Origin: a virus
Reading direction: 5' to 3' (one strand)
Length of the DNA: 49,145 nucleotides
Virus record (IMG/VR): IMGVR_UViG_3300042484_002676
Location: 1-49,145 of that record
Both the position numbers and the translations under genes were made by a program. Below the pieces are notes generated by a model, which saw only the letters and a list, made by a program, of their open reading frames with translations, was not told the origin of the DNA and ran no database searches. This document shows, piece after piece, positions 1 through 49,145 of the stretch; position 1 is the first letter of the stretch; every line of letters starts with the position of its first letter.

Positions 1-1
1 T

Positions 2-73
2 CAGGGACTTTTTAGTATACCCATCACAATTGATGGTGAATTAGAAGTTGATGGGGTACTTGTAGAAGTATGA
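2..73 (+). CDS. C-terminal end of a truncated upstream protein
   Basis: An open frame enters from the left edge and stops at TGA 71-73. The last residues read GLFSIPITIDGELEVDGVLVEV in two overlapping pieces (GLFSIPITIDGELEV, then DGVLVEV), a beta-strand pattern common at the ends of phage fibre or decoration proteins. It lies directly upstream of the giant fibre gene on the same strand, so a structural role is likely, but this is inference from 23 residues only. Confidence 0.5.
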   Translation, partial: QGLFSIPITIDGELEVDGVLVEV

Positions 74-83
74 ATTCAAAAAA

Positions 84-91
84 GATAAATA
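84..91 (+). promoter_or_regulatory. T4-type late promoter for the fibre gene
   Basis: GATAAATA lies 18 nt before the fibre ATG, with an AGGA ribosome binding site at 100-103. It differs from the T4 late consensus TATAAATA at one position and has no -35 element, as expected for sigma gp55-type late transcription. Confidence 0.55.
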
Positions 92-109
92 CGAGTAATA
101 GGATAATTT

Positions 110-3100
110 ATGTCATTAATTTTAAAACAAGAAAACGCTAACTCAGTACCAACACCGTCAGCTGGAAAAGGTACAGTATTCCTTAATGGATCTGATCAAC
201 TAACAATTAAAGACAGTGCTGGCAACAGCACTTCAATACCTACTTTCACAGCTACTGGAAATACAAGTGTATTTTTCAATGATGCTGGTACGTTGGGACA
301 AGATGCTACCTTAACGTTTAATAAAACAACAGATTTGTTGACAGTTGCAAATTTAACGGTAACTCAAACATTGATTGCTGGAGATATTGCAGTTTCTAGT
401 ATTGCAAACGGAACAAGTAATGTTGATATTGTTGGCGTAAGTGGTAATGTAACAACAAGTGTAGCAGGTGTAGCTAACGTATTAGTAGTAACATCGACCG
501 GAGCAAATATTGCCGGTACATTGAATGCTACTGGAAACGCTAATGTAGGTAACTTGGGTGCTACTGGTATTGTAGCAACAACTCTAGCTGGTTCTCTAAC
601 TACTAATTCACAGTCAAATATTACTAGTGTTGGTACACTAACAAGTCTTGCTGTTACTGGTAATAGTTCAGCAGGTAATCTATCGACCGGCGGTGTGTTA
701 AGTGCAACTGGTAATGTAATAGGCGGTAACTTAACTACAGGTGGAGCACTAAGTGTAACCGGTAATGCCAACGTAGGTAACTTAGGTACTGCTGGATTGA
801 TAACAGCTACAGGTAATGTAACTGGTGGTAATTTAACTACAGGTGGTTTAGTAAGTGGAGCTACACTAAGTGTTTCCGGTACAAGTAACCTAGGTCCTAT
901 TGCTAATGTAACTATCACAGGCGGCACTAGTGGTCAAATTATTCAAACAAATGGTTCAGGTGGCTTATCATTTGCAACTATCAGTACATCTGGTGTTTCT
1001 AATGGTACATCAAGTGTAACTATCCCTACAGTAAATGGTAACATTAATCTTACGTCAGCCGGCAATACAACAATGGTTGTTACTGGCACCGGGGCAAACG
1101 TTACGGGCACAGCTAATGTTTCTGGTAATCTAGTTGCCGGTAATTTAAGTACAGGTGGTATAGTTACCGCTACTGGTAATGTTACGGGTGGCAACTTAAC
1201 TACAGGTGGAGCACTAAGTGTGACCGGCAATGCCAACGTAGGTAATTTAGGTACTGCTGGATTGATAACAGCTACAGGTAATGTAACTGGTGGTAACATT
1301 ATAACAGGTGGTGTCGTATCTGCAACAGGAAATGTTACCGGCGCAAATATTAATACTGCCGGAGCAGTAACAGCAAGTACACTAGTATCTAACGTTGCAA
1401 CAGGAACAGCACCATTAACAGTAACAAGTACAACACGTGTTGCAAACTTGAATGTTAACTACGCAAACGTTGCGGACAATATCAATGTAGCAGCCGGTAC
1501 AGGTAACAACTTCCTTATATTTGCAAATGCGGCTACAGGTAACGTAGCAGAAATAACAAGCACGGGATTAACTGCTAACCTATCAAATAACTCTATCACA
1601 GCAACAACATTTGTTGGTGCACTAAGTGGTGCGGCAACAAGTGCTACAACTGCGGGTACAGTTACAACTGCGGCCCAACCAAATATAACAAGTACAGGTA
1701 CACTAACAAGTGTTAGTGTTTCTGGTAATGCTAATATTGGCAATGTGGGTACAACTGGTGTATTTGCAACAACATTAAGTGCTACTGGTAATGCGAACGT
1801 TGGTAACATTGGAGCAACAGGTGGTGTATTTACAACTGTAACAGGTACATTAACAACAGCAAGTCAGCCAAATATCACATCGCTTGGTACACTAACAAGT
1901 GCAAGCATATCAGGTAATGCTAATATTGGTAATATTGGTACTGCTGGTTTAATCACAGCTACTGGTAATCTTGGTGCTGGCAATATTATTACAGGTGGTG
2001 TAGTATCTGCTACAGGCAATATCACTGGTGGTAACTTAGTAACAGCCGGTATATTAAGTGTTACTGGTACAGGTGTAAGTAGTATTGCTGGTAACCTAGA
2101 TATGACTAGCAATACGATTACCAATCTTGCTACTCCAACTAACGCTACTGATGCGGCAACCAAACAATATGTCGATGATGTTGCACAAGGATTGAACATA
2201 CACGATAGTTGTAATGCAGCCACAACGGGTACATTGGCAACAATTTCAGGTGGTACTGTAACTTATAATAACGGTACATCAGGTGTTGGTGCTACATTAA
2301 CAACAACTGGAACATACACAACTATTGACGGTGTAACACTAGCAGATGGTATGCGTATTCTTGTTAAAAACGAGGCGACTACTGCAAATAACGGTATCTA
2401 TGTAAGAACAAGTGCAACAGTGTTGACACGTGCCGCAGACTTTAATACTCCAACAGAAATGGAAGGCGGTGACTTCACATTCGTCACTGCAGGAACATTA
2501 TATGATAACACTGGTTGGGTAATGACTGATCCGGTAACTACAGTTGGAACAAGCCCGGTTATTTGGGTACAGTTCAGTGGTGCAGGTACATATACTGCTG
2601 GTACAGGATTAACATTAACAGGTAGTGTATTCAGTGTTAACGTAGCACAACCTACTATTACATCAACAGGTACATTAACAAGTTTATCAGTTTCTGGTAA
2701 CGCTAACGTAGGTAATATTGGCGGGGCAGCCGGTGTATTCACAACTGTAACAGGTTCATTGGTAACGGCAGCACAACCTAATATTACAAGTTTAGGTACA
2801 ATAACATCATTATCAATTTCAGGTAACGCTAACATTGGTAACATTGGTACAGGTGGTTTTATAACTGCTACAGGTAATATTGGTGGCGGTAATATCAACA
2901 CAGCCGGACTAGTATCTGCAACAGGTAATGGTACATTTGGTAATTTAAATACAGCCGGTACAGGAACAGCATCACGATTTATATCTAACGTAGCTGACGG
3001 AACTGCCCCATTAACAGTAACAAGTACAACACGTGTTTCTAACTTAAACGTTGCGTATGCTAACGTTGCTGATAATATTAATGTAGCAGCCGGTACAGGA

Positions 3101-6100
3101 AATAACTTTATTATCTTTGCAAGTGCGGCAACAGGTAACGTAGCAGAAATAACAAGCACAGGACTCACTGCTAACTTGTCAAATAACTCTATTACCGCAA
3201 CAACATTTGTTGGTGCCCTATCTGGTGCAGCCACAAGTGCGACAACTGCTGGTACAGTAACTACTGCGGCACAGCCCAACATCACTTCAGTTGGTACTTT
3301 AAGTTCATTAGCGGTAACTGGTAATCTATCTTCGGGTAACGCTAACTTAGGTAATGCCGCAAGGGCTAATTTCTTCATTGGTGATGGTAGTTTACTAACT
3401 AATATCCCAATTGGCACATCTCTTTCAAACGGTAACTCAAACGTAAGTATTCCTGCCGCAAACGGTAACGTCAACATCAGTAGTGCAGGTAATGCAAATA
3501 TTGCAATAGTCACTGGTACTGGCGTTAACGTAGCCGGTACATTGAATGCTACTGGTAACGCTAACGTTGGCAATATTGGTGCAACAAATGGTGTATTCAC
3601 TAATGTATCAGGTAATGGTTCATCATTAAGTTCAATCACAGGCGCCAATGTTACTGGTGCAGTAGCATTTGCAACAACCGCTAATGCAGTAGCAGGTGGT
3701 AATGTTTCTGGTCAAGTAGCAAATGCACTTGTAGCAGGTACAGTAACAACTGCGGCACAACCAAACATTACATCAGTTGGTACTTTAAGTTCATTAGCTG
3801 TAACAGGAAACGCAAGTGCAGGAAACTTAAATACTGCTGGTGCTGTAGTAGCAAGTACACTAACATCAAATATTGCAACTGGTACTGCTCCATTAACAGT
3901 CACTTCAACTACACGTGTTGCTAACTTGAATGTTGCACAAGCGAATCTTGCTGACTTTATTAGTGTAGCAGCCGGAACAGGTAACAACTTCCTTATCTTT
4001 GCAAATGCGGCAACCGGAAATATAGCAGAACTAACAAGTACGGGTTTAACTGCTAACCTATCAAATAACTCTATCACAGCAACAACCTTTGTTGGTGCAT
4101 TAAGTGGTGCCGCAACAAGTGCAACTACAGCCGGTACAGTAACAACGGCAGCGCAGCCAAACATCACTTCAGTTGGCACACTAAGTGCATTGGCTGTAAC
4201 CGGTAATACTACATCAGGTAATGTTTATGCTAATAGTGGTACTATTGGGGCTTCATTACTAACTGGTACATTAACAACTGCGGCTCAACCTAACATAACA
4301 AGTACTGGTACACTAACAAGTTTAGCGGTAACTGGTAACATCAGTGGTGCTAATTTAACAGGTACACATTATGGCGCGGCTACTGGCTTAACAGGCATTC
4401 CAGGTGCTAACGTAACAGGTACTGTGCCATTAGCTACTAGTGCAACTACAGCAGGTACTGTAACAACTGCGGCTCAACCAAATATTACGTCTGTTGGTAC
4501 ATTAAGTGCTTTATCAGTTACTGGTAATATCAGTGCAGGTAATGTAAGTGCAACAACATTTACTGGTGCACTAAGTGGTGCGGCAACTACAGCAGGTACT
4601 GTAACAACTGCGGCTCAACCAAATATTACGTCTGTCGGTACATTAAGTGCATTAGCTGTAACTGGTAATACTACATCAGGTAATGTTTATGCTAACTCAG
4701 GTACAATTGGTGCCTCGTTACTAACAGGTACATTAACAACTGCGGCTCAACCAAACATCACTTCAGTAGGAACACTAACAAGTGCTACTGTTACCGGTAA
4801 CGTTGCAGCCGGTAACTTAACAACAACTGGTGTACTTAGTGTAACAGGTACAGGCGTAAGCAGTATTGCTGGCAATTTGGATATGACTAGTAATACCATT
4901 ATCAATCTTGCTACACCAACTAACTCATCTGATGCCGCAACAAAACAATATGTTGATGATGTTGCACAGGGCTTGAATATTCATCCTTCTTGTAACGCAG
5001 CCACTCAAACTACATTGGCAACTATCTCCGGCGGAACAGTAACTTATAATAATGGTACAGCTGGCGTAGGTGCAACACTAACAACTACTGGTTCATATAC
5101 CACTATTGATGGTGTCACACTATCAAACGGAATGCGTATTCTTGTTAAGAACGAAGCAACTACTGCAAATAATGGTATCTACGTAAGAACAAGCTCAACT
5201 GTGTTGACACGTGCTACTGACTTTGATACGGCTGCCGAAATTGCAGGCGGTGATTTCACCTTCGTCACTGCGGGTACATTATACAACTCAACCGGTTGGG
5301 TGCAAATTGACGAAGTTACTACAGTTGGAACAGATCCAATAGTTTGGGAGCAGTTCTCAGGTGCAGGAACCTATCAAGCAGGCACTGGTTTAACATTAAC
5401 TGGTTCTACTTTCAGTGTAAATGCAAGCCAGACACAGGTTACCGCTGTCGGTACGCTAACTGGTTTAAACTCAAGTGGTACTATTACTGCACCAGCATTT
5501 ACAGCTAACACAGGTGTGTTTACAGGTAATGGTAGTGGATTGAGTGCTATCGCAGGTGCTAACGTAACCGGTACTGTAAGTAGTGCGACAACAGCCGGCA
5601 CTGTAACAACTGCGGCGCAACCTAATATCACTTCAGTAAGTACTTCATTTAGTGGATTGACTTTTGTAGCAAATGCACAAATTACAATGTCAGGCGCTGG
5701 ATCACAGATTTCTGGAGTTAACTTAGTAAGTGCTAACTCCTTCTCAGGTAATGGGTCATCAATAACTGGAATAAACGCATCTAGTATTGCAAGTGGTACA
5801 TTAGCACAAGCAAGACTTGCAAACAGTACGTTAACATTAGGTAACACTACTTTAACATTGGGTGGTACAACTACTACTGTGGCAGGTTTATCTAGTGTTA
5901 CATCTACTACGTTTGTCGGTGCATTGACTGGAGCCGCAACAACTGCAGGTACAGTAACAACTGCGGCTCAGCCAAACATTACAAGTACAGGTACATTAAC
6001 AAGTGTTAGTGTATCAGGTAATGCAAACATAGGTAACATCGGCACAGGTGGTTTAATAACTGCTACAGGTAATTTGAATGCAGGTAATATTATTACAGGT

Positions 6101-9100
6101 GGTATCGTATCTGCAACAGGTAATATTACTGCTAACTTTTTCATTGGTAATGGTAGTCAATTAACCGGACTAAACACAGCAGGTATATCAAATGGCAACA
6201 GTAATGTTAATATTCCAAGTGCTAATGGTAATGTCAATATTTCAGCCGTAGGTAATGCAAATATTGCAGTAGTAACAGGAACTGGCGTAAACGTTGCTGG
6301 AACATTGAATGTTACCGGTACTGTAACAGTAGGTAATATTATATCAAGTGGTACAGGTGGTAACATCTCCGGTGCTAACGTAATATCAGCTAACACCTTA
6401 ATTGCTAGTGGTAACGGTACATTTGGTAATATCAACACATCTGGAGCAGTAACAGCAAGTACGCTAGTATCGAACGTAACAACTGGCACTGCCCCATTAA
6501 CAGTAACAAGTACAACACGTGTTGCAAACTTAAACGTTAATTATGCTAACGTAGCAGACTTCATTAGTGTAGCGGCTGGTACAGGTAATAACTTTATTAT
6601 CTTTGCAAATGCGGCATCTGGTAACATAACAGAACTAACAAGTACAGGTTTAATTGCAAACCTATCAAATAACTCTATTACAGCAACTACATTTGTTGGT
6701 GCATTAAGTGGTGCCGCAACAAGTGCGACAACTGCAGGTACAGTAACAACTGCGGCTCAACCAAATATCACAAGTGTTGGTACATTAACTAGTTTGGGTG
6801 TAAGTGGTACTATTACTGCACCGGCCTTTACTGCAAACACAGGTGTATTCACAGGTAATGGTAGTGGATTGAGTGCAATAGCAGGTGCTAACGTAACTGG
6901 TGCAGTATCATTTGCATCAACAGCAAACGCAGTAGCAGGTGGTAATGTTTCTGGTCAAGTAGCAAATGCACTTGTAGCAGGTACTGTCTATACGGCAGCA
7001 CAGCCCAACATCACTTCAGTTGGTACACTATCAAGTTTAGCTGTAACTGGTAACGCAAGCGCAGGTAATTTAAACACAGCAGGAGCAGTAGTAGCAAGTA
7101 CATTAACTTCAAACATAGCTACTGGAACAGCACCTTTAACAGTAACAAGTACAACACGTGTTAGTAACTTAAACGTTGCGTATGCGAACGTTGCTGATAA
7201 TATTAATGTATCTGCTGGAACAGGAAATAATTTCTTAATTTTTGCAAACGCGGCAACAGGTAATGTAGCAGAAATAACAAGTACTGGCTTAACTGCTAAC
7301 CTATCAAACAACTCTATAACAGCAACAACATTTGTAGGTGCTTTATCGGGCGCGGCAACAAGTGCGACAACTGCTGGTACAGTAACTACTGCGGCTCAAC
7401 CAAATATAACAAGTACAGGTACACTAACTGGTTTAGGAGTTAATGGCACAATCACCGGCGTAAACATCACAGCAAACACAGGTGTGTTTACGGGAAATGG
7501 TAGTGGTTTATCACAACTAGCAGGCGGCAATGTAACTGGTCAAGTTGGTAATGCATTAGTTGCCGGCACTGTATACACAGCGGCTCAGCCAAACATTACT
7601 TCAGTTGGCACATTAACAAGTGTAGCGGTTACAGGTAATGCTACAGCAGGTAATGTTTATGCTAATTCAGGTACAATTGGTGCCTCATTACTAACAGGTA
7701 CATTAACAACGGCGGCACAGCCTAACGTAACAAGTACTGGTACACTAACTTCATTGGCAGTAACTGGTAATATTGCAGCCGGCAACTTGACAACAACTGG
7801 TATATTAAGTGTTACTGGTACTGGTGTGAGTAGTATTGCTGGTAACCTAGATATGACTAGCAATACGATTACCAATCTTGCTACTCCAACTAACTCATCT
7901 GATGCGGCAACTAAGCAATATGTCGATGATGTTGCACAGGGCTTGAATATTCATCCTTCTTGTAACGCGGCTACAACTACCACTCTTGCGTCTATATCAG
8001 GCGGCACGGTAACTTATAATAATGGTACAGCTGGTGTAGGTGCAACACTAACAACTACTGGTTCATACACAACTATTGACGGTGTTACATTGTCAAATGG
8101 TATGCGTATTTTAGTTAAGAATGAAGCAACTACTGCAAATAATGGTATCTATGTAAGAACAAGTTCAACAGTATTAACACGTGCAGATGACTTTAATACT
8201 GCTGTTGAAATTGCAGGTGGTGACTTTACCTTCGTTACTGCGGGTACACTATACAACTCAACTGGTTGGGTGCAAATTGATGATGTTACTACAGTTGGAA
8301 CAGATCCGATTGTATGGGAGCAGTTCTCGGGTGCTGGTACATACCAAGCTGGTACAGGATTAACATTAACCGGCACTACATTTAGTGTCAATGAATCACA
8401 AACGCAAATTACAAGTGTAGGTACACTAACTGGATTAGGTGTAAACGGCACAATCACTGGTGTAAACATTACAGCAAACACTGGTGTCTTTACTGGTAAT
8501 GGTAGTGGATTAAGTGCTATCGCAGGTGCTAACGTAACTGGCACAGTAAGTAGCGCAACTACAGCAGGTACAGTAACAACAAATGCACAACCAAATATCA
8601 CAAGTGTTGGTACATTAACATCATTGAGTGTAACAGGTAACGTTAGTGCAGGTAATGTAAGTGGTACTCTATTAACAGGTACATTAACAACAGCCGCACA
8701 ACCTAACGTAACATCATTGGGTATACTAACAGGTTTGGGTGTTAATGGAACTGTAACCGCAGCGGCATTTACTGCAAACACAGGTATATTTACTGGTAAT
8801 GGTAGTGCATTAACTGCACTAAATGCAAGCAATATATCAAGTGGTACATTGGCACAAGCTAGATTGGCAAACGCCTCAGTTACATTAGGTAGCACAGCAC
8901 TTACATTAGGTAGCACTGTAACAACTGTTGCTGGTTTATCTAGTGTAACTAGTACAACATTCGTTGGTGCATTGACCGGAGCTGCTACAACTGCCGGTAC
9001 AGTAACAACAAATGCACAACCAAACATCACAAGTGTTGGTACATTAACCAGTTTATCAGTAACCGGTAACGTTACTGCTGGTAACTTAATTGCAGGTAGT

Positions 9101-10465
9101 GGAACAGGTGGAAACATTACTGGTGCTAACTTAGTATCAGCTAACTTCTTTACAGGTACATTAACAACGGCAGCACAACCAAACATCACTAGTGTTGGGT
9201 CATTATCATCATTGACCGTAACTGGTAACGCTTCAGCAGGTAATTTAAACACAGCAGGTGCAGTTGTCGCAAGCACATTAACAAGTAATGTAACAACTGG
9301 TACTGCTCCATTAACAGTATCAAGTACAACACGTGTTGGTAACTTGAATGTTGCATATGCTAACGTTAGTGATTTTATTAGCGTAACCGCCGGATCAGGA
9401 AATAACTTTATTATCTTTGCAAATGCGGCATCTGGTAACATAACAGAACTAACAAGTACAGGTTTAATTGCAAACCTATCAAATAACTCTATTACAGCAA
9501 CTACATTTGTTGGTGCATTAAGTGGCGCGGCCACTAGTGCTACTACCGCAGGAACTGTAACAACTGCGGCTCAACCAAATATAACAAGTGTTGGTACTCT
9601 TACATCATTGGGTGTAAGTGGTACTATTACTGCATCGGCATTTACAGCTAACACAGGTGTGTTTACAGGTAATGGTTCAGGATTGAGTGCTATCGCAGGC
9701 GCTAACGTAACAGGTACTGTGCCATTAGCTACTAGTGCAACTACAGCAGGTACTGTAACAACTGCGGCTCAACCAAATATAACAAGTGTTGGTACTCTCA
9801 CTGGACTAACTTCAAGTGGTGCAATAAGCATTACTAATAGTACGGCAGCAACAAGCAGAACTACTGGTGCATTAATTGTTACAGGTGGTATTGGCGCAAG
9901 TGCAAATAGCTTTGTTACGAACTTAAATGTTGCAAGTAATATTGCTTACGTCTCACCTAACGGTGCAAACACTATCAACAGTCAGATGTTGAACGGTGGA
10001 ACACTTGCATGGAGTGGTAACGCAGGACAGTTGTTCAGTATTACTGATAGCATGTCTGGAAATATATTCTCAGTCAACGATGTATCTGGTATACCAATGA
10101 TTGCAGTTGATGCGGGCGGTAATATCTACTTTGCCGCAAGTGGTGGATTTGTAGCATATGGTGTAACTACTGGTATTACTGCCGCAGGCTCTACGCAAGG
10201 TACTGCTACAGCATTGACAAGACCAATCAACGTAGTAAGTAGTGTAAGTGCAAGCACTGGCGTTATTTTACCAGCTACAGTCGCAGGTATGAGAATACTT
10301 ATATTCAATACTAGCGGAACAGCAGTAAACGTGTACCCAGCTAGTGGCGGCGCAATCAATGCATTATCAACTAATGCGGCATATTCGTTACCACCGAGTG
10401 GCCGATTAGAATTTGTTGCAGTAACAACTACACAATGGTATACTCTAAACGCAACTTATGCGTAA
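110..10465 (+). CDS. Giant repetitive tail fibre protein (3451 aa)
   Basis: This is a very long, low-complexity beta-structured fibre, probably a trimeric long tail or side fibre that carries receptor-binding tips. It is rich in Gly, Thr, Ser, Asn, Ala and Val. It is built from short units of the type TAAQPNITSVGTLTSLAVTG followed by N.SAGNL, and from GNGSGLSAI and GATNGVF units, as in many T4-like phages of aquatic bacteria. Three long modules recur at about residues 650-844, 1577-1771 and 2567-2761; each begins with a DAATKQYVDDVAQGL-type segment typical of fibre domains and continues with a conserved ILVKNEATTANNGIYV segment. The C-terminal 150 residues are unique and contain ATVAGMRILIFNTSG and a Ser/Gly/Tyr-rich end, a likely tip or cap. 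No catalytic motif is visible. The start is set by AGGA at 100-103. The LamG array follows after 13 nt, suggesting joint assembly on the virion. Confidence 0.85.
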   Translation: MSLILKQENANSVPTPSAGKGTVFLNGSDQLTIKDSAGNSTSIPTFTATGNTSVFFNDAGTLGQDATLTFNKTTDLLTVANLTVTQTLIAGDIAVSSIANGTSNVDIVGVSGNVTTSVAGVANVLVVTSTGANIAGTLNATGNANVGNLGATGIVATTLAGSLTTNSQSNITSVGTLTSLAVTGNSSAGNLSTGGVLSATGNVIGGNLTTGGALSVTGNANVGNLGTAGLITATGNVTGGNLTTGGLVSGATLSVSGTSNLGPIANVTITGGTSGQIIQTNGSGGLSFATISTSGVSNGTSSVTIPTVNGNINLTSAGNTTMVVTGTGANVTGTANVSGNLVAGNLSTGGIVTATGNVTGGNLTTGGALSVTGNANVGNLGTAGLITATGNVTGGNIITGGVVSATGNVTGANINTAGAVTASTLVSNVATGTAPLTVTSTTRVANLNVNYANVADNINVAAGTGNNFLIFANAATGNVAEITSTGLTANLSNNSITATTFVGALSGAATSATTAGTVTTAAQPNITSTGTLTSVSVSGNANIGNVGTTGVFATTLSATGNANVGNIGATGGVFTTVTGTLTTASQPNITSLGTLTSASISGNANIGNIGTAGLITATGNLGAGNIITGGVVSATGNITGGNLVTAGILSVTGTGVSSIAGNLDMTSNTITNLATPTNATDAATKQYVDDVAQGLNIHDSCNAATTGTLATISGGTVTYNNGTSGVGATLTTTGTYTTIDGVTLADGMRILVKNEATTANNGIYVRTSATVLTRAADFNTPTEMEGGDFTFVTAGTLYDNTGWVMTDPVTTVGTSPVIWVQFSGAGTYTAGTGLTLTGSVFSVNVAQPTITSTGTLTSLSVSGNANVGNIGGAAGVFTTVTGSLVTAAQPNITSLGTITSLSISGNANIGNIGTGGFITATGNIGGGNINTAGLVSATGNGTFGNLNTAGTGTASRFISNVADGTAPLTVTSTTRVSNLNVAYANVADNINVAAGTGNNFIIFASAATGNVAEITSTGLTANLSNNSITATTFVGALSGAATSATTAGTVTTAAQPNITSVGTLSSLAVTGNLSSGNANLGNAARANFFIGDGSLLTNIPIGTSLSNGNSNVSIPAANGNVNISSAGNANIAIVTGTGVNVAGTLNATGNANVGNIGATNGVFTNVSGNGSSLSSITGANVTGAVAFATTANAVAGGNVSGQVANALVAGTVTTAAQPNITSVGTLSSLAVTGNASAGNLNTAGAVVASTLTSNIATGTAPLTVTSTTRVANLNVAQANLADFISVAAGTGNNFLIFANAATGNIAELTSTGLTANLSNNSITATTFVGALSGAATSATTAGTVTTAAQPNITSVGTLSALAVTGNTTSGNVYANSGTIGASLLTGTLTTAAQPNITSTGTLTSLAVTGNISGANLTGTHYGAATGLTGIPGANVTGTVPLATSATTAGTVTTAAQPNITSVGTLSALSVTGNISAGNVSATTFTGALSGAATTAGTVTTAAQPNITSVGTLSALAVTGNTTSGNVYANSGTIGASLLTGTLTTAAQPNITSVGTLTSATVTGNVAAGNLTTTGVLSVTGTGVSSIAGNLDMTSNTIINLATPTNSSDAATKQYVDDVAQGLNIHPSCNAATQTTLATISGGTVTYNNGTAGVGATLTTTGSYTTIDGVTLSNGMRILVKNEATTANNGIYVRTSSTVLTRATDFDTAAEIAGGDFTFVTAGTLYNSTGWVQIDEVTTVGTDPIVWEQFSGAGTYQAGTGLTLTGSTFSVNASQTQVTAVGTLTGLNSSGTITAPAFTANTGVFTGNGSGLSAIAGANVTGTVSSATTAGTVTTAAQPNITSVSTSFSGLTFVANAQITMSGAGSQISGVNLVSANSFSGNGSSITGINASSIASGTLAQARLANSTLTLGNTTLTLGGTTTTVAGLSSVTSTTFVGALTGAATTAGTVTTAAQPNITSTGTLTSVSVSGNANIGNIGTGGLITATGNLNAGNIITGGIVSATGNITANFFIGNGSQLTGLNTAGISNGNSNVNIPSANGNVNISAVGNANIAVVTGTGVNVAGTLNVTGTVTVGNIISSGTGGNISGANVISANTLIASGNGTFGNINTSGAVTASTLVSNVTTGTAPLTVTSTTRVANLNVNYANVADFISVAAGTGNNFIIFANAASGNITELTSTGLIANLSNNSITATTFVGALSGAATSATTAGTVTTAAQPNITSVGTLTSLGVSGTITAPAFTANTGVFTGNGSGLSAIAGANVTGAVSFASTANAVAGGNVSGQVANALVAGTVYTAAQPNITSVGTLSSLAVTGNASAGNLNTAGAVVASTLTSNIATGTAPLTVTSTTRVSNLNVAYANVADNINVSAGTGNNFLIFANAATGNVAEITSTGLTANLSNNSITATTFVGALSGAATSATTAGTVTTAAQPNITSTGTLTGLGVNGTITGVNITANTGVFTGNGSGLSQLAGGNVTGQVGNALVAGTVYTAAQPNITSVGTLTSVAVTGNATAGNVYANSGTIGASLLTGTLTTAAQPNVTSTGTLTSLAVTGNIAAGNLTTTGILSVTGTGVSSIAGNLDMTSNTITNLATPTNSSDAATKQYVDDVAQGLNIHPSCNAATTTTLASISGGTVTYNNGTAGVGATLTTTGSYTTIDGVTLSNGMRILVKNEATTANNGIYVRTSSTVLTRADDFNTAVEIAGGDFTFVTAGTLYNSTGWVQIDDVTTVGTDPIVWEQFSGAGTYQAGTGLTLTGTTFSVNESQTQITSVGTLTGLGVNGTITGVNITANTGVFTGNGSGLSAIAGANVTGTVSSATTAGTVTTNAQPNITSVGTLTSLSVTGNVSAGNVSGTLLTGTLTTAAQPNVTSLGILTGLGVNGTVTAAAFTANTGIFTGNGSALTALNASNISSGTLAQARLANASVTLGSTALTLGSTVTTVAGLSSVTSTTFVGALTGAATTAGTVTTNAQPNITSVGTLTSLSVTGNVTAGNLIAGSGTGGNITGANLVSANFFTGTLTTAAQPNITSVGSLSSLTVTGNASAGNLNTAGAVVASTLTSNVTTGTAPLTVSSTTRVGNLNVAYANVSDFISVTAGSGNNFIIFANAASGNITELTSTGLIANLSNNSITATTFVGALSGAATSATTAGTVTTAAQPNITSVGTLTSLGVSGTITASAFTANTGVFTGNGSGLSAIAGANVTGTVPLATSATTAGTVTTAAQPNITSVGTLTGLTSSGAISITNSTAATSRTTGALIVTGGIGASANSFVTNLNVASNIAYVSPNGANTINSQMLNGGTLAWSGNAGQLFSITDSMSGNIFSVNDVSGIPMIAVDAGGNIYFAASGGFVAYGVTTGITAAGSTQGTATALTRPINVVSSVSASTGVILPATVAGMRILIFNTSGTAVNVYPASGGAINALSTNAAYSLPPSGRLEFVAVTTTQWYTLNATYA
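2057..2641 (+). repeat. Fibre module, copy 1 of 3 (about 585 bp)
   Basis: In-frame direct repeat starting at the codons for SVTGTGVSSIAGNL and ending at FSVN. It closely matches the copies near 4838 and 7808 in DNA and protein. Edges were judged by eye. Confidence 0.75.
4838..5421 (+). repeat. Fibre module, copy 2 of 3
   Basis: Second copy of the 585-bp module. It is nearest to copy 3: both carry LNIHPSCNAAT and TLYNSTGWVQID where copy 1 has LNIHDSCNAAT and TLYDNTGWVMTD. Edges by eye. Confidence 0.75.
7808..8392 (+). repeat. Fibre module, copy 3 of 3
   Basis: Third copy of the module. The differences from copy 2 are scattered and largely synonymous, which fits duplication followed by homogenisation. 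Edges by eye. Confidence 0.75.
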
Positions 10466-10478
10466 TTAGGAGTATGAA

Positions 10479-11159
10479 TTGTCAATTGCTTACAATTCAA
10501 GCATAGTAACTTCGGGGTTAGTCTTCTACGTAGATGCATCTAACCCTAGAAGTACATATAATTCTTCTTACTGGATTGATATATCCGGGTCTAATACGGT
10601 TTTGACAAAAAACGGCACACCCGCATTGACTACATTAGGCAACGCAAGTTGTTATAGATTTACTACTGCTGGCCAGTCATTCACTGGTACTTTCTTAGGA
10701 ACACAACCTACTACTGATATGACCATTGAAACATGGATATATCCTGAAGCAGAAGTGCAAGCAGATGATAGAGGGTGTTTATTATTAATGTACGGTGGAC
10801 AAGGTGGTTATATGAGTTGGAATAAATCATCATTACAACTGAGTAATTATTGGTATAGCCATCCATCAGATGGATATTGGGAAACAGGAGCCTCAGTTTC
10901 ACGCAATACATGGAATAGTTTCACCGCTGTATGGAATAATTCGGCTTCTTCAATCTATCAATGGACTAATGGAACAAAAACAACAGGGTCACCTACTGTA
11001 GGTAATGCCGCAACTGGTGCCGGCATGACTATTGGACAAGAAGGTTCAGGACGACAGTTTGCAGGTGGCATGGCGTTTATGCGAGTATACAATCGTGCGC
11101 TATCAGATAATGAAGTAACTCAAAACTACAATGCTGTTAGAGGGAGATTTGGAAGATGA
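10479..11159 (+). CDS. LamG/ConA-like virion protein 1
   Basis: First of thirteen related proteins of the Laminin_G_3 / concanavalin-like jelly-roll type, probably carbohydrate-binding virion components. The N-terminus (YNSSIVTSGLVFYVDASNPRS) and C-terminus (YNRALSDNEVTQNYNAVRG, then RFGR) carry the array signature. The start is TTG: AGGAG at 10468-10472 is 6 nt upstream, and the nearby ATG at 10473 opens a 10-codon dead end. It lacks the PGSG loop and VDDY motif seen in the others, so it is the most divergent small member. Its stop overlaps the next start (ATGA). Confidence 0.75.
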   Translation: MSIAYNSSIVTSGLVFYVDASNPRSTYNSSYWIDISGSNTVLTKNGTPALTTLGNASCYRFTTAGQSFTGTFLGTQPTTDMTIETWIYPEAEVQADDRGCLLLMYGGQGGYMSWNKSSLQLSNYWYSHPSDGYWETGASVSRNTWNSFTAVWNNSASSIYQWTNGTKTTGSPTVGNAATGAGMTIGQEGSGRQFAGGMAFMRVYNRALSDNEVTQNYNAVRGRFGR

Positions 11160-11827
11160 CCATAAGTTATAATTCAAGCATAGTAACTTCGGGGTTAGGC
11201 ATGTGTTTAGATGCAGGTAATCCCCGTAGTTATCCTGGCTCCGGGACATTATGGAATGATGTGAGTGGAAACAATAAAACCGGCACATTAGTCAACGGAC
11301 CATCATATAATTCAAGCAATGGTGGTAGTTTTGTGTTTGACGGTGTAGACGATTATGTAAATGTTAATAATTTTAACGTTAGTCATGGAACGAGTAACTT
11401 TACATATTCATGCTGGGCCTATTTGTCAGGTAAACCATCATTGGGAACAATATTTGAGAACGGATCTTGGACAAACTGTATTTTAATAAGATTTGAAGGA
11501 AGTGGCATTACAATTTACTCAATGGGTTCATATTACGGATTCTTCAGTTGGAATCCTTCATTAAGTGTTTGGAATCATCTAACATGGGTGAGAGATGGTA
11601 ATAACATATTGTTTTATATAAACGGGGTATATTCACAAGTTCTAGCGTTTGGTACTAGTGTGAATATAATTCCATCACCTGGTAATTTATTTATAGGTAC
11701 CTCACAACATGCGATATCTCAATGTTTCAATGGTAGGCTAAATTTAACTACAGTGTATACTTCTGCTCTTAGCCCATCACAAATAGAACAGAATTTTAAC
11801 GCAAGTCGCGGGAGATACGGAATATGA
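11156..11827 (+). CDS. LamG/ConA-like virion protein 2
   Basis: Typical array member: MTISYNSSIVTSGLGMCLDA, NPRSYPGSGTLWNDVSGNN, a FDGVDDYVNV strand near residue 62, and the end QNFNASRGRYGI. The middle 100 residues, where the jelly-roll loops should lie, are unlike the neighbours. No signal peptide or catalytic motif is seen. It overlaps both neighbours by 4 bp, so translation is probably coupled. Carbohydrate binding is inferred from the fold family. Confidence 0.75.
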   Translation: MTISYNSSIVTSGLGMCLDAGNPRSYPGSGTLWNDVSGNNKTGTLVNGPSYNSSNGGSFVFDGVDDYVNVNNFNVSHGTSNFTYSCWAYLSGKPSLGTIFENGSWTNCILIRFEGSGITIYSMGSYYGFFSWNPSLSVWNHLTWVRDGNNILFYINGVYSQVLAFGTSVNIIPSPGNLFIGTSQHAISQCFNGRLNLTTVYTSALSPSQIEQNFNASRGRYGI

Positions 11828-12468
11828 TAAACTACAATTACAATATTCCTACTTCAGGTTTAGTACAATGTGTGGATGCCGCTAACCCCCGCAGTTATCC
11901 TGGATCAGGAGCTACATGGTTTGATGTTACTGGGAATGGTCACCACATCACATTAGGGGCAGGGGTAACCTACCAAAGTGGTGTAGGTAGAGGGGTGTTG
12001 CAATTTGCAAAAGATGCTACTGGTTATGGTACTAATTCTACATTGAATTTGTCCGCTAGTAATAATACAGTTATTTCGTTTGTTAGAAAATTAGTAGACG
12101 GAGATTCCGGAAGAACAATAACTGCATTGAATAATAATTGGCTTATGGCTCATCACGATACTACATATGGTGATTATTATGCTGAAGGTTGGGTCAATGA
12201 TGTAGGCAGTCCAACATCTGACACTATATGGAGAATGTTTACTGCCACTGGAAATGTTAGTACTGACACATGGGCAACTTATGCAAATGAAACATTGTTA
12301 GCAAGTAATAGTAACGGTAGTCAAGGACCAAATGGTTGGAATTTAAATAATCAATATGGACAAAACTCTACTTGTCAAATTGCAAATTTATTAGTATGGA
12401 ATAGAGTTCTAACGACAGTAGAAATCTCACAAGTATTCAACGCATACCGTGGGAGATTTGGTATATGA
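11824..12468 (+). CDS. LamG/ConA-like virion protein 3
   Basis: The shortest member (214 aa). It keeps the NPRSYPGSGATWFDVTGNG loop and the QVFNAYRGRFGI end, but the FDGVDDY strand is replaced by a LQFAKDATGYG segment. A His-rich stretch (WLMAHHDTTYGDYY) sits mid-protein. ATGA overlaps occur on both sides. Probably a virion lectin like the rest of the array. Confidence 0.72.
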   Translation: MINYNYNIPTSGLVQCVDAANPRSYPGSGATWFDVTGNGHHITLGAGVTYQSGVGRGVLQFAKDATGYGTNSTLNLSASNNTVISFVRKLVDGDSGRTITALNNNWLMAHHDTTYGDYYAEGWVNDVGSPTSDTIWRMFTATGNVSTDTWATYANETLLASNSNGSQGPNGWNLNNQYGQNSTCQIANLLVWNRVLTTVEISQVFNAYRGRFGI

Positions 12469-13130
12469 GTGTTGTAGCAAATCCTAATATTGTTACATCA
12501 GGTCTAATATTATGTTTAGACGCTGCTAATCCAAAATCTTATCCCGGTACCGGAACATCTTGGTTTGATGTAAGTGGTAACAAAGCACTTGGAACTCTCA
12601 CTAATGGCGTCAGTTATAATAGTACTAATTTAGGTATACTTACCTTTGACGGAGTGGATGACAGGGTCAATGTTGTAAATACTATTCCGCCTTTAAGTAA
12701 TTTAACTATTGAATTATTTTTACAAACATCAGTGGTTGACGGTACACAGAATATATTTTTGGATCAATTTTTTAGTTTAAGATATGAAATTAGCGGTAAT
12801 AAATTTAACATACACTTAGGAAATGGTTCGGCATGGGCTTATACGACACTTCTCAGCACCACTACTGTTGTTGCAAATACCTGGTATCAAACAGCTTGGA
12901 CTTGGAATGGATCAACCGCGGTTATGTATGTGAATGGCGTGGCAGAAAATTCATTATCTAGTGGAGCAGCCTCATCTACAACTGGAAATATAACATTAGG
13001 ACAACACACCCCCGACACAGCTTATGCTTGGGCAGGCAGTATGGGAAGTGTAAAAATTTACAACACCGCATTGACCTCTGATCAGGTATTGCAAAACTTC
13101 AACGCAACTCGCGGGAGATTTGGTATATGA
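12465..13130 (+). CDS. LamG/ConA-like virion protein 4
   Basis: Array member with the MSVVANPNIVTSGLILCLDA type of N-terminus, also used by members 9 and 11. It has NPKSYPGTGTSWFDVSGN, FDGVDDRVNV, a WNGSTAVMYVNG strand near residue 150 typical of LamG folds, and a QNFNATRGRFGI end. It is coupled to both neighbours by ATGA. Confidence 0.75.
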   Translation: MSVVANPNIVTSGLILCLDAANPKSYPGTGTSWFDVSGNKALGTLTNGVSYNSTNLGILTFDGVDDRVNVVNTIPPLSNLTIELFLQTSVVDGTQNIFLDQFFSLRYEISGNKFNIHLGNGSAWAYTTLLSTTTVVANTWYQTAWTWNGSTAVMYVNGVAENSLSSGAASSTTGNITLGQHTPDTAYAWAGSMGSVKIYNTALTSDQVLQNFNATRGRFGI

Positions 13131-13837
13131 TAAACTACAATCCTAGCATTGTGACAACTGGTTTGACTGTATTACTAGATTCCACTAACCCTAGAAGCTA
13201 TCCCGGCACCGGTAACATTTGGTATGATATTAGTGGAAATAATAATCACGGTACTATGACTAATTTTACTGGACCGTCAGCTGGAAGTACAAGTGGTTAT
13301 GATACTAATACTAAATGGATGATGTTTGATAGACATTTAGGAGGATCAGATGCAACGGTTAACAATGTTGTTAATATAACAAACAGTCCCACACTACAAG
13401 ATTGTGTGTGTCAAAACGGCATGACTGTTTCGATGTGGTTAAAAATAACTACTGCCGTGTGTACTGCAATGACTAAAATGGATGGCGCTTGGGAAATTTA
13501 TTACTGTTCTCCGTTAGTGTTTAGAACTCAGGGTACCGGCGGCAATGATGGAACAACATCATATAATAGTTCGACATATGTAGATGTTTGGACAAACATA
13601 GTTGCTACTCATGACGGAACAACACGAAAAATGTACTTTAATGGTGTTGAAATATATAGTGACGCTAACCCAGTAACTAGTCAAACGATAACTAATCCAG
13701 TAGCTATAGGCGGTTACTCTAGTGGCGTTTATGCTGTGATTGGTGCTCTGCCTTATTATAGTTTGTACAATAGAGCTATAACTTCAACTGAAGTGTTGCA
13801 AAACTTTAATGCTATTAGAGGACGTTTTGGTATCTAA
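13127..13837 (+). CDS. LamG/ConA-like virion protein 5
   Basis: Array member of 236 aa (INYNPSIVTTGLTVLLDS; NPRSYPGTGNIWYDISGNN; ends QNFNAIRGRFGI). It holds more cysteines than its neighbours (a DCVCQNG segment plus two single Cys). The HDGTTRKMYFNGVEIY strand is the usual LamG hairpin. It closes the first block of five overlapping genes; a 56-nt gap with a late promoter follows. Confidence 0.75.
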   Translation: MINYNPSIVTTGLTVLLDSTNPRSYPGTGNIWYDISGNNNHGTMTNFTGPSAGSTSGYDTNTKWMMFDRHLGGSDATVNNVVNITNSPTLQDCVCQNGMTVSMWLKITTAVCTAMTKMDGAWEIYYCSPLVFRTQGTGGNDGTTSYNSSTYVDVWTNIVATHDGTTRKMYFNGVEIYSDANPVTSQTITNPVAIGGYSSGVYAVIGALPYYSLYNRAITSTEVLQNFNAIRGRFGI

Positions 13838-13866
13838 TTCTTCAAAATATTAAGCAGGGACATAAG

Positions 13867-13874
13867 CATAAATA
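13867..13874 (+). promoter_or_regulatory. T4-type late promoter inside the LamG array
   Basis: CATAAATA is followed by an AAGGGG ribosome binding site at 13881-13886 and ATG at 13894. It splits the array into two transcription units, although read-through from upstream is likely. Confidence 0.55.
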
Positions 13875-13893
13875 CTAGTTAAGGGGAATAATT

Positions 13894-14160
13894 ATGCAAT
13901 TAAATGAGATTAATGGATTGACTTATGTTATACTAAGTGTAACTGAAATATCACAATTAGATTTTTCACAAATAGAACAAACGTCAGAAGAAACACTAAG
14001 GCGTAGTGTAGATGATACACAAACAATTGTTAAATGGATAACTGATGCGGGTGTGCCTAGTTGTATATCATCGTTGACTACTAAAGGTCCATACATGACA
14101 CACGATGAGGCATTAGAATTAATGTCAACACCTGAGTGGACTCAACCAATGCCAATGTAA
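13894..14160 (+). CDS. Small unknown protein within the LamG array (88 aa)
   Basis: Not recognised. It is a short acidic protein (MQLNEINGLTYVILSVTEIS at the start, ending in WTQPMPM) with no LamG signature, membrane segment or cysteine pair. A good ribosome binding site and its own late promoter make it a real gene. Its placement between members 5 and 6 suggests a virion accessory or chaperone role; this is guesswork from position. Confidence 0.65.
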   Translation: MQLNEINGLTYVILSVTEISQLDFSQIEQTSEETLRRSVDDTQTIVKWITDAGVPSCISSLTTKGPYMTHDEALELMSTPEWTQPMPM

Positions 14161-14167
14161 AACTAAA

Positions 14168-14830
14168 ATGGCACTACAACACTCACCGTCAATTGTAACA
14201 TCCGGACTATCAATGTGCCTTGACGCGGGAAATCCACGTAGTTATCCAGGCTCGGGATCTACCTGGTATAATGCAATAAGTGGGACTAACACAACATTAA
14301 ACAATGGTCCTACGTATACGTCAGGTACTTCTGGATATTTTACATTTGATGGAGTAGATGATTATGGACAATCAACTTCAAATATTTTAACAGGGGGTGT
14401 TTCAACACCATTTACACTGGAAGCAGTAGCAATGACTACCACCGCATCTAGTTATCAAACTGTGCTAGGTACCGCCGGAACCTATAGACAAATTGGATTT
14501 TTAAGTAATAGTTTTTATTGGGGGGGCAATGGAGGAGGCGGTAATCTATTTGTATCCGGAGGGTCGATATCAGCTAATACATGGTATCATTTGGTATTTA
14601 CATTTGACGGTACAACAGGCTATGGTTATTTAAATGGTTCACAAACTACCGGTAACATAGGTAGTAACGGAGGCACAATTGGGGCAACGTTATTATCAAC
14701 CTATAACGCCGGTAGTGCCTTAGAAAGATTGACAGGTAGAATTGCTCTAGCAAGAGTGTACTCCATTGCATTATCTAGTACACAAGTACTACAAAACTTC
14801 AACTCATTAAGAGGAAGATACGGAATATGA
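14168..14830 (+). CDS. LamG/ConA-like virion protein 6
   Basis: Array member with the ALQHSPSIVTSGLSMCLDA type N-terminus shared with members 8 and 10. It has NPRSYPGSGSTWYNAISG, FDGVDDYGQS, a Gly-rich run (WGGNGGGGNLF) near residue 120, a FDGTTGYGYLNG hairpin and a QNFNSLRGRYGI end. It begins 7 nt after the 88-codon gene and overlaps member 7 by ATGA. Confidence 0.75.
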   Translation: MALQHSPSIVTSGLSMCLDAGNPRSYPGSGSTWYNAISGTNTTLNNGPTYTSGTSGYFTFDGVDDYGQSTSNILTGGVSTPFTLEAVAMTTTASSYQTVLGTAGTYRQIGFLSNSFYWGGNGGGGNLFVSGGSISANTWYHLVFTFDGTTGYGYLNGSQTTGNIGSNGGTIGATLLSTYNAGSALERLTGRIALARVYSIALSSTQVLQNFNSLRGRYGI

Positions 14831-15492
14831 CCATAAATTACAATCCATCTGTTGTAACATCTGGACTAACCATATGCTTAGACGCCGCTAACCCACGTAG
14901 TTATCCGGGTAGTGGCACTGCTTGGCGTGATGTATCTAGTGCCGGTAACAATGGCACTTTGGTTAATGGGCCGACGTATAGTTCATCTAACGGTGGTACT
15001 ATTACGTTTGACGGAATAGATGACTATTGTTCAACCTCTGCTACTGTAGAGGCTGCAACAAATTCGAACTTACAAACGATTTCAGGATGGTTAATTGGAA
15101 ACGGAGCATTGTTTGGTTCTAACGCAGGCGGAATTGGACAATTTCATTTACGAGCAAGTTTAAGTGGTACTACATTAACGTACAGAGTATCTTATTATGG
15201 CGGTATAGGTGGAGAAATCGATGATACTGCTACTGTAACTCCTAACTCAGTAAACAACATAGTAATAGTAAAAACAGCCGCTGAAAAATATGATGTTTAC
15301 TTCAATGCTGTTAAAGTAATGAATCAAGTAACTAAAAAGGCAACAGTTAGTACTAGTTTTTATCCAGGACTTTACTATACAGGGTCGTACAATGCAGGTA
15401 CTGTATCCAACTATTTAATTTACAATAGAACACTTTCTTCAGATGAAATAACTCAAAATTATAACGCATATCGTGGAAGGTACGGCATATAA
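14827..15492 (+). CDS. LamG/ConA-like virion protein 7
   Basis: Array member (TINYNPSVVTSGLTICLDA; NPRSYPGSGTAWRDVSSAG; FDGIDDYCST; ends QNYNAYRGRYGI). Its middle contains a VKTAAEKYDVYFNAVKV strand pair in place of the usual FDGT..YxNG hairpin. The last base of its TAA is the first base of the next ATG. Confidence 0.75.
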   Translation: MTINYNPSVVTSGLTICLDAANPRSYPGSGTAWRDVSSAGNNGTLVNGPTYSSSNGGTITFDGIDDYCSTSATVEAATNSNLQTISGWLIGNGALFGSNAGGIGQFHLRASLSGTTLTYRVSYYGGIGGEIDDTATVTPNSVNNIVIVKTAAEKYDVYFNAVKVMNQVTKKATVSTSFYPGLYYTGSYNAGTVSNYLIYNRTLSSDEITQNYNAYRGRYGI

Positions 15493-16199
15493 TGGCACTA
15501 CAACATTCTCCCTCAATTGTAACATCTGGACTATCGATGTGTGTGGATGCCGGCAGTCCCCGTAGTTATCCAGGTTCTGGAACAAGTTGGAATGATGTTA
15601 GCGGAACTGGTAATACCGGAACACTAGTTAACGGACCTACGTATACTAGTGGCGTTAATGGTTATTTTACGTTTGACGGAGTGGATGATCGAGTTACATT
15701 TACCAATACTAATGGTTTTGGTACCGGAGGAGTTGCACCACAAGCTACTATGTCAATATGGGCAAATATTACACGTAATAATGCATTTCAACAAATTGCA
15801 GGTTTTAGAGATGACGTGGATTATAATTTCTTTTTCTTACTATTAGATAGTGGTGGCGCAACAGTTAATACTGAGGCAAGACTTGGTACAACTGCTGGTT
15901 TAGCATATGATATTAATGTTAATTTTATCTCTTACTTTGGAACATGGACTAATATTGTATTTGTAGCAAATACTAACCGATCAGATTTGTATTTTAACGG
16001 AATTCTTGCAGGCTCAAACACAAATGTCGCCGGCAACTTTGGAGCTGATTCTGGACAATTTTGTATAGGTCGTCACCCGGCCACGGCAGCATACCCTACT
16101 GTAGGAAAGATTTCAAATGTACAATTCTACAAGCGAGCATTAACTGCGGCTGAAATTTTACAAAATTTCAACGCATTGCGTGGAAGGTACGGACTATGA
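15492..16199 (+). CDS. LamG/ConA-like virion protein 8
   Basis: Array member of 235 aa (ALQHSPSIVTSGLSMCVDA; SPRSYPGSGTSWNDVSGTG; FDGVDDRVTF; ends QNFNALRGRYGL). The middle holds a Phe-rich strand (DVDYNFFFLLLDS) and a NRSDLYFNGILAG hairpin. Its first 60 codons are close to those of members 6 and 10, suggesting duplication with replacement of the centre. Confidence 0.75.
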   Translation: MALQHSPSIVTSGLSMCVDAGSPRSYPGSGTSWNDVSGTGNTGTLVNGPTYTSGVNGYFTFDGVDDRVTFTNTNGFGTGGVAPQATMSIWANITRNNAFQQIAGFRDDVDYNFFFLLLDSGGATVNTEARLGTTAGLAYDINVNFISYFGTWTNIVFVANTNRSDLYFNGILAGSNTNVAGNFGADSGQFCIGRHPATAAYPTVGKISNVQFYKRALTAAEILQNFNALRGRYGL

Positions 16200-16882
16200 G
16201 TGTTTTTGCTAATCCAAACATACCGCAACCTAATCTAGTATTTGCCATGGATGCATCTAATACTAGATGCTATCCTGGTTCAGGCACCACTATGTTTGAT
16301 GGTGTTACCAGAAACAATCTTACAATAGCAAACGCGGCATATACTGCCGGGCCAATACCTTATTTTAATTTTGACGGTGTTGATGATTACATGTATAACT
16401 TTTCTACAAATAATCCATTAACTAGTAATGCTGCCACAGTTATAATATGGGTGTATCCTAGCACAACACAACCAGATGGTAACTATAGTGGCATGTTTGC
16501 TTTAGGTACAAAAGGTTGTGCTTTAGGTAGCGGTAATGGTCAAACGCTATTATTCAGTATGCAAAGTAATAGAACATTAACTATGGCTAAATGGTGTGAT
16601 GATAGTTTCAGTAGTATAGCACCAGCGGCTGATACATGGTCACAAGTATCACTAGTAAAAAATGGAGCCAGCACACGTTTTGGTATTAATACAACATTTC
16701 AAAATGCTACTAATACAGGTACACAAAGTTTTGTAGGGACTAATTTTACAGTAGGATGTACTGATAATCCAGGTAGATATTTTAATGGTAGAATCGCAGT
16801 AGTTTTATTGTATAGTTCAGCACTGACAGACGATGAGATCACACAAACTTATACTGCTTATCGTAGTAGATTTGGAGTATAA
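16196..16882 (+). CDS. LamG/ConA-like virion protein 9
   Basis: Array member with a divergent start (MSVFANPNIPQPNLVFAMDA) and TRCYPGSGTTMFDG in place of PRSYPGSG. FDGVDDYMYNF is kept, and the end is TYTAYRSRFGV rather than NFNAxRGRYG. A WSQVSLVKNGASTRFGIN strand occupies the hairpin position. A 2-nt gap separates it from member 10. Confidence 0.72.
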   Translation: MSVFANPNIPQPNLVFAMDASNTRCYPGSGTTMFDGVTRNNLTIANAAYTAGPIPYFNFDGVDDYMYNFSTNNPLTSNAATVIIWVYPSTTQPDGNYSGMFALGTKGCALGSGNGQTLLFSMQSNRTLTMAKWCDDSFSSIAPAADTWSQVSLVKNGASTRFGINTTFQNATNTGTQSFVGTNFTVGCTDNPGRYFNGRIAVVLLYSSALTDDEITQTYTAYRSRFGV

Positions 16883-16884
16883 AC

Positions 16885-17568
16885 ATGGCACTACAACATT
16901 CACCGTCGATTGTAACATCTGGGCTTGTGTTATGCTTAGACGCCGCAAGTCCACGTAGCTATCCCGGATCAGGTACTGCATGGTATGATTCAAGTGGTAA
17001 CGGTAATACCGGGACGCTAGTTAACGGACCTACATACAATAGTGCTAACTTAGGTAGTATTGTATTCGATGGTGTAGATGATTATGCTTCTATTGCTAAT
17101 AGTGCAGTATTGAGACCTGCTAATCAACTGACCGTTTGCATGTGGGCTAAAGCAATTAGTATTACTGCAGGATGGAATGCTCTATTTGGGCAAAGTCCAT
17201 ACACTGGAGCGTACTTAATATTTTTGGAAACAGGTGGAACATTAATACGAGCATTACATAATGTTAACGGAACGGAATACAGATGTAACACAAATCAAGC
17301 TATTTCTACATCTGTTTACACTCATATTGTTTTTACATTCAGTACAGGAGACGCAATACGAAGTTATTTTAATGGAGTGGCAAGTACTACTACTGCATTA
17401 CCTGCAGGAACATTTACGTACAACACTTCTAATCCATTTTTGATAGGATATCCAGGCGCTAATTACTTCAATGGTAATATTTCAACTGCACAGATTTACA
17501 ACCGAGCACTTAGTGCTACCGAAGTTACGCAGAATTTTAATGCATATCGAGGGAGATACGGAGTATGA
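16885..17568 (+). CDS. LamG/ConA-like virion protein 10
   Basis: Array member (ALQHSPSIVTSGLVLCLDA; SPRSYPGSGTAWYDSSGNG; FDGVDDYASI; ends QNFNAYRGRYGV). The first 75 residues nearly match member 8, and the centre differs (SVYTHIVFTFSTGD, IRSYFNGVAST). ATGA overlap to member 11. Confidence 0.75.
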   Translation: MALQHSPSIVTSGLVLCLDAASPRSYPGSGTAWYDSSGNGNTGTLVNGPTYNSANLGSIVFDGVDDYASIANSAVLRPANQLTVCMWAKAISITAGWNALFGQSPYTGAYLIFLETGGTLIRALHNVNGTEYRCNTNQAISTSVYTHIVFTFSTGDAIRSYFNGVASTTTALPAGTFTYNTSNPFLIGYPGANYFNGNISTAQIYNRALSATEVTQNFNAYRGRYGV

Positions 17569-18218
17569 CAGTAGTAGCAAATCCTAATATTGTATCTACT
17601 GGATTAGTTTTTAGTGTAGATGCAGGAAACCCCCGTAGTTATCCAGGTAGTGGCACATCTTGGTATCAACTCACTGGAGTTACTAATACAGGTGTGTTAT
17701 TTAACGGACCTACTTATAACAGTGGCAATTTAGGTTCAATATCATTTGATGGTGTAGATGACTATGTTGATTTTTCAACTGACTTGGGAACCATGTCTAA
17801 CTATACTATAATGTATTGGGCTAAACGAGATGCTGAAAACAGAATGCCGATCGCCGGTAGATTAAACACTAATTTTTATTGGTATGGTGACAACAGTTGG
17901 AGATATGTTCATGGTGGTGTGGGCGGAGAATATTATTACAGTAAGCCAACATCAATACCATTAGGTACGTGGGGTTGTTACTGTGTAGTATATAACGGTT
18001 CTAATGTATCAATATACCGACAAGGTGTATATCAAGGTCAGCAATCAACAACTGGTACCGCAGATTGGTCTCAAGGATTAACATTAGGCTGGTGGGCTGC
18101 TCGTGGTGGGTATGCTTGGCAAGGATTAATATCTAATGTTATGATGTATAATACAGCATTGACTGCTGATCAAGTTACACAGAATTTTAATGCAATACGT
18201 GGAAGGTATGGTATATGA
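17565..18218 (+). CDS. LamG/ConA-like virion protein 11
   Basis: Array member (TVVANPNIVSTGLVFSVDA; NPRSYPGSGTSWYQLTG; FDGVDDYVDF; ends QNFNAIRGRYGI). Its centre is unusually rich in Trp and Tyr (FYWYGDNSWRYVHGG, LGWWAARGGYAW), which fits a sugar-stacking surface; that is inference. ATGA overlaps on both sides. Confidence 0.75.
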   Translation: MTVVANPNIVSTGLVFSVDAGNPRSYPGSGTSWYQLTGVTNTGVLFNGPTYNSGNLGSISFDGVDDYVDFSTDLGTMSNYTIMYWAKRDAENRMPIAGRLNTNFYWYGDNSWRYVHGGVGGEYYYSKPTSIPLGTWGCYCVVYNGSNVSIYRQGVYQGQQSTTGTADWSQGLTLGWWAARGGYAWQGLISNVMMYNTALTADQVTQNFNAIRGRYGI

Positions 18219-18937
18219 GTGTAGATTCAGGACCAAACACAGTTGACAACGGTTTAATTTTAAACATTGACGCTGCCAATCTTAGAAGTTGGCCTGGCTC
18301 TGGTACAACTTGGTATGACGTAAGTGGACAAACTAATACTGCTTATATGTATGGTTCTGTACCTACCTCAAGTGATGGTGGCACCTGTTTTGATTTTGCC
18401 ACTGTTAGTGGAGCATCCTCAGGAGCCGCCACGTTAGGGTTTACGTTTACGAGTAATATGATTCCGTTAACAGGAAGTTTCACCTTTTCTACTTGGATTA
18501 AAAATCCACCAACAAGTGTTGGTCAATGCGGAATGTTCAGTAACGCCGGCGGAGCCAATGGATATAGATTTGGAATTGGTAAAGATGCTTGTTATGTATT
18601 GATGTCCGGAGCTAATGCCGAAGGATATTCAGAGCCGCAAATAGGTTTTAATTCTACACTGGACTCAACATCTTGGTATAATGTATGTATGATTTTTGAT
18701 AGGTCTAACGCTACTCCTCAGTGGAATCTTTATCTAAATGGAGTATTTCAGAGAACAACTAATATGGGAACCCCTCAGAACGTTGCAATGGCCAATGTGG
18801 CCCCAGGTCTAGTAAGAAGTGCCTGCTGTGGTTTGTACACCGGCAAGATAGCAACATTTGTCGCATACAATCGAGCATTATCTGCTGACGAGATAACACA
18901 GAACTACAATGCATTACGAGGGAGATATGGTGTATGA
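18215..18937 (+). CDS. LamG/ConA-like virion protein 12
   Basis: Array member of 240 aa with the MSVDSGPNTVDNGLILNIDA N-terminus. It has LRSWPGSGTTWYDVSGQT, lacks the FDGVDDY strand, and ends QNYNALRGRYGV. A NLYLNGVFQRTTNMG hairpin is visible near residue 180. ATGA overlap to the large last member. Confidence 0.74.
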   Translation: MSVDSGPNTVDNGLILNIDAANLRSWPGSGTTWYDVSGQTNTAYMYGSVPTSSDGGTCFDFATVSGASSGAATLGFTFTSNMIPLTGSFTFSTWIKNPPTSVGQCGMFSNAGGANGYRFGIGKDACYVLMSGANAEGYSEPQIGFNSTLDSTSWYNVCMIFDRSNATPQWNLYLNGVFQRTTNMGTPQNVAMANVAPGLVRSACCGLYTGKIATFVAYNRALSADEITQNYNALRGRYGV

Positions 18938-20259
18938 GCGTAAATTCAGGTCCTTATTTTGCAAGTAATAGTAATCTAGCATTGATGTTAGATGCAACTA
19001 ATCCTCAGTCTAATGTAGGCAATCGTTCTATCATCAATTGGAACAATTGGACTAATGGTTCTGGTGGAGTTCCGGGATATAATCAAAACGGACAGACGGC
19101 AGAAAACGAAAGAATTTCTGCAACTGACCCATGGGGCAATACTGCTACAGTATGGGAAGCACGCCCGTTGGCACAAACAAATGATGACGGTGGCTGGAAT
19201 ACAGATTCGTTCGCTATTGATAATACACAATTGTATCGATTCTCAGTATGGGTGCGTAGAACTTCAGACACATCAGGTGGTACTTTTTATTTAGGAACAG
19301 GTAGTAACGGTGACGGTGTTCGTAGAACAGGCGACGGAACAACAGAAGGTAATCCGTATTGGGAATGTAGTGGCACGGGTATATTAGCACAAAACACCTG
19401 GTACTTGTTCGTAGGTCATATATATCCAGCTAATACTACCTTTACTGGTAGAAACCCTACTACAGGATATTACACTATCAACGGTAGAGCAGGTGACGTT
19501 AACGGATGTAATATTGGTCCCGGAGACTTAAAGTGGAGCTACAATTCAACTACTAGTCTTCATAGAACATATTTGTATTACTGCACAGACAGTACAACAC
19601 GATTACAGTTCTATCAACCAAGAGTAGATTTGGTTGACGGTACTGAACCTAGTATACAAGAGTTATTACAAAACGCAGGTAATACTTGGTATGACGTTAG
19701 CGGTAACAATAACAATTGTACATTTTATAATTTGCCAACCACCTATTCAGGTTATTATACATTCAATGGATCATCAAATTATGGCACTGTTATCAATAAT
19801 AGTACATTGAATTTTTCATCAGCACAAACATTACAAATTGTAATGCGTCACAGTTATACATCTGGTAGAAAAAATCCATGGGATCAAGCATATGCCGGCT
19901 ATGGTACTTGGACACATGAACAGGGTGATAGCATAAGTCAGTACTTTGGTAATGGTGGCGCAAATAACGAGCCTTATATCGGAGTTAGTAGTCCTAATAC
20001 GCCTAGGAGTGTTTGGAACGTGATGTGTGCAACAAGAAGTACTAGCGAGTTTAAGTGGTATATCAACGGAGCGTTAAGCAGTACTACTGCCAACCCATAT
20101 GGCACATTAGCAAATACACCAGCAAACATTACGATTGGTAACGGATATGCAGGATATTGGCAAGGTGATATGGCTATGGTAACTGCATATACTAGAGCCT
20201 TATCAGATAATGAAGTAATGCAAAACTTCAATGCTATTCGCGGGAGATATGGTATATGA
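18934..20259 (+). CDS. LamG/ConA-like virion protein 13 with an inserted domain (441 aa)
   Basis: Last and largest member, twice the usual length. The array N-terminus (NSNLALMLDATNPQSN) is interrupted after residue 30 by about 210 extra residues with a CBM-like beta-sandwich look (LYRFSVWVRRTSDTSGGTFY; LQFYQPRVDL). The normal sequence resumes at NTWYDVSGNNNNCTFYNL near residue 247 and runs to the standard end QNFNAIRGRYGI. The insertion falls at the SYPGSG loop, a surface loop in the other members, so the second domain could be displayed without disturbing the fold. Both domains are probably carbohydrate-binding; this is inferred from fold type. A TGA/ATG overlap at the 3' end opens only 14 codons before a stop. 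Confidence 0.75.
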   Translation: MSVNSGPYFASNSNLALMLDATNPQSNVGNRSIINWNNWTNGSGGVPGYNQNGQTAENERISATDPWGNTATVWEARPLAQTNDDGGWNTDSFAIDNTQLYRFSVWVRRTSDTSGGTFYLGTGSNGDGVRRTGDGTTEGNPYWECSGTGILAQNTWYLFVGHIYPANTTFTGRNPTTGYYTINGRAGDVNGCNIGPGDLKWSYNSTTSLHRTYLYYCTDSTTRLQFYQPRVDLVDGTEPSIQELLQNAGNTWYDVSGNNNNCTFYNLPTTYSGYYTFNGSSNYGTVINNSTLNFSSAQTLQIVMRHSYTSGRKNPWDQAYAGYGTWTHEQGDSISQYFGNGGANNEPYIGVSSPNTPRSVWNVMCATRSTSEFKWYINGALSSTTANPYGTLANTPANITIGNGYAGYWQGDMAMVTAYTRALSDNEVMQNFNAIRGRYGI

Positions 20260-20268
20260 GTACCTCAA

Positions 20269-20748
20269 ATGGTAAACTATACGGAGAATACGACGGATGA
20301 TAAGTACACTGTGATTAATGTATTTCAACTCAACTACGATGCCAGATTAATAAGCTGGTGTGATTTAAGAAAATCTATAGAGAACGCAGACGTTGCTACC
20401 AAATGTGTAGAGATAGACAAATGGTGGCAACACGCACCTTTAGTATCCCATTATCTGCATCCAAACGATAAGCAATCTTGGCCTAATCCATGGGAAATGT
20501 TAGTAGACAATCAATATTGTTCTATCACCCGCGGTTTGGGTATGATATATACACTATTACTATCGGGCATAGATGATGTTGACTTTTGTATGGCAATAGA
20601 CGATAATAGTGAAGAAGTAGCTATAGTCGTGGTTGACAGCGCAAAATATGTGTTGAATTACTGGCCCAATTCGGTACTAAGTAATAATCTACAAGATTTT
20701 AAAGTAGTCCAGAAGATAGATATTACAGACATAAAAACAAAACTATAA
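20269..20748 (+). CDS. Unknown phage protein upstream of nrdA (159 aa)
   Basis: Not recognised with certainty. It has a Trp-rich N-terminal half (ISWCDLRKS, DKWWQHAPLV), a SWPNPWEMLVDNQYCSITRG segment and a helical LGMIYTLLLSG segment, then strands ending in IDITDIKTKL. No signal peptide is present. The Cys (YCS) followed by an aliphatic helix recalls small cysteine-protease or transglutaminase folds, but a His/Asp partner cannot be assigned. It lies 9 nt before the nrdA ribosome binding region and is probably co-transcribed with nrdAB. Confidence 0.6.
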   Translation: MVNYTENTTDDKYTVINVFQLNYDARLISWCDLRKSIENADVATKCVEIDKWWQHAPLVSHYLHPNDKQSWPNPWEMLVDNQYCSITRGLGMIYTLLLSGIDDVDFCMAIDDNSEEVAIVVVDSAKYVLNYWPNSVLSNNLQDFKVVQKIDITDIKTKL

Positions 20749-20758
20749 CAGGTGAAGA

Positions 20759-23077
20759 ATGATTATTAACGTTACCAAAAGAAGCGGTAAAAAAGAGCCA
20801 TTAGATTTAGAAAAATGGCAAGCACAAGTGGCAAAAATTTGTAAGGGAATAGCGGATGTTAGCCCATCAATGATTGAAATTAAATCGCAATTGCATTTTT
20901 ACGATGGTATTACAACTAAACAAATTGATGGAATTACATTACGTGCTATTGTCGATTTAATCGATGTAGAGAACAATAGTGATGTAGGACATACTAACTA
21001 TCAATACGTAGCAGGGAAACAGCGTATTTCTATGTTGCGTAAAGATGTATATGGCTCATATGAAGTTCCACATCTTTACGAAATAGTTAAAAAGAATGTA
21101 GCCACTGGTCTTTATACCAATGAACTATTATCTTGGTATAGTGAAGAAGATTGGAACAAGATGAATGATATGTTGGATCATTCTAAAGATGAACAATATA
21201 GTTATGCCGCCATTGAACAACTGATTGAAAAATATCTAGTTAAGAATCGTTCAACGAAAGAAATATATGAAACTCCTCAAATCAGATACATGGTGGCAGC
21301 CGCTACAGTCTTTCATAGTGAAGAACCTAATAACGCCCGTATGCGTTATATCAAAGAATATTATAACGCAGCCAGTGATGGGTTGTTCACTCTTGCTACT
21401 CCTGTGCTTGCAGGCTTGGGTACTCCAACAAAGCAATTTTCATCCTGCGTTCTTATTCGCTCCGACGACGATTTGGATTCTATTTTTGCTAGCGGAGAAA
21501 TGATGGCTAAGTATGCTAGCAAACGTGCTGGCATTGGTTTAGAGATTGGACGACTACGTCCACTAGGCAGTCCCATTAGGGGCGGTGAGATTATGCACAC
21601 CGGCATGATTCCGTTCTTAAAGAAGTGGTTCGGTGACCTAAGAAGTTGCAGTCAGGGAGGTATCCGCAATGCAAGTGCTACTGTTTTTTATCCTATTTGG
21701 CATCATCAGTTTGATGATCTTATTGTACTTAAGAACAACCAAGGAACAGAAGAAACCCGAGTCCGTCATATGGATTATGGGGTTGTGCTTAGTGCTTTCT
21801 TCTGGAGACGATTTAAAAACAAAGAACAAATAACATTCTTTGATCCGAACGAAGTTCCCGATCTATACGAAGCATTCTATCAAAATACAGAACGATTTGA
21901 AGAACTTTATGTTAAGTATGAAAAGCGTAAAGACTTGCGTACTAAGACCATGAGTGCTGAAGAAGTATTCAAGAGTGGTATACTAAAAGAACGCACTGAT
22001 ACAGGACGTATCTATCTAGTATTCATTGACAACGTGATGAATCAAGGTCCGTTTGATCCAGAGTATCATACAATTTACCAGAGTAACCTTTGCTGTGAAA
22101 TCCTATTACCTACTAAGTCTTTTAAACGTCTTGATGATCCTAATGGTCGCATTGCTCTATGCACGTTGGGTAGTATTAACTGGGGAGCTTTCAGGAACCC
22201 AGAAGATATGCGTAGGGCTTGCCGTATACTTCACCGCAGTCTTAACAATATCCTTGATTACCAAGACTTCTTGAGCATCCAATCCAAGTTAAGCAATGAC
22301 GAGATTCGTCCATTAGGCATAGGTATCACTAACCTTGCATACTGGCATGCCAAGCGAAATTTCAAATACGGTGAGAAAGATGCTCTAGCAGATATTAAGA
22401 GTTGGATGGAACATCAGTCATTCTATCTAACTGAAGCAAGCGTTGAGCTTGCTAAGGAACGGGGAAAGTGTTTAGGCAGTGACCATACTCGCTATGGACA
22501 AGGTATATTCCCTTGGGAACTTAGAGCCAATGGTGTGAATGAACTAACAAACTTTGCTACAGAATTAGATTGGGAAACATTACGTAGTCAAATGAAAGAA
22601 CATGGAGTACGTAATGCTACACAAATGGCTGTTGCCCCAGTTGAGTCAAGTAGTGTTGTTATCAATTCTACTAATGGTATTGAAATGCCAATGAGCTTAA
22701 TTTCTGTAAAAGAAAGTAAAGCAGGAAGTTTTGTACAAGTAGTTCCCGAATATCATAAGTTGAAAAACAAATATCAAATGATGTGGGATCAAAAAGATTG
22801 TGATGGTTACCTAAAGACAGCGGCGGTGATTGCAGCCTATGTTGACCAAAGTATAAGTACTAATACGTTTTATAATCCAGCACACTTCCCTGAGCGTAAA
22901 GTTCCAACAACATTGATTGCTAAGAACTTGATGCAGTCGCACTATTGGGGACTAAAGACATTCTACTACAGCTTGATTAACAAAGCAGGTAGTAAGAGCC
23001 AAGATGAAACTGTATTAGATTTGCCAAGCGGCTTTAATGATATGGATGAAGAAGATTGCGAAGCTTGTAAGCTTTAA
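20759..23077 (+). CDS. nrdA: Ribonucleoside-diphosphate reductase class Ia, alpha subunit
   Basis: Large subunit of aerobic ribonucleotide reductase, which makes deoxynucleotides for phage DNA synthesis in the cytoplasm. At 772 aa it is full length (E. coli NrdA is 761). An N-terminal ATP-cone-like region covers residues 1-95. The catalytic set is present: Cys230 (FSSCVL) and Cys468 (LCTLGSINW) form the redox pair, and Asn443, Cys445 and Glu447 (SNLCCEI) are the radical-site residues. The C-terminal tail ends EDCEACKL, the swinging dithiol that glutaredoxin or thioredoxin re-reduces. Residue 446 is Cys where E. coli has Leu, next to the thiyl-radical Cys. nrdB follows 9 nt downstream, and a phage glutaredoxin lies 1.8 kb on. 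Confidence 0.97.
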   Translation: MIINVTKRSGKKEPLDLEKWQAQVAKICKGIADVSPSMIEIKSQLHFYDGITTKQIDGITLRAIVDLIDVENNSDVGHTNYQYVAGKQRISMLRKDVYGSYEVPHLYEIVKKNVATGLYTNELLSWYSEEDWNKMNDMLDHSKDEQYSYAAIEQLIEKYLVKNRSTKEIYETPQIRYMVAAATVFHSEEPNNARMRYIKEYYNAASDGLFTLATPVLAGLGTPTKQFSSCVLIRSDDDLDSIFASGEMMAKYASKRAGIGLEIGRLRPLGSPIRGGEIMHTGMIPFLKKWFGDLRSCSQGGIRNASATVFYPIWHHQFDDLIVLKNNQGTEETRVRHMDYGVVLSAFFWRRFKNKEQITFFDPNEVPDLYEAFYQNTERFEELYVKYEKRKDLRTKTMSAEEVFKSGILKERTDTGRIYLVFIDNVMNQGPFDPEYHTIYQSNLCCEILLPTKSFKRLDDPNGRIALCTLGSINWGAFRNPEDMRRACRILHRSLNNILDYQDFLSIQSKLSNDEIRPLGIGITNLAYWHAKRNFKYGEKDALADIKSWMEHQSFYLTEASVELAKERGKCLGSDHTRYGQGIFPWELRANGVNELTNFATELDWETLRSQMKEHGVRNATQMAVAPVESSSVVINSTNGIEMPMSLISVKESKAGSFVQVVPEYHKLKNKYQMMWDQKDCDGYLKTAAVIAAYVDQSISTNTFYNPAHFPERKVPTTLIAKNLMQSHYWGLKTFYYSLINKAGSKSQDETVLDLPSGFNDMDEEDCEACKL

Positions 23078-23086
23078 GGAAAAACA

Positions 23087-24187
23087 ATGTCAAAACAACA
23101 ATACAATTTAAACACACGCACAGATTATTTGAATAGAAAAATGTTTTTGGACCCGGAAGGTCCCGTAACCATTCAAAGATTTGAAGAAGTAAAATATAAA
23201 AAGATTGCAGACTTTGAAACAACAGCACGTGGTTTCTTCTGGGTACCAGAAGAAGTCAGTCTAACTAAAGATGCCAATGACTTTAAAGAAGCAAGTGATG
23301 CAGTCAAGCATATCTTTACTAGTAACCTATTGCGTCAAACAGCACTAGATAGTTTACAAGGTCGTGCACCAAGCCAAGTGTTCACTCCAGTAGTATCATT
23401 ACCTGAACTAGAAGCATTAATTTATAACTGGAGTTTCTTTGAGACTAACATTCACAGTCGTAGCTACAGTCACATCATTCGTAACATCTATAATGTACCT
23501 AAAGATGTATTCAATACTATCCATGATACAAAAGAGATTGTAGATATGGCAAGTAGTGTTGGTCGTTATTATGATGAACTGCACAAAGTTAATTGTCGCA
23601 AAGAGTTAGGTCACGATGTGAATGAGAAAGAACACATCAAAGCAATTTATATGGCATTACATGCCAGTTACGCATTGGAAGCATTCCGCTTTATGGTATC
23701 ATTCGCTACATCGTTAGCAATGGTTGAGAACAAAATCTTTATTGGTAATGGCAATATTATCAGTTTAATTCTCCAAGATGAACTTCTCCATAAAGGCTGG
23801 ACTGCCTACCTTATTAACCAAGTAGTAAAAGAAGATAGTCGTTTCGCACAAGTTAAGTCAGAGTGTGAAGCTGAAGTCTACCAACTCTACTTGGATGTTA
23901 TACGTGAAGAAAAAGAGTGGGCAGAGTATTTGTTTAAGATGGGTCCAGTCATTGGATTAAATGCAACAGTGTTAAAAGACTTTGTTGATTATACTGCTGT
24001 ATCTGCATTAAAAGAAATTGGTATTAGATATAATAGCCCCGCACCTAAAACGACACCTATTCCTTGGTTCAATAAGCACACTGACACTAGTAAAAAACAG
24101 TCCGCACTGCAAGAAACGGAAAGTACCAATTACATAATAGGAGTTATGTCTGAGACATTAGATTACGATGCATTACCTAATATCTGA
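23087..24187 (+). CDS. nrdB: Ribonucleoside-diphosphate reductase class Ia, beta subunit
   Basis: Di-iron tyrosyl-radical subunit that pairs with NrdA. Visible metal ligands are Asp in TALDSLQGR, Glu119 and His123 ([10 protein letters not shown]), Glu in ALEAFRF, and Glu/His in QDELLH. The radical Tyr127 lies in HSRSYSH. The C-terminal tail ([12 protein letters not shown]) should bind NrdA. The first Glu and His ligands are separated by three residues (ETNIH) rather than the two in E. coli (ETIH). The last 25 bases overlap, tail to tail, the endonuclease gene on the other strand. Regulation is probably with nrdA as one unit. Confidence 0.96.
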
Positions 24188-24720
24188 CGACAGTTATCAA
24201 AGTGGTATCTTTTCATTGCGTTAAAACCACCTTCCAATCCGCAATGAGGACATATAACCTTATATTTAGGTCCTAATAGTTTGCCCTTCATTATGTTGGG
24301 CAAACCCTTATTCCAAGCGACATATCCCCTAGCTTTGGGGCTGGCTAATCTTGCCACCACCACATTAGCAATATGTTCGGGTGTCTTCTTTTTGCCCAGC
24401 AGTGACTGACTAGCATTTTGTCTAAACTCAATAGACCTGATAGCACCACTACCTCCCTCACCGCCATTTGTTCTATTATGTAATATTCCGGTATTGATAT
24501 CTTTGCGACCATACCATCTGATATAGCGTCTTTCAAGAGCAAACGCTCCGACTTCAGTTAGTCGTTGTTCTAAGAATACAATTCTAGTAGATTCTTTTGG
24601 AGTATGTACACCGCCTTCTTTTGTACGGTGTGGTTGAAATGCTCTTTTACCTGAACCCTTGCCAATATAGTAAGGGGTGCCATCTTTTCTTAGATAGGCA
24701 TAGATGTAATAAATAGTCAT
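24163..24720 (-). CDS. Free-standing GIY-YIG homing endonuclease (Seg-like)
   Basis: Likely mobile endonuclease of the T4 Seg family. The GIY-YIG core is at the N-terminus (TIYYIYAYL, then [11 protein letters not shown]), followed by a conserved Arg/Glu region ([11 protein letters not shown]) and the [11 protein letters not shown] motif. A NUMOD3-like DNA-binding stretch ([12 protein letters not shown]) follows, then a C-terminal zinc finger ([15 protein letters not shown]). The start at 24720 is preferred over an upstream TTG because AAGGA lies 8 nt before it. Such genes cut homologous intron- or gene-less alleles to spread, and sitting beside nrdB is a classic position. It runs opposite to all its neighbours and has its own late promoter. 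Confidence 0.9.
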
Positions 24721-24780
24721 GCTGTGATTCCTTTTCAATCATAGAGTAGTTGGGAATTCCACTTCCGCGAACTACACTAG

Positions 24781-24788
24781 TATTTATG
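24781..24788 (-). promoter_or_regulatory. T4-type late promoter for the GIY-YIG gene
   Basis: On the minus strand CATAAATA lies about 60 nt upstream of the endonuclease ATG, matching the late consensus at seven of eight positions. Confidence 0.5.
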
Positions 24789-24830
24789 CCATAATTATTT
24801 TTATTTATGGATTTTTATGCTATAATTATT
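24783..24830 (+). repeat. 17-bp direct repeat upstream of glutaredoxin
   Basis: TTTATGCCATAATTATT (24783-24799) and TTTATGCTATAATTATT (24814-24830) differ at one base. The second copy contains the extended -10 of the next gene, so this may be a duplicated promoter, or a scar of endonuclease-gene insertion. Confidence 0.6.
24819..24826 (+). promoter_or_regulatory. Extended -10 promoter for glutaredoxin
   Basis: No good -35 is seen, but TGCTATAAT forms an extended -10 (TG, one base, TATAAT at 24821-24826). AAGGAG at 24832-24837 is the ribosome binding site. The transcript leader would be very short. Confidence 0.4.
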
Positions 24831-24846
24831 AAAGGAGAAAAACAAC

Positions 24847-25077
24847 ATGACAGCAATCGTATGGAGTAAGTATCATTGCCCTTATTGCGATCAAGCAAAG
24901 GCACTATTAAAAAGTAAAGGTATACAATTTGAAGAACGCAAGATCGGAGATGGGTATACCAAAGAAGAATTGCTTGAAGCAATCCCGTCAGCAAGAACAG
25001 TACCACAAATCATTTTAGATGGTGTACTAATCGGTGGATTCACTGAACTCAAACAAAAATTAACAGAAAGTAATTAA
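24847..25077 (+). CDS. grx: Glutaredoxin
   Basis: A 76-aa single-domain glutaredoxin. It has the active-site CPYC (Cys11, Cys14), the cis-proline motif TVPQI and the GGFTEL glutathione-binding segment. The role known for the family is to reduce the NrdA C-terminal dithiol with electrons from glutathione, and the nearby nrdAB genes support that job here. The strong AAGGAG site sets the start. The last base of its TAA is the first base of the next ATG. Confidence 0.93.
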   Translation: MTAIVWSKYHCPYCDQAKALLKSKGIQFEERKIGDGYTKEELLEAIPSARTVPQIILDGVLIGGFTELKQKLTESN

Positions 25078-25382
25078 TGCAAATAGCAATCGAACCAAAC
25101 ACAGTATATACATTTAAACTTAACTCAGGAGAAGAACTTATAGCAAAAGTACTTCAAGCAGGGGGAGACTTCATTATCATCGAAGAACCTGTTTCTATTG
25201 CACCCACACAACAGGGTATGCAAATGATTCCTAGTGTTTTCACTGCAAATCCGAAGGGTGAATTTAAGCTAAATACTACTAGTATTGCTCTTTATGCTGA
25301 AACTGACGATAGTGTCAGAATGAAGTATTTAGAAGCAACAACTGGTATCAAAGTACCAGATAAGAAAATCGTACTAGGATAA
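25077..25382 (+). CDS. Small beta-strand (Sm-like) unknown protein
   Basis: A 101-aa protein. The first half (TFKLNSGEELIAKV, FIIIEEPVSI) resembles an LSm/SH3-like small barrel, in which an RNA- or protein-binding strand follows a conserved SGE..I.K turn. The C-terminal part (YAETDDSVRMKYLEATTGI) looks helical. Many T4-like marine phages have a protein of this appearance near the PAAR gene, so a structural or RNA-binding role is possible; neither is shown. Confidence 0.6.
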   Translation: MQIAIEPNTVYTFKLNSGEELIAKVLQAGGDFIIIEEPVSIAPTQQGMQMIPSVFTANPKGEFKLNTTSIALYAETDDSVRMKYLEATTGIKVPDKKIVLG

Positions 25383-25385
25383 TTA

Positions 25386-25667
25386 ATGCCACAAATATGC
25401 CGTATAGGTGATACAAATGAGATGAAGGGCGCAATCGTTGCAGGAGCCAGTACAGTCTTTGCTAATGGAATATTAGTAGGACAGCAAGGCAGCAAGATTA
25501 GCCCACATGCGCCGTGGGGAAAAAGACACGGTCCTCATCGTAGTGCTACCATAACAAATGGTAGTCCTACTGTATTCGCTGACGGCATAGCAGTAGCTAA
25601 AGTAGGGTCAGGTAATTCTTGTGGTCATCATATGGCACAGGGAAGTCCTGATGTGTTTGTACCATGA
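25386..25667 (+). CDS. PAAR-domain spike tip protein
   Basis: A 93-aa protein that should cap the central tail spike and sharpen it for outer-membrane puncture, as T4 gp5.4 does. It has Gly/Pro-rich repeats: ICRIGDTNEMKG, SPHAPWGKRHGPHRS, TITNGSPTVFADGIAVAKVG and GHHMAQGSPDVF. Its His and Cys residues fit the metal site of PAAR tips. The stop overlaps the next start (ATGAGC), linking it to the following virion protein. Confidence 0.88.
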   Translation: MPQICRIGDTNEMKGAIVAGASTVFANGILVGQQGSKISPHAPWGKRHGPHRSATITNGSPTVFADGIAVAKVGSGNSCGHHMAQGSPDVFVP

Positions 25668-27262
25668 GCGATACAGGAAAACAAAGTCCATTAGGTGTTA
25701 ATAGTCTTAATGCACTATTAAACGTACAGGGTTTACAAATTAACTCTAAGTTTGTTTCATGGGCAGGAACATCACAAACCTTCGCTAGTTATAGTTTTGG
25801 TAGAGTAGTACAAGAAACTGTATTGCGTGTTATTACTCATGCTATACAGCAAGCTTATTATGGCAATCCAGATGGTATACCCAATACGAGCGTATATAAC
25901 AATTTGATTAGTATAGGTGGTGGCACACGTTCTATACCCATAACAAGTATCACATCTGGAGTAATTTCAGGCACTGAGCAATTTTATTTTGATGTAGTAT
26001 ATAATCAACCTTTTGCACTTACACCCGGATCGTATGTAAGAATCAATGGTGCAACTCCGGGTGGATACAATGGTAATTGGTTAATTGAAAGTGGATCATC
26101 TGGAACTTTCAGAGTATATTCAACCGCATCCTATGGCACTGCAACTTCTCCGGGCTCATTTGTAATTGATACACAAGTACCGGGATTAGGTAATGCTAAA
26201 GCAATGGTGTATACATGGGAAGAATTGATAGGTAGATTTGGTGTAGGCACATTCACTTTGAATGATTATAAAGGCTGGGGCGGTTCTACGTATAAAAATA
26301 ACTTAGCAAGTGCTGATCCTAATCCAGTAACACAATGGGCGTATTTAAGATTATTTCCACTACAAGCATGGATGGAGTTTAATTATAATTCTACTTTAAG
26401 TTTAGGAGATAGTTTAAACCCAGCTGGTTATAGAGACTTTGTACAACAATGGCAAAGTGCATATGGCTTTATTAGTTATTCCAACGATGCTATTCTTAGT
26501 GTAGATAACAGTAAAGACTTCTTAGAAGGTACATACAGTAATATGAATGACCTTATTACTGGTGATATCACTAACGTAAGTTTAGCAACAAAAGCATTTG
26601 GTCAAGACTTAATAGCACTAGGTAAAGCAATTGATTTGTCTACTATTGCAACATATGGATTGCCATCAAACTTGTTAAAGACATTAGTAAAGTATAATGC
26701 ATTAACTAAAAATTTAAGTTTAGCAATTATATCAGCAGGTATCCCAGTAGATGAATTAGGTGCAATTATTTCAAATGTAACACAACCTAATAATGACCAA
26801 GAACGTAAACTTTACGCCGCATATTACATTACAGTGGGAGATACTTTAAACGAAGTATTAGTTCCATTGAATTGTAAGACTGCTGGATTAAGTTCATTAG
26901 CAGACTTGTTAAACCCGGCAAAGATGTTCCCTACTAGTTACAAGACATTGACGGTTCAGTTATATAATACTGGAACGCAGAATGGTGCACAAAACAGTAA
27001 GATAGCATTCCCAATCTATAACTCATCTGGCACAGTGAATTCAGATTTAACAAGCGCACAAGTACTGAACCAAATTGGCACTCAAACTCCAATTGGTACT
27101 CCGTTAATCAATGATATAGTACCGGCGGCATCACCGACAACTGACAATTTATCAGAGTTAAATAGTATTACACAGACAACAACCGCTCCGGGTAGAAATA
27201 CTATCACTACTCAAGATGGTAGTGGCAGAGCGTATGATACTTTTAATAATCAGGTAAGATAA
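25664..27262 (+). CDS. Virion structural protein near the tail tip (532 aa)
   Basis: Probably a baseplate or tail-associated protein, judged from its neighbours. A beta domain at about residues 115-180 contains the phage signature GATPGGYNGNW followed by TFRVYST, which recurs in tail proteins. The centre has helical stretches (LATKAFGQDLIALGKAIDL; LVKYNALTKNLSLAII). The end is Asn/Thr-rich and looks flexible. No enzyme motif is seen. It is translated by overlap after the PAAR gene and followed 1 nt later by another large structural gene. Confidence 0.7.
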   Translation: MSDTGKQSPLGVNSLNALLNVQGLQINSKFVSWAGTSQTFASYSFGRVVQETVLRVITHAIQQAYYGNPDGIPNTSVYNNLISIGGGTRSIPITSITSGVISGTEQFYFDVVYNQPFALTPGSYVRINGATPGGYNGNWLIESGSSGTFRVYSTASYGTATSPGSFVIDTQVPGLGNAKAMVYTWEELIGRFGVGTFTLNDYKGWGGSTYKNNLASADPNPVTQWAYLRLFPLQAWMEFNYNSTLSLGDSLNPAGYRDFVQQWQSAYGFISYSNDAILSVDNSKDFLEGTYSNMNDLITGDITNVSLATKAFGQDLIALGKAIDLSTIATYGLPSNLLKTLVKYNALTKNLSLAIISAGIPVDELGAIISNVTQPNNDQERKLYAAYYITVGDTLNEVLVPLNCKTAGLSSLADLLNPAKMFPTSYKTLTVQLYNTGTQNGAQNSKIAFPIYNSSGTVNSDLTSAQVLNQIGTQTPIGTPLINDIVPAASPTTDNLSELNSITQTTTAPGRNTITTQDGSGRAYDTFNNQVR

Positions 27263-27263
27263 C

Positions 27264-29228
27264 ATGGCAGAAATACAACAACCATCAAAAGGATATGGGT
27301 CATACTTAACAGGTATACTCCCACCTGACATAGCTGTGGCTGCCGGCGCATTTAGTGCGGCAATGCAACAGATACAAAACATACAAGAAGTACAAATTGA
27401 AAAGTTTGCACAAGTTGTAACTACTATGGAAACCATGGTAGGATTGAATACTAACAGTAATAGTAATAACTTAGTTCCTACTAATTTACCACTACGCTCA
27501 GCCGGTAGACCTAAAATTGCTTTAGGTAGTGGTCCTCAGGGTTCTTACACTATGAGTGACTTCTTTGGTTGTATGAGTGGATTGCCTTATAATGGTCGTT
27601 CATACTTAGGACCATTATTACCTGAATGTGGTTTTGAAGGTATATACAATAAACTAAATCAAGTAGCAACACAAAAGTTGTTTAATATATACAGTGAAAC
27701 ATATCTTGCAGTAACAGAACAACGTGCCAAAATGTTTATCTCACAGCCATATTGGTACGTGATTACTAAACGATATGTGCCACCGACAGCATCCCCTAAT
27801 CCACCTAATCCTGATTATAATCCTACTCCACCAGATCCAGAACCTGATCCGGATCCACCGTATAACGATACTAAATATACATTTGCGCCGACTGACTCAC
27901 CGTTTTATTGGTCAAAGCCGGGTTCTCCTGAAGAATATGGGTGGTACTATAGAATTGCATTCGGGGTAGATGTGCCCGGTGGAGGGTATGGTCGAGGTAC
28001 CGCGCCAAACCCAATTGTGTCAATATCACCCAACAATGTACGTGCATCATCTGTATCAAGGGTAGGTAGAGATAATACTGCTATTCCCGGTATGTTTGGC
28101 AGAGTATCAACAGTTAACAATTTTGGTCGTGATTATTTATGGGCTAGCACTACTCAAACTAATTGGTCAGCGAGTAATATATATCCTAATCAAACTATAC
28201 CATTTTATCCACCACAAGATGATGCATGGGTCCTTGCCAACATGCCAGAAGAAATCATTGCAATTGAAGCACCACCCATTACTACATTACCTGTAAAAAC
28301 TAATGGTGACTTTGCAACTGACGGAAAAAACACTCCTGGATTTGCTATTTCATATAAAGGTACAAAGTCTGAAGGTACTTGGTTCTGGCCGCTCGGCGGC
28401 TCTAGTCCAGGTATGAATAACCCTATAACTAGTTATATTGGTCAAGCAAATGCAGAGATTGATAATATCAATATTAATAACAGATCAAATTGCCAGAAGT
28501 TAAATGACTACTGGAATGCAACAGGTACCCAATTAACAATTGAACAACGAGCTAGACAAGAAGGATTGCGTCCACCATTAGATAGTCCTAGAGAAAACTT
28601 CTTATCATTATTTCCGACTTCAATTTATACATTTGTTGATTCTATTCCGCAATATGGTAAAGACACAGAACCACATATGTATGCCCAAACATTAGAAAAC
28701 ATTGCAAATTGGAATACTACTGGTGGACAAAGCATTGTGGGTATGATGAGAGAGAATCGTAACCAAAGTCGCTTGACAGCATTAGGCATTTCGTTAGATA
28801 ATAACATACTTGACAAACTACCATACGATCAGCAAAAAGTGTTAATAGCAAACGGAACGTTGCCAACTGGGACCGCTAACCCAAATATACCTAGTGGTTC
28901 TACTACTGCAAGCCCAACAACACCTTTTGTCCCAACAACAACTACTCCATCTACCCCTATCGTTATACGTGATGGGGCAGATATAGTGCCTCAACCACCT
29001 GGAAATATCAATGTGGGTACTGGAGAATATGTTATAAATGGTGTCCCAATCGACACTGGACTCTCGGGTACACCCGGCTCATTTGCCGGATCTCCTTACT
29101 CAGACTTAATACCACCTAACTTAAATTCATGGTATACGTCAGCAACCCTCATGCCCAGCACATACACAGTTGACGAAGCAATTGACGAAGTTATCCGTTG
29201 CAACTGTGATTGCTGGAATCTCGCATAA
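27264..29228 (+). CDS. Virion structural protein with proline linkers (654 aa)
   Basis: Unrecognised, but its size and position mark it as a tail or baseplate component. A helical N-terminal region (residues 20-55) precedes a SDFFGCMSGLPYNGRSY segment. A Pro/Asp linker (residues about 172-200: NPPNPDYNPTPPD, then EPDPDPPY) and a Thr/Pro linker (residues about 549-570) divide it into three parts. The C-terminus ends EVIRCNCDCWNLA, a cysteine cluster unusual for a virion protein. The next gene, an anchored hydrolase, begins 17 nt after the stop. Confidence 0.68.
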   Translation: MAEIQQPSKGYGSYLTGILPPDIAVAAGAFSAAMQQIQNIQEVQIEKFAQVVTTMETMVGLNTNSNSNNLVPTNLPLRSAGRPKIALGSGPQGSYTMSDFFGCMSGLPYNGRSYLGPLLPECGFEGIYNKLNQVATQKLFNIYSETYLAVTEQRAKMFISQPYWYVITKRYVPPTASPNPPNPDYNPTPPDPEPDPDPPYNDTKYTFAPTDSPFYWSKPGSPEEYGWYYRIAFGVDVPGGGYGRGTAPNPIVSISPNNVRASSVSRVGRDNTAIPGMFGRVSTVNNFGRDYLWASTTQTNWSASNIYPNQTIPFYPPQDDAWVLANMPEEIIAIEAPPITTLPVKTNGDFATDGKNTPGFAISYKGTKSEGTWFWPLGGSSPGMNNPITSYIGQANAEIDNININNRSNCQKLNDYWNATGTQLTIEQRARQEGLRPPLDSPRENFLSLFPTSIYTFVDSIPQYGKDTEPHMYAQTLENIANWNTTGGQSIVGMMRENRNQSRLTALGISLDNNILDKLPYDQQKVLIANGTLPTGTANPNIPSGSTTASPTTPFVPTTTTPSTPIVIRDGADIVPQPPGNINVGTGEYVINGVPIDTGLSGTPGSFAGSPYSDLIPPNLNSWYTSATLMPSTYTVDEAIDEVIRCNCDCWNLA

Positions 29229-29245
29229 ACGAAAGGATTTTTCCT

Positions 29246-29866
29246 ATGAGCGATAAAATTAAATTTTTAAGGATAGTCGCCGGCATACTAGTTCTAGTAG
29301 TTGGTTTATTTCTTACCAATACAGAAGAAAGATATTTCTTATTCGGTAGCACACCTGAACCGGTTGTTGAAGTTGCTGAAGTTGTTAAAGTGGCAAAAGC
29401 TGTAGACCCAAAACAACTTGCCTGTATGGCAAAGAATATATATTATGAAGCAAAAGGTGAACCGTTTAATGGACAAGCCGCAGTAGCTAGAGTAGTAATG
29501 AATCGTGTTAGTCATGGCTTCGGTTCTAATCCATGTAACGTTATCTATCAAGCAACTTATGTTGAAAAAACAAATGATGACGGTGATATGTATAAAGCTA
29601 AACTTTGCCAGTTCAGTTGGGTGTGCGATAATAAAGTAGAACCAAACAAAAATAGCTCAAGTTATTTGCAAGCAAAAGAAATAGCATATGATGTTATGGC
29701 ATACAACGCTTATGAAGATGTTGTACCAAAGTCTACACTATTCTTTCACAACTTATCTGTTCAACCTTCATGGCCCTATCAACAAGTAAAGAAGATTGGT
29801 AATCATATCTTTTATTCTAAACAGAAAAAGAAACAACAACAAAAAACTAAATTAGAAGATGCTTGA
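29246..29866 (+). CDS. Membrane-anchored SleB-type cell-wall hydrolase
   Basis: A probable peptidoglycan hydrolase acting in the periplasm, for lysis or for wall opening at infection. An N-terminal signal anchor (IVAGILVLVVGLFLT) is followed by a short linker and a Hydrolase_2/SleB domain: ACMAKNIYYEAKGEPFNGQA with the conserved Glu, VARVVMNRV, CQFSWVCD, and a HNLSVQPSWPYQQVKKIG, then NHIFYS end. The tail is Lys/Gln-rich. The start at 29246 is chosen because AAAGGA lies upstream; a longer frame would add 12 residues before the anchor. It overlaps the next gene by 8 bp. Confidence 0.86.
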   Translation: MSDKIKFLRIVAGILVLVVGLFLTNTEERYFLFGSTPEPVVEVAEVVKVAKAVDPKQLACMAKNIYYEAKGEPFNGQAAVARVVMNRVSHGFGSNPCNVIYQATYVEKTNDDGDMYKAKLCQFSWVCDNKVEPNKNSSSYLQAKEIAYDVMAYNAYEDVVPKSTLFFHNLSVQPSWPYQQVKKIGNHIFYSKQKKKQQQKTKLEDA

Positions 29867-30335
29867 TAAACCAAATTCAGCAAACGGTGTTAGTAGTTAT
29901 GATTCTACTAGTAGCGGATCATTGATTCACTTCTTTAATCGTAATGTAACACCTTACGCTACAGAAAGTTCAGGCCCTAAATTTGATTTAGTACCTGTAG
30001 AGAAGCATAAAGACATTATGCTTAATGTTGCAAGGTTGCATGCCAAGCAAGAATATGATAGAATCATGGAACTAGTAACTGTATTACAGAAGCAAGCTGA
30101 ACAGATTAAGCACAGACTTGATTTGACTGATATGGTTCATGCGGCTAAATATGATTTTCAATTAGCAAATGGTAGTATATATTGGTTGTTATATGACCAT
30201 AGAAAACAGTTTACTAGGTTGAGTATTAATGGGCCCAATGATTGGTCTAGTAGTTCTCCCGCTGAGTATGAATATTTGTGCAAAGTAAAATGGTTAGGCG
30301 ATCACACATGGATAGAGGTAGAAGATGATAAGTAG
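29859..30335 (+). CDS. DUF2452-like protein
   Basis: A 158-aa protein of unknown function. It resembles the DUF2452 family as I remember it: a central coiled helix with QKQAEQIKHRLDL, then ANGSIYWLLYDHRKQFTRLS, NGPNDWS and a WLGDHTWIEV end. A cytoplasmic location is likely, with no signal or membrane segment. It overlaps the genes on both sides (8 and 11 bp), so it is translated with them. Confidence 0.65.
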   Translation: MLDKPNSANGVSSYDSTSSGSLIHFFNRNVTPYATESSGPKFDLVPVEKHKDIMLNVARLHAKQEYDRIMELVTVLQKQAEQIKHRLDLTDMVHAAKYDFQLANGSIYWLLYDHRKQFTRLSINGPNDWSSSSPAEYEYLCKVKWLGDHTWIEVEDDK

Positions 30336-30891
30336 TAGTCCAGAACGGCATACCTTTCAAGCCGAAGCGTATATCAAACGCTGTGAAGAAGAAGGTACGA
30401 AGCCTAGTGAAGATTACTTAAATCTTTACAAGTCTTATAAACAACAAGATAAAGAAAAGATAGTAGACCCTGAATGGCAAAAAGATAACATGGAGTACGA
30501 TTTACGCAGTACTCAATGGATTATTGACAAGGTAAAAAATAGTGATGTGTATGCACAAAACTTATATGCCGCTATGTGCAACAATGACTTCACTAAGAAC
30601 GACGTTATACCTATATTAACTGAGAAACGTTGGCATCGTAGTTGGAGAAGTGCAGGTGGTATTATTGCAGATATGCAAGAGAAGGGTGACTACATTGATT
30701 GGTACTGTAGTGGCATCAGAGATGCTAAGATACTGGATGATGATGAATTCCTTGCACTAACTAAAGAACAACAAGAACGCTACATACAAGGTAAAAAGTT
30801 TGTTACAGAAAGTGTAGTAACCGATGAAATACGAGAAGATTTGTTGAAATTGGGTTGGATAGTAATAGATGAAGAACCTGAAGCATACTAA
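30325..30891 (+). CDS. Conserved phage protein of unknown function (188 aa)
   Basis: Charged and mostly helical protein. The central motif RWHRSWRSAGGIIADMQ, then GDYIDWYCSGI, looks conserved (Trp, Arg and Cys rich) and is familiar from other phage and bacterial hypothetical proteins, but I know of no assigned function. It overlaps the previous gene by 11 bp and precedes iscU by 22 nt. Confidence 0.65.
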   Translation: MISSSPERHTFQAEAYIKRCEEEGTKPSEDYLNLYKSYKQQDKEKIVDPEWQKDNMEYDLRSTQWIIDKVKNSDVYAQNLYAAMCNNDFTKNDVIPILTEKRWHRSWRSAGGIIADMQEKGDYIDWYCSGIRDAKILDDDEFLALTKEQQERYIQGKKFVTESVVTDEIREDLLKLGWIVIDEEPEAY

Positions 30892-30913
30892 ATACAATAC
30901 AGGAGACTAACAC

Positions 30914-31294
30914 ATGGCTTATAGCGCACAAGTAGTAGACCACTACGAAAATCCAAGAAACGTCGGTAGTTTTGCAAAAGACGATGACGATGTAGGTACC
31001 GGTATGGTCGGAGCCCCGGCATGCGGGGACGTAATGAAATTACAAATTAAAGTAGATAAAGAAACTGGAGTAATAACAGATGCCAAATTTAAAACATATG
31101 GGTGCGGGTCGGCTATTGCTAGCTCAAGTCTTGTCACTGAATGGGTCAAGGGGAAAACACTTGACCAAGCTGCCGAGCTCCGAAACAGTCAAATCGCAGA
31201 GGAACTTGCACTCCCCCCAGTCAAAATCCATTGCTCAATCCTTGCGGAAGACGCCATCAAAGCCGCAGTAAACGATTATAAACAGAGGCACTAA
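30914..31294 (+). CDS. iscU: Iron-sulfur cluster scaffold IscU
   Basis: Complete IscU scaffold (126 aa), which assembles [2Fe-2S] clusters from IscS sulfur and hands them to client proteins. The three ligand cysteines are present: Cys37 (APACGD, with Asp39), Cys64 (YGCGSA) and Cys107 (IHCS, with His106). The LPPVK motif (100-104) that HscA recognises is intact, so it could use the host chaperone system. The gene is clearly richer in GC than its surroundings and the protein is very close to proteobacterial IscU, which suggests fairly recent capture from a host. AGGAG lies 8 nt before the start. Iron enzymes are numerous in this window (RNR, Rieske, radical SAM). Confidence 0.95.
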   Translation: MAYSAQVVDHYENPRNVGSFAKDDDDVGTGMVGAPACGDVMKLQIKVDKETGVITDAKFKTYGCGSAIASSSLVTEWVKGKTLDQAAELRNSQIAEELALPPVKIHCSILAEDAIKAAVNDYKQRH

Positions 31295-31596
31295 TGTCAA
31301 ATGAAACAGCAAAATACATAAACAGCCGCCGGCGGCATAAGAACGATGTAGCAATTGCAAGACAAGTCAAAATTGCAAAAGCACATGGTTTAACAAATAA
31401 AGACAAAGCAATTAAAGAACCACATCGTTTAGCAAAACATCATGTAATGGATTGTGGTAATCCTGATTGCTACTTATGCGGCAATCCTCGCAAGACACAT
31501 AAAGATAAACTAACAGCGCAAGAGAAACGCTTGTTCCAAGATACTGAAAAAGTAACAGATAAACACAGTAATGGCTTAAGCCCATCTGAAGATTAA
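31294..31596 (+). CDS. Small Cys4 protein, probably zinc-binding
   Basis: A 100-aa basic protein. The central HHVMDCGNPDCYLCGNPRKT holds three clustered cysteines that with nearby His residues could bind one metal ion, followed by DKLTAQEKRLFQD. Similar short proteins are common hypothetical genes in bacteria and phages. The first base of its ATG is the last base of the iscU stop, so the two are co-translated, but no direct link to Fe-S assembly is known to me. Confidence 0.65.
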   Translation: MSNETAKYINSRRRHKNDVAIARQVKIAKAHGLTNKDKAIKEPHRLAKHHVMDCGNPDCYLCGNPRKTHKDKLTAQEKRLFQDTEKVTDKHSNGLSPSED

Positions 31597-31609
31597 TCTG
31601 CCCGTTTTA

Positions 31610-31639
31610 TTGAATAAATAACATAGAGTATGATATACT
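31610..31639 (+). promoter_or_regulatory. Promoter region of ahpC-ahpD
   Basis: TTGAAT (31610-31615) and TATACT (31634-31639) are 18 bp apart, a plausible host-type promoter. AATAAATA (31613-31620) also resembles the late element. The -10 lies in an inverted repeat, GAGTAT-GAT-ATACTC (31626-31640), a possible operator. AAGGAG at 31659-31664 serves the ATG at 31670. Confidence 0.45.
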
Positions 31640-31669
31640 CAAACAGACTATTACACACAAGGAGAAATT

Positions 31670-32224
31670 ATGAAAACAGTCGGTGATAAATTAGAAAAAT
31701 TTGCAGTTACAGGCGTTCGACCAGGCCAACCAGAAGATGCCTACTTCACAATCACGGATGAGAGCTGGCCAGGCAAGTGGAAAGTAATCGTTTACTATCC
31801 AAAAGACTTTACATTTGTATGCCCTACAGAAATTGTGGCATACGACAAACTAACAGATGACTTTTTTGATCGTGATGCCGTTCTATTGACCGGTTCAACA
31901 GACAACGAGTTCTGTAAGACAGCTTGGCAAACGGCTCACCCAGATTTGAAGAAGATCACACACACTCAATTTGCTGATACACAACGCTGGAATCAGGATA
32001 CTGGCAATCTAAGCCTTATTGAACAGCTTGGTGTGTTCTATGCTCCGGCAGGCGCGGCACTACGTGCAACATTTATCGTTGATCCAAACAATGAAATCCA
32101 GCACGTTACAGTCAACAACTTGAACGTTGGTCGTAACCCAGAAGAAACATTGCGTGTATTAGACGCATTGCAAACTGGTGAACTATGCCCATGCAATCGT
32201 GCTATCGGTGGTGAAACACTATGA
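31670..32224 (+). CDS. ahpC: Alkyl hydroperoxide reductase AhpC (peroxiredoxin)
   Basis: A 184-aa peroxiredoxin that reduces hydrogen peroxide and organic, including lipid, hydroperoxides in the cytoplasm. Peroxidatic Cys51 lies in FTFVCPTE. The C-terminus GELCPCNRAIGG has Cys173 and Cys175, the two-cysteine arrangement of the mycobacterial-type AhpC that is recycled by AhpD rather than AhpF. The adjoining ahpD gene (4-bp overlap) matches that pairing. It has its own promoter and a strong ribosome binding site. It is complete and looks bacterial in origin. Confidence 0.95.
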   Translation: MKTVGDKLEKFAVTGVRPGQPEDAYFTITDESWPGKWKVIVYYPKDFTFVCPTEIVAYDKLTDDFFDRDAVLLTGSTDNEFCKTAWQTAHPDLKKITHTQFADTQRWNQDTGNLSLIEQLGVFYAPAGAALRATFIVDPNNEIQHVTVNNLNVGRNPEETLRVLDALQTGELCPCNRAIGGETL

Positions 32225-32766
32225 ATCAAATCAATCCAATCACAATCGGTGGCGACTGGGTCGAAAACGTAAAAGAATCTATTCCAGATCATTCCAAAGA
32301 CATTAAGTTGAACTTAGATGCGGTTATTAATCGCAGTGGTCTAGATTTGATTGATGCACATGCCTGTGCATTAGCAGCCGCTATTGCCGCAGGTAATGGT
32401 GAACTAGCATTTGAAATTCAAATGAATAGTCCATTAATGGGCGCAATAGAACGTGAAGCCGCAATGACAGCCGCTAGCTTGATGGGTCAAAACAATGTTT
32501 GGTATCCGTTTGTTGAGATGGCAGGTGACGAATCAATGAAGGGTTTACCTGCAGGCTTGCGTATGAATGCATATGCTACACACGGTGGTGTATCTAAGAA
32601 GAAATTTGAAATGTATTCACTGGCTGCAAGTATCATTGGTAAGTGTCATTTCTGTGTAAAAGCACACTATGATACATTGAAGAAAGAGGGTATGACTGTG
32701 CAAGAATTAATGGCAGTAGGTCGTATCGCATCAGTTGTTAGTGCTATAGGCAAAATAGCTGGTTGA
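32221..32766 (+). CDS. ahpD: Alkyl hydroperoxide reductase partner AhpD
   Basis: An all-helical carboxymuconolactone-decarboxylase-fold protein of 181 aa. The active site is Glu130, Cys142, Cys145 and His149 (IIGKCHFCVKAHYD), the set known from Mycobacterium AhpD, where it relays electrons from a lipoylated protein to AhpC. The ATGA overlap with ahpC indicates coupled synthesis. Electrons would have to come from a host dihydrolipoamide system. A perfect hairpin closes the unit 13 nt downstream. Confidence 0.93.
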   Translation: MNQINPITIGGDWVENVKESIPDHSKDIKLNLDAVINRSGLDLIDAHACALAAAIAAGNGELAFEIQMNSPLMGAIEREAAMTAASLMGQNNVWYPFVEMAGDESMKGLPAGLRMNAYATHGGVSKKKFEMYSLAASIIGKCHFCVKAHYDTLKKEGMTVQELMAVGRIASVVSAIGKIAG

Positions 32767-32779
32767 TACAATAAGATAT

Positions 32780-32802
32780 GGTAAACCTAGACTAGGTTTA
32801 CC
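32780..32802. terminator. Hairpin terminator between convergent units
   Basis: GGTAAACCTA-GAC-TAGGTTTACC is a perfect 10-bp stem with a 3-nt loop, followed by TTTGGG on the plus strand. It lies between the ends of ahpD and the minus-strand PP-loop gene, so it may stop both. The T tract is short. Confidence 0.65.
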
Positions 32803-32813
32803 TTTGGGTGCGA

Positions 32814-33707
32814 TCAATATAGATGATTCTGATTCACATCACTTTTTAATAGAGTTTTTATTTTTTCTCCCCAAAAAATAGTAGAAGGAGTTATGCCTAG
32901 CTTCTTTATTAATTCTAGTTTATACTTGTTTTTTTTAAAAAGCTTACTAGTTAATCCTTCCCATCCTGAGTTACGAAGTCTTGGTACAAACTCTCCGACA
33001 CCCAACGAGCTATATAAATTGGACTTGAATCTACCGGGTTCTATTGTAGCATCATAATAATGATAGTGTCTAACTATCAAGTGCATGTTTAATTCTAGGC
33101 TATGATTTAGGAAACTACTAATACCGTTGATATTATTATCTAGCATGAATCTACTGTACGAACTATATTCAAGTCTATGAGGACTCAGTACTGGTTTATT
33201 GACCCAAGACCACGAATAATCACCCGCAAATACCGGAGTATCATTGCATTGTTCTAGCATCCAAAAATGAGTAGCAACATGTGGTTCTATAATTGAATAT
33301 GGTACTAGGTAATCTAAATATCGGTCGCTTTCAAAGAAGTCAAGTACATCCAACGTAATTATATTCTGTTTGATATTATTTTCACGACAATACAATTCAC
33401 TGTAGTATAAATCTTGCGTATTAACGATGCACCCGTCGACTAATAACTTCATTGTAATGACATTGTGAGGAATACCCAAAGCTATCACAGTTCTAAGTAA
33501 CAATTCACTATCTTGTCCACCACTTAGCAATATATCTACTTTACCCTTATTACTGAGTACATCATGTGCCATGTCAAGATATGATTTAGTACTGTCGGCT
33601 GGTACATCCTTCAGTGTAATATGATGCACTTTTTTACCAGTTACTGAGTCAATAATTAACTTGTTTTCTTTATAATCGTCAACCCCGTCAAACCAAATTA
33701 AATCCAT
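32814..33707 (-). CDS. Stand-alone PP-loop ATPase 1
   Basis: An ATP pyrophosphatase-fold enzyme of 297 aa. The PP-loop SGGQDSE is at residues 62-68 (VDILLSGGQDSELLLR). After it come LGIPHNVITMK and a long all-helical C-terminal part. Members of this superfamily (asparagine synthetase, QueC, TilS, argininosuccinate synthase) activate a carbonyl or carboxylate by adenylation for attack by a nucleophile. There is no glutaminase domain, so the nitrogen or sulfur donor is unknown. It aligns well with PP-loop 2 (SGG.DSE..LR, then LGI.HN.I..K, and an RATH/VATH motif near residue 150). It overlaps the end of the acetyltransferase-like gene by 10 bp. Confidence 0.8.
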   Translation of the reverse strand: MDLIWFDGVDDYKENKLIIDSVTGKKVHHITLKDVPADSTKSYLDMAHDVLSNKGKVDILLSGGQDSELLLRTVIALGIPHNVITMKLLVDGCIVNTQDLYYSELYCRENNIKQNIITLDVLDFFESDRYLDYLVPYSIIEPHVATHFWMLEQCNDTPVFAGDYSWSWVNKPVLSPHRLEYSSYSRFMLDNNINGISSFLNHSLELNMHLIVRHYHYYDATIEPGRFKSNLYSSLGVGEFVPRLRNSGWEGLTSKLFKKNKYKLELIKKLGITPSTIFWGEKIKTLLKSDVNQNHLY

Positions 33708-34300
33708 TTAATGGTCTCCCAATCAAAATCAAAGACTGGATCTAGCTTTTCATACATGATCCATTGCTTTGTATATTGAATATTAACAGGGAACTCCAGT
33801 TCATTTACTCCATTAAAAAATAAGTGGTGTGATTGTCTAGGAGTTCTTTTTTCGCCCAAACGAACTCGTTTCCATATTTTAGTAATATTTTTATTATAAT
33901 CGTTAAAGCAAATAGCAATAGCTTTAAATTTATTTTCAACCGCCCATGATTTTTCTCCGGGCAATAATACTTCTCTAGCAATAGAAAGATGCCTATAATT
34001 TTTTGCTACCCATGTTCTAGTTCCGGCAATTGCTAAATCCTTGCAGAACGCACTAGTATAAACCCCACTACACCCTACTATTTGATCTCCGTCAAATGCC
34101 ACATGATATTCTCCACCTGTAGTAAATCTATTGGTACGTTCTAATAAGTAAGGAAGTGTGTTAGTCTTATTTTTCCATTCATCGTTCCACATGTTGTAGT
34201 GGGCCGGCTGAGTTGTTTCTTTTCTAGCATCTTTCAAAAAATTAAAAAATATAGAATGCTGAATTTCTGTTAAATTTTTATATTCAATAAAGGTGTACAT
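33698..34300 (-). CDS. GNAT-like N-acetyltransferase
   Basis: A 200-aa protein with the strand-helix order of GNAT acyltransferases: VAFDGDQIVGCSGVY as the central strand pair, TRTWVAKNYRHLSIAREVLL as the pre-cofactor segment, and AIAICFNDYNKNITKIWKRV as the later strand and helix. The usual Gln/Arg-x-x-Gly-x-Gly/Ala loop is poorly kept, so acyl-CoA binding is not certain. It is the first gene of a two-gene minus-strand unit with PP-loop 1. No clear Shine-Dalgarno or late promoter is seen upstream. Confidence 0.55.
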   Translation of the reverse strand: MYTFIEYKNLTEIQHSIFFNFLKDARKETTQPAHYNMWNDEWKNKTNTLPYLLERTNRFTTGGEYHVAFDGDQIVGCSGVYTSAFCKDLAIAGTRTWVAKNYRHLSIAREVLLPGEKSWAVENKFKAIAICFNDYNKNITKIWKRVRLGEKRTPRQSHHLFFNGVNELEFPVNIQYTKQWIMYEKLDPVFDFDWETIKWI

Positions 34301-34342
34301 ATTAGATGTTTATTGTCTTATTTAGTATAGTAATTTATTCTG

Positions 34343-34350
34343 TATAAATA
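34343..34350 (+). promoter_or_regulatory. T4-type late promoter of the first desaturase unit
   Basis: A perfect TATAAATA, followed by GAGGG at 34356-34360 and ATG at 34366. The leader would be about ten bases with the ribosome binding site at its 5' end. Confidence 0.7.
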
Positions 34351-34365
34351 CTGAAGAGGGCGCTT

Positions 34366-35133
34366 ATGAATTTTGGATCTACTTCAACAAATATTAATTT
34401 ATTAACTATAGCAACAGCCATAACATCCCTAGTAGGATTGTATAATGTTTCTATGTTCACATGGACTAATATTGTTATAATGTTAGCAAGTTTTTACGTT
34501 TTAAATATTTTGGGTGTATGGATGACCCTGCATCGATACTATTCACATAAATCATTTGAGTTTAAAAATACACACATTAAATGGTTTTTTACAATACTAT
34601 CAATAATTGCAGGGCGTGGTAGTCCATTAGGGTGGGTATATTTACATCGTAAACATCATGCTTATTCTGATACTGAGCAAGACCCGCATAGTCCTAAATA
34701 TTTAGGTTATAAACTGTTTGGATTCAATCATTACAAAAAACAGGAAGAAGAAAAAATGCAAGTGTTTATGATAAAAGACTTGATGACCAAAGAACATTTG
34801 TTTATTCACAAATGGTATATGTTAATTATAATATCTTTTATAGTACTATTTGCTGTACTCAGTTTTGAGTTGTTTTATTTTGCGTGGGTAGTCCCTGCAT
34901 TCCTAATACAGCTTAGCCAATATAATTTTAATTTCTTTGGCCATACGTATGGATACCGTAATTACGAAACTAAGGACGATAGTAAAAATAATAAATGGTT
35001 GTTTCCAATATTATTAGGTGAAGCTTGGCATAATAATCATCACAAGAATCCTGCCTTAGCAACTACAAAAATAAAACACTACGAATATGATCCATTACTA
35101 TCATTGATTAAATTGGTAGGAAACATAAAATGA
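34366..35133 (+). CDS. Membrane fatty-acid desaturase-like protein 1
   Basis: An integral membrane di-iron enzyme of the acyl-lipid/acyl-CoA desaturase family, which uses O2 and electrons to desaturate or hydroxylate acyl chains. All histidine boxes are intact: HRYYSH (56-61), HRKHH (94-98) with the following SDTEQDPHSP, and HNNHH (222-226), plus the NFNFFGH segment before the third box. Hydrophobic pairs lie at about 12-52 and 140-190. At 255 aa it is short; most family members exceed 280. A perfect late promoter is upstream. The stop overlaps the start of the 2OG oxygenase (ATGA). Substrate unknown. Confidence 0.9.
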   Translation: MNFGSTSTNINLLTIATAITSLVGLYNVSMFTWTNIVIMLASFYVLNILGVWMTLHRYYSHKSFEFKNTHIKWFFTILSIIAGRGSPLGWVYLHRKHHAYSDTEQDPHSPKYLGYKLFGFNHYKKQEEEKMQVFMIKDLMTKEHLFIHKWYMLIIISFIVLFAVLSFELFYFAWVVPAFLIQLSQYNFNFFGHTYGYRNYETKDDSKNNKWLFPILLGEAWHNNHHKNPALATTKIKHYEYDPLLSLIKLVGNIK

Positions 35134-35639
35134 CTCAACAATCTGACTTTTTTGTTAAACTAAACCTAACATCTAATGTAAGTAATGACATAATAGCAAA
35201 AATAAAAAACTCGTCTACTGAGCACTGGGGCCTCACATTAGACCAAGATATGATGCATCTGCACGTAGATGATTTTAAGAATGACCCGCACATAGTACAA
35301 ATCATAAATGATTTGGGCGGTGCCAACAGACTGTGTGTTTTTAGATTTCATCCAAACACATGTTACCAATGGCATGTTGATAAAATACGTAACGGGGCGA
35401 TAAACATGCTACTCACCGGATTTGATAGTTTTTGTGCTTTTGGATCAATGTCTCCCGATAGAAAATTTTCTAATTTAACTAAATTAGTGCATGATCCAGA
35501 TACATATTATTTAATGAATGTCAAGAAATTTCATACAGTATTTAATTTCTCGGAAACCAGGTATGTTGTGAGTATAAGTATACCTTCTACTACATATGAA
35601 GACACATGTACCTATCTTAAAGATAAGAATCTGATTTAA
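35130..35639 (+). CDS. 2-oxoglutarate/Fe(II) oxygenase-like protein
   Basis: A 169-aa double-stranded beta-helix protein resembling aspartyl/asparaginyl beta-hydroxylases. The iron site can be read as His82 and Asp84 (YQWHVDKIR) with His135 (KKFHTVFNF), and Arg144 (SETRYVVSIS) is placed to bind 2-oxoglutarate. Such enzymes hydroxylate or otherwise oxidise a substrate with O2 and 2-oxoglutarate. It is sandwiched between two desaturase genes, by a 4-bp overlap before and a 1-bp TAATG overlap after, with TAGGA upstream, so it is very likely part of the same pathway. Confidence 0.75.
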   Translation: MTQQSDFFVKLNLTSNVSNDIIAKIKNSSTEHWGLTLDQDMMHLHVDDFKNDPHIVQIINDLGGANRLCVFRFHPNTCYQWHVDKIRNGAINMLLTGFDSFCAFGSMSPDRKFSNLTKLVHDPDTYYLMNVKKFHTVFNFSETRYVVSISIPSTTYEDTCTYLKDKNLI

Positions 35640-36430
35640 TGTTGATAAATATTGACATGAAGAACATATTCACCAGTTCTACAATAGGAGCACAAATATT
35701 TCAAGTACTAGCTCTATTACTGATAGTAACGGGATTGTTCCAATATGGAATAACAATACAGACCGTGTTACTAGTAATGTTGGGTTATTTTTTGTATGGT
35801 TGTTTAGGCATTGTAGTTACATATCATAGAAATTTAACTCATAGTAGTTATGACACATATCCGTTATTGATTAAGATTTTTTCAGTATTTGGTTGCTTTG
35901 CAGGTACCGGTAGCCCATTAGCCTGGGTTGCAATACATATTAATCATCATTTAAGAAGTGATAAAATAGACGATCCTCATAGCCCTAGATACAAAGGACT
36001 CAAAATCTTTACATTAAATTATGTAAATGAAGTTAACAGTGATACTAAATGGCGCATGAGAAACATGGTAACTGATAAGTTCCAGCAGTTTCTACACCGT
36101 TATTACTTTGCTATAATCATGTTGTATAGTTTATGTCTATATCTAATCGGTGGTTTTTATTTACTAGTATTCCTTCACTTAGCTCCTGCATTAATCACCG
36201 GACTTATGAGTAACGTAGTTAACTATGTTGGACATAAGCCTACTTGGTTAGGCGGATATCGTTCGTATAATCTAAATGATGACAGCACTAACAATTGGTT
36301 ATGGGCTATTCCTAGTTGGGGAGAGTCTTGGCATAACAATCATCATAGATTCCCTAGAGATTACACATTCAAAAAGCAATGGTGGGAATTTGATATATCT
36401 GGATTAATTATCAAAGCTATAAAAAAATGA
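35639..36430 (+). CDS. Membrane fatty-acid desaturase-like protein 2
   Basis: Second desaturase (263 aa). The boxes HRNLTH (63-68), HINHH (100-104) with SDKIDDPHSP, and HNNHH (232-236) are complete, and the GESWHNNHH third box is kept. The second box has Ile-Asn where most members have Arg-x. The N-terminal and central hydrophobic pairs are strong. An alternative start at 35657 (MKNIFTSS) lies 5 nt after GATAAATA, so a shorter leaderless product is possible in late infection. The next desaturase overlaps by 4 bp. Confidence 0.9.
   Translation: MLINIDMKNIFTSSTIGAQIFQVLALLLIVTGLFQYGITIQTVLLVMLGYFLYGCLGIVVTYHRNLTHSSYDTYPLLIKIFSVFGCFAGTGSPLAWVAIHINHHLRSDKIDDPHSPRYKGLKIFTLNYVNEVNSDTKWRMRNMVTDKFQQFLHRYYFAIIMLYSLCLYLIGGFYLLVFLHLAPALITGLMSNVVNYVGHKPTWLGGYRSYNLNDDSTNNWLWAIPSWGESWHNNHHRFPRDYTFKKQWWEFDISGLIIKAIKK
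35644..35651 (+). promoter_or_regulatory. Possible internal late promoter in desaturase 2
   Basis: GATAAATA is followed by exactly 5 nt and an in-frame ATG at 35657. The spacing equals that at the two divergent starts near 41443 and 41485. Confidence 0.35.
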
Positions 36431-37182
36431 AAAGATATATGTACCCAAGAGGTTGGTTTTTTATAACAATGCAGATTATTGCTACTATAGTAACTCTATG
36501 GGCAATTTTTAATCCTGCAGGATTGGGCTATTGGATGTTATCATTGTTTGGTTATTTCTTAATAACTTGTTTAGGTATTTCTGTTATGTTTCACAGATTG
36601 CTAACTCATAAATCATATAAAGTATGGAAGCCCATAGAATACCTCTTTAGTTATTTTGGAAACATTGGTTGTACTGGTAGTTCTGTAGGTTGGGTATTTG
36701 TTCATAGGATGCATCATAGATTTGCTGATAAGCCTGGCGACCCCCACAGCCCTGTTACCATGGGAGCATTAGGAGCAATAGTCGGAGACTACAGTGGAAA
36801 ATTTAACAAATGGGAAGTCAGAGATATCATCAATGACCCGGTACACAGATTTATGCATGAATGCTACATGCTAATAGTGTTGACAACTGTGCTTGTCCTA
36901 TACATGATTGATCCATTGTTATCTGTTTATCTATTCTGGATTCCAATGTTCTTAAACACAGTAGCACCTAGATTAAGCAATTGGATCGATCATGATCCAA
37001 AGTTTGGCACAAAGGCTGATAATAGTAAAGACCAATCTCATAATGTATGGTGGTGGGCACTTCTAACATTCGGGGAAGGATGGCATAACAATCATCATTT
37101 GCGACCCGGTGACTATAGTATAGGAAAGAAGTGGTGGCAAATTGATATCGGTGGTCTGGTTGTTAAATTAATTAGACTATAA
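36427..37182 (+). CDS. Membrane fatty-acid desaturase-like protein 3
   Basis: Third desaturase (251 aa). The boxes are HRLLTH (56-61), HRMHH (93-97) with ADKPGDPHSP, and HNNHH (220-224) in GEGWHNNHH. A WIDHDPKFGTKADNSKD segment replaces the usual NxxGH before the third box; the His is retained. It ends KKWWQIDIGGLVVKLIRL, the WWEID-type tail shared with desaturases 2, 4 and 8. It is coupled by ATGA to desaturase 2, and a PP-loop gene follows after 29 nt. Confidence 0.9.
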   Translation: MKRYMYPRGWFFITMQIIATIVTLWAIFNPAGLGYWMLSLFGYFLITCLGISVMFHRLLTHKSYKVWKPIEYLFSYFGNIGCTGSSVGWVFVHRMHHRFADKPGDPHSPVTMGALGAIVGDYSGKFNKWEVRDIINDPVHRFMHECYMLIVLTTVLVLYMIDPLLSVYLFWIPMFLNTVAPRLSNWIDHDPKFGTKADNSKDQSHNVWWWALLTFGEGWHNNHHLRPGDYSIGKKWWQIDIGGLVVKLIRL

Positions 37183-37211
37183 ACTAGTCAATGTAACCTC
37201 AGGTTAACCCA

Positions 37212-38129
37212 ATGAAATTACCCTTTTATGACAATTGGCAAAAATGGACTGTCAATGATGTTTTATATAGCCACAGAAAAAATAAATCAGACCATTGGAA
37301 TTTCTCAATGCGTAGATGCACTGATCCGATCGGCACACTAAAAGAAGAACTTTTTAACAATGCTAGCAAGATAAGAGACTATTACACCGGACCATTTGAT
37401 GTGTTATATTCAGGTGGTATAGATAGCGAAGTAGTACTTAGGGTGTTTAAAGAATTAGGTATAAAGCACAATACTATAATTGTTAAGTACAAAAATGGAT
37501 ATAACCATAGAGAAATCACTAATGCAATCGAAACTGTAAAATCACTGAATATACCTTATAAGTTAATTGATTTTGATTTAGAAAAGTTCTATGAAACAGA
37601 AGCATATGATTTAAGTATAGAAAGTTCATGTATACGTGTAGGAAGAGCAACACACATAAAATTTTGTAAAGATTTTTGCGACAACATTCCTGTTATGGGT
37701 GAGGGTGATGTATATTGGCGCCGAGATTTAGGAACAGATTATAGTAAACCCTCAGCCTGGAGATTTATTATAGCAGAAGACTCTCACAATTGCGGGATGT
37801 TTATGACAAAGCTGGGTCGAGAAAACGTATGTGATTTCTTTGAGTTTACACCCAATGTCATTAAAGCATACAACAATTACCCACTGGTACAACAATTGTT
37901 AAATGACAAAATTTTAGGTAAGACTAGTAATTGGTCTAGCAAATGGTTGATATATAGAGATATATGGCCTGATCTAGTACAGCGTGTAAAATTAACAGGG
38001 CTTGAAGGTGACAAAGAACCGGGTTATATGCCTATGTTTGTAAAAGAACTACAGGATGTGATAGAAGCTAAAATTGGCTCCGGGGTCACGTATTGGTGCA
38101 CCCCGGAAGAACTAGACAAATTCGTTTAA
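37212..38129 (+). CDS. Stand-alone PP-loop ATPase 2
   Basis: A 305-aa paralogue of PP-loop 1. The PP-loop SGGIDSE is at 67-73 (FDVLYSGGIDSEVVLR), followed by LGIKHNTIIVK and a conserved RATHIKFCKDFCDNIPVMGE segment that matches VATHFWMLEQCNDTPVFAG in the other copy. The C-terminal part contains YWRRD, SAWRF and TYWCTPEEL. No glutaminase, RNA-binding or zinc-finger domain is seen, which argues against QueC or TilS proper. It is the last gene of the desaturase 1-3 unit. Its TAA shares bases with the stop of the convergent Rieske gene (TTTAAA). Confidence 0.8.
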   Translation: MKLPFYDNWQKWTVNDVLYSHRKNKSDHWNFSMRRCTDPIGTLKEELFNNASKIRDYYTGPFDVLYSGGIDSEVVLRVFKELGIKHNTIIVKYKNGYNHREITNAIETVKSLNIPYKLIDFDLEKFYETEAYDLSIESSCIRVGRATHIKFCKDFCDNIPVMGEGDVYWRRDLGTDYSKPSAWRFIIAEDSHNCGMFMTKLGRENVCDFFEFTPNVIKAYNNYPLVQQLLNDKILGKTSNWSSKWLIYRDIWPDLVQRVKLTGLEGDKEPGYMPMFVKELQDVIEAKIGSGVTYWCTPEELDKFV

Positions 38130-38995
38130 ATCTTATTTTCTATATACCAATCAGCCCAGTGCTTTGATTGATCTTCCCACTTGTTAACAGTGCGCCTTAA
38201 GGGGAAATAAGGTCTTTTGATTTTTTCAATAGCAGCTATATCTTCACGATAAACGTCAACACACTTTTCCCAGTCCTCTTTTTCTACTTTACCTAAGTCA
38301 GGTGAATAGTAGAATTGCATATGCCAATTAAATCCATATTCTAGATTTGCATCATTTGGAGTAACTCTAGTAATTACAAGTTTTCCAGGCTCATACTCGA
38401 TGTTAAAGCCCGGGTAAACGAATAGCCAAAATCCCTTAGACCCGTAAGACGTAGGATACATTTGTATAGACCACCCGTCTCCAAATTCATTTTCAATCTT
38501 TTCTAAAGGTGTTTCTAAACTTTGTCTAGGATGAACTCCGTTTTGACGAATATGCAACAAATCAGTCATTTGTTCCATAAGCCACAACCAACTTCCGTTG
38601 CTTGTACCTGTTAGACTATGACTGTAAGCCATTAATGGGGCTTCTCTTAAAATTTTAGACCATTCTGCATCTTCTGGTTCTGTAAAATTCTCATATAGAA
38701 TACCTGTCTTGCTTAATGTAGCTTGACCGTGATGATGCATCTTGTAAAAATGACTGCAATATGGTTCTTTTTCTAATGGTTTACCTTCTAAGTCCCATGC
38801 AAACCCGTGCAGCTTACATACAACATTATTTACCATATCACCCGGTTCGTGCATTATGTATCCGCGGTGAGGACACTCCCTGCTCTTGATATCATATTGG
38901 TTATTGTTCTTTATTATGATCTTGTCTTGTAGCACAAAGTTACCATTATTCAATGCTGATGCATGGGCAAAAATGTTAGGTGGGTTCTTGAACAT
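38126..38995 (-). CDS. Rieske non-haem iron oxygenase
   Basis: A 289-aa oxygenase alpha-subunit-like protein, short for the family (usually 340-450). The Rieske [2Fe-2S] motif is complete: Cys41, His43 (CPHRG), then Cys60 and His63 (CKLHG), 16 residues between pairs. The catalytic domain has Asp145, His148 and His155 (EQMTDLLHIRQNGVH), and an ED..AIE segment near the end offers the Asp ligand. The gap between the two iron His residues is six, against four in most members. The start at 38995 is preferred because GAGAG lies 10-15 nt upstream; the longer frame reads into the preceding gene. Reductase and ferredoxin genes are absent from the window. Confidence 0.88.
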   Translation of the reverse strand: MFKNPPNIFAHASALNNGNFVLQDKIIIKNNNQYDIKSRECPHRGYIMHEPGDMVNNVVCKLHGFAWDLEGKPLEKEPYCSHFYKMHHHGQATLSKTGILYENFTEPEDAEWSKILREAPLMAYSHSLTGTSNGSWLWLMEQMTDLLHIRQNGVHPRQSLETPLEKIENEFGDGWSIQMYPTSYGSKGFWLFVYPGFNIEYEPGKLVITRVTPNDANLEYGFNWHMQFYYSPDLGKVEKEDWEKCVDVYREDIAAIEKIKRPYFPLRRTVNKWEDQSKHWADWYIENKI

Positions 38996-39029
38996 ATGAC
39001 TATTTCTCTCAGTGTGAAAATATAAGTAA

Positions 39030-40208
39030 TTAAACAGTTGGAATTCTATTAAAATTATCAACATCACCAATGTAGAAAGCCGATGTATATGTTATTAATC
39101 CAGTGCCATCTTTATTTAAGTATTTTTTATCTATTGAATTATAAAAGTGTCTGGTGTCGGATGCAATCATTTCAAATGTTCTAGTAGACTTGTGTAAATC
39201 ATAAAACCATTGGTCATGTTCGCCGAGGAATATTTTAGTAGGTTTCTCCGCTTGGAATATTGGTGTTGCCGTCGAGGGATATATAGTGGGGACTATTGCC
39301 CTTTCATACTTGCTATGTCGCATTCTTTTTTGAGCATCAGACATATTCTCTGTAATTGAAAGGTCATTTACATAACGACCAATGCTAGCGTCACTAAAAA
39401 CTTTTTTTGTCACAACATGTGCTTGTTTAATAAGCATTTGAGTATGATATTTTGACCAATAAAATGCAATATTATAAACGTTAGGATATTCACGATCAAA
39501 TACAGGCCTTGCAACGTTGATAGCTAAGTCACTGAATGCGATGTAAATCTTTTTATTTTTTGTAATGACAACCATTGGTTTGTCAATTCCGTAAATAAAA
39601 CCTATCTTTTTTTCACTGTCAGCCAACTTAACAAGATGTTTTTGTCTTTCTAATCTATATCGGGCTATCCCTGAAGGATGCACCCAGTCTTCTGATCTGT
39701 ATAACCAATCGTCTGATTTAAAATCTAGGATGTCTTGAAAATAATCATGCACTGTTATCTTAACATCAGGGTAGTCTATTGCAATTTGTTTAATAAATGG
39801 GATCTGTGTATATAGTGTTTCACTAATAGTATTTTTGTTAGAAGTATCGCTATTGTTGAAGTCAAAGTTACTGAGCCCACTAAGTGGAACGCTAGCAACT
39901 ATCTCATCTATTTTGATGCCATTTCTTAGAAAGGTCAGCACTACATTTGAACTGTCAGCACCACCGCTACAAAAAACAATGATATAATCAAACTCCTCAC
40001 GAAGTTGTTTAGCCCGTTGAACATAAAAATAATCTAATGATTCCGCTGGCTCTTCGGTCCAATTGAAGGTTTTAAATGAATCATTATTAAAATACCAAGA
40101 CACCTCGGATTTTGTCTTGTTAGCTTCTATTATTGCATCAATCTTATGAATAAACCGCTGGCCTCCTACAATATAAAAATTGTCGTTATCGATATTTTTT
40201 TGCATCAT
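39030..40208 (-). CDS. Stand-alone PP-loop ATPase 3
   Basis: The longest PP-loop protein of the locus (392 aa). SGGADSS is at 81-87 (YIIVFCSGGADSSNVVL). The N-terminal 75 residues resemble neither PP-loop 1 nor 2. Later it has KKIGFIYGIDKPMVVI, placed like the second ATP-binding strand of asparagine synthetase-type domains, and FYWSKYHTQMLIKQAHVV. Adenylating ligase chemistry is inferred from the fold. Its ATG directly abuts the stop of the cupin gene, so the two are made together. The stop at 39030 is 34 nt before the Rieske start. Confidence 0.78.
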   Translation of the reverse strand: MMQKNIDNDNFYIVGGQRFIHKIDAIIEANKTKSEVSWYFNNDSFKTFNWTEEPAESLDYFYVQRAKQLREEFDYIIVFCSGGADSSNVVLTFLRNGIKIDEIVASVPLSGLSNFDFNNSDTSNKNTISETLYTQIPFIKQIAIDYPDVKITVHDYFQDILDFKSDDWLYRSEDWVHPSGIARYRLERQKHLVKLADSEKKIGFIYGIDKPMVVITKNKKIYIAFSDLAINVARPVFDREYPNVYNIAFYWSKYHTQMLIKQAHVVTKKVFSDASIGRYVNDLSITENMSDAQKRMRHSKYERAIVPTIYPSTATPIFQAEKPTKIFLGEHDQWFYDLHKSTRTFEMIASDTRHFYNSIDKKYLNKDGTGLITYTSAFYIGDVDNFNRIPTV

Positions 40209-40826
40209 TTAAATGTAAGTCCTAGACTTCATTGGATTGAATTCATCTCTTGGACCATCCTCACTATCCGGGTGAAATACGGCTAAGGACATCATTTGAT
40301 TCTCTGTGCGGAATCTGTGAATAACGTGACGCTCTAGTAGAAATATAGTGCCAGGTGTCAAATCAATGTCATGGTCATTTAATGATGCTATGCCCTTACC
40401 TTTTAAAATAATTCCTATGCGTATAGAGGGATGGCTATGAAAAGTTTGGTTAATTCCTGCAGGGAAATACAAGTAGTTCAAACACGGATCTCCATTACGA
40501 GACGGATCAATTAGGTTTGTATTACTACAACCATCTATGTAACTCAAGTGACCTGGTTCGCTTGAGTTAATTATTGCAAACCTTTCTTCTGGTATTAAAA
40601 TGCCGGGTGTTTCAATAACAATTCCTTTGCCTACAATAGTGAAGGAGGAATTGACACTGGCGGCAACAACACCAGTTACCGAGAATTTATCCCCGATTAA
40701 TGTACCGTCTTCCATCAATATAAACCTAGTATGATCTGCTTTAGATATTTCAATCGAATCAGTAACCGGAATAATATTAACAACATGTTTTGATTTGACT
40801 AAAGTTGGTGAGTTAATTAATTTCAT
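40209..40826 (-). CDS. Cupin-domain protein
   Basis: A 205-aa protein with an N-terminal beta-strand domain (to about residue 95) and a C-terminal single cupin: FHSHPSIRIGIILKGKG (130-146) and LTPGTIFLLERHVIHRF (156-172). His130, His132 and His167 or His170 could bind a metal. The usual Glu after HxH is not evident (Arg136/Ile137 occupy the place), so it may be a non-classical metal site or a binding protein. Its stop abuts PP-loop 3 and its start overlaps the upstream gene by one base. Confidence 0.7.
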   Translation of the reverse strand: MKLINSPTLVKSKHVVNIIPVTDSIEISKADHTRFILMEDGTLIGDKFSVTGVVAASVNSSFTIVGKGIVIETPGILIPEERFAIINSSEPGHLSYIDGCSNTNLIDPSRNGDPCLNYLYFPAGINQTFHSHPSIRIGIILKGKGIASLNDHDIDLTPGTIFLLERHVIHRFRTENQMMSLAVFHPDSEDGPRDEFNPMKSRTYI

Positions 40827-41443
40827 TATATAATTTCATCCTTATTGAATATTTGTAAACGATATCGTTGTGCTAATGTATGGTACATTATAACTGTATC
40901 TATAGGAACAGTTTTGAAATGTCCTGAAAAATAAAAAGAGTGAGCATTGCATTTGCAGTTGGCATTGGCAGGATATACCATGTCATAATAAACATCGTAT
41001 CTTACCTCGTCCCTACTAACATGCATGTCAATAATTTTTTCTATTGTTTTTTGATGACTTAGTGGCCTGCGTGAATAGAAGTTATAGAAACCATTGTCTT
41101 CACCGTATATAATTAACATTTTTAACAATTCTAAGAAGTAAATATTATTGACCTTATAATTAATACCCAATCCGATGGTCTTACTTAAATGATTTGTAGC
41201 ATACCAGGTTAACGAGTAATTTGGATAATATCCACCTAACGAATTTACTAGCTCTCCGTTAACAAACACTCCTGCTATTTTATTATCAGATGAATTGATT
41301 TTAACATCAAACAAATTCAACAAGTATTCATTTATTACAGAGTCTTTTTTGAAGCCCATAAAATTTTTATGACCTTCAATTATTTCCCTGTATTGGTCCT
41401 TATCCGCTCTTTCCAAAAATCTGTAAATTACGATATCAGTCAT
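40826..41443 (-). CDS. Unknown protein, possibly acyltransferase-like
   Basis: A 205-aa protein. The order of segments (KIAGVFVNGELVNSLGGY, then a long helix KVNNIYFLELLKMLIIYGED, then FYNFYSRRPLSHQKTIEKI) recalls a GNAT fold, but no acyl-CoA loop can be read, so this is weak. An NANCKCNAHSFYF segment carries two Cys and one His. It is the first gene of a four-gene minus-strand unit (this gene, cupin, PP-loop 3, Rieske). There is no Shine-Dalgarno; the ATG is 5 nt after GATAAATA. Confidence 0.5.
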   Translation of the reverse strand: MTDIVIYRFLERADKDQYREIIEGHKNFMGFKKDSVINEYLLNLFDVKINSSDNKIAGVFVNGELVNSLGGYYPNYSLTWYATNHLSKTIGLGINYKVNNIYFLELLKMLIIYGEDNGFYNFYSRRPLSHQKTIEKIIDMHVSRDEVRYDVYYDMVYPANANCKCNAHSFYFSGHFKTVPIDTVIMYHTLAQRYRLQIFNKDEII

Positions 41444-41448
41444 ATAAA

Positions 41449-41456
41449 TATTTATC
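41449..41456 (-). promoter_or_regulatory. Late promoter of the cupin/PP-loop/Rieske unit
   Basis: GATAAATA on the minus strand, then TTTAT and the ATG at 41443. With T4-like spacing, transcription would begin at or beside the A of ATG, giving a leaderless mRNA. Confidence 0.5.
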
Positions 41457-41471
41457 GTTAGGTCGACATAC

Positions 41472-41479
41472 TATAAATA
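41472..41479 (+). promoter_or_regulatory. Late promoter of the radical SAM gene
   Basis: A perfect TATAAATA, followed by TTTAT and the ATG at 41485, the same 5-nt spacing as on the opposite strand. A leaderless transcript is predicted. Confidence 0.6.
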
Positions 41480-41484
41480 TTTAT

Positions 41485-42945
41485 ATGAATGTCATACTTT
41501 TAACCTGTGTTTCAGGTACATTATACCAACGAGCATTAGGTGCATACCAATTGGCATTTTTCCTCAGGGAACACGGGTACACCGTTCAAGTAATAGATTT
41601 TACAGATGAATTAAGTGAAAATGAACTGATTGAGGCACTCGATAATCACATAACATCTGACACCTTATGTATAGGTATAAGCACAACATTCTATAATGAT
41701 TTTAATGTTGAAATATTTTCTTCAACCAGAGACTACAAAGCACATATACCTAAAAACATAAAATCTGCAATTGAATATTCCAAACAGAAATATTCAAATA
41801 TAAAAGTGGTACTAGGTGGAGCAAAGTCATTGACAGGCGAGCACTTAGACTTTGTTGATTGTGTTATCCATGGGTATGGTGAAGATAAGATGTTAAATTT
41901 TTTGAACGGATTAGATAATAATCCCAAACGAATAAAAAATAAAATAATTACCTTAGGTCAATCAACATCAAAACAATTAATCATATATAATGACCCGTTA
42001 GATTGTAAATTTGACATACAGAAAAATAGCCATCGTTTCATTGAACAGGATTATATATTGCCCAATGAAACATTACCTATTGAAATTTCTCGAGGGTGTA
42101 TTTTTAAATGCAAATTTTGTGCATACCCATTAACAGGTAAGAAAAAATTTGATTATATAAGAGACCCAAAACTCATTTATGATGAAATGATGTATAACTA
42201 TGAAAATTTTAACACAACTAATTATTTTTTCGGAGACGATACACTAAACGATAGCACATTTAAAATAGAAAGCCTACATAAATCTATAACATCTTTGCCA
42301 TTTAAAATAAAATTTACATCATATTTAAGATTGGATTTGTTACACCATAACCCGGAACAAATTTCTATGTTAAAGGAAATGGGACTAGCAAGCCCGTTTT
42401 TTGGTATTGAAAGTTTAAATCAACGATCTGCTTCTAGCGTAGGTAAGGGAATGGATGTTAATAAAGTAAAAGAATTTTTACTTGAGTTGTATAATGATCA
42501 TTGGAACAAAGAGATTCCAATATACTTATCATTAATTATAGGTCTCCCATACGAAACAGAAAAATCTATGAGAGAGACATTTCAATGGGTAAAAGAGACA
42601 GAACTTAGTGCTAGTTTTCAACCACTGTCTATATTATCACAATCTATTTACAAATCAGAATTTGAGAAGAACATACAGAAATACGGATATACAGTAAAAG
42701 AAAATGGTTACTGGGAAAACGAGAACATGAATGTTAATCAAGCCGAGGTCTTATCTAAAGAATTCAATGAGACTTTATTGTTTAAATCTAGACCGGCTAG
42801 CTGGTTTTTAATGACGTTATTAAATCATAATATGACGTTAGATCAATGTAGTAGCATGACAGTTAGTGATTTAAATTGGACTAAGATAATTCTTGCCAAA
42901 AAGAAAAAAATAGCAAAATATAAATCACTATTACTCAGAACCTAA
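41485..42945 (+). CDS. Radical SAM enzyme with a B12-binding-like N-terminal domain
   Basis: A 486-aa protein. Residues 1-140 look like a cobalamin-binding-type Rossmann domain (MNVILLTCVSGTLYQRALGA; LREHGYTVQVIDF; VVLGGAKSL; CVIHGYGED) but lack the DxHxxG cobalamin His, as many relatives do. The radical SAM core starts at ISRGCIFKCKFC with Cys205, Cys209 and Cys212 for the [4Fe-4S] cluster; FFGDDTLND and GIESLNQRS are the usual SAM-domain segments. Such enzymes perform difficult methylations, ring closures or C-C bond chemistry. The frame starts within a divergent promoter repeat. Its end overlaps the end of desaturase 4 by 11 bp. Confidence 0.9.
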   Translation: MNVILLTCVSGTLYQRALGAYQLAFFLREHGYTVQVIDFTDELSENELIEALDNHITSDTLCIGISTTFYNDFNVEIFSSTRDYKAHIPKNIKSAIEYSKQKYSNIKVVLGGAKSLTGEHLDFVDCVIHGYGEDKMLNFLNGLDNNPKRIKNKIITLGQSTSKQLIIYNDPLDCKFDIQKNSHRFIEQDYILPNETLPIEISRGCIFKCKFCAYPLTGKKKFDYIRDPKLIYDEMMYNYENFNTTNYFFGDDTLNDSTFKIESLHKSITSLPFKIKFTSYLRLDLLHHNPEQISMLKEMGLASPFFGIESLNQRSASSVGKGMDVNKVKEFLLELYNDHWNKEIPIYLSLIIGLPYETEKSMRETFQWVKETELSASFQPLSILSQSIYKSEFEKNIQKYGYTVKENGYWENENMNVNQAEVLSKEFNETLLFKSRPASWFLMTLLNHNMTLDQCSSMTVSDLNWTKIILAKKKKIAKYKSLLLRT

Positions 42946-43705
42946 AAATAATACTGAATGATTTTCCTATCAACGCCTCTATATCTATTTCCCACCACCG
43001 TTCATGTAAATTCAATTTCTTAGCATCTCGATGATGATTGTTGTGCCAGCCGAAACCCATTGTTAAGAATCCTAGTACTAGATTATTGTGGCTATCATCT
43101 AGTAGGTCGTGGTTTCTATAGTTACCAGGAATGTATTTCAAGTGGAGTATAGAATTGATTAACCCGAATTTTATAAGTTCTAGTACGTAACTTGCCGACC
43201 AAAGCAAAAATAATTCTGGGCTTATAACATACATGAGAACATAAAATAATACATTAATTTCAATAAAGCGTTTTGATGGGTTACTTATATCAGGATCACG
43301 CAATGTTTTTATGGTTAATATCTTAGAACTGCGGTCATCAAACACACTGTTAATTATTGCAGGTCTGAACATCCAGAAAATTATACTATTCCACAATCCA
43401 TTTTTTGGGCTATGTACATCATTTTTTTGGTCACTATTACGGTGATGGTGTAAATGTTGTACTATCCAATAGAAAGGTGTACTATATCCTGAGATAATAG
43501 TATAGTATGAAAATAGTTTTCGTGAATAAGGACCAACTGTAAATTGATTATGAGCGAAATATCGATGACCTACAACACCATTACCAATAGTTCTAAATAA
43601 CCAGACTGGTATCAGTAACCACCAATAGCTTATATAATAAAAAGATACAAGACCTAATATCGTTAATATAATGCTGAAAAAAACGTATGAACGAGTATTT
43701 GTCAT
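42935..43705 (-). CDS. Membrane fatty-acid desaturase-like protein 4
   Basis: Last gene of a five-desaturase operon (256 aa). The boxes are HRYFAH (47-52), HLHHH (84-88) with SDQKNDVHSP, and HNNHH (221-225) in GFGWHNNHH. The second box has Leu-His in place of Arg-x, and Val where most members have Pro in DPHSP. It ends RWWEIDIEALIG plus a short hydrophobic tail. The pre-third-box ILHLKYIPGNYRNHDLLDDS keeps the His. It overlaps desaturase 5 by 4 bp. An additional di-iron oxidation step is inferred. Confidence 0.9.
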   Translation of the reverse strand: MTNTRSYVFFSIILTILGLVSFYYISYWWLLIPVWLFRTIGNGVVGHRYFAHNQFTVGPYSRKLFSYYTIISGYSTPFYWIVQHLHHHRNSDQKNDVHSPKNGLWNSIIFWMFRPAIINSVFDDRSSKILTIKTLRDPDISNPSKRFIEINVLFYVLMYVISPELFLLWSASYVLELIKFGLINSILHLKYIPGNYRNHDLLDDSHNNLVLGFLTMGFGWHNNHHRDAKKLNLHERWWEIDIEALIGKSFSIIFRF

Positions 43706-44445
43706 TTTGAAAGAAGTTTAATAAAAAAGTAGCTACCGTCGAATTCACCTCTCGCTACTGCCAGATTGTTTAGTCTAATATTATCATGGTGATTTTTGTG
43801 CAAGGTGCTCCCACCAGATATCCAACTTAAAATTTTATTATTTCGGCTAGTGAACTCTGACCCGTTTTTGTGGTGCAAAAATGCATTTACTAACATTTCG
43901 CTATGAAATGTTAAGGCACATCCTAACAATGTGCCGGTGAACACGTTGAAATCTAAGATTAGTAATATCAATAGTCCAATCAAAACAATGTGCTTGGAGT
44001 ATTTATTAATGGTCAATAAAGTTGTATCTCTTAATAAATCTTTAACTGTAATTAAATTAAACTCTCGTAAATTGAATAACCATAATATATAGGCATGTAG
44101 TAACCCATCAGAAGGTGTATGGGGGTCATTTATCGTATCGCTATTTGAGTGATGTTGTCTATGTATTTGAGCCCAAGTAACAGGTCCGCCCATTAATCCA
44201 AAACAGCTTAATATTGCAATAAAATATTTTATCACATTGTTTTTTGGTGTCCAGTTTTTGTGAGCGAATAACTTATGAGTTCCCGCCTGTATACCTAACC
44301 AATATATAAGAACATAACTAATAGCCATGGATAATAGAGTAACAATCCAATTCGACACATAAAATAAAGAAATTATCATAGCGAATTGTAGTGGTAGGTT
44401 AAACCAAAAATAGTATTGTCGGCTTTCTGTCTTTAAAGAACTCAT
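43702..44445 (-). CDS. Membrane fatty-acid desaturase-like protein 5
   Basis: The most divergent desaturase (247 aa from the chosen start). The boxes are still complete: HKLFAH (57-62), HRQHH (95-99) with SDTINDPHTP, and HKNHH (216-220). The third box sits in STLHKNHHDN instead of GEGWHNNHH, and the last 25 residues lack the WWEID tail, so substrate or reaction may differ. The start at 44445 is preferred to an upstream in-frame codon because it forms the same ATGA overlap with desaturase 6 as every other junction in this operon. Confidence 0.88.
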   Translation of the reverse strand: MSSLKTESRQYYFWFNLPLQFAMIISLFYVSNWIVTLLSMAISYVLIYWLGIQAGTHKLFAHKNWTPKNNVIKYFIAILSCFGLMGGPVTWAQIHRQHHSNSDTINDPHTPSDGLLHAYILWLFNLREFNLITVKDLLRDTTLLTINKYSKHIVLIGLLILLILDFNVFTGTLLGCALTFHSEMLVNAFLHHKNGSEFTSRNNKILSWISGGSTLHKNHHDNIRLNNLAVARGEFDGSYFFIKLLSK

Positions 44446-45209
44446 TTTAAAAATCTTTCTACTAAAAAAGCACATAAATCCCATTCGAATGGTTTTTTAG
44501 TAAATGCAAAGTCATACTCTCCCGGTTTAGCATGATGGTTATTATGCAAACCTTCTCCCAATGTCAGCCAATTCCACATATGACTATTAACCGTAGAATC
44601 TGTGGTTTCAAAATTTCTATAACCCTGACTAGGCAAATGCAGAGGTAAACTTAATACGGCTGAAGACCACCAACTAAAACCAGCAGGCAACATATAGCAA
44701 AATAACACCAGTTTAGGATCGATCAATGCTAACAACAGGATGTATAAAAAGATTACTGCAAAATAATATTTGTGTAACCACATTAATGTTGGGTTTCGTA
44801 GCAAGTCTTTTATACTTCCTACAGAAGTCTTCTCAGAAGGATCTTCTTTATACCAATGCCAAAAACTTCTCCAATACCCTATCTCATGGGGACTGTGTAA
44901 ATCCTTGCCGTTATCACTATTAGCATGGTGATATCTATGTACAGTTACATATTGTAGAGTACTACCAGTAGTGCTTAATGTAGCAAGTAAGGCAATAAAC
45001 TTTTCCTTCCATTCAGACATCTTGAAACTCTTATGTGTAAAGTAACGGTGTTGACCGATACTAGCGCCGAATTTACTAACAAACAGAATTCCAAATAGTG
45101 CTGCTAGGTAATACCCTAGGCTATTTACATATATTAGATATATAACTATTGGAATTATAGCCCATGTATTTAATTGTTGTATAATTCTAAGCAAGATAGT
45201 ATTGTTCAT
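44442..45209 (-). CDS. Membrane fatty-acid desaturase-like protein 6
   Basis: Desaturase of 255 aa with HRYFTH (54-59), HRYHH (91-95) followed by SDNGKDLHSP, and HNNHH (222-226) in GEGLHNNHH. Leu replaces Pro in the DPHSP motif. Three to four membrane-spanning stretches are visible (residues about 17-50, 70-90, 145-185). The GYRNFETTDSTVNS loop before the third box resembles that of desaturase 1. ATGA overlaps on both sides. Confidence 0.9.
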   Translation of the reverse strand: MNNTILLRIIQQLNTWAIIPIVIYLIYVNSLGYYLAALFGILFVSKFGASIGQHRYFTHKSFKMSEWKEKFIALLATLSTTGSTLQYVTVHRYHHANSDNGKDLHSPHEIGYWRSFWHWYKEDPSEKTSVGSIKDLLRNPTLMWLHKYYFAVIFLYILLLALIDPKLVLFCYMLPAGFSWWSSAVLSLPLHLPSQGYRNFETTDSTVNSHMWNWLTLGEGLHNNHHAKPGEYDFAFTKKPFEWDLCAFLVERFLK

Positions 45210-45967
45210 AACTTCTTAATCATAAAAATTTTTTCGATCAATATGCCAGGAAAATCAAATTGTCCCTTAGCCATAACATATGAATATGCACCGGGGTTGT
45301 GGTGATGATTGTTATGATATCCCTCATTCCATGTTAACCATTTTAAAAATGTGTTGTTACTACTATTATCCTTAGTATTGAAGGGTCGTGTCCCAAACTC
45401 TGGCCTATGTCCTAATACATTGACTAATCCAGCTGCAATGAAATTATAAATCACATTAAAACTTAAAAAATACCCAGTGAGTTCAACCCCTAATGTAACT
45501 AACAATAATATCAGTAACGCTATATTTAAAAGAAAATAATTTCTGTGTATCCACTTGTGTACCGGGTCTTTTATTAAATCTGACACTAACTTAGCTTCAA
45601 TGCTGTAATTTTTATTTCGCACGTAGAATACAACTTTCCACCATGGTGTAGTAATGTGTGGGTCTCGTTCAGTATCACTGAATGCGTGATGTTGTCTATG
45701 AATTCCTGAATACGTTATGCTTGATCCATATAATAAAGGGGTGCTAAAAAAATGTAAAATCATTTCTTTAAATTTTGTCGTCTTGTAGCTCTTATGACAC
45801 CACAGTCTATGCAATGCAACTTCATTACCAATTGCATTAAAAAATTTCGCAACGGCCCAACCGAATAGAAGAAAGTACCAATCAAAATGAGCCACTAGTG
45901 TATACGATACTATAATAGCATGTACTGCTATCATAAACATTAATTTTGCGTGAAACGATACCTTCAT
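45206..45967 (-). CDS. Membrane fatty-acid desaturase-like protein 7
   Basis: Desaturase of 253 aa, the copy most like classical bacterial delta-9 enzymes by eye: EVALHRLWCHKSYK (box 53-58), HRQHH (90-94) with SDTERDPHIT, NVLGHRPEFGTR, and NEGYHNNHHHNPGAY (box 218-222). The NExxHNxHH context is the usual family form. It lacks the WWEID tail. It is overlapped by desaturases 8 and 6 by 4 bp each. Substrate unknown. Confidence 0.91.
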   Translation of the reverse strand: MKVSFHAKLMFMIAVHAIIVSYTLVAHFDWYFLLFGWAVAKFFNAIGNEVALHRLWCHKSYKTTKFKEMILHFFSTPLLYGSSITYSGIHRQHHAFSDTERDPHITTPWWKVVFYVRNKNYSIEAKLVSDLIKDPVHKWIHRNYFLLNIALLILLLVTLGVELTGYFLSFNVIYNFIAAGLVNVLGHRPEFGTRPFNTKDNSSNNTFLKWLTWNEGYHNNHHHNPGAYSYVMAKGQFDFPGILIEKIFMIKKL

Positions 45968-46716
45968 TTTTTAATCATCCTAATGAACAAACCCGGCGGG
46001 TCAATTTCCCACCATTTTTCTCCCTGTTTCCAAGACCCGGGATGGGCATGGTGATTATTGTGCCAACCTTCACCTAGACTTAGAATATTAGCAATCCAAC
46101 TATTTTTCGAAGTATCTTTTGTTTGATGTGTTTCGTATCCATGGATGTGTCCAATGACCGTAACAGATGCGACACCGTTTAAACAGCCGGTTGCGGGAAT
46201 CGCATATGCGAAAATTATTAAAAGTGGATCGATAATGGCTAAAATAATTACATATAAGAAAATTACCTTGAAGTAGTGCTTATGTAAAAAAACGATGACG
46301 GGATCTTTAATAACATCAGCAATGTACTTTCTTGAAATATCGACTCTTTTCCAGTTATACGTGTATGCTTTAAACCACCCTATATGTCTTGGACTGTGAG
46401 GATCCATCTCAGTGTCGGCATGTTGGTGGTGATATCGATGTACCGCTACCCAACTAATAATAGATCCTAATGTTGCTAAAGTGCCAACTACTGCTAAAAT
46501 TATCTCCATTGGTCTGTTAGTTTTATAGGAACGGTGGCTAAAATATCTATGGAATCCGGCATTTGCGCCTACTATTCCAAATAGAAGAAAACTAAAAATA
46601 GCTATACTAGCATAATACATCCCAGGATGTAATACCAAGTAGACAATGCCAACACAACTTAGAGTCGCATTTAACAGTTGCAATAGTTTTATTTGATGAT
46701 TAAAGTTTCGTCGCAT
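45964..46716 (-). CDS. Membrane fatty-acid desaturase-like protein 8
   Basis: First gene of the five-gene operon (250 aa from the chosen start). The boxes are HRYFSH (56-61), HRYHH (93-97) with ADTEMDPHSP, and HNNHH (219-223) in GEGWHNNHHAHPGSW, ending KWWEIDPPGLFIRMIKK. The start ATG at 46716 is taken because it is the first ATG and lies just after AATAAATA; a TTG at 46749 would add 11 residues but has no ribosome binding site. The next gene overlaps by 4 bp. Confidence 0.89.
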   Translation of the reverse strand: MRRNFNHQIKLLQLLNATLSCVGIVYLVLHPGMYYASIAIFSFLLFGIVGANAGFHRYFSHRSYKTNRPMEIILAVVGTLATLGSIISWVAVHRYHHQHADTEMDPHSPRHIGWFKAYTYNWKRVDISRKYIADVIKDPVIVFLHKHYFKVIFLYVIILAIIDPLLIIFAYAIPATGCLNGVASVTVIGHIHGYETHQTKDTSKNSWIANILSLGEGWHNNHHAHPGSWKQGEKWWEIDPPGLFIRMIKK

Positions 46717-46720
46717 CTTG

Positions 46721-46728
46721 TATTTATT
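46721..46728 (-). promoter_or_regulatory. Late promoter of the five-desaturase operon
   Basis: AATAAATA on the minus strand, 4 nt from the ATG of desaturase 8, with no Shine-Dalgarno between. It is one base tighter than the other promoter-to-ATG cases, so leaderless initiation here is less certain. Confidence 0.4.
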
Positions 46729-46748
46729 TAAAACATAGAATACCTTCA

Positions 46749-46756
46749 AATAAATA
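46749..46756 (+). promoter_or_regulatory. Late promoter of the 201-codon gene and PP-loop 4
   Basis: AATAAATA is followed by AAGGGAAG at 46762-46769 and ATG at 46776. Unlike the opposite-strand start 60 bp away, this gene has a clear ribosome binding site. Confidence 0.5.
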
Positions 46757-46775
46757 TAGCAAAGGGAAGTTAATA

Positions 46776-47381
46776 ATGTTCAACGTGGTTTGTTTGTATG
46801 TAGATGAATCTACAAATGGTATATTAAGGTGTGTGGCTTTTGACGGTACTTTTGTTCCTCCGGATTTTTATCCTGCAAGAGTGCCAGGCTACAGTACCAA
46901 GTATCACATGATAAGAGAATATTCCCGCGCAATAACAAATGAATATTATTTATATGAATATGATTTAACGTACGGAGTCAAAAAACACGGTAAATTACCA
47001 ACCCAAGAAGAATTAGATAATATTTTAATTTTAAATAAGAAATTTGAGTGTATTGAAATTTTGTTTAGGACAATGGTCACTTTTAATAAAACAACAGTCA
47101 ATGACTTTTATCATTCAGAAATGGTTAAAAGTATCATTGATTATGAAATGAAAAATGAATTAGCCGGTGACTCTGGTAGCTTAACTGATTTTCTAATGAA
47201 TGAACAACAATTAGATTTTTCTACTTTTAAGACACTACACGATTTACAATCTAAGTTTATTTATGAAAAAAAGAAGGACTTATACAAGAGTATGATGATC
47301 GGACAGACTAATATATTTAATAGTTCACAACCATCAGTAGAGCTTACATCTGAATTATTCAGAACATATTATCTAAAATAA
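46776..47381 (+). CDS. Unknown protein of the desaturase locus (201 aa)
   Basis: Not recognised. The N-terminal third is beta-rich (MFNVVCLYVDESTNG; ILRCVAFDGTFVPPDFYPAR), the middle is Tyr-rich (REYSRAITNEYYLYEYDLTYG), and the rest is helical and charged (FYHSEMVKSIIDYEMKNELAG). No signal peptide, membrane segment or metal motif is seen. It lies 1 nt before PP-loop 4 and opposite the five-desaturase operon, so it may be an accessory or substrate-binding protein of the pathway; this is positional inference. Confidence 0.65.
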   Translation: MFNVVCLYVDESTNGILRCVAFDGTFVPPDFYPARVPGYSTKYHMIREYSRAITNEYYLYEYDLTYGVKKHGKLPTQEELDNILILNKKFECIEILFRTMVTFNKTTVNDFYHSEMVKSIIDYEMKNELAGDSGSLTDFLMNEQQLDFSTFKTLHDLQSKFIYEKKKDLYKSMMIGQTNIFNSSQPSVELTSELFRTYYLK

Positions 47382-47382
47382 A

Positions 47383-48414
47383 ATGTCATTATTACTATTT
47401 TTTCCGCAAATAAGCAGCTTATTTAAACCACATCATTGGACAGGATCTATGAACATTCATAATCCTCCTCTATATTCTACTATTAGTAGGTGCGAGTACA
47501 AACCTGATATTTTTGATTATAAATTAGTAGTGCCCTCTATATCAGAAGTTGCCGAGTATGATAAACATACTCATAGTTTTTCTGACCTCATGGACCTTCG
47601 TAGTTTGGATTTACTCAGTAAACAAGAGCGATGTTTTATACTTTATAGCGGTGGGGTTGATAGTACTGGTTTAATGGTTAGTATTATGAAAAACTGGTCT
47701 AAAGAGGATCAGAAAAGAGTAACTATCGTATGCACCCCTCATAGTTACTATGAGTTCCCAGACTTCTTTAAAGTGTTGAATAAAAATTTCACAATAGAAT
47801 TGTGTAAAAATAGTTATAAAACCTACACTAATCGCGGTATTTTAGTTACAGGAATACAAGCAGACCTTTTGTTCCCCCATAGTTGGTGGCAAGATAAAGC
47901 ATGGAATCTAGGGGAAGATGTTGTGTTTGGTAACTATAAGGACAAGATGCCCTTATTATTTGAATATATGTTTCCAAATTTTGGAAAAAAAGTGTTTGAA
48001 TACTACCATGAGATAGTAGTTAACCCTGTATACGAAATTAATAATGTTGCTGATTTTTGCTACTGGTTTTGGTTTTCTCAATATTACCAAAAAGTAGCAT
48101 TATTATTATGGCAGGCCCAAGGCGCGATAGATGATAAACCGATGTTTGACAGGATTTTTAATTTTTACGATTGGCCTATGTTTGAAACTTGGAGTATTGC
48201 TAACGCAAAAGCTATTGTGACCTCTGAATTGCCACTAGTTAAGAAGTCCTTAAAGGATTATATAGTTCAATACACTCATTTACCTGACTATTATTATAAA
48301 CCTAAAGTTCCTAGCAACGGAAACACTCATAGCGGCAACCGATATAATATCGGTTTAGACGAAGATTGGAATTTGATTTCTATGCAGGAATCTCTAAAGT
48401 ATTTGAAAAATTAA
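47383..48414 (+). CDS. Stand-alone PP-loop ATPase 4, asparagine synthetase-like
   Basis: A 343-aa protein. SGGVDST is at 89-95 (CFILYSGGVDSTGLMV). It is the copy most like the C-terminal domain of asparagine synthetase B: the segment GILVTGIQADLLFPHSWW matches the place of the GxGxDExFxGY loop, though the acidic pair is reduced to Asp, and MFDRIFNFYDWPMFETWSIAN matches the late helical region. No N-terminal glutaminase (no Cys2 nucleophile) is present, so it would need free ammonia or another nucleophile, as in beta-lactam synthetase-like enzymes. It ends by sharing TTAA with the convergent next gene. Confidence 0.78.
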   Translation: MSLLLFFPQISSLFKPHHWTGSMNIHNPPLYSTISRCEYKPDIFDYKLVVPSISEVAEYDKHTHSFSDLMDLRSLDLLSKQERCFILYSGGVDSTGLMVSIMKNWSKEDQKRVTIVCTPHSYYEFPDFFKVLNKNFTIELCKNSYKTYTNRGILVTGIQADLLFPHSWWQDKAWNLGEDVVFGNYKDKMPLLFEYMFPNFGKKVFEYYHEIVVNPVYEINNVADFCYWFWFSQYYQKVALLLWQAQGAIDDKPMFDRIFNFYDWPMFETWSIANAKAIVTSELPLVKKSLKDYIVQYTHLPDYYYKPKVPSNGNTHSGNRYNIGLDEDWNLISMQESLKYLKN

Positions 48415-48767
48415 TTCCTTTCAAAAAAATCACCGGACTCTATAACAATGTTGTCTGGACTTAATATTTTCCAAAATAAATGCGTTCTGATGATACCGTT
48501 TTCAGCGCAATATAAAGATGCCTTTATGTTAGTGGTCTCTAAGTCCGGTGATGAATAAATTTCAGAAGTGGTGTACTCATTAACTATATTAAATTCACTA
48601 GTTCTTGTTAGGGTCAATTGATCTAATGATTCTTCATAAGTGGTACTTATAAATATACCGTTATCACTCCAAATTTGCAAAGTTGCTAGATCGTCTTGGT
48701 CAAGTTGGTACCATTGTATATTTATATTTGGTCTTACTAATACTCGTATTAATTGTAGTCTGTTCAT
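48411..48767 (-). CDS. Unknown small protein (118 aa)
   Basis: Not recognised. It is a beta-rich protein (IRVLVRPNINIQWYQL; GIFISTTYEESLDQLTLTRT; IIRTHLFWKIL) with no membrane segment. The start at 48767 is chosen over one at 48863 because GGAG lies 8 nt upstream and a late promoter lies just before that; the longer frame would run through both and into a plus-strand promoter. Convergent with PP-loop 4, stops overlapping. Confidence 0.65.
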   Translation of the reverse strand: MNRLQLIRVLVRPNINIQWYQLDQDDLATLQIWSDNGIFISTTYEESLDQLTLTRTSEFNIVNEYTTSEIYSSPDLETTNIKASLYCAENGIIRTHLFWKILSPDNIVIESGDFFERN

Positions 48768-48787
48768 TTTATGCTCCGTTAATCTAT

Positions 48788-48795
48788 TATTTATC
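48788..48795 (-). promoter_or_regulatory. Late promoter of the 118-codon gene
   Basis: GATAAATA on the minus strand, 20 nt before the ATG at 48767, with GGAG in between. It supports the shorter start of that gene. Confidence 0.5.
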
Positions 48796-48856
48796 ATATT
48801 TGTAATTGTTGTGTCTGTATTAATTTTGATTTTGGGCAGATAGTTGAAAAAAAGTG

Positions 48857-48885
48857 TTGACAACTATTCCTATCTCTGTTATACT
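48857..48885 (+). promoter_or_regulatory. Sigma70-type promoter, copy A
   Basis: A perfect TTGACA (48857-48862), 17-bp spacer, TATACT (48880-48885). A strong host-polymerase promoter of the kind used for early phage genes, pointing right. Confidence 0.85.
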
Positions 48886-48953
48886 TCAGTCATGAATTGA
48901 GAAATCGATTCAGAAAAGAATTTTTGAAGTTGGGTAGATAGTTGAAAAAGGTG

Positions 48954-48982
48954 TTGACACTAATTCAATTCTCTGTTATACT
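48954..48982 (+). promoter_or_regulatory. Sigma70-type promoter, copy B
   Basis: TTGACA (48954-48959), 17-bp spacer, TATACT (48977-48982), 97 bp after copy A and in the same direction. Downstream, AAGGC (49000-49004) and GCCTT (49016-49020) form a weak stem followed by seven T at 49030-49036, a possible attenuator. Confidence 0.85.
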
Positions 48983-49059
48983 TCAGCATGAATTAACAAA
49001 AGGCACAAAAAAAGCGCCTTAAAAGACAATTTTTTTAACCAGGACTAAATAGATTTACT

Positions 49060-49145
49060 ATGAAAAACATTTGCATTCAATCGCTAAAACATACGGGTCA
49101 GTGGCAGATAGCCTCTTTGACACCAGTGTTAGCCTTTGTGGGTAA
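49060..49145 (+). CDS. Start of a rightward open frame, cut by the window end
   Basis: ATG at 49060 opens 28 codons to the edge (starts MKNICIQSLKHTGQWQ). The upstream AGGA is 14 nt away, which is far, so the start is not secure. It lies just below two strong early-type promoters, where an early gene is expected. Function cannot be judged. Confidence 0.4.
   Translation, partial: MKNICIQSLKHTGQWQIASLTPVLAFVG

Follow-up and report, generated by a model that had tools for sequence, protein, structure and literature searches.

Laminin G3 domains occur together with tail fibres in jumbo phages, as described in an excerpt of a review (PMC7824862). For cyanophages, p176 of S-PM2 (PF13385; relatives in PHROG and BFVD) has the same fold and the same N- and C-terminal signatures as the LamG-like proteins reported here, in a fibre/structural context; the S-PM2 homologue carries the database label 'virion structural protein', and proteomics underlies some such cyanophage labels in an excerpt of PMC3037559, where the S-PM2 homologue is not named. 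In Synechococcus phage S-SKS1 (AGH31518/AGH31517), a LamG protein with the same signature is followed directly by a homologue of the 88-aa protein gp88 (see below), and in Flavobacterium phage vB_FspM_immuto two adjacent single-LamG genes (QQO92137/QQO92138; database name 'structural protein') directly follow a 'putative tail fiber-like protein'; no proteomics source for the labels of the latter phage was found in a literature search. Among the papers listed in full-text searches on LamG / laminin G in phages, none had tandem arrays of single-domain LamG genes as the subject of its title or abstract opening. Phage host range is usually framed around one or few fibre tips.

The window analysed here comprises 49,145 nucleotides of the IMG/VR virus record IMGVR_UViG_3300042484_002676, for which megablast among isolates gave no relative. 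Positions 10479-20259 are occupied by thirteen homologous LamG-like ORFs, all on the plus strand (Table 1), which bears out the original prediction of thirteen such genes; one member used as query matched the record at 13 places (E 4e-141 to 7e-13; 0 internal stops), i.e. with a homology far beyond chance. The series is tandem as predicted, but it is broken once by the unrelated gp88 ORF. A repetitive fibre-like gene lies directly upstream of the LamG array, also in relatives, and nrdA/nrdB follow; the C-terminal part of the fibre-like protein is conserved ahead of other LamG arrays, and related arrays share with the window a site between a fibre gene and g159-nrdA. Over the g159-nrdA-nrdB flank, L009 is 84.6% identical in DNA, yet it contains other genes and no array at this site; the locus turns over between near relatives.

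Table 1. Features of the LamG locus and its flanks (positions in the window; L numbers are other loci)
Feature	Position	Strand	Remarks
Fibre-like protein	110..10465	+	3451 aa, repetitive; upstream of array
LamG gene 1	10479..11159	+	TTG start; body 87% identical to L075 gene placed after fibre
LamG gene 2	11156..11827	+	ATGA overlap with gene 1
LamG gene 3	11824..12468	+	most divergent; no Pfam match at E 0.01
LamG gene 4	12465..13130	+	VANP leader
LamG gene 5	13127..13837	+	without coupling to following LamG gene; key Arg CGT, not AGR
gp88	13894..14160	+	88-aa protein
LamG gene 6	14168..14830	+	ALQHSP leader
LamG gene 7	14827..15492	+	centre 80% identical in L044
LamG gene 8	15492..16199	+	ALQHSP leader; TAATG junction
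LamG gene 9	16196..16882	+	
LamG gene 10	16885..17568	+	structure predicted, pLDDT 90.7
LamG gene 11	17565..18218	+	centre 82-86% identical in L021, L050, L052 and 81% in L043; leaders differ there
LamG gene 12	18215..18937	+	centre 72% identical in L045
LamG gene 13	18934..20259	+	441 aa; ~230 additional residues near N-terminus; full-length identity 82-84% in L020, L021, L043, there at array end or adjoining
g159	20269..20748	+	159-aa conserved gene; right border of variable locus
nrdA	20759..23077		after 159-aa gene
nrdB	23087..24187		after nrdA

Pfam Laminin_G_3 was above cut-off in seven of the eight members tested, with LamG gene 3 as the exception. The AlphaFold2 model of LamG gene 10 is a jelly-roll beta-sandwich that matches ConA-like domains in the PDB (Foldseek E down to 3e-11; VIA-align Z 21-23), of which the best-matching ones are binding domains, including domain 4 of the arabinanase AbnA with bound arabino-oligosaccharide. 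By profile, model and mutual homology, the proteins are members of the Laminin_G_3 / concanavalin A-like superfamily, with putative carbohydrate binding; proteins with concanavalin-like folds are not lectins in every case. Many of the top rows of the structure comparison were receptor-binding domains of clostridial neurotoxins, matches that probably go no further than a shared ConA-like fold.

The signatures had been claimed for all members, and they are looser than that: the C-terminal QNFNAxRGRYG is found in 13 of 13 genes in a relaxed form and in five in its strict form, the strict N-terminal pattern in four of 13, and SYPGSG at the N-terminus is missing from the first and last genes. Likewise, the three predicted N-terminal types (ALQHSPSIV, VANPNIV, INYNPSIV) do recur, but at least four leader families are present, the fourth being SVxSGP. 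On average, the 12 short members are 45% identical in the leader, 55% in residues 13-45, 25% in the middle and 50% in the last 30 residues; the proposed similar ends and variable centres thus hold true among the paralogues of one array. Centres recur in the arrays of other phages at ~60-90% identity.

This profile, with paralogue ends more alike than middles, would fit a reading in which the ends act as tags dedicated to virion attachment, the ~100 residues between them being a cassette that is swapped among genes. The same would go for a few pairs whose N regions are almost identical although their middles are unrelated, such as two neighbouring genes of L102 with DNA identities of 92% (N) and 84% (C) and a middle without detectable similarity. 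However, such centre-shuffling is rare (two pairs with ends alike and middles different, against 88 middle-matching pairs, among 208 proteins), and both the N region and the C end move with the middle: 37 pairs with a common centre have an N-region identity of 83%, compared with 43% for the other 1654 cross-array pairs. The ends are also parts of the LamG fold (N-terminal strand, C-terminal helix), and in the model of gene 10 the C-terminus forms a helix that belongs to the domain. In S-SKS1 both ends lie in the interior of the protein, and in S-PM2 where an internal domain begins; because they occur within fused cyanophage proteins, they would not be specific virion anchors. Exchangeable centres on common attachment ends, as originally predicted, are therefore distinctly unlikely.

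A comparison between phages had been suggested as a check, with the same centres in unrelated phages counting against the prediction; for six of the 13 genes, centres 72-87% identical were found in other arrays, mostly within a related phage group, which speaks in part against the prediction. The centres are not a hypervariable insert. In the middle of eight body types, dN was 0.00-0.34 against a dS mostly >1 or saturated; the centres are under purifying selection. In ten syntenic arrays (70 genes), none of the 247 within-array centre pairs reached 50% identity or more, and at least 60% was reached in 50 of 2168 between-array pairs against 0 of 247 within-array pairs (permutation P 0.0028). 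Recent tandem duplication as the origin of array size was rejected, since pairs from one locus never exceeded 52.5% identity across all 334 ORFs before deduplication, and free shuffling of gene order was rejected with the same order of shared body types in 24 of 29 comparisons. The arrays were gathered through LamG searches, and array lengths are therefore a non-random sample.

While residues 13 to end move with the centre between phages, the first ~12 residues are only loosely linked to it. The leader could be an exchangeable address tag, whereby fixed bodies carry one of a few leaders that are tied to junction type and set where, or how strongly, the lectin is used. More than one leader family occurs on seven of 12 shared body types, the use of ATGA depends on the leader (ALxHSP, 0/28; (S/T)I[NSA]Y, 20/25), a link that is partly trivial because the overlap forces codon 2 to begin with A, and leader identity within an array is slightly above expected (50.3% vs 45.2%; 19 of 1000 permutations as high). 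On the other hand, leaders are short, those of orthologous pairs are still slightly more similar (57.6%) than those of other pairs (48.2%), and the leader is a predicted coil of lower confidence; we regard an address tag as unlikely. Strong array-specific leader 'dialects' were rejected, the permutation effect being weak.

At the 12 LamG-LamG junctions of the window, nine ATGA overlaps, one TAATG and one 2-nt gap are found, and the stop/start overlap is combined with a Shine-Dalgarno (SD) sequence inside the upstream gene, as in termination-reinitiation. The codons for RGRYG at the C-terminus seem to double as this SD sequence for the next gene, so that the end viewed as an attachment tag would carry the next gene's ribosome signal. 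The last Arg of RGRYG is encoded by AGR in 148/155 coupled and 32/61 uncoupled genes (Fisher p 6e-13), and the Gly by GGR in 133/149 and 23/47 (p 3e-8), p-values that are inflated by kinship among the sequences; the neighbouring Arg, as control, showed no difference (AGR in 60/146 coupled vs 22/52 uncoupled; p 0.87). Of 38 loci, 21 had a higher AGR share in their coupled genes than in their uncoupled ones, 2 a lower share and 15 an equal one. In the window, AGR is used in all 12 coupled genes and CGT in the sole uncoupled gene. The protein motif itself is retained in 61 of 76 uncoupled genes, and its role as ribosome-binding site would thus explain only part of its conservation. The codon signature may reflect selection or shared ancestry, and translational coupling is suggested at the level of sequence; as almost every gene's end bears a ribosome signal for the next gene, the array members are probably made together.

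The gp88 family nearly always adjoins LamG genes. Its model (pLDDT 78.8) gave no usable match to PDB folds (best E 0.6), and the linkage suggests that gp88 might act as a helper of the LamG proteins; as a LamG assembly factor, it is a concrete candidate.

In other systems, switching is common among tandem families of binding proteins, and the array could represent a storage set whose genes are activated singly through inversion or recombination, or are hypermutated by a diversity-generating retroelement. Against this, all genes are intact, on one strand and mostly overlapping, and their centres are subject to the purifying selection described above. No inverted repeats flanking switchable segments (two incidental pairs only, inside genes), no terminator-like excess in the array, and no near-identical template repeat were found, the multi-copy repeat families being paralogous ends that are <=80% identical over their length; no reverse transcriptase was found among the part of the window ORFs put to Pfam, the record being a fragment. 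The inverted-repeat and terminator checks thus gave no sign of the switchable binding that had been proposed, and a storage set is extremely improbable. LamG domains are also present in many extracellular proteins, and the proteins might act in or on the infected cell, e.g. as a superinfection-blocking surface coat or as secreted lectins, rather than as virion adhesins. However, no hydrophobic signal-peptide-like stretch was seen by eye in the opening residues, a fibre gene adjoins the array and relatives are annotated as structural, which renders a cell-side function improbable.

The array is best explained, with a probability of about 0.6, as a co-translated, non-redundant set of single-domain, concanavalin-like virion adhesins in the tail-fibre locus; the LamG/concanavalin-like fold, the fibre locus and the annotation of relatives as virion structural proteins make this the best reading, and to this extent the predicted lectin set on the virion is retained, though not its attachment through common ends. 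The array would be an operon of adhesins belonging to the tail-fibre locus, in which each gene contributes a different, evolutionarily stable binding domain. Translation would be chained, with the codons of the C-terminal helix (..RGRYG) as SD sequence of the next gene plus stop/start overlap, and the set would be made together; array content would evolve by whole-gene gain and loss along a partly conserved order, and redundant copies would not be retained. The proteins are most likely co-displayed on the virion and may bind different surface glycans, for avidity or a broad target range; co-translation of the set is not proof of simultaneous display of all members.

More tentatively, the LamG gene may possibly be a self-propagating expression cassette: as its C-terminal helix would be both a fold element and a ribosome-binding site for any successor, an inserted LamG gene would automatically be expressed and serve its successor. 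Large aquatic phages might then draw on a common pool of lectins to build up a non-redundant, co-displayed 'quiver', for which gp88 would be the dedicated assembly partner, and the whole set might be swapped at one locus between close relatives. One phage contains 13 distinct, stable binding domains that are seemingly produced together, and at this site none is present in a close relative; the coupled codon/motif design would provide a simple account of how members are gained and lost without loss of expression. If displayed together, the proteins would form a natural multi-lectin particle.

Several diversified lectins per particle, including laminin-G lectins, have been described for the Streptomyces umbrella toxin (UmbA lectins), with bet hedging proposed (excerpt of PMC13274773, in which no tandem overlapping lectin array is shown); the likeness is one of working only, as the umbrella toxin is not a homologous system and is a toxin particle, not a phage. 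In S-PM2-type Laminin_G_3 / LamG jelly-roll proteins the domains are fused in large polypeptides, and in S-SKS1 in one 960-aa protein, unlike in the window with its 13 single-domain genes and overlapping stop/start codons. The immuto phage, a different phage, has two genes only, with a 1-nt gap and no overlap. Termination-reinitiation pairs with ATGA overlaps and an SD motif within the upstream gene are described in an excerpt of PMC6728339; these pairs consist of different genes, whereas the window contains a paralogous array in which one conserved motif appears to serve as SD sequence for nearly every successor.

The region holds 13 ORFs of one family, all on the plus strand, in a series broken by an 88-aa ORF (gp88). 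The original prediction of thirteen tandem LamG-like genes was borne out: one member, searched against the record (a 49,145-base virus contig from IMG/VR), recovered all 13 (E values 4e-141 to 7e-13). Twelve genes encode proteins of 214-240 aa, and the thirteenth a protein of 441 aa with an additional N-terminal segment. The likeliest explanation of the array is that it encodes a non-redundant set of stable adhesins of concanavalin-like type, translated together, in a fibre locus with fast turnover; we infer display on the virion and binding of glycans from the fold, the position and the annotation of relatives. The window also contains a metabolic region and eight fatty-acid desaturase genes (PF00487) in two clusters; four desaturase genes are found in the record of L009 (a 249.6-kb contig), two in that of L075, and none in seven other related records.

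Features of the LamG array, its surroundings and other genes in the window
Feature	Position	Strand	Remarks
Fibre-like ORF			3451 aa, repetitive; upstream of array
LamG array	10479-20259	+	13 genes
gp88	13894-14160	+	88 aa; inside array
SD-ATGA motif	20256-20290		end of gene 13
Conserved 159-aa ORF	20269-20748		downstream of array; followed by nrdA, nrdB, endolysin-like gene
Metabolic region	30914-42945
NifU-like	30914		metabolic region
AhpC/TSA	31670		metabolic region
Carboxymuconolactone decarboxylase	32221		metabolic region
Desaturase cluster	34366-37182	+	PF00487
QueC-like	37212		metabolic region
Rieske	38126	-	metabolic region
Cupin	40209	-	metabolic region
B12-binding radical SAM	41485		metabolic region
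Desaturase cluster	42935-46749	-	PF00487

Nine of the 12 LamG-LamG junctions in the window are ATGA overlaps, one is TAATG, one is a 2-nt gap, and one is split by the 88-aa gene; the codons of the C-terminal R-G-R-[YF]-G motif (GGGAGA or GGAAGG) lie about 10 bases ahead of the next start. Codons were compared in 269 LamG ORFs from the collected loci, unique by their last 60 residues, of which 53 were without the motif and left unscored. The second arginine was AGR in 148 of 155 coupled genes, compared with 32 of 61 in the uncoupled class (Fisher p 6e-13), and the glycine was GGR in 133/149 versus 23/47 (p 3e-8); for the first arginine, which lies outside the Shine-Dalgarno (SD) sequence, AGR was found in 60/146 versus 22/52 (p 0.87). 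Kinship among the sequences makes the Fisher values too small, and the per-locus test is therefore safer: in 38 loci with both classes, AGR was commoner in coupled genes in 21, rarer in two, and equal in 15. In the window, all 12 coupled genes use AGR, and the uncoupled gene 5 uses CGT. Coupling by termination-reinitiation has been described for ATGA gene pairs with an internal SD (PMC6728339), and from its codons the C-terminal motif appears to double as a ribosome signal; it is retained in the protein of 61 of 76 uncoupled genes, and therefore has a protein role as well. An SD-ATGA motif also stands at the end of gene 13. Its ATG, 13 nt ahead of the next gene's start codon, begins an ORF in a different frame; this is perhaps what is left of a further array member that once followed.

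Ten arrays with common locus context (70 scored genes) comprise 12 shared body types and 32 singletons. None of 247 within-array centre pairs reached 50% identity (maximum, 36%), and 50 of 2168 between-array pairs reached 60%; the label permutation gave P 0.0028 for zero within-array pairs. Recent tandem duplication is disfavoured, since within-locus identity never exceeded 52.5% in local alignments of at least 100 aa among all 334 ORFs, undeduplicated. Free shuffling is at odds with the order of shared body types, conserved in 24 of 29 comparisons; the pattern is what would be expected if genes were gained and lost along a scaffold.

The centres were originally thought exchangeable on common ends, and identical centres in unrelated phages were named as the refuting observation. 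This was borne out in part: the middles of genes 1, 5, 7, 11, 12 and 13 are matched in other arrays, at 72-87% identity for the best match, mostly inside one group of related phages. Sliding DNA identity showed orthologues similar over the entire body, with a fall mainly near the start. In the 37 same-centre pairs of the ten-array set (centre identity 60% or more, gene-13 type excluded), identity of the N region (residues 13-45) was 82.8% versus 43.2% in 1654 other cross-array pairs, and that of the leader (first 12 or so residues) 57.6% versus 48.2%, with 50% or less in 20 of the 37. N region and C end thus follow the centre across arrays, and the evolutionary unit is the gene body with both ends, the leader being loosely linked; exchangeability was not upheld, with only two contrary pairs (similar ends, dissimilar middles). 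The middles (dN 0.00-0.34; dS mostly above 1 or saturated) are under purifying selection, not hypervariation. In another viral locus (L102, 10700-12092), adjacent LamG genes have DNA identities of 92% in the N region and 84% at the C end, and middles without detectable similarity; this pair is the strongest candidate for a centre that has truly been replaced.

L009 shares 84.6% DNA identity with the window over the flank from the 159-aa gene to nrdB, and the first 200 residues of its fibre are 74% identical, but other genes, spanning just 1.5 kb or so, occupy the site of the array; the seven LamG matches of its record all lie inside a single 1741-aa ORF, without signature ends. Eight of 13 records examined had some LamG match, and a near-full-length model match was confined to three of them, in which the genes are separate and bear the signatures (G012, G013 and, with a single such gene, G004). 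In a related phage (L012, 2987-8872), three ORFs with alike glycine-rich starts (ITGGVSFSGGG, IEGGWTFGGG, ITGGFSMAGGG) replace the array, apparently a further set of paralogues in this position. With the two signature patterns, at least 558 relatives were confirmed among viral contigs, and 12 in a collection of 84,980 species genomes of bacteria and archaea. Among fetched loci, selected by LamG similarity, the window has the largest array, followed by up to 12 genes in L060, a partial contig.

Homologues of gp88 occur in many arrays, and in cyanophage S-SKS1 adjoining its LamG protein. A viral-contig scan with gp88 alone confirmed at least 536 loci; in the best 80 of these, some on contigs also retrieved through LamG, a LamG gene was present in the same locus for 80 of 83 gp88 ORFs and, for 73 of 83, was the closest one upstream when genes of 120 aa or longer are counted. 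A gp88 match was found in seven of eight array records (the exception is G017, the record of L075) and in none of six related records without an array; searches of Pfam, PHROG and PDB gave no match. gp88 is a candidate dedicated partner of the LamG proteins.

In the AlphaFold2 model of gene 10 (90 aligned proteins; mean pLDDT 90.7), the conserved LVLCLD forms the first strand, and QNFNAxRGRYG, likewise conserved, lies within the terminal helix (residues 211-225). Alignments with PDB relatives span model residues of about 10-220 or more, which places both ends inside the domain; residues 1 to 9-12 are without counterpart in most alignment rows. The fused LamG protein of S-SKS1 has a complete signature unit in mid-protein, and in that of cyanophage S-PM2 a signature unit begins in mid-protein. 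The common ends had been taken for virion-attachment tags, and this idea has lost its main support, since the end signatures are elements of the domain that also occur inside these fused cyanophage proteins.

Follow-up and report, generated by a model that had tools for sequence, protein, structure and literature searches.

Eight predicted desaturases and candidate acyl-modifying enzymes in a gene cluster of a probable T4-like phage

The window analyzed here, a stretch of 49,145 nucleotides of viral DNA (IMG/VR record IMGVR_UViG_3300042484_002676), contains a cluster of genes at 32814-48863 that is 98.8% coding. On its left lie a core gene for an IscU-like Fe-S scaffold (30914-31294, plus strand; PF01592, 179 bits), in a flank that is conserved in relatives, and genes for an AhpC peroxiredoxin (31670-32224, plus; PF00578), which close relatives likewise have ahead of the cargo site, and an AhpD-like protein of the CMD family (32221-32766, plus; PF02627). 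In a comparison within Burkholderiales, the IscU was 80-88% identical to its best counterparts. No structural genes, including that for the gp23 capsid protein, were found in this fragment; gp23 was found in a syntenic relative (G011), and also in G016 and G033. A chimeric origin was rejected, as the junction between the AhpD-like gene and PP1, the first gene of the cluster, recurs in the independent contigs L269 and L018, the latter having one additional gene there.

Eight genes of the cluster are predicted from their His boxes and profile matches to encode membrane fatty acid desaturases (PF00487). D1 (34366-35133), D2 (35639-36430), and D3 (36427-37182) lie on the plus strand and are up to 66%, 76%, and 83% identical, respectively, to proteins of other phages. 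On the minus strand are D4 (42935-43705), D5 (43702-44445, with an ATG start inferred at about 44445 and a longer frame to 44484), D6 (44442-45209), D7 (45206-45967, with a 53% identical counterpart in L084), and D8 (45964-46716, with an ATG start inferred at about 46716 and a TTG option at 46749), which has 40 reciprocal-best loci at 35% identity or more. Three His boxes and an extra histidine are invariant in all eight proteins. The eight desaturase-like genes of the preliminary description of the window are thus confirmed, all being intact, with PF00487 matches over the curated cut-off and no internal stops. Six of them are clearly nearer to other phages' copies than to their paralogs in the window, and the desaturases therefore appear, by sequence, to be old and distinct lineages; recent tandem duplication was rejected for at least D1-D4, D7, and D8 on the same grounds.

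Four further genes encode PP-loop proteins, in all of which the SGGxDS motif was read and is invariant, in agreement with the preliminary description. PP1 (32814-33707, minus; SGGQDSE), for which L018 and L269 carry an 85% identical gene, and PP2 (37212-38129, plus) are synthetase-like members of one family, PP12. PP3 (39030-40208, minus; SGGADS) represents a family of 544 viral relatives that matches nothing in PDB or Pfam, and is connected to PP12 by hhalign (96.8%). PP4 (47383-48414, plus; SGGVDS) belongs to an Asn-synthase-like family, a member of which in L069 shows a weak Asn_synthase match (E 0.0015). PP2 alone among the four has a Pfam match of its own (QueC, 24.5 bits with a cut-off of 22), and neither PP2 nor PP3 matched anything in 50,697 isolate phages. 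A Rossmann-like synthetase fold was modeled for PP2 only (pLDDT 95.1); its best full-length matches were asparagine synthetase B and the beta-lactam synthetase domain (TM ~0.5, 11-15% identity), although PP2 has no glutaminase domain. On this model, PP12 looks like an amide synthetase, a reading at the level of the fold with modest TM scores (~0.5), as is the chemistry of the GNAT protein described below. The enzyme CtaC of closthioamide biosynthesis is also a PP-loop/AANH enzyme and acts on carrier-bound substrates (PMC6772006). PP12 differs from it in being amide-synthetase-like, and the PP12 alignment contains no invariant cysteine that could bind an Fe-S cluster.

The Rieske non-heme iron oxygenase, the 2OG/Fe(II)-type oxygenase, the radical SAM enzyme, and the cupin of the preliminary description were all recovered. 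The Rieske protein (38126-38995, minus; ATG start at about 38995, TTG option at 39070; PF00355, 28.3 bits) has the ligands of both iron sites, a C-x-H...C-x2-H motif for the [2Fe-2S] cluster and a D-x2-H-x6-H mononuclear-iron motif, whose D/H/H residues are invariant in 10 homologs; as sole query, it retrieved nothing from viral contigs. The candidate 2OG/Fe(II) oxygenase (35130-35639, plus; family OG46) has no Pfam match, but its HxD...H...R motif is kept across its family. At 41485-42945 (plus) lies a gene for a methyltransferase-like enzyme of the B12-radical-SAM type (PF04055, 54.3 bits), with an invariant CxxxCxxC motif, profile matches to TokK and CysS, and a B12-binding match (28.1 bits, E 2e-6) below its cut-off of 32.1; it had no match in the 50,697 isolate phages. 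The cupin gene (40209-40826, minus; PF07883/PF02311) has a 49% identical counterpart at the same place in L096. Families of the PP-loop/QueC-like, 2OG, and radical SAM types occur in nucleic-acid modification, and one could imagine that these enzymes modify a base of DNA or RNA, with the acyl part as a substituent. We regard this as extremely improbable: eight membrane desaturases do not fit such a role, nor do the ACP, KAS, and AcpS of relatives, no base-modification enzyme was recognized in the cluster, and the full-length resemblance of PP2 is to asparagine and beta-lactam synthetases.

Two genes had been described as acyltransferase-like, and one of them held up. GNATa (33698-34300, minus) matches PF00583 (21.4 bits, cut-off 20.7) and was modeled with a confident GNAT fold (pLDDT 94.7). 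The other, "GNATb" (40826-41443, minus), is a GNAT by appearance only, with no Pfam match and an hhalign value of only 40% to GNATa; it is a conserved protein that adjoins the cupin in L020 and L096 too. BjaI was among the fold matches of GNATa, but no better than ordinary GNATs, and a function as acyl-homoserine-lactone synthase is not claimed. GNATa had no match in the 50,697 isolate phages, and a genome scan (alignment A10) confirmed no cellular relative. GNATa and PP3 may thus be uncharacterized enzymes.

With eight desaturases in 16 kb, the cluster is far denser in these genes than its close relatives, which have about 1.2 per Mb in a sample of 80 loci fetched with nrdB. It is not unique to this phage, however: a sister, L096, keeps the gene order at mostly 35-64% identity and likewise has eight desaturases, together with a ketosynthase. 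In close relatives, the cargo site holds different genes drawn from the same classes, such as GNATa-ACP-PP12-GNATc-desaturase in L263, whose nrdB is 94% identical to that of the window. Scattering of these genes singly in related phages had been set beforehand as the refuting outcome, and the relatives argued against it. Co-occurrence was counted in 96 independent, deduplicated phage loci fetched via two other genes of the set, 34 with a desaturase and 62 without. GNATa was present in 21 of the 34 and none of the 62, GNATc in 16 and 1, PP12 in 25 and 5, ACP in 5 and 1, and the Rieske gene in 6 and 2, respectively; the core genes h30325 and LYS, and also TctC, showed no association with desaturases in these loci. 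The varying cargo, and the occurrence of TctC and some radical SAM and PP3 genes without desaturases, would suit a hyperplastic storage region, in which unrelated auxiliary genes pile up at a tolerated site with no shared pathway. This seems very unlikely given the strong, specific associations against negative controls, the order kept with L096, and the high coding density with 4-base overlaps joining many of the desaturase genes.

Related loci further add ACP, ketosynthases (KAS), FabZ, and AcpS, which in some cases share an operon with PP12. L071, L084, and L086 all have the gene order OG4-KAS-ACP-FABZ-PP12, accompanied by neighboring AcpS and desaturase genes, and the arrangement is repeated in L083, but with no recognized ACP. 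In several independent clusters, the ACP gene lies 3-39 bp from a desaturase, and the C-H-H triads of KAS are intact in all copies. KAS, ACP, a dehydratase, and AcpS, a type II fatty acid/polyketide set, occur together in L050, L071, and L086; this set is absent from the window, which has no KAS or ACP. Among 36 related records, which were chosen for their desaturases, only 9 have ACP and 7 have KAS. Since the relatives retrieved in a KAS scan of genomes were all distant (23-31% identity), the scan yielded no cellular parent cluster.

Taken together, the sister phages' combination of the same gene set with their own ACPs and chain-building enzymes suggests that these viruses probably make or tailor a fatty-acyl molecule. 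The preliminary description had left the choice between membrane remodeling and a dedicated acyl-chain molecule; the second is favored by the ACP, AcpS, ketosynthase, and FabZ genes beside desaturases in relatives, and by GNAT and PP-loop genes tracking the desaturases. Under the first, the desaturases would alter acyl chains of host phospholipids or acyl-CoA, and with them membrane fluidity, with separate functions for the other genes. Consistent with this, the desaturases match the acyl-CoA desaturase SCD1 (4ymk; E 3.6e-35) and nothing points to ACP specificity, which counts against the acyl-molecule reading, as do the small share of related records with ACP or KAS and the fact that no transporter or resistance gene was identified. 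Moreover, two cryopeg viruses with five desaturases each have been interpreted in terms of membrane fluidity (Zhong et al. 2020, PMC7300359). However, eight diverged lineages exceed the needs of fluidity, and GNATa is exclusive to desaturase loci, with ACP, AcpS, KAS, and PP12 traveling along, so that we consider membrane remodeling unlikely.

The cryopeg viruses also qualify the earlier statement that no phage set of this size was described; of the wider cluster, we found no description. Membrane di-iron desaturases whose His boxes are intact are also encoded by cyanophages, in which they were reportedly described by Roitman in 2018, the cryopeg viruses, and Pelagibacter phage Mosig EXVC030M, with precedent for multiple copies. 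Here, in contrast, a single cluster unites eight lineages and genes of the PP-loop, GNAT, Rieske, 2OG, and B12-radical-SAM types, to which sister phages add ACP, KAS, FabZ, and AcpS. Freshwater pelagimyophages resemble the present phages in that their T4-like genomes combine a type II fatty acid synthesis gene (fabF) with genes for a stearoyl-CoA desaturase and a 2OG enzyme. There they are listed as unique genes, and the parts of that report consulted describe neither an association nor a cluster this large (PMC7029224). Bacterial alkyne and polyyne clusters (jamABC; protegencin, caryoynencin) use three desaturases and share with these phages the placement of several desaturases beside a dedicated ACP, here only in sister phages (PMC8406139). 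Membership in that class was rejected, as the window lacks a fatty acyl-AMP ligase (PF00501; present in 2 of the 36 related records), a dedicated ACP, and a rubredoxin, for which no small C-x2-CG...C-x2-CG ORF was found in the window or in loci L001-L095. General Pfam scans also gave no thioesterase match among the window proteins.

We think it rather probable that this is a modular, exchangeable phage gene cluster that makes or tailors an acyl-derived molecule, presumably late in infection and to the benefit of the phage. An acyl chain would be held on a carrier, either a host or phage ACP or CoA, where several regiospecific desaturases and the Rieske and 2OG oxygenases would oxidize it in succession; the B12-radical-SAM enzyme might methylate it, and the GNAT acyltransferase and ATP-using PP-loop synthetases would join it to an amine, in keeping with the amide-forming synthetases that PP2 best matches. 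Some sister phages would extend the chain themselves, using a ketosynthase, FabZ, SDR, ACP, and AcpS of their own, while this fragment, which shows no chain-building genes, would draw on host acyl chains. As the window has no ACP or KAS, carrier use in this phage is proposed by analogy only.

Genes resembling those of sugar or LPS biosynthesis, as judged by reading the sequence rather than by profile, adjoin the cassette in L018 and L036. Phage surface-modifying genes are often variable, and both observations would agree with an acyl product being put on LPS, capsule, or another surface glycan, thereby blocking superinfection or changing receptors. We find this improbable, as no glycosyltransferase or O-antigen acyltransferase was recognized in the window cluster.

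More speculatively, and with somewhat less than even confidence, the acyl-molecule cluster could exemplify viral cargo of a new class. Lytic T4-like phages, whose hosts would probably be freshwater bacteria, would carry combinatorial clusters (with a dedicated ACP, a ketosynthase, numerous desaturases, a GNAT, and amide synthetases of the PP-loop type) that make diverse acyl-derived specialized metabolites during infection, and close relatives would reshuffle the enzyme sets much like receptor or defense genes. If so, some uncultured phages would perform chemistry of the secondary-metabolite type, beyond boosting host metabolism, and published multi-desaturase phages would need re-examination for the same partner genes. 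The gene families for testing the acyl-molecule reading are now defined, and are found in many phage contigs.

Sites resembling T4-type late promoters occur in the cluster and may point to late expression. One copy of TATAAATA precedes D1 (34343-34350, plus), and three matches lie in a putative divergent control region at 41443-41485 (41443 plus, 41472 plus, and 41478 minus). Across the whole window, the motif is not over-represented (8 occurrences, 9.2 expected), and it is notable only for its placement in intergenic regions of the cassette. Towards the right end lie a gene with no homolog in the fetched loci (46776-47381, plus) and one for a small protein of family f21 (48411-48767, minus; profile E 1.8e-12), for which the translations indicate a better start at about 48767. 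Beyond these, two exact TTGACA-N17-TATACT promoter-like sites are present at 48857-48982 (plus).

The window comprises the entire virus record (49,145 bases), itself probably a fragment, and 98.8% of the cluster at 32814-48863 is coding. The desaturases, PP-loop genes and Rieske, 2OG-type and radical SAM enzymes named in the preliminary description were borne out; among its acyltransferase-like genes, one was confirmed as a GNAT (GNATa, 33698-34300, minus strand), while a second (GNATb, 40826-41443, minus strand) was not. A 201-aa gene within the cluster (46776-47381) had no Pfam or PHROG match and no homolog among the fetched loci. The cluster is flanked on its left by nrdA/nrdB, an endolysin gene, IscU, AhpC, and AhpD. 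The last three (30914-32766) immediately precede it and could provide Fe-S clusters and peroxide defence for its many iron- and oxygen-dependent enzymes.

All eight desaturases (D1-D8) exceeded the Pfam cut-off and retained every catalytic-box histidine, and their profile matched acyl-CoA desaturase 1 (E 3.6e-35). Pairwise identity among them reaches 39% at most, whereas other phages have counterparts of D1, D2, D3, D4, D7, and D8 that are 50-83% identical, which argues that at least these six are not recent copies; D5 and D6 had no close counterpart among the other phages compared. That eight separate lineages have stayed together suggests different specificities.

SGGxDS is common to all four PP-loop genes, and both iron sites are present in the Rieske gene. 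The radical SAM enzyme is similar to TokK and CysS, two B12-dependent methyltransferases. The 2OG-type gene had no Pfam match, but its own HxD...H...R is also kept by its homologs. The profile of family PP12 (PP-loop genes PP1 and PP2) matched NH3-dependent NAD synthetase (E 4e-7), and the best full-length alignments of the PP2 model (pLDDT 95) were to asparagine synthetase B and to beta-lactam synthetase, at a TM of about 0.5; hhalign against E. coli AsnB gave 68%, supportive over the ATP site only. Both synthetases form amide bonds through ATP activation of a carboxylate, and GNAT enzymes typically transfer an acyl group to an amine. Taken together, these likenesses point to a product of acyl-amide type. 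A CtaC-like thioamide synthetase is disfavoured, as PP12 has no invariant cysteine. Compared with GNATa by hhalign, GNATc scored 93% and GNATb 40%.

Co-occurrence was tested on loci retrieved with PP3, another PP-loop family, and with rSAM-B12, neither picked for desaturases; loci with 2 kb or more in common at 80% identity were merged, leaving 96 independent loci with flanks limited to 10 kb. GNATa occurred in 21 of 34 loci with a desaturase and 0 of 62 without; the corresponding counts were 25 and 5 for PP12, 17 and 8 for AspHyd10, 16 and 1 for GNATc (like GNATb, a label by appearance), 8 and 3 for SDR, and 5 and 1 for ACP, with family profiles and alignments for both scans deriving from desaturase-anchored loci. 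The negative controls h30325, LYS, RS27, and TctC showed no association with desaturases in these loci, and the background in 80 loci fetched with the window nrdB was about 1 desaturase per Mb. TctC-like periplasmic binding protein genes come directly after PP3 in several phages (L018:16242-17138, L036:3154-4035); TctC occurred in 45 of 78 PP3 loci irrespective of desaturases, as a second PP3-linked module.

Neither an ACP nor a ketosynthase (KAS) was found in the window fragment. Among 36 related records, 9 carried an ACP and 7 a ketosynthase, all ketosynthases retaining Cys-His-His. Pfam confirmed KAS, FabZ/FabA, AcpS, SDR, and ACP in L036, L050, and L018, and ACP in L078 and L118. ACP and desaturase genes are 3-39 bp apart in several independent clusters. 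A KAS-ACP-FABZ-PP12 run with AcpS and a desaturase alongside recurs in L071 (followed by a Rieske gene), L084, and L086, and L083 has a similar KAS-FABZ-PP12 run without a recognised ACP; this recurrence ties PP12 to acyl-carrier chemistry. In L041 (6476-11575), five tandem desaturases directly follow a ketosynthase, with no PP-loop or GNAT genes recognised nearby, possibly a minimal version of the cluster. The L069 phage encodes an AMP-binding enzyme of acyl-activating type (G013:C1:106059-106976) about 10 kb from its desaturase.

A sister cluster, L096, on a 73-kb contig, contains eight desaturases, a Pfam-confirmed ketosynthase, GNATa, GNATb, GNATc, a cupin, PP3, two PP12 genes, Rieske and 2OG genes, and an rSAM-B12 fragment. 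It adjoins the same lysin and h30325 genes as the window cluster, and gene order largely matches, with clear counterparts (35-64% identity) of D1, 2OG, D2, PP3, cupin, PP1, GNATa, and GNATb. Such an order, retained in two diverged phages, is hard to explain without joint function. Close relatives, with nrdB at 88-96% identity, have IscU-h31294 in common and, in most cases, AhpC-AhpD as well; where the contig extends far enough, the genes that come next differ but belong to the same enzyme classes. In L263 (nrdB 94% identical), the same site, past IscU, is occupied by GNATa-ACP-PP12-GNATc-desaturase. By this comparison, the site is a cargo hotspot. TATAAATA, the T4 late-promoter consensus, stands at cassette starts (34343 and 41443/41472/41478), and showed no overall enrichment in the window.

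Two viruses with five desaturases each have been described, with membrane fluidity proposed as the role (Zhong et al. 2020, PMC7300359), and Zaragoza-Solas et al. (2020, PMC7029224) report fabF, a 2OG enzyme, and a stearoyl-CoA desaturase among the genes of freshwater pelagimyophages. The open-access literature searched held no account of the wider cluster. Its nearest functional analogue is the polyyne clusters (PMC8406139), whose ligase and rubredoxin, however, are missing from the phage cluster. Where the preliminary description had offered host membrane lipid remodelling or a dedicated acyl-derived small molecule, we now favour, with moderate confidence, a putative modular acyl-tailoring biosynthetic cluster.

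Elsewhere in the window, the right end (48857-48982) holds two near-identical repeats, each with an exact TTGACA-N17-TATACT promoter-like site. Downstream of nrdB, and opposite to it in strand, is a possible GIY-YIG homing endonuclease gene (24163-24738, minus strand; weak match under the cut-off, E 0.045). At 10479-20259, a tandem array of about a dozen genes, each encoding roughly 220 aa, adjoins a 3451-aa gene; seven of the array, among them the larger gene at 18934-20259, were tested and matched the Laminin_G_3 lectin domain, and the whole is possibly a large adhesin or fibre set.

Follow-up and report, generated by a model that had tools for sequence, protein, structure and literature searches.

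Divergent T4-type late promoters predicted to be fused to their start codons at a perfect inverted repeat in a jumbo-phage fragment

The late promoters of phage T4 (gp55/gp33/gp45) consist of an 8-bp TATA box, NATAAATA, with an AT-rich stretch behind it and no -35 box. In T4 itself, ATAAATA stands at least 12 nt from the start codon, and 14 of the 19 genes with a late box also have a Shine-Dalgarno site. Single leaderless phage messages, mRNAs beginning with AUG, include that of lambda cI. The available part of the T4 literature places the late box at -13 to -6, i.e. 5 nt short of +1 (PMC1524935), and the accessible text on the jumbo phage CBB, which also belongs to the T4 superfamily, describes ATAAATA boxes upstream of structural genes (PMC5259590). 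For AR9, a giant phage with mapped starts, the accessible portion of the record gives leaders of 26-491 nt, and for the pelagimyophages the authors' own search for late promoters failed, according to the available sections of their study (PMC7029224). Leaderless starts are reported as ATG or GTG in the accessible part of work on mycobacterial leaderless mRNAs (PMC4633059).

At the locus described here, the T4-type late box lies 5 nt from the start codon of each of two divergent genes. The window, by which we mean the whole stretch of DNA analysed (49,145 bp, an IMG/VR virus record), carries an inverted repeat at 41440-41488 with the following features:

41440..41455: left arm, 16 bp, with ATAAATATTTAT at 41444-41455
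41456..41472: centre between the 15-bp arms, 17 bp
41473..41488: right arm, 16 bp, with ATAAATATTTAT at 41473-41484
41472..41479, plus strand: late -10 box TATAAATA, 5 nt before ATG 41485; predicted start A41485, following T4
41449..41456, minus strand: late -10 box GATAAATA, 5 nt before ATG 41443; predicted start 41443, following T4
41443..41450, plus strand: inward-facing second TATAAATA, left arm; if used, would give the plus-strand gene a 29-nt leader
41478..41485, minus strand: inward-facing second TATAAATA, right arm; if used, would give the minus-strand gene a 29-nt leader

Positions 41441-41455, CATATAAATATTTAT, are the exact reverse complement of 41473-41487, ATAAATATTTATATG, with 17 bp between them. 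The preliminary description had claimed a 15-bp perfect inverted repeat, which proves to be exact and one pair longer, 16 bp per arm, when the T41440/A41488 pair is counted; the likeness of the arms extends to a 22-nt version that is 91% complementary. It is the sole inverted repeat in the window whose arms measure at least 15 and whose gap is no longer than 60 nt, and 0 of 200 whole-window dinucleotide shuffles gave one. ATAAATATTTAT is a 12-bp palindrome with one copy in each arm, and because each arm contains it, the two arms also form a direct repeat, 29 bp in period, and in each of them both strands have a late -10 box. The start codons lie inside the arms (ATG 41485-41487 on the plus strand, 486 aa; ATG 41443-41441 on the minus strand, 205 aa), and these, together with a late -10 box and a 5-nt TTTAT spacer in each arm, are all present where they had been placed before. 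The TTTAT directly downstream of the late box on both sides is an AT-rich stretch, as in T4-type late promoters, and no -35 box is visible at this divergent pair. Neither gene of the pair has a Shine-Dalgarno site, the feature that the preliminary description had named as telling against leaderless messages. From their position, the inward-facing boxes could provide a second transcript with a 29-nt leader for each gene; the possible leader that the left-arm box would give to the plus-strand gene has no Shine-Dalgarno site near the ATG, and the same holds for the minus-strand gene. The octamer TATAAATA is not enriched in the window (8 observed versus 9.2 expected), so a bare copy proves nothing, and it is the placement relative to start codons that is informative instead.

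To the right, the pair serves a single radical-SAM gene, and to the left a set of four genes, the putative two halves of the pathway in the preliminary description; the window contains other late promoters of both spacings:

41485..42945, plus strand: radical-SAM protein, 486 aa, with a B12-binding match just under the Pfam cut-off; predicted leaderless
40826..41443, minus strand: 205-aa protein with no family match, first of four closely spaced genes; predicted leaderless
38126..40826, minus strand: remaining leftward set, namely a cupin (40209-40826), an unknown protein (39030-40208) and a Rieske protein (38126-39070)
35645..35659, plus strand: further late promoter predicted to be leaderless, with ATAAATA, a 5-nt spacer and ATG 35657 (desaturase)
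46714..46727, minus strand: further late promoter predicted to be leaderless, with ATAAATA, a 4-nt spacer and ATG 46716 (desaturase)
34344..34368, plus strand: a contrasting late promoter of the leadered kind, with ATAAATA, 15 nt including GAGG, and ATG 34366

Eight fatty-acid desaturase genes (PF00487, matched by 8 of the 8 ORFs picked as such) lie at 34366-37182 and 42935-46716 in one 15-kb stretch, where genes of radical-SAM, Rieske, cupin and PP-loop-like type are interspersed among them; such a metabolic cluster is unusual for a phage. Elsewhere in the window, a 3451-aa repetitive open frame at 110-10465, probably a tail fibre as guessed from its repeats, has a leadered late promoter (box at 85) and a Shine-Dalgarno site.

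Nine related records were reached via a 654-aa protein encoded in the window, among them a 524,565-bp relative (G004) that is 77% identical over this protein, and G009, of 139 kb, which is more distant at 45% identity. No late sigma gene is found in the window, which is a fragment. G004 has a gp55-type late sigma gene (phrog_12791, E 1e-72; T4 gp55 in a six-frame search, E 4e-5) directly before a gp47-like gene, and in T4, genes 47 and 55 are likewise near each other. This sigma gene and its neighbour indicate that the group consists of T4-superfamily jumbo phages. Judged by late sigma and terminase, the cultured phages nearest to it are PA5oct/Paride-type phages, Sinorhizobium phage Phosso and Atu_ph07. 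Radical-SAM homologues occur in six of the nine relative records at 31-35% identity, and one of the nine encodes a homologue of the 205-aa protein. Among the viral contigs searched there were no close relatives of either divergent gene; the genome contigs and phage records searched gave none of the radical-SAM protein, and the Rieske protein as query found no close relatives either. As a separate observation, three relatives (L059, L062, L064) carry 38 tRNA genes in 59 kb, whereas the window has none. A long hairpin recurs at five places in relatives (L059:16232, L062:3532, L064:8352, L034:18519, L050:5342), near tRNA genes in the first three, with arms like GCATTCTAAAACACACT and its complement and a variable loop of roughly 40-60 nt; Rfam reported no family for it.

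Over the 60 nt that precede ORF starts, the late motif TAAATA is the top enriched 6-mer in G004 (146 genes versus 18.7 expected), in the window taken together with the family pieces (50 versus 8.7), and in G009 (38 versus 4.9). The distance from ATAAATA to the start in G004 is bimodal, with 28 cases at 4-6 nt, 33 at 16-21 nt, and few between. When gene calling is left aside, ATG follows ATAAATA at 4 nt 24 times and at 5 nt 31 times over 209 sites, where 4.35 are expected for each. We distinguish a close class, with [AC]TAAATA 4-6 nt before the start, from a leadered class, with the motif 12-30 nt before it. As controls, the opposite-strand motif TATTTAT gave no peak at ORF starts and 0 cases at 4-6 nt, and the other permutations of the ATAAATA heptamer gave a mean of 1.75.

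The two classes differ in their ribosome-binding sites. Close genes number 32 in G004, 11 in the family set with the window, 8 in G009, 9 in HTVC008M, and 5 in Mosig, of which 0, 0, 1, 2, and 0, respectively, have a Shine-Dalgarno site; leadered genes number 59, 17, 17, 5, and 15, of which 39, 11, 10, 5, and 10 have one. Pooled over these five phage sets, the site is present in 3/65 close versus 75/113 leadered genes (Fisher 1e-17), a comparison in which the pair of the window contributes two of the 65, G003, which duplicates part of G004, is excluded from the family set, genes that span the border between 20-kb pieces are lost, and the sets are not fully independent, since G005 has at least one gene identical to G004. 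The start codon of close genes is ATG in 64/65 and TTG in 1/65. Their spacers, 68% AT, are most commonly 5 nt (48/82), followed by 4 nt (29/82). Neither class has a -35 box by the test applied, TTGAC or TTGAA within 25 nt upstream of the box being found for 4/65 close and 4/113 leadered genes. We found no downstream nucleotide signature, as codons 2-11 of close and leadered genes differ little in composition. A divergent upstream neighbour is found for 24/64 close genes versus 114/991 other genes.

The close class has a restricted distribution. Run with the same script, T4 (0/201 ORFs), S-PM2 (0/184), CBB (0/470), and X1 (0/244, without its last 58 bases) have no gene with the motif at 4-6 nt, and P-SSM2 (1/246), PA5oct (1/332), and Atu_ph07 (1/583, covering 400 of 490 kb) have a single one each. 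With 0-1 close genes in seven T4-superfamily phages, the class is not general to T4-like phages, and on these sequence counts it is lineage-specific, comprising the jumbo-phage group described here and the Pelagibacter myophages HTVC008M and Mosig. Among 106 reciprocal best pairs of G004 and G009 genes (26 with unequal starts), eight are close in both, three in G004 only, and one in G009 only, and ten are leadered in both; in the eight shared pairs, it is chiefly the box in which the upstream DNA is similar. Both phages have the terminase large subunit in the close class, and the orthologues in G002 and G005 of the desaturase at 35657 have the same start position and are close as well. In HTVC008M, the class includes the tape measure, tail tube, baseplate wedge, baseplate initiator, DNA end protector, head closure, and a gp33-like regulator (phrog_385), and the tail tube and DNA end protector recur in it in Mosig. 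The metallophosphoesterase family phrog_1649 is represented in the close class of Mosig, and twice in that of G004. PHROG annotation reached 29/43 close and 10/55 leadered genes of at least 100 aa in G004. A homing-endonuclease-like gene of G004 (L046:16776-17753) also has a predicted ATG-fused late promoter.

Taken together, we think it highly probable that the repeat is a pair of ATG-fused T4-type late promoters giving leaderless mRNAs, and one of a lineage-specific class. The promoters would stand back to back, each fused to the start codon of its own gene; a gp55-type late sigma factor would read NATAAATA, and transcription would begin about 5 nt downstream of the box, presumably on the A of the ATG. 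Both messages would then be leaderless, with ribosomes binding the 5'-terminal AUG, and the site would be one case of a leaderless late class that exists alongside ordinary leadered late genes with Shine-Dalgarno sites. Since the predicted starts, 41443 and 41485, are 42 bp apart, two polymerases would probably not sit on both promoters at once and would exclude each other. The divergent late promoters of the preliminary description are well supported by the enrichment of the motif upstream of genes, by the late sigma in a close relative, and by the preference for transcription-unit starts, and its proposal of leaderless mRNAs is strongly supported, at the level of sequence, by the bimodal spacing, the scarcity of Shine-Dalgarno sites, and the conservation between orthologues. 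Polymerases favour starting at a pyrimidine-purine step, and the T found before the ATG in 31/48 of the 5-nt spacers fits such a start. By analogy with T4, the position of the box and the 5-nt spacer would put +1 on the A of the ATG; T4 and six other phages of its superfamily are without the class, so that the T4 start position serves as an analogy only. A weak point is that with the 4-nt spacers a start at the fixed distance of T4 would fall on the U of the AUG, and flexibility of the start site is then required.

The comparison with known systems runs in both directions. T4 shares the box, the AT-rich stretch behind it, the lack of a -35 box, and, through G004, the gp55-type sigma gene, but the whole close class stands at 4-6 nt and is almost without Shine-Dalgarno sites, and CBB likewise differs in having no box at that distance. 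Unlike lambda cI, which is one gene, the class here spans two phage lineages and includes late genes for structural as well as accessory proteins. Like the mycobacterial leaderless mRNAs, as far as the available text describes them (PMC4633059), the close class has a predicted 5' end at the ATG, no Shine-Dalgarno site, and a nearly obligatory ATG; it differs in that these are phage late genes with a phage-type promoter and 5' ends predicted from sequence.

The model of ATG-fused promoters does not account for the fact that the two arms are identical. Wherever two late promoters each stand 5 nt before an ATG, 10 of the 15 positions in the arms must match, and the true surplus of likeness is the common 5-nt spacer TTTAT. 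An identical 5-nt spacer is found in 4 of 861 pairs of other promoters of the close class (the window itself excluded), a figure that relates to a pair chosen post hoc. Divergent close pairs are also found in G004 (L033), G002 (L059), G007 (L064), and HTVC008M (DNA end protector/head closure), and matched arms only in the pair of the window, where the start codons are 41 nt apart. The arms may have arisen by copying, in which a promoter-plus-ATG was duplicated inverted before the other gene and the symmetry itself has no function, and we give this somewhat less than an even chance. The likeness continues past the promoter and ATG into the 22-nt version, and the relatives, in which the radical-SAM homologues are distant and the 205-aa homologue is rare, have no orthologous pair here. 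However, the likeness stops quickly on both sides, most of the matching positions are dictated by the box and the ATG, and nothing puts a date on the event; chance with AT-rich spacers is also possible, as the pair was picked because it is conspicuous.

A different reading concerns the box itself. ATAAATA near the ATG could be an A/U-rich translation signal that works independently of Shine-Dalgarno sites and is no promoter, with transcription starting further upstream, as might be suggested by the near absence of Shine-Dalgarno sites from the close class and by the 20/64 close genes that lie less than 30 nt behind a same-strand gene. We find this improbable, because the same heptamer stands 12-30 nt upstream of genes that do have Shine-Dalgarno sites, it is the T4 late box in a group whose member G004 has the late sigma gene, the spacing is tight at 4-6 nt, and close genes prefer divergent starts and long upstream gaps (median 41 versus 7 nt for other genes).

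As for the matched arms, Mosig carries one copy of the same arm, TATAAATATTTATATGA, at L195:960-992, ahead of an unknown gene of 191 aa that has a divergent neighbour, and the other side is different; the arm can thus act as a promoter on one side alone, and there is no need for the dyad to be an operator. The suggestion in the preliminary description of a dimeric regulator, which would bind the dyad as an operator and control both late promoters jointly, draws on the exact 16-bp symmetry, the rarely shared spacer, and the palindromic nature of each arm, but is unlikely, given that a search for the same repeat found it in 0/9 related records, that ATAAATATTTAT was not found in G004, G009, or the family pieces, that the other divergent close pairs have unmatched arms, that Mosig has its arm on one side only, and that no candidate regulator was identified.

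A further question is whether the phage ribosomal protein bS21 is connected with the class. G004 has two bS21 homologues, in L031/L032 (63744-63896) and in L052 (471943-472095), and bS21 is also present in HTVC008M, PA5oct, Phosso, Atu_ph07, Salicola SCTP-2, and Vibrio 2.275.O. The search gave no bS21 for T4, P-SSM2, S-PM2, or X1, CBB has two sub-threshold matches, and G009, a 139-kb fragment with the close class, has no match. The accessible parts of earlier studies report bS21 in Mosig (PMC9004378), list it among the proteins core to all pelagimyophages (PMC7029224), show HTVC008M bS21 incorporated into E. coli ribosomes (PMC9976891), and describe phage bS21 as expressed late (PMC9723584). 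It is conceivable, though we regard it as doubtful, that an ATG-fused leaderless late regulon in two T4-superfamily lineages goes together with a phage bS21 that retools host ribosomes toward leaderless over Shine-Dalgarno mRNAs late in infection. As a sufficient cause of the class, bS21 was rejected, since PA5oct and Atu_ph07 have the protein yet one close gene each; its presence in phages without the class makes it at most a helper.

Among the matches listed from the literature on leaderless mRNA in phages, jumbo phages, and T4-like late promoters, which include PMC5312081, PMC9004378, PMC9693318, PMC10070969, PMC4633059, PMC7029224, and PMC3037559, we found no report of an ATG-fused leaderless late class. 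Promoters fused to the ATG may explain why the late promoters of pelagimyophages were missed. If the proposed reading is true, essential late genes such as the terminase, tail tube, and DNA end protector would bypass the Shine-Dalgarno step, unlike those of T4 and the tested cyanophages. Gene starts in such genomes would become fixed, and phage leaderless translation would be testable in a cultured phage-host pair.

Follow-up and report, generated by a model that had tools for sequence, protein, structure and literature searches.

A five-gene desaturase array in a phage genome and its candidate role in an acyl-modifying pathway

Phage desaturases are usually viewed as lone auxiliary genes whose task is to maintain the fluidity of the host membrane. 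Those of cyanophages, reportedly described by Roitman et al. in 2018 (cited in PMC11480375), are said to be of this kind, phage-borne membrane desaturases occurring as single auxiliary genes, and we know of no array with acyl carrier protein (ACP) or beta-ketoacyl synthase (KAS) genes among them. What, then, would a phage do with five desaturase genes in succession? The window (the whole stretch of DNA analysed, 49,145 nucleotides of IMG/VR record IMGVR_UViG_3300042484_002676) encodes eight FA_desaturase (PF00487) proteins, an array designated D4-D8 and three nearby genes, D1-D3. They adjoin phage RNR, tail and lysis genes, as in a phage multi-desaturase AMG set, where several FA_desaturases lie among phage genes.

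The array and its neighbours

The eight desaturase genes are as follows; G016, here and below, is one of the three closest relatives (G016, G024 and G017).

34366..35133, plus strand: D1, FA_desaturase, not in the array; PF00487 69.1 bits; G016 orthologue 50% identical
35639..36430, plus strand: D2, FA_desaturase, not in the array; PF00487 66.1 bits; G016 orthologue 68% identical
36427..37182, plus strand: D3, FA_desaturase, not in the array; ATGA overlap with D2; PF00487 52.9 bits
45964..46716, minus strand: D4, first gene of the array; FA_desaturase, 250 aa; PF00487 60.3 bits
45206..45967, minus strand: D5, FA_desaturase, 253 aa; all ten ligands; PF00487 58.9 bits
44442..45209, minus strand: D6, FA_desaturase, 255 aa; Asn ligand replaced by Ser; PF00487 58 bits
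43702..44445, minus strand: D7, FA_desaturase, 247 aa; most divergent copy, all ten ligands; PF00487 40.1 bits
42935..43705, minus strand: D8, final gene of the array; FA_desaturase, 256 aa; all ten ligands; PF00487 50 bits

Transcribed from 46716 to 42935 on the minus strand, the array comprises five consecutive intact ORFs in the order D4>D5>D6>D7>D8. The initial annotation had described these five desaturases (as 8-7-6-5-4) with ATGA at every junction, and the ORFs, the PF00487 matches and the junctions, four of four, agree with it. All eight copies score 40-69 bits against a curated cut-off of 29.7 (D4-D8, 40-60 bits, each above it), and none is broken. Alternative starts exist for D4 (TTG at 46749) and D7 (44484).

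Around these genes lie several other enzymes:

33698..34300, minus strand: GNAT-like acetyltransferase, PF00583 21.4 bits; adjoins D1 in G016 too (homologue, 3.6e-66)
35130..35639, plus strand: small protein between D1 and D2, 2OG-dioxygenase-like by eye (HxD...H)
37212..38129, plus strand: PP-loop ATPase (SGGxDS, QueC-like), PF06508 24.5 bits
38126..39070, minus strand: Rieske-type oxygenase, PF00355 28.3 bits; G016 homologue, 2.4e-68
39030..40208, minus strand: second SGGxDS-motif protein, motif by eye, no Pfam match; G008 homologue, 3.4e-31
40209..40826, minus strand: cupin-domain protein, PF02311 40 bits, PF07883 33 bits
41485..42945, plus strand: B12-binding radical SAM protein, PF04055 54.3 bits; convergent with D8, the stop codons overlapping

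The small protein between D1 and D2 has no Pfam match and has a homologue at 322-807 of G017 (6.8e-20). The T4 late promoter motif TATAAATA was uninformative, with 8 matches against 9.2 expected.

Divergence, selection and metal sites

The copies had been labelled redundant, which is the wrong label: their paralogy is ancient, with 22-38% identity to D4, whose own orthologues in three phages are 70-76% identical to it. Across phages, every array copy has a clade to itself (UFBoot 99-100), with supports of 100/100 for D5, 100/100 for D6, 99.9/100 for D7, 99.8/100 for D8 and 100/99 for a wide D8 clade. Recent duplication inside the genome of this phage is rejected (AU p 1e-5). No claim is made that the phage desaturases are monophyletic as one group, the support for this being weak (SH-like 0.82, UFBoot 48). 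Between G016 and G024, the sole pair of relatives without dS saturation, dN/dS is about 0.1 per copy (0.02-0.12 per desaturase) and thus not near 1; it could not be computed for the window's own copies because dS was saturated. Together, the separate clades, the rejected duplication and the low dN/dS between G016 and G024 support the earlier suggestion of selection for five different activities.

The finding of no close bacterial relative is provisional, the bacterial scan having been pattern-limited and biased towards D4. The eight-desaturase alignment was too divergent for scanning, and one of D4 orthologues took its place. Single-protein scans of viral contigs found no relatives of D6, D7 or 47383-48414. 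Desaturase matches in Acinetobacter phage MD-2021a were dropped, as that record resembles host chromosome (trp, baeSR, btuB).

The three histidine boxes, HxxxxH, HxxHH and HxxHH, are found in every array copy, as first reported, and a ninth His outside them is also kept, making nine of nine metal-binding His in all eight desaturases. To this extent the description of all copies as catalytically intact is accurate, but it fails at the tenth ligand, an Asn that corresponds to N265 of stearoyl-CoA desaturase (SCD1): this residue is Thr in D4, Ser in D6 and Asn in the other six. All 83 bacterial relatives sampled have the Asn, and its loss is fixed in the phage orthologues (Thr/Ile in the D4 clade, Ser in D6). 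The resemblance to SCD1 (4ymk, 6wf2, 4zyo) extends to sequence (1.6e-29), to the nine His ligands and, for D4, the one copy modelled, to the fold predicted by AlphaFold (Foldseek E 1e-7, TM 0.69-0.75 by query); the phage proteins differ from SCD1 in being about 100 residues shorter and, for D4 and D6, in the missing Asn.

Acyl-chain genes in related phages

The three closest relatives carry 7-11 desaturases and retain the order D4-D5-D6-D7-D8, with the array interleaved with KAS, ACP, AcpS and ferritin-like proteins: AcpS lies upstream of D4, KAS separates D4 from D5' and ACP directly follows D8. In the window, D4 and D5 overlap at the point where the relatives place KAS. In phages farther removed, FabZ and a second ACP join the set, and KAS, ACP and FabZ are all found in G006, G007, G011, G013 and G014. 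An ACP is present in 11 of 16 related records and directly adjoins a desaturase in all seven mapped records with both (G006, G007, G011, G012, G016, G017, G024). Counts by record run one or two above the number of independent cases, because the G002/G003 and G013/G014 loci are near-identical. The KAS Cys-His-His triad is kept in 7/7 aligned copies. When new contigs were recruited by KAS or FabZ alone, without use of the desaturases, all three carried desaturases; KAS is rare in phages, with 27 matches in 50,697 phage records, mostly unannotated fragments or host-like DNA records. This linkage suggests a pathway for an unusual, highly unsaturated lipid and not mere extra copies. We found no published description of a desaturase array interleaved with KAS, ACP or AcpS in phages.

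Two candidate assignments were abandoned. The interleaved proteins of 299-320 aa had been taken as haem-oxygenase-like, and their model lies nearer ferritin-like diiron oxidases (a weak likeness, E above 0.01). The protein at 48411-48863 had been proposed as the counterpart of the gene beside AcpS (RPN[VI][ND] motif in both), and gave no phmmer match at 1e-3.

HMM and genome searches of the 49-kb window detected no KAS, ACP, AcpS or FabZ, so that it does not contain a Type II fatty acid synthesis module (KAS, ACP, FabZ). An AMP-binding ligase (fatty acyl-AMP ligase, PF00501) was found in none of 16 records, the window included, nor a Fer2 ferredoxin in any of the 16; rubredoxin, missing from the window, has matches in 3/16, in G016 next to a rubrerythrin-like gene. 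In bacterial polyyne and jamABC alkyne clusters a desaturase triad is required for the product (PMC8406139), and both these and the phages combine several FA_desaturases with a dedicated ACP (in the relatives, not in the window); the eight desaturases of the window exceed the three that such clusters need. The phages differ in the missing AMP-binding (FAAL) protein, in the scarcity of rubredoxin and in adding KAS, AcpS and, in some, FabZ. Judged by gene content, lacking the four acyl-chain genes and the ligase, the window is not a polyyne cluster by definition. Ladderane and polyunsaturated-hydrocarbon FASII clusters of anaerobes (PMC2649909) share with the phages FabF-like KAS, ACP, FabZ and B12-type radical SAM proteins alongside desaturating enzymes, but those enzymes are phytoene-desaturase-like amine oxidases, whereas the phages use SCD-like, oxygen-dependent desaturases. 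The nearest NCBIfam model of the window's radical SAM protein is the lipid-biosynthesis family TIGR04072, at 100.9 bits against a cut-off of 360.

Competing readings of the array

The reading that we prefer, to which we assign an even chance, is that D4-D8 supply the desaturases of an acyl-modifying pathway encoded by the phage, one that oxidises acyl-ACP in successive steps. Five old and distinct SCD-like membrane diiron enzymes, made from one mRNA, would work on a single acyl chain, each at another position or on another intermediate. By analogy with the relatives, a phage ACP probably carries the chain or has released it and a phage ketosynthase probably lengthens it, and the product would be a lipid or metabolite with a high degree of unsaturation, polyene or acetylenic. 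The KAS and ACP of this phage would lie in an unassembled part of its genome, and, given that the 16 records hold neither the ligase nor the ferredoxin, loading and electron supply would need the host. Counting against this reading are the lack of KAS, ACP, AcpS and FabZ in the window, the D4-D5 overlap at the place of KAS, and the oxygenases, seemingly unrelated, that surround D1-D3 and many relatives. Sequential desaturation of a chain, raised in the initial annotation, is a plausible candidate and is favoured by the way in which KAS, ACP and AcpS genes are interspersed with the same array in relatives.

The main rival is membrane-lipid desaturation, in which the acyl chains of host phospholipids are the substrate, each enzyme having its own position or head group, so that the membrane becomes more fluid in the infected cell, and the KAS and ACP of relatives boost the same synthesis. 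Published work reads in this way both the cryopeg-brine phages that carry five fatty acid desaturase genes apiece (Zhong et al. 2020, PMC7300359) and other phage desaturases (PMC7678222), and the enzymes are SCD-like. The cryopeg-brine phages are likewise lytic-type, with several SCD-like desaturases, three His boxes, reported purifying selection and two vFAD clades without bacterial members; the available portion of that report mentions no KAS, ACP, AcpS or ordered five-gene array. Membrane fluidity, however, would be served by one or two desaturases, against eight to eleven anciently diverged ones here, two of them without a metal ligand invariant in bacterial relatives, and KAS, a dedicated ACP, AcpS, FabZ, ferritin-like, Rieske and radical SAM proteins exceed its needs; we regard it as unlikely, though a serious contender. 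The FA_desaturase superfamily also includes hydroxylases and similar enzymes, and the replaced Asn, with 2OG-like, Rieske and PP-loop enzymes abundant nearby, would suit a set of mixed oxidases on a non-lipid or mixed substrate, D4 and D6 perhaps hydroxylating instead of desaturating. Since PF00487 and NCBIfam assign all copies to fatty-acid desaturases, the predicted fold of D4 is SCD1-like and the ACP/KAS linkage indicates acyl chains, this is improbable.

It had also been put forward that the five proteins form a hetero-oligomeric membrane complex, held in fixed ratio by translational coupling. The ATGA at all four array junctions and the 4-bp overlaps that relatives retain across D5-D6-D7 would fit it, but such overlaps occur in 12 of the genome's 36 other same-strand neighbour pairs and, being so frequent, say little about a fixed-ratio complex; in relatives, moreover, other genes are lodged between D4, D5 and D6'. 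The junctions are a mild enrichment in this genome's own style, with no special stoichiometry signal, and the complex, for which we find no specific support, is very improbable. Unlikelier still are copies without functional difference, kept for gene dosage, or decaying ones: all share one fold family, yet the old orthologous clades, the low dN/dS between G016 and G024 and the intactness of all eight copies appear already to contradict this.

Beyond the acyl-ACP pathway that we prefer for D4-D8, it is possible, at somewhat less than an even chance, that a family of T4-like and larger phages has a complete and conserved biosynthetic cluster with which it makes its own highly unsaturated fatty-acid-derived metabolite during infection, the diiron site of D4 and D6 being remodelled for a reaction other than plain desaturation. 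The parts of such a cluster would be a ketosynthase, two ACPs, AcpS, FabZ, 3-11 specialised desaturases, and diiron, Rieske, 2OG-like and B12-radical SAM enzymes. Five to eleven old desaturases that cannot stand in for one another, in a block linked to a ketosynthase, ACP and AcpS of the phage, would mean that a dedicated acyl pathway operates in some phages and yields a molecule of their own, and desaturases whose metal sites are altered would widen the known chemistry of these enzymes.

The PP-loop ATPase family is common to 12/14 desaturase-bearing records, and the regions of D1-D3 and of many relatives are also rich in unrelated-looking oxygenases.

Desaturase genes of the window

Eight proteins encoded in the window are certain members of the desaturase family PF00487 (D1-D8), and five of their genes form an array transcribed from D4 to D8:

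34366-37182, plus strand: D1, D2 and D3 (PF00487)
46716 down to 42935, minus strand: D4-D8, five-gene array (PF00487)

The record (49,145 bases, without end repeats) also encodes a phage ribonucleotide reductase, tail proteins and endolysin. The nearest matches to its large reductase subunit come from Xanthomonas phage X1 (60%) and from Stenotrophomonas phages, Moby among them (54%). Since the genomes of these phages span 160-200 kb, the window probably covers a fraction of its own. The phage is rich in iron enzymes and encodes a NifU-like Fe-S scaffold (30914-31294; PF01592, 179 bits), with a homologue about 79% identical in two other records (G017 and G001), as well as a glutaredoxin (24847-25077) and an AhpC/TSA peroxiredoxin (31670-32224).

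The initial annotation described an ATGA overlap at every junction of the array, and this was borne out at all four. Its suggestion of a complex made in fixed ratio needs correcting, since such overlaps carry less information than supposed: they also join 12 of the 36 other same-strand neighbour pairs in the window by 4 bp, most of a tail-fibre-like array among them, so that their occurrence in all five desaturase-desaturase pairs represents a mild enrichment. A second array of paralogues (10479-20259) follows a giant 3451-aa ORF (110-10465) and comprises twelve ORFs of about 214-240 aa and one of 441 aa, which are approximately 28-44% identical to one another, joined mostly by ATGA overlaps and matched by virion/tail-fibre PHROGs.

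Divergence, selection and metal ligands

Three viral contigs (G016, G024 and G017) encode D4 orthologues with 70-76% identity and contain, by desaturase profile, 11, 9 and 7 desaturases, respectively. Mapping revealed a common order, D4, [KAS], D5', D5, D6, D7, D6', D8, in which KAS is a beta-ketoacyl synthase and D5' and D6' are extra desaturases. In a maximum likelihood tree of 59 sequences, the clades D4, D5+D5', D6, D7 and D8 each received SH-aLRT/UFBoot support of 99.8/100 or better and none includes bacterial sequences, while a constraint uniting the five window copies was rejected (delta lnL 918, AU p 1.3e-5). The copies thus diverged before these phages did. With regard to duplication inside phages, a recent origin within the window is rejected, and the node uniting all phage desaturases has support of only 77.5/48, with a bacterial sample picked by D4-derived patterns.

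The claim that each copy is under selection held in relatives: pairwise Nei-Gojobori dN/dS between G016 and G024, the only pair with unsaturated dS, was 0.104 (D4), 0.099 (D5), 0.103 (D6), 0.096 (D7) and 0.101 (D8), far from 1. Comparisons that involve the window's copies are saturated in dS, but their pN is always much lower than pS.

The description of the copies as catalytically intact stands in part. In all eight desaturases the three histidine boxes are complete and a ninth histidine is present as well, and the predicted D4 model (pLDDT 82) matches the SCD1 structures 6wf2, 4ymk and 4zyo (Foldseek E ~1e-7; TM 0.69-0.75 by query). Four residues before the ninth histidine lies a position that aligns with N265, a metal ligand in SCD1. 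Asn occupies it in 83 of 83 desaturases sampled from bacterial genomes; D4 has Thr there and D6 Ser, with Thr, Ile or, once, Asp in the D4 relatives of all other phages and Ser in D6 orthologues. The replacement reflects fixation under purifying selection rather than decay.

Acyl-biosynthesis genes in related phages

In G016, G024 and G017 the same array is linked to a KAS between D4 and D5' (PF00109, 74 bits; PF02801, 42 bits), an acyl carrier protein (ACP) with a DSL motif directly after D8 (PF00550, 44 bits) and, upstream of D4 and next to an ATP-grasp protein, a holo-ACP synthase (AcpS; PF01648). G017 and G024 add one or two proteins of 299-320 aa between desaturases, whose model shows weak similarity to diiron oxidases of the ferritin-like kind, for example aldehyde-deformylating oxygenase (E 0.02). 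More distant phages (G006, G007, G011 and the 364-kb G013) have in common a compact cluster in which a D4-like gene overlaps a following D8-like gene by ATGA, together with KAS>ACP>FabZ (PF07977, up to 100 bits), a PP-loop ATPase, AcpS, further desaturases, a second ACP and, in most, a Rieske protein. The finding extends beyond the initial annotation, since the array is part of a conserved acyl-biosynthesis cluster of phages that is visible in the relatives.

Among 16 related records recruited by their desaturases, KAS occurs in 9 and ACP in 11; the Cys-His-His triad is kept in all seven aligned KAS copies. Recruitment by KAS or FabZ alone yielded three new contigs (L165, L166 and L168), all carrying the same cluster with desaturases. 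KAS-like sequence was detected in 27 of 50,697 phage records, and the matches listed are mostly unannotated fragments or records resembling host DNA.

In G016, a rubrerythrin-like gene and then a rubredoxin match (547-1117) close the desaturase cluster. Pelagibacter phage Mosig EXVC030M (49771-70268) has a single desaturase within a dense block of enzyme genes (hydroxylase, aminotransferase, nitroreductase, MoaA-like, carbamoyltransferase), perhaps another phage biosynthetic cluster. The stretch read from the Acinetobacter phage MD-2021a record, labelled phage, contains bacterial chromosomal genes (trp, baeSR, btuB, aidB).

A proposed acyl pathway

D4-D8 are five distinct, selected and co-translated SCD-like enzymes. 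In the likeliest reading, they would modify a single acyl chain, probably carried by ACP, at successive positions or as successive intermediates, and so make it highly unsaturated. Electrons would come from the host, as no Fer2 ferredoxin was found in the 16 records. From the replaced Asn in D4 and D6 one might guess that two or more steps are something other than plain desaturation. According to PMC7300359, phages with five desaturases each occur in cryopeg brine, with membrane fluidity given as the explanation. Polyyne/jamABC-type clusters (PMC8406139), in which several desaturases accompany a dedicated ACP, follow a similar logic, but an AMP-binding ligase (PF00501) is present in none of the 16 phage records, which therefore fall outside that type. 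KAS, ACP, FabZ and radical SAM also occur together in ladderane-type clusters, whose desaturases, however, are of the amine-oxidase type (PMC2649909). Prophages carrying acpP, fabF and fabG have been described (PMC8224337). We found no report in the open-licence literature, which is no proof of absence, of phage genes in which a desaturase array is combined with KAS, ACP, AcpS and FabZ.

The main weakness of this explanation is that six-frame and family searches of the window detected no KAS, ACP, AcpS or FabZ, and that the site of KAS in relatives is taken here by the overlap of D4 with D5. Either the unassembled portion of the genome holds these genes or the phage relies on host equivalents. 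Desaturases, a Rieske oxygenase, a PP-loop ATPase, a GNAT-like gene and a radical SAM gene are common to the window and the relatives' cluster; the last (41485-42945) converges on D8, and its best-fitting model, though with a score far below the cut-off, is TIGR04072 for B12 radical SAM proteins of lipid biosynthesis. Within a span of 16 kb, the window encodes four proteins that are related to PP-loop ATPases or resemble them (32814-33707, 37212-38129, 39030-40208 and 47383-48414), two of them of one family by BLAST and three with SGGxDS; members of the PP-loop family accompany desaturases in 12 of 14 related records.
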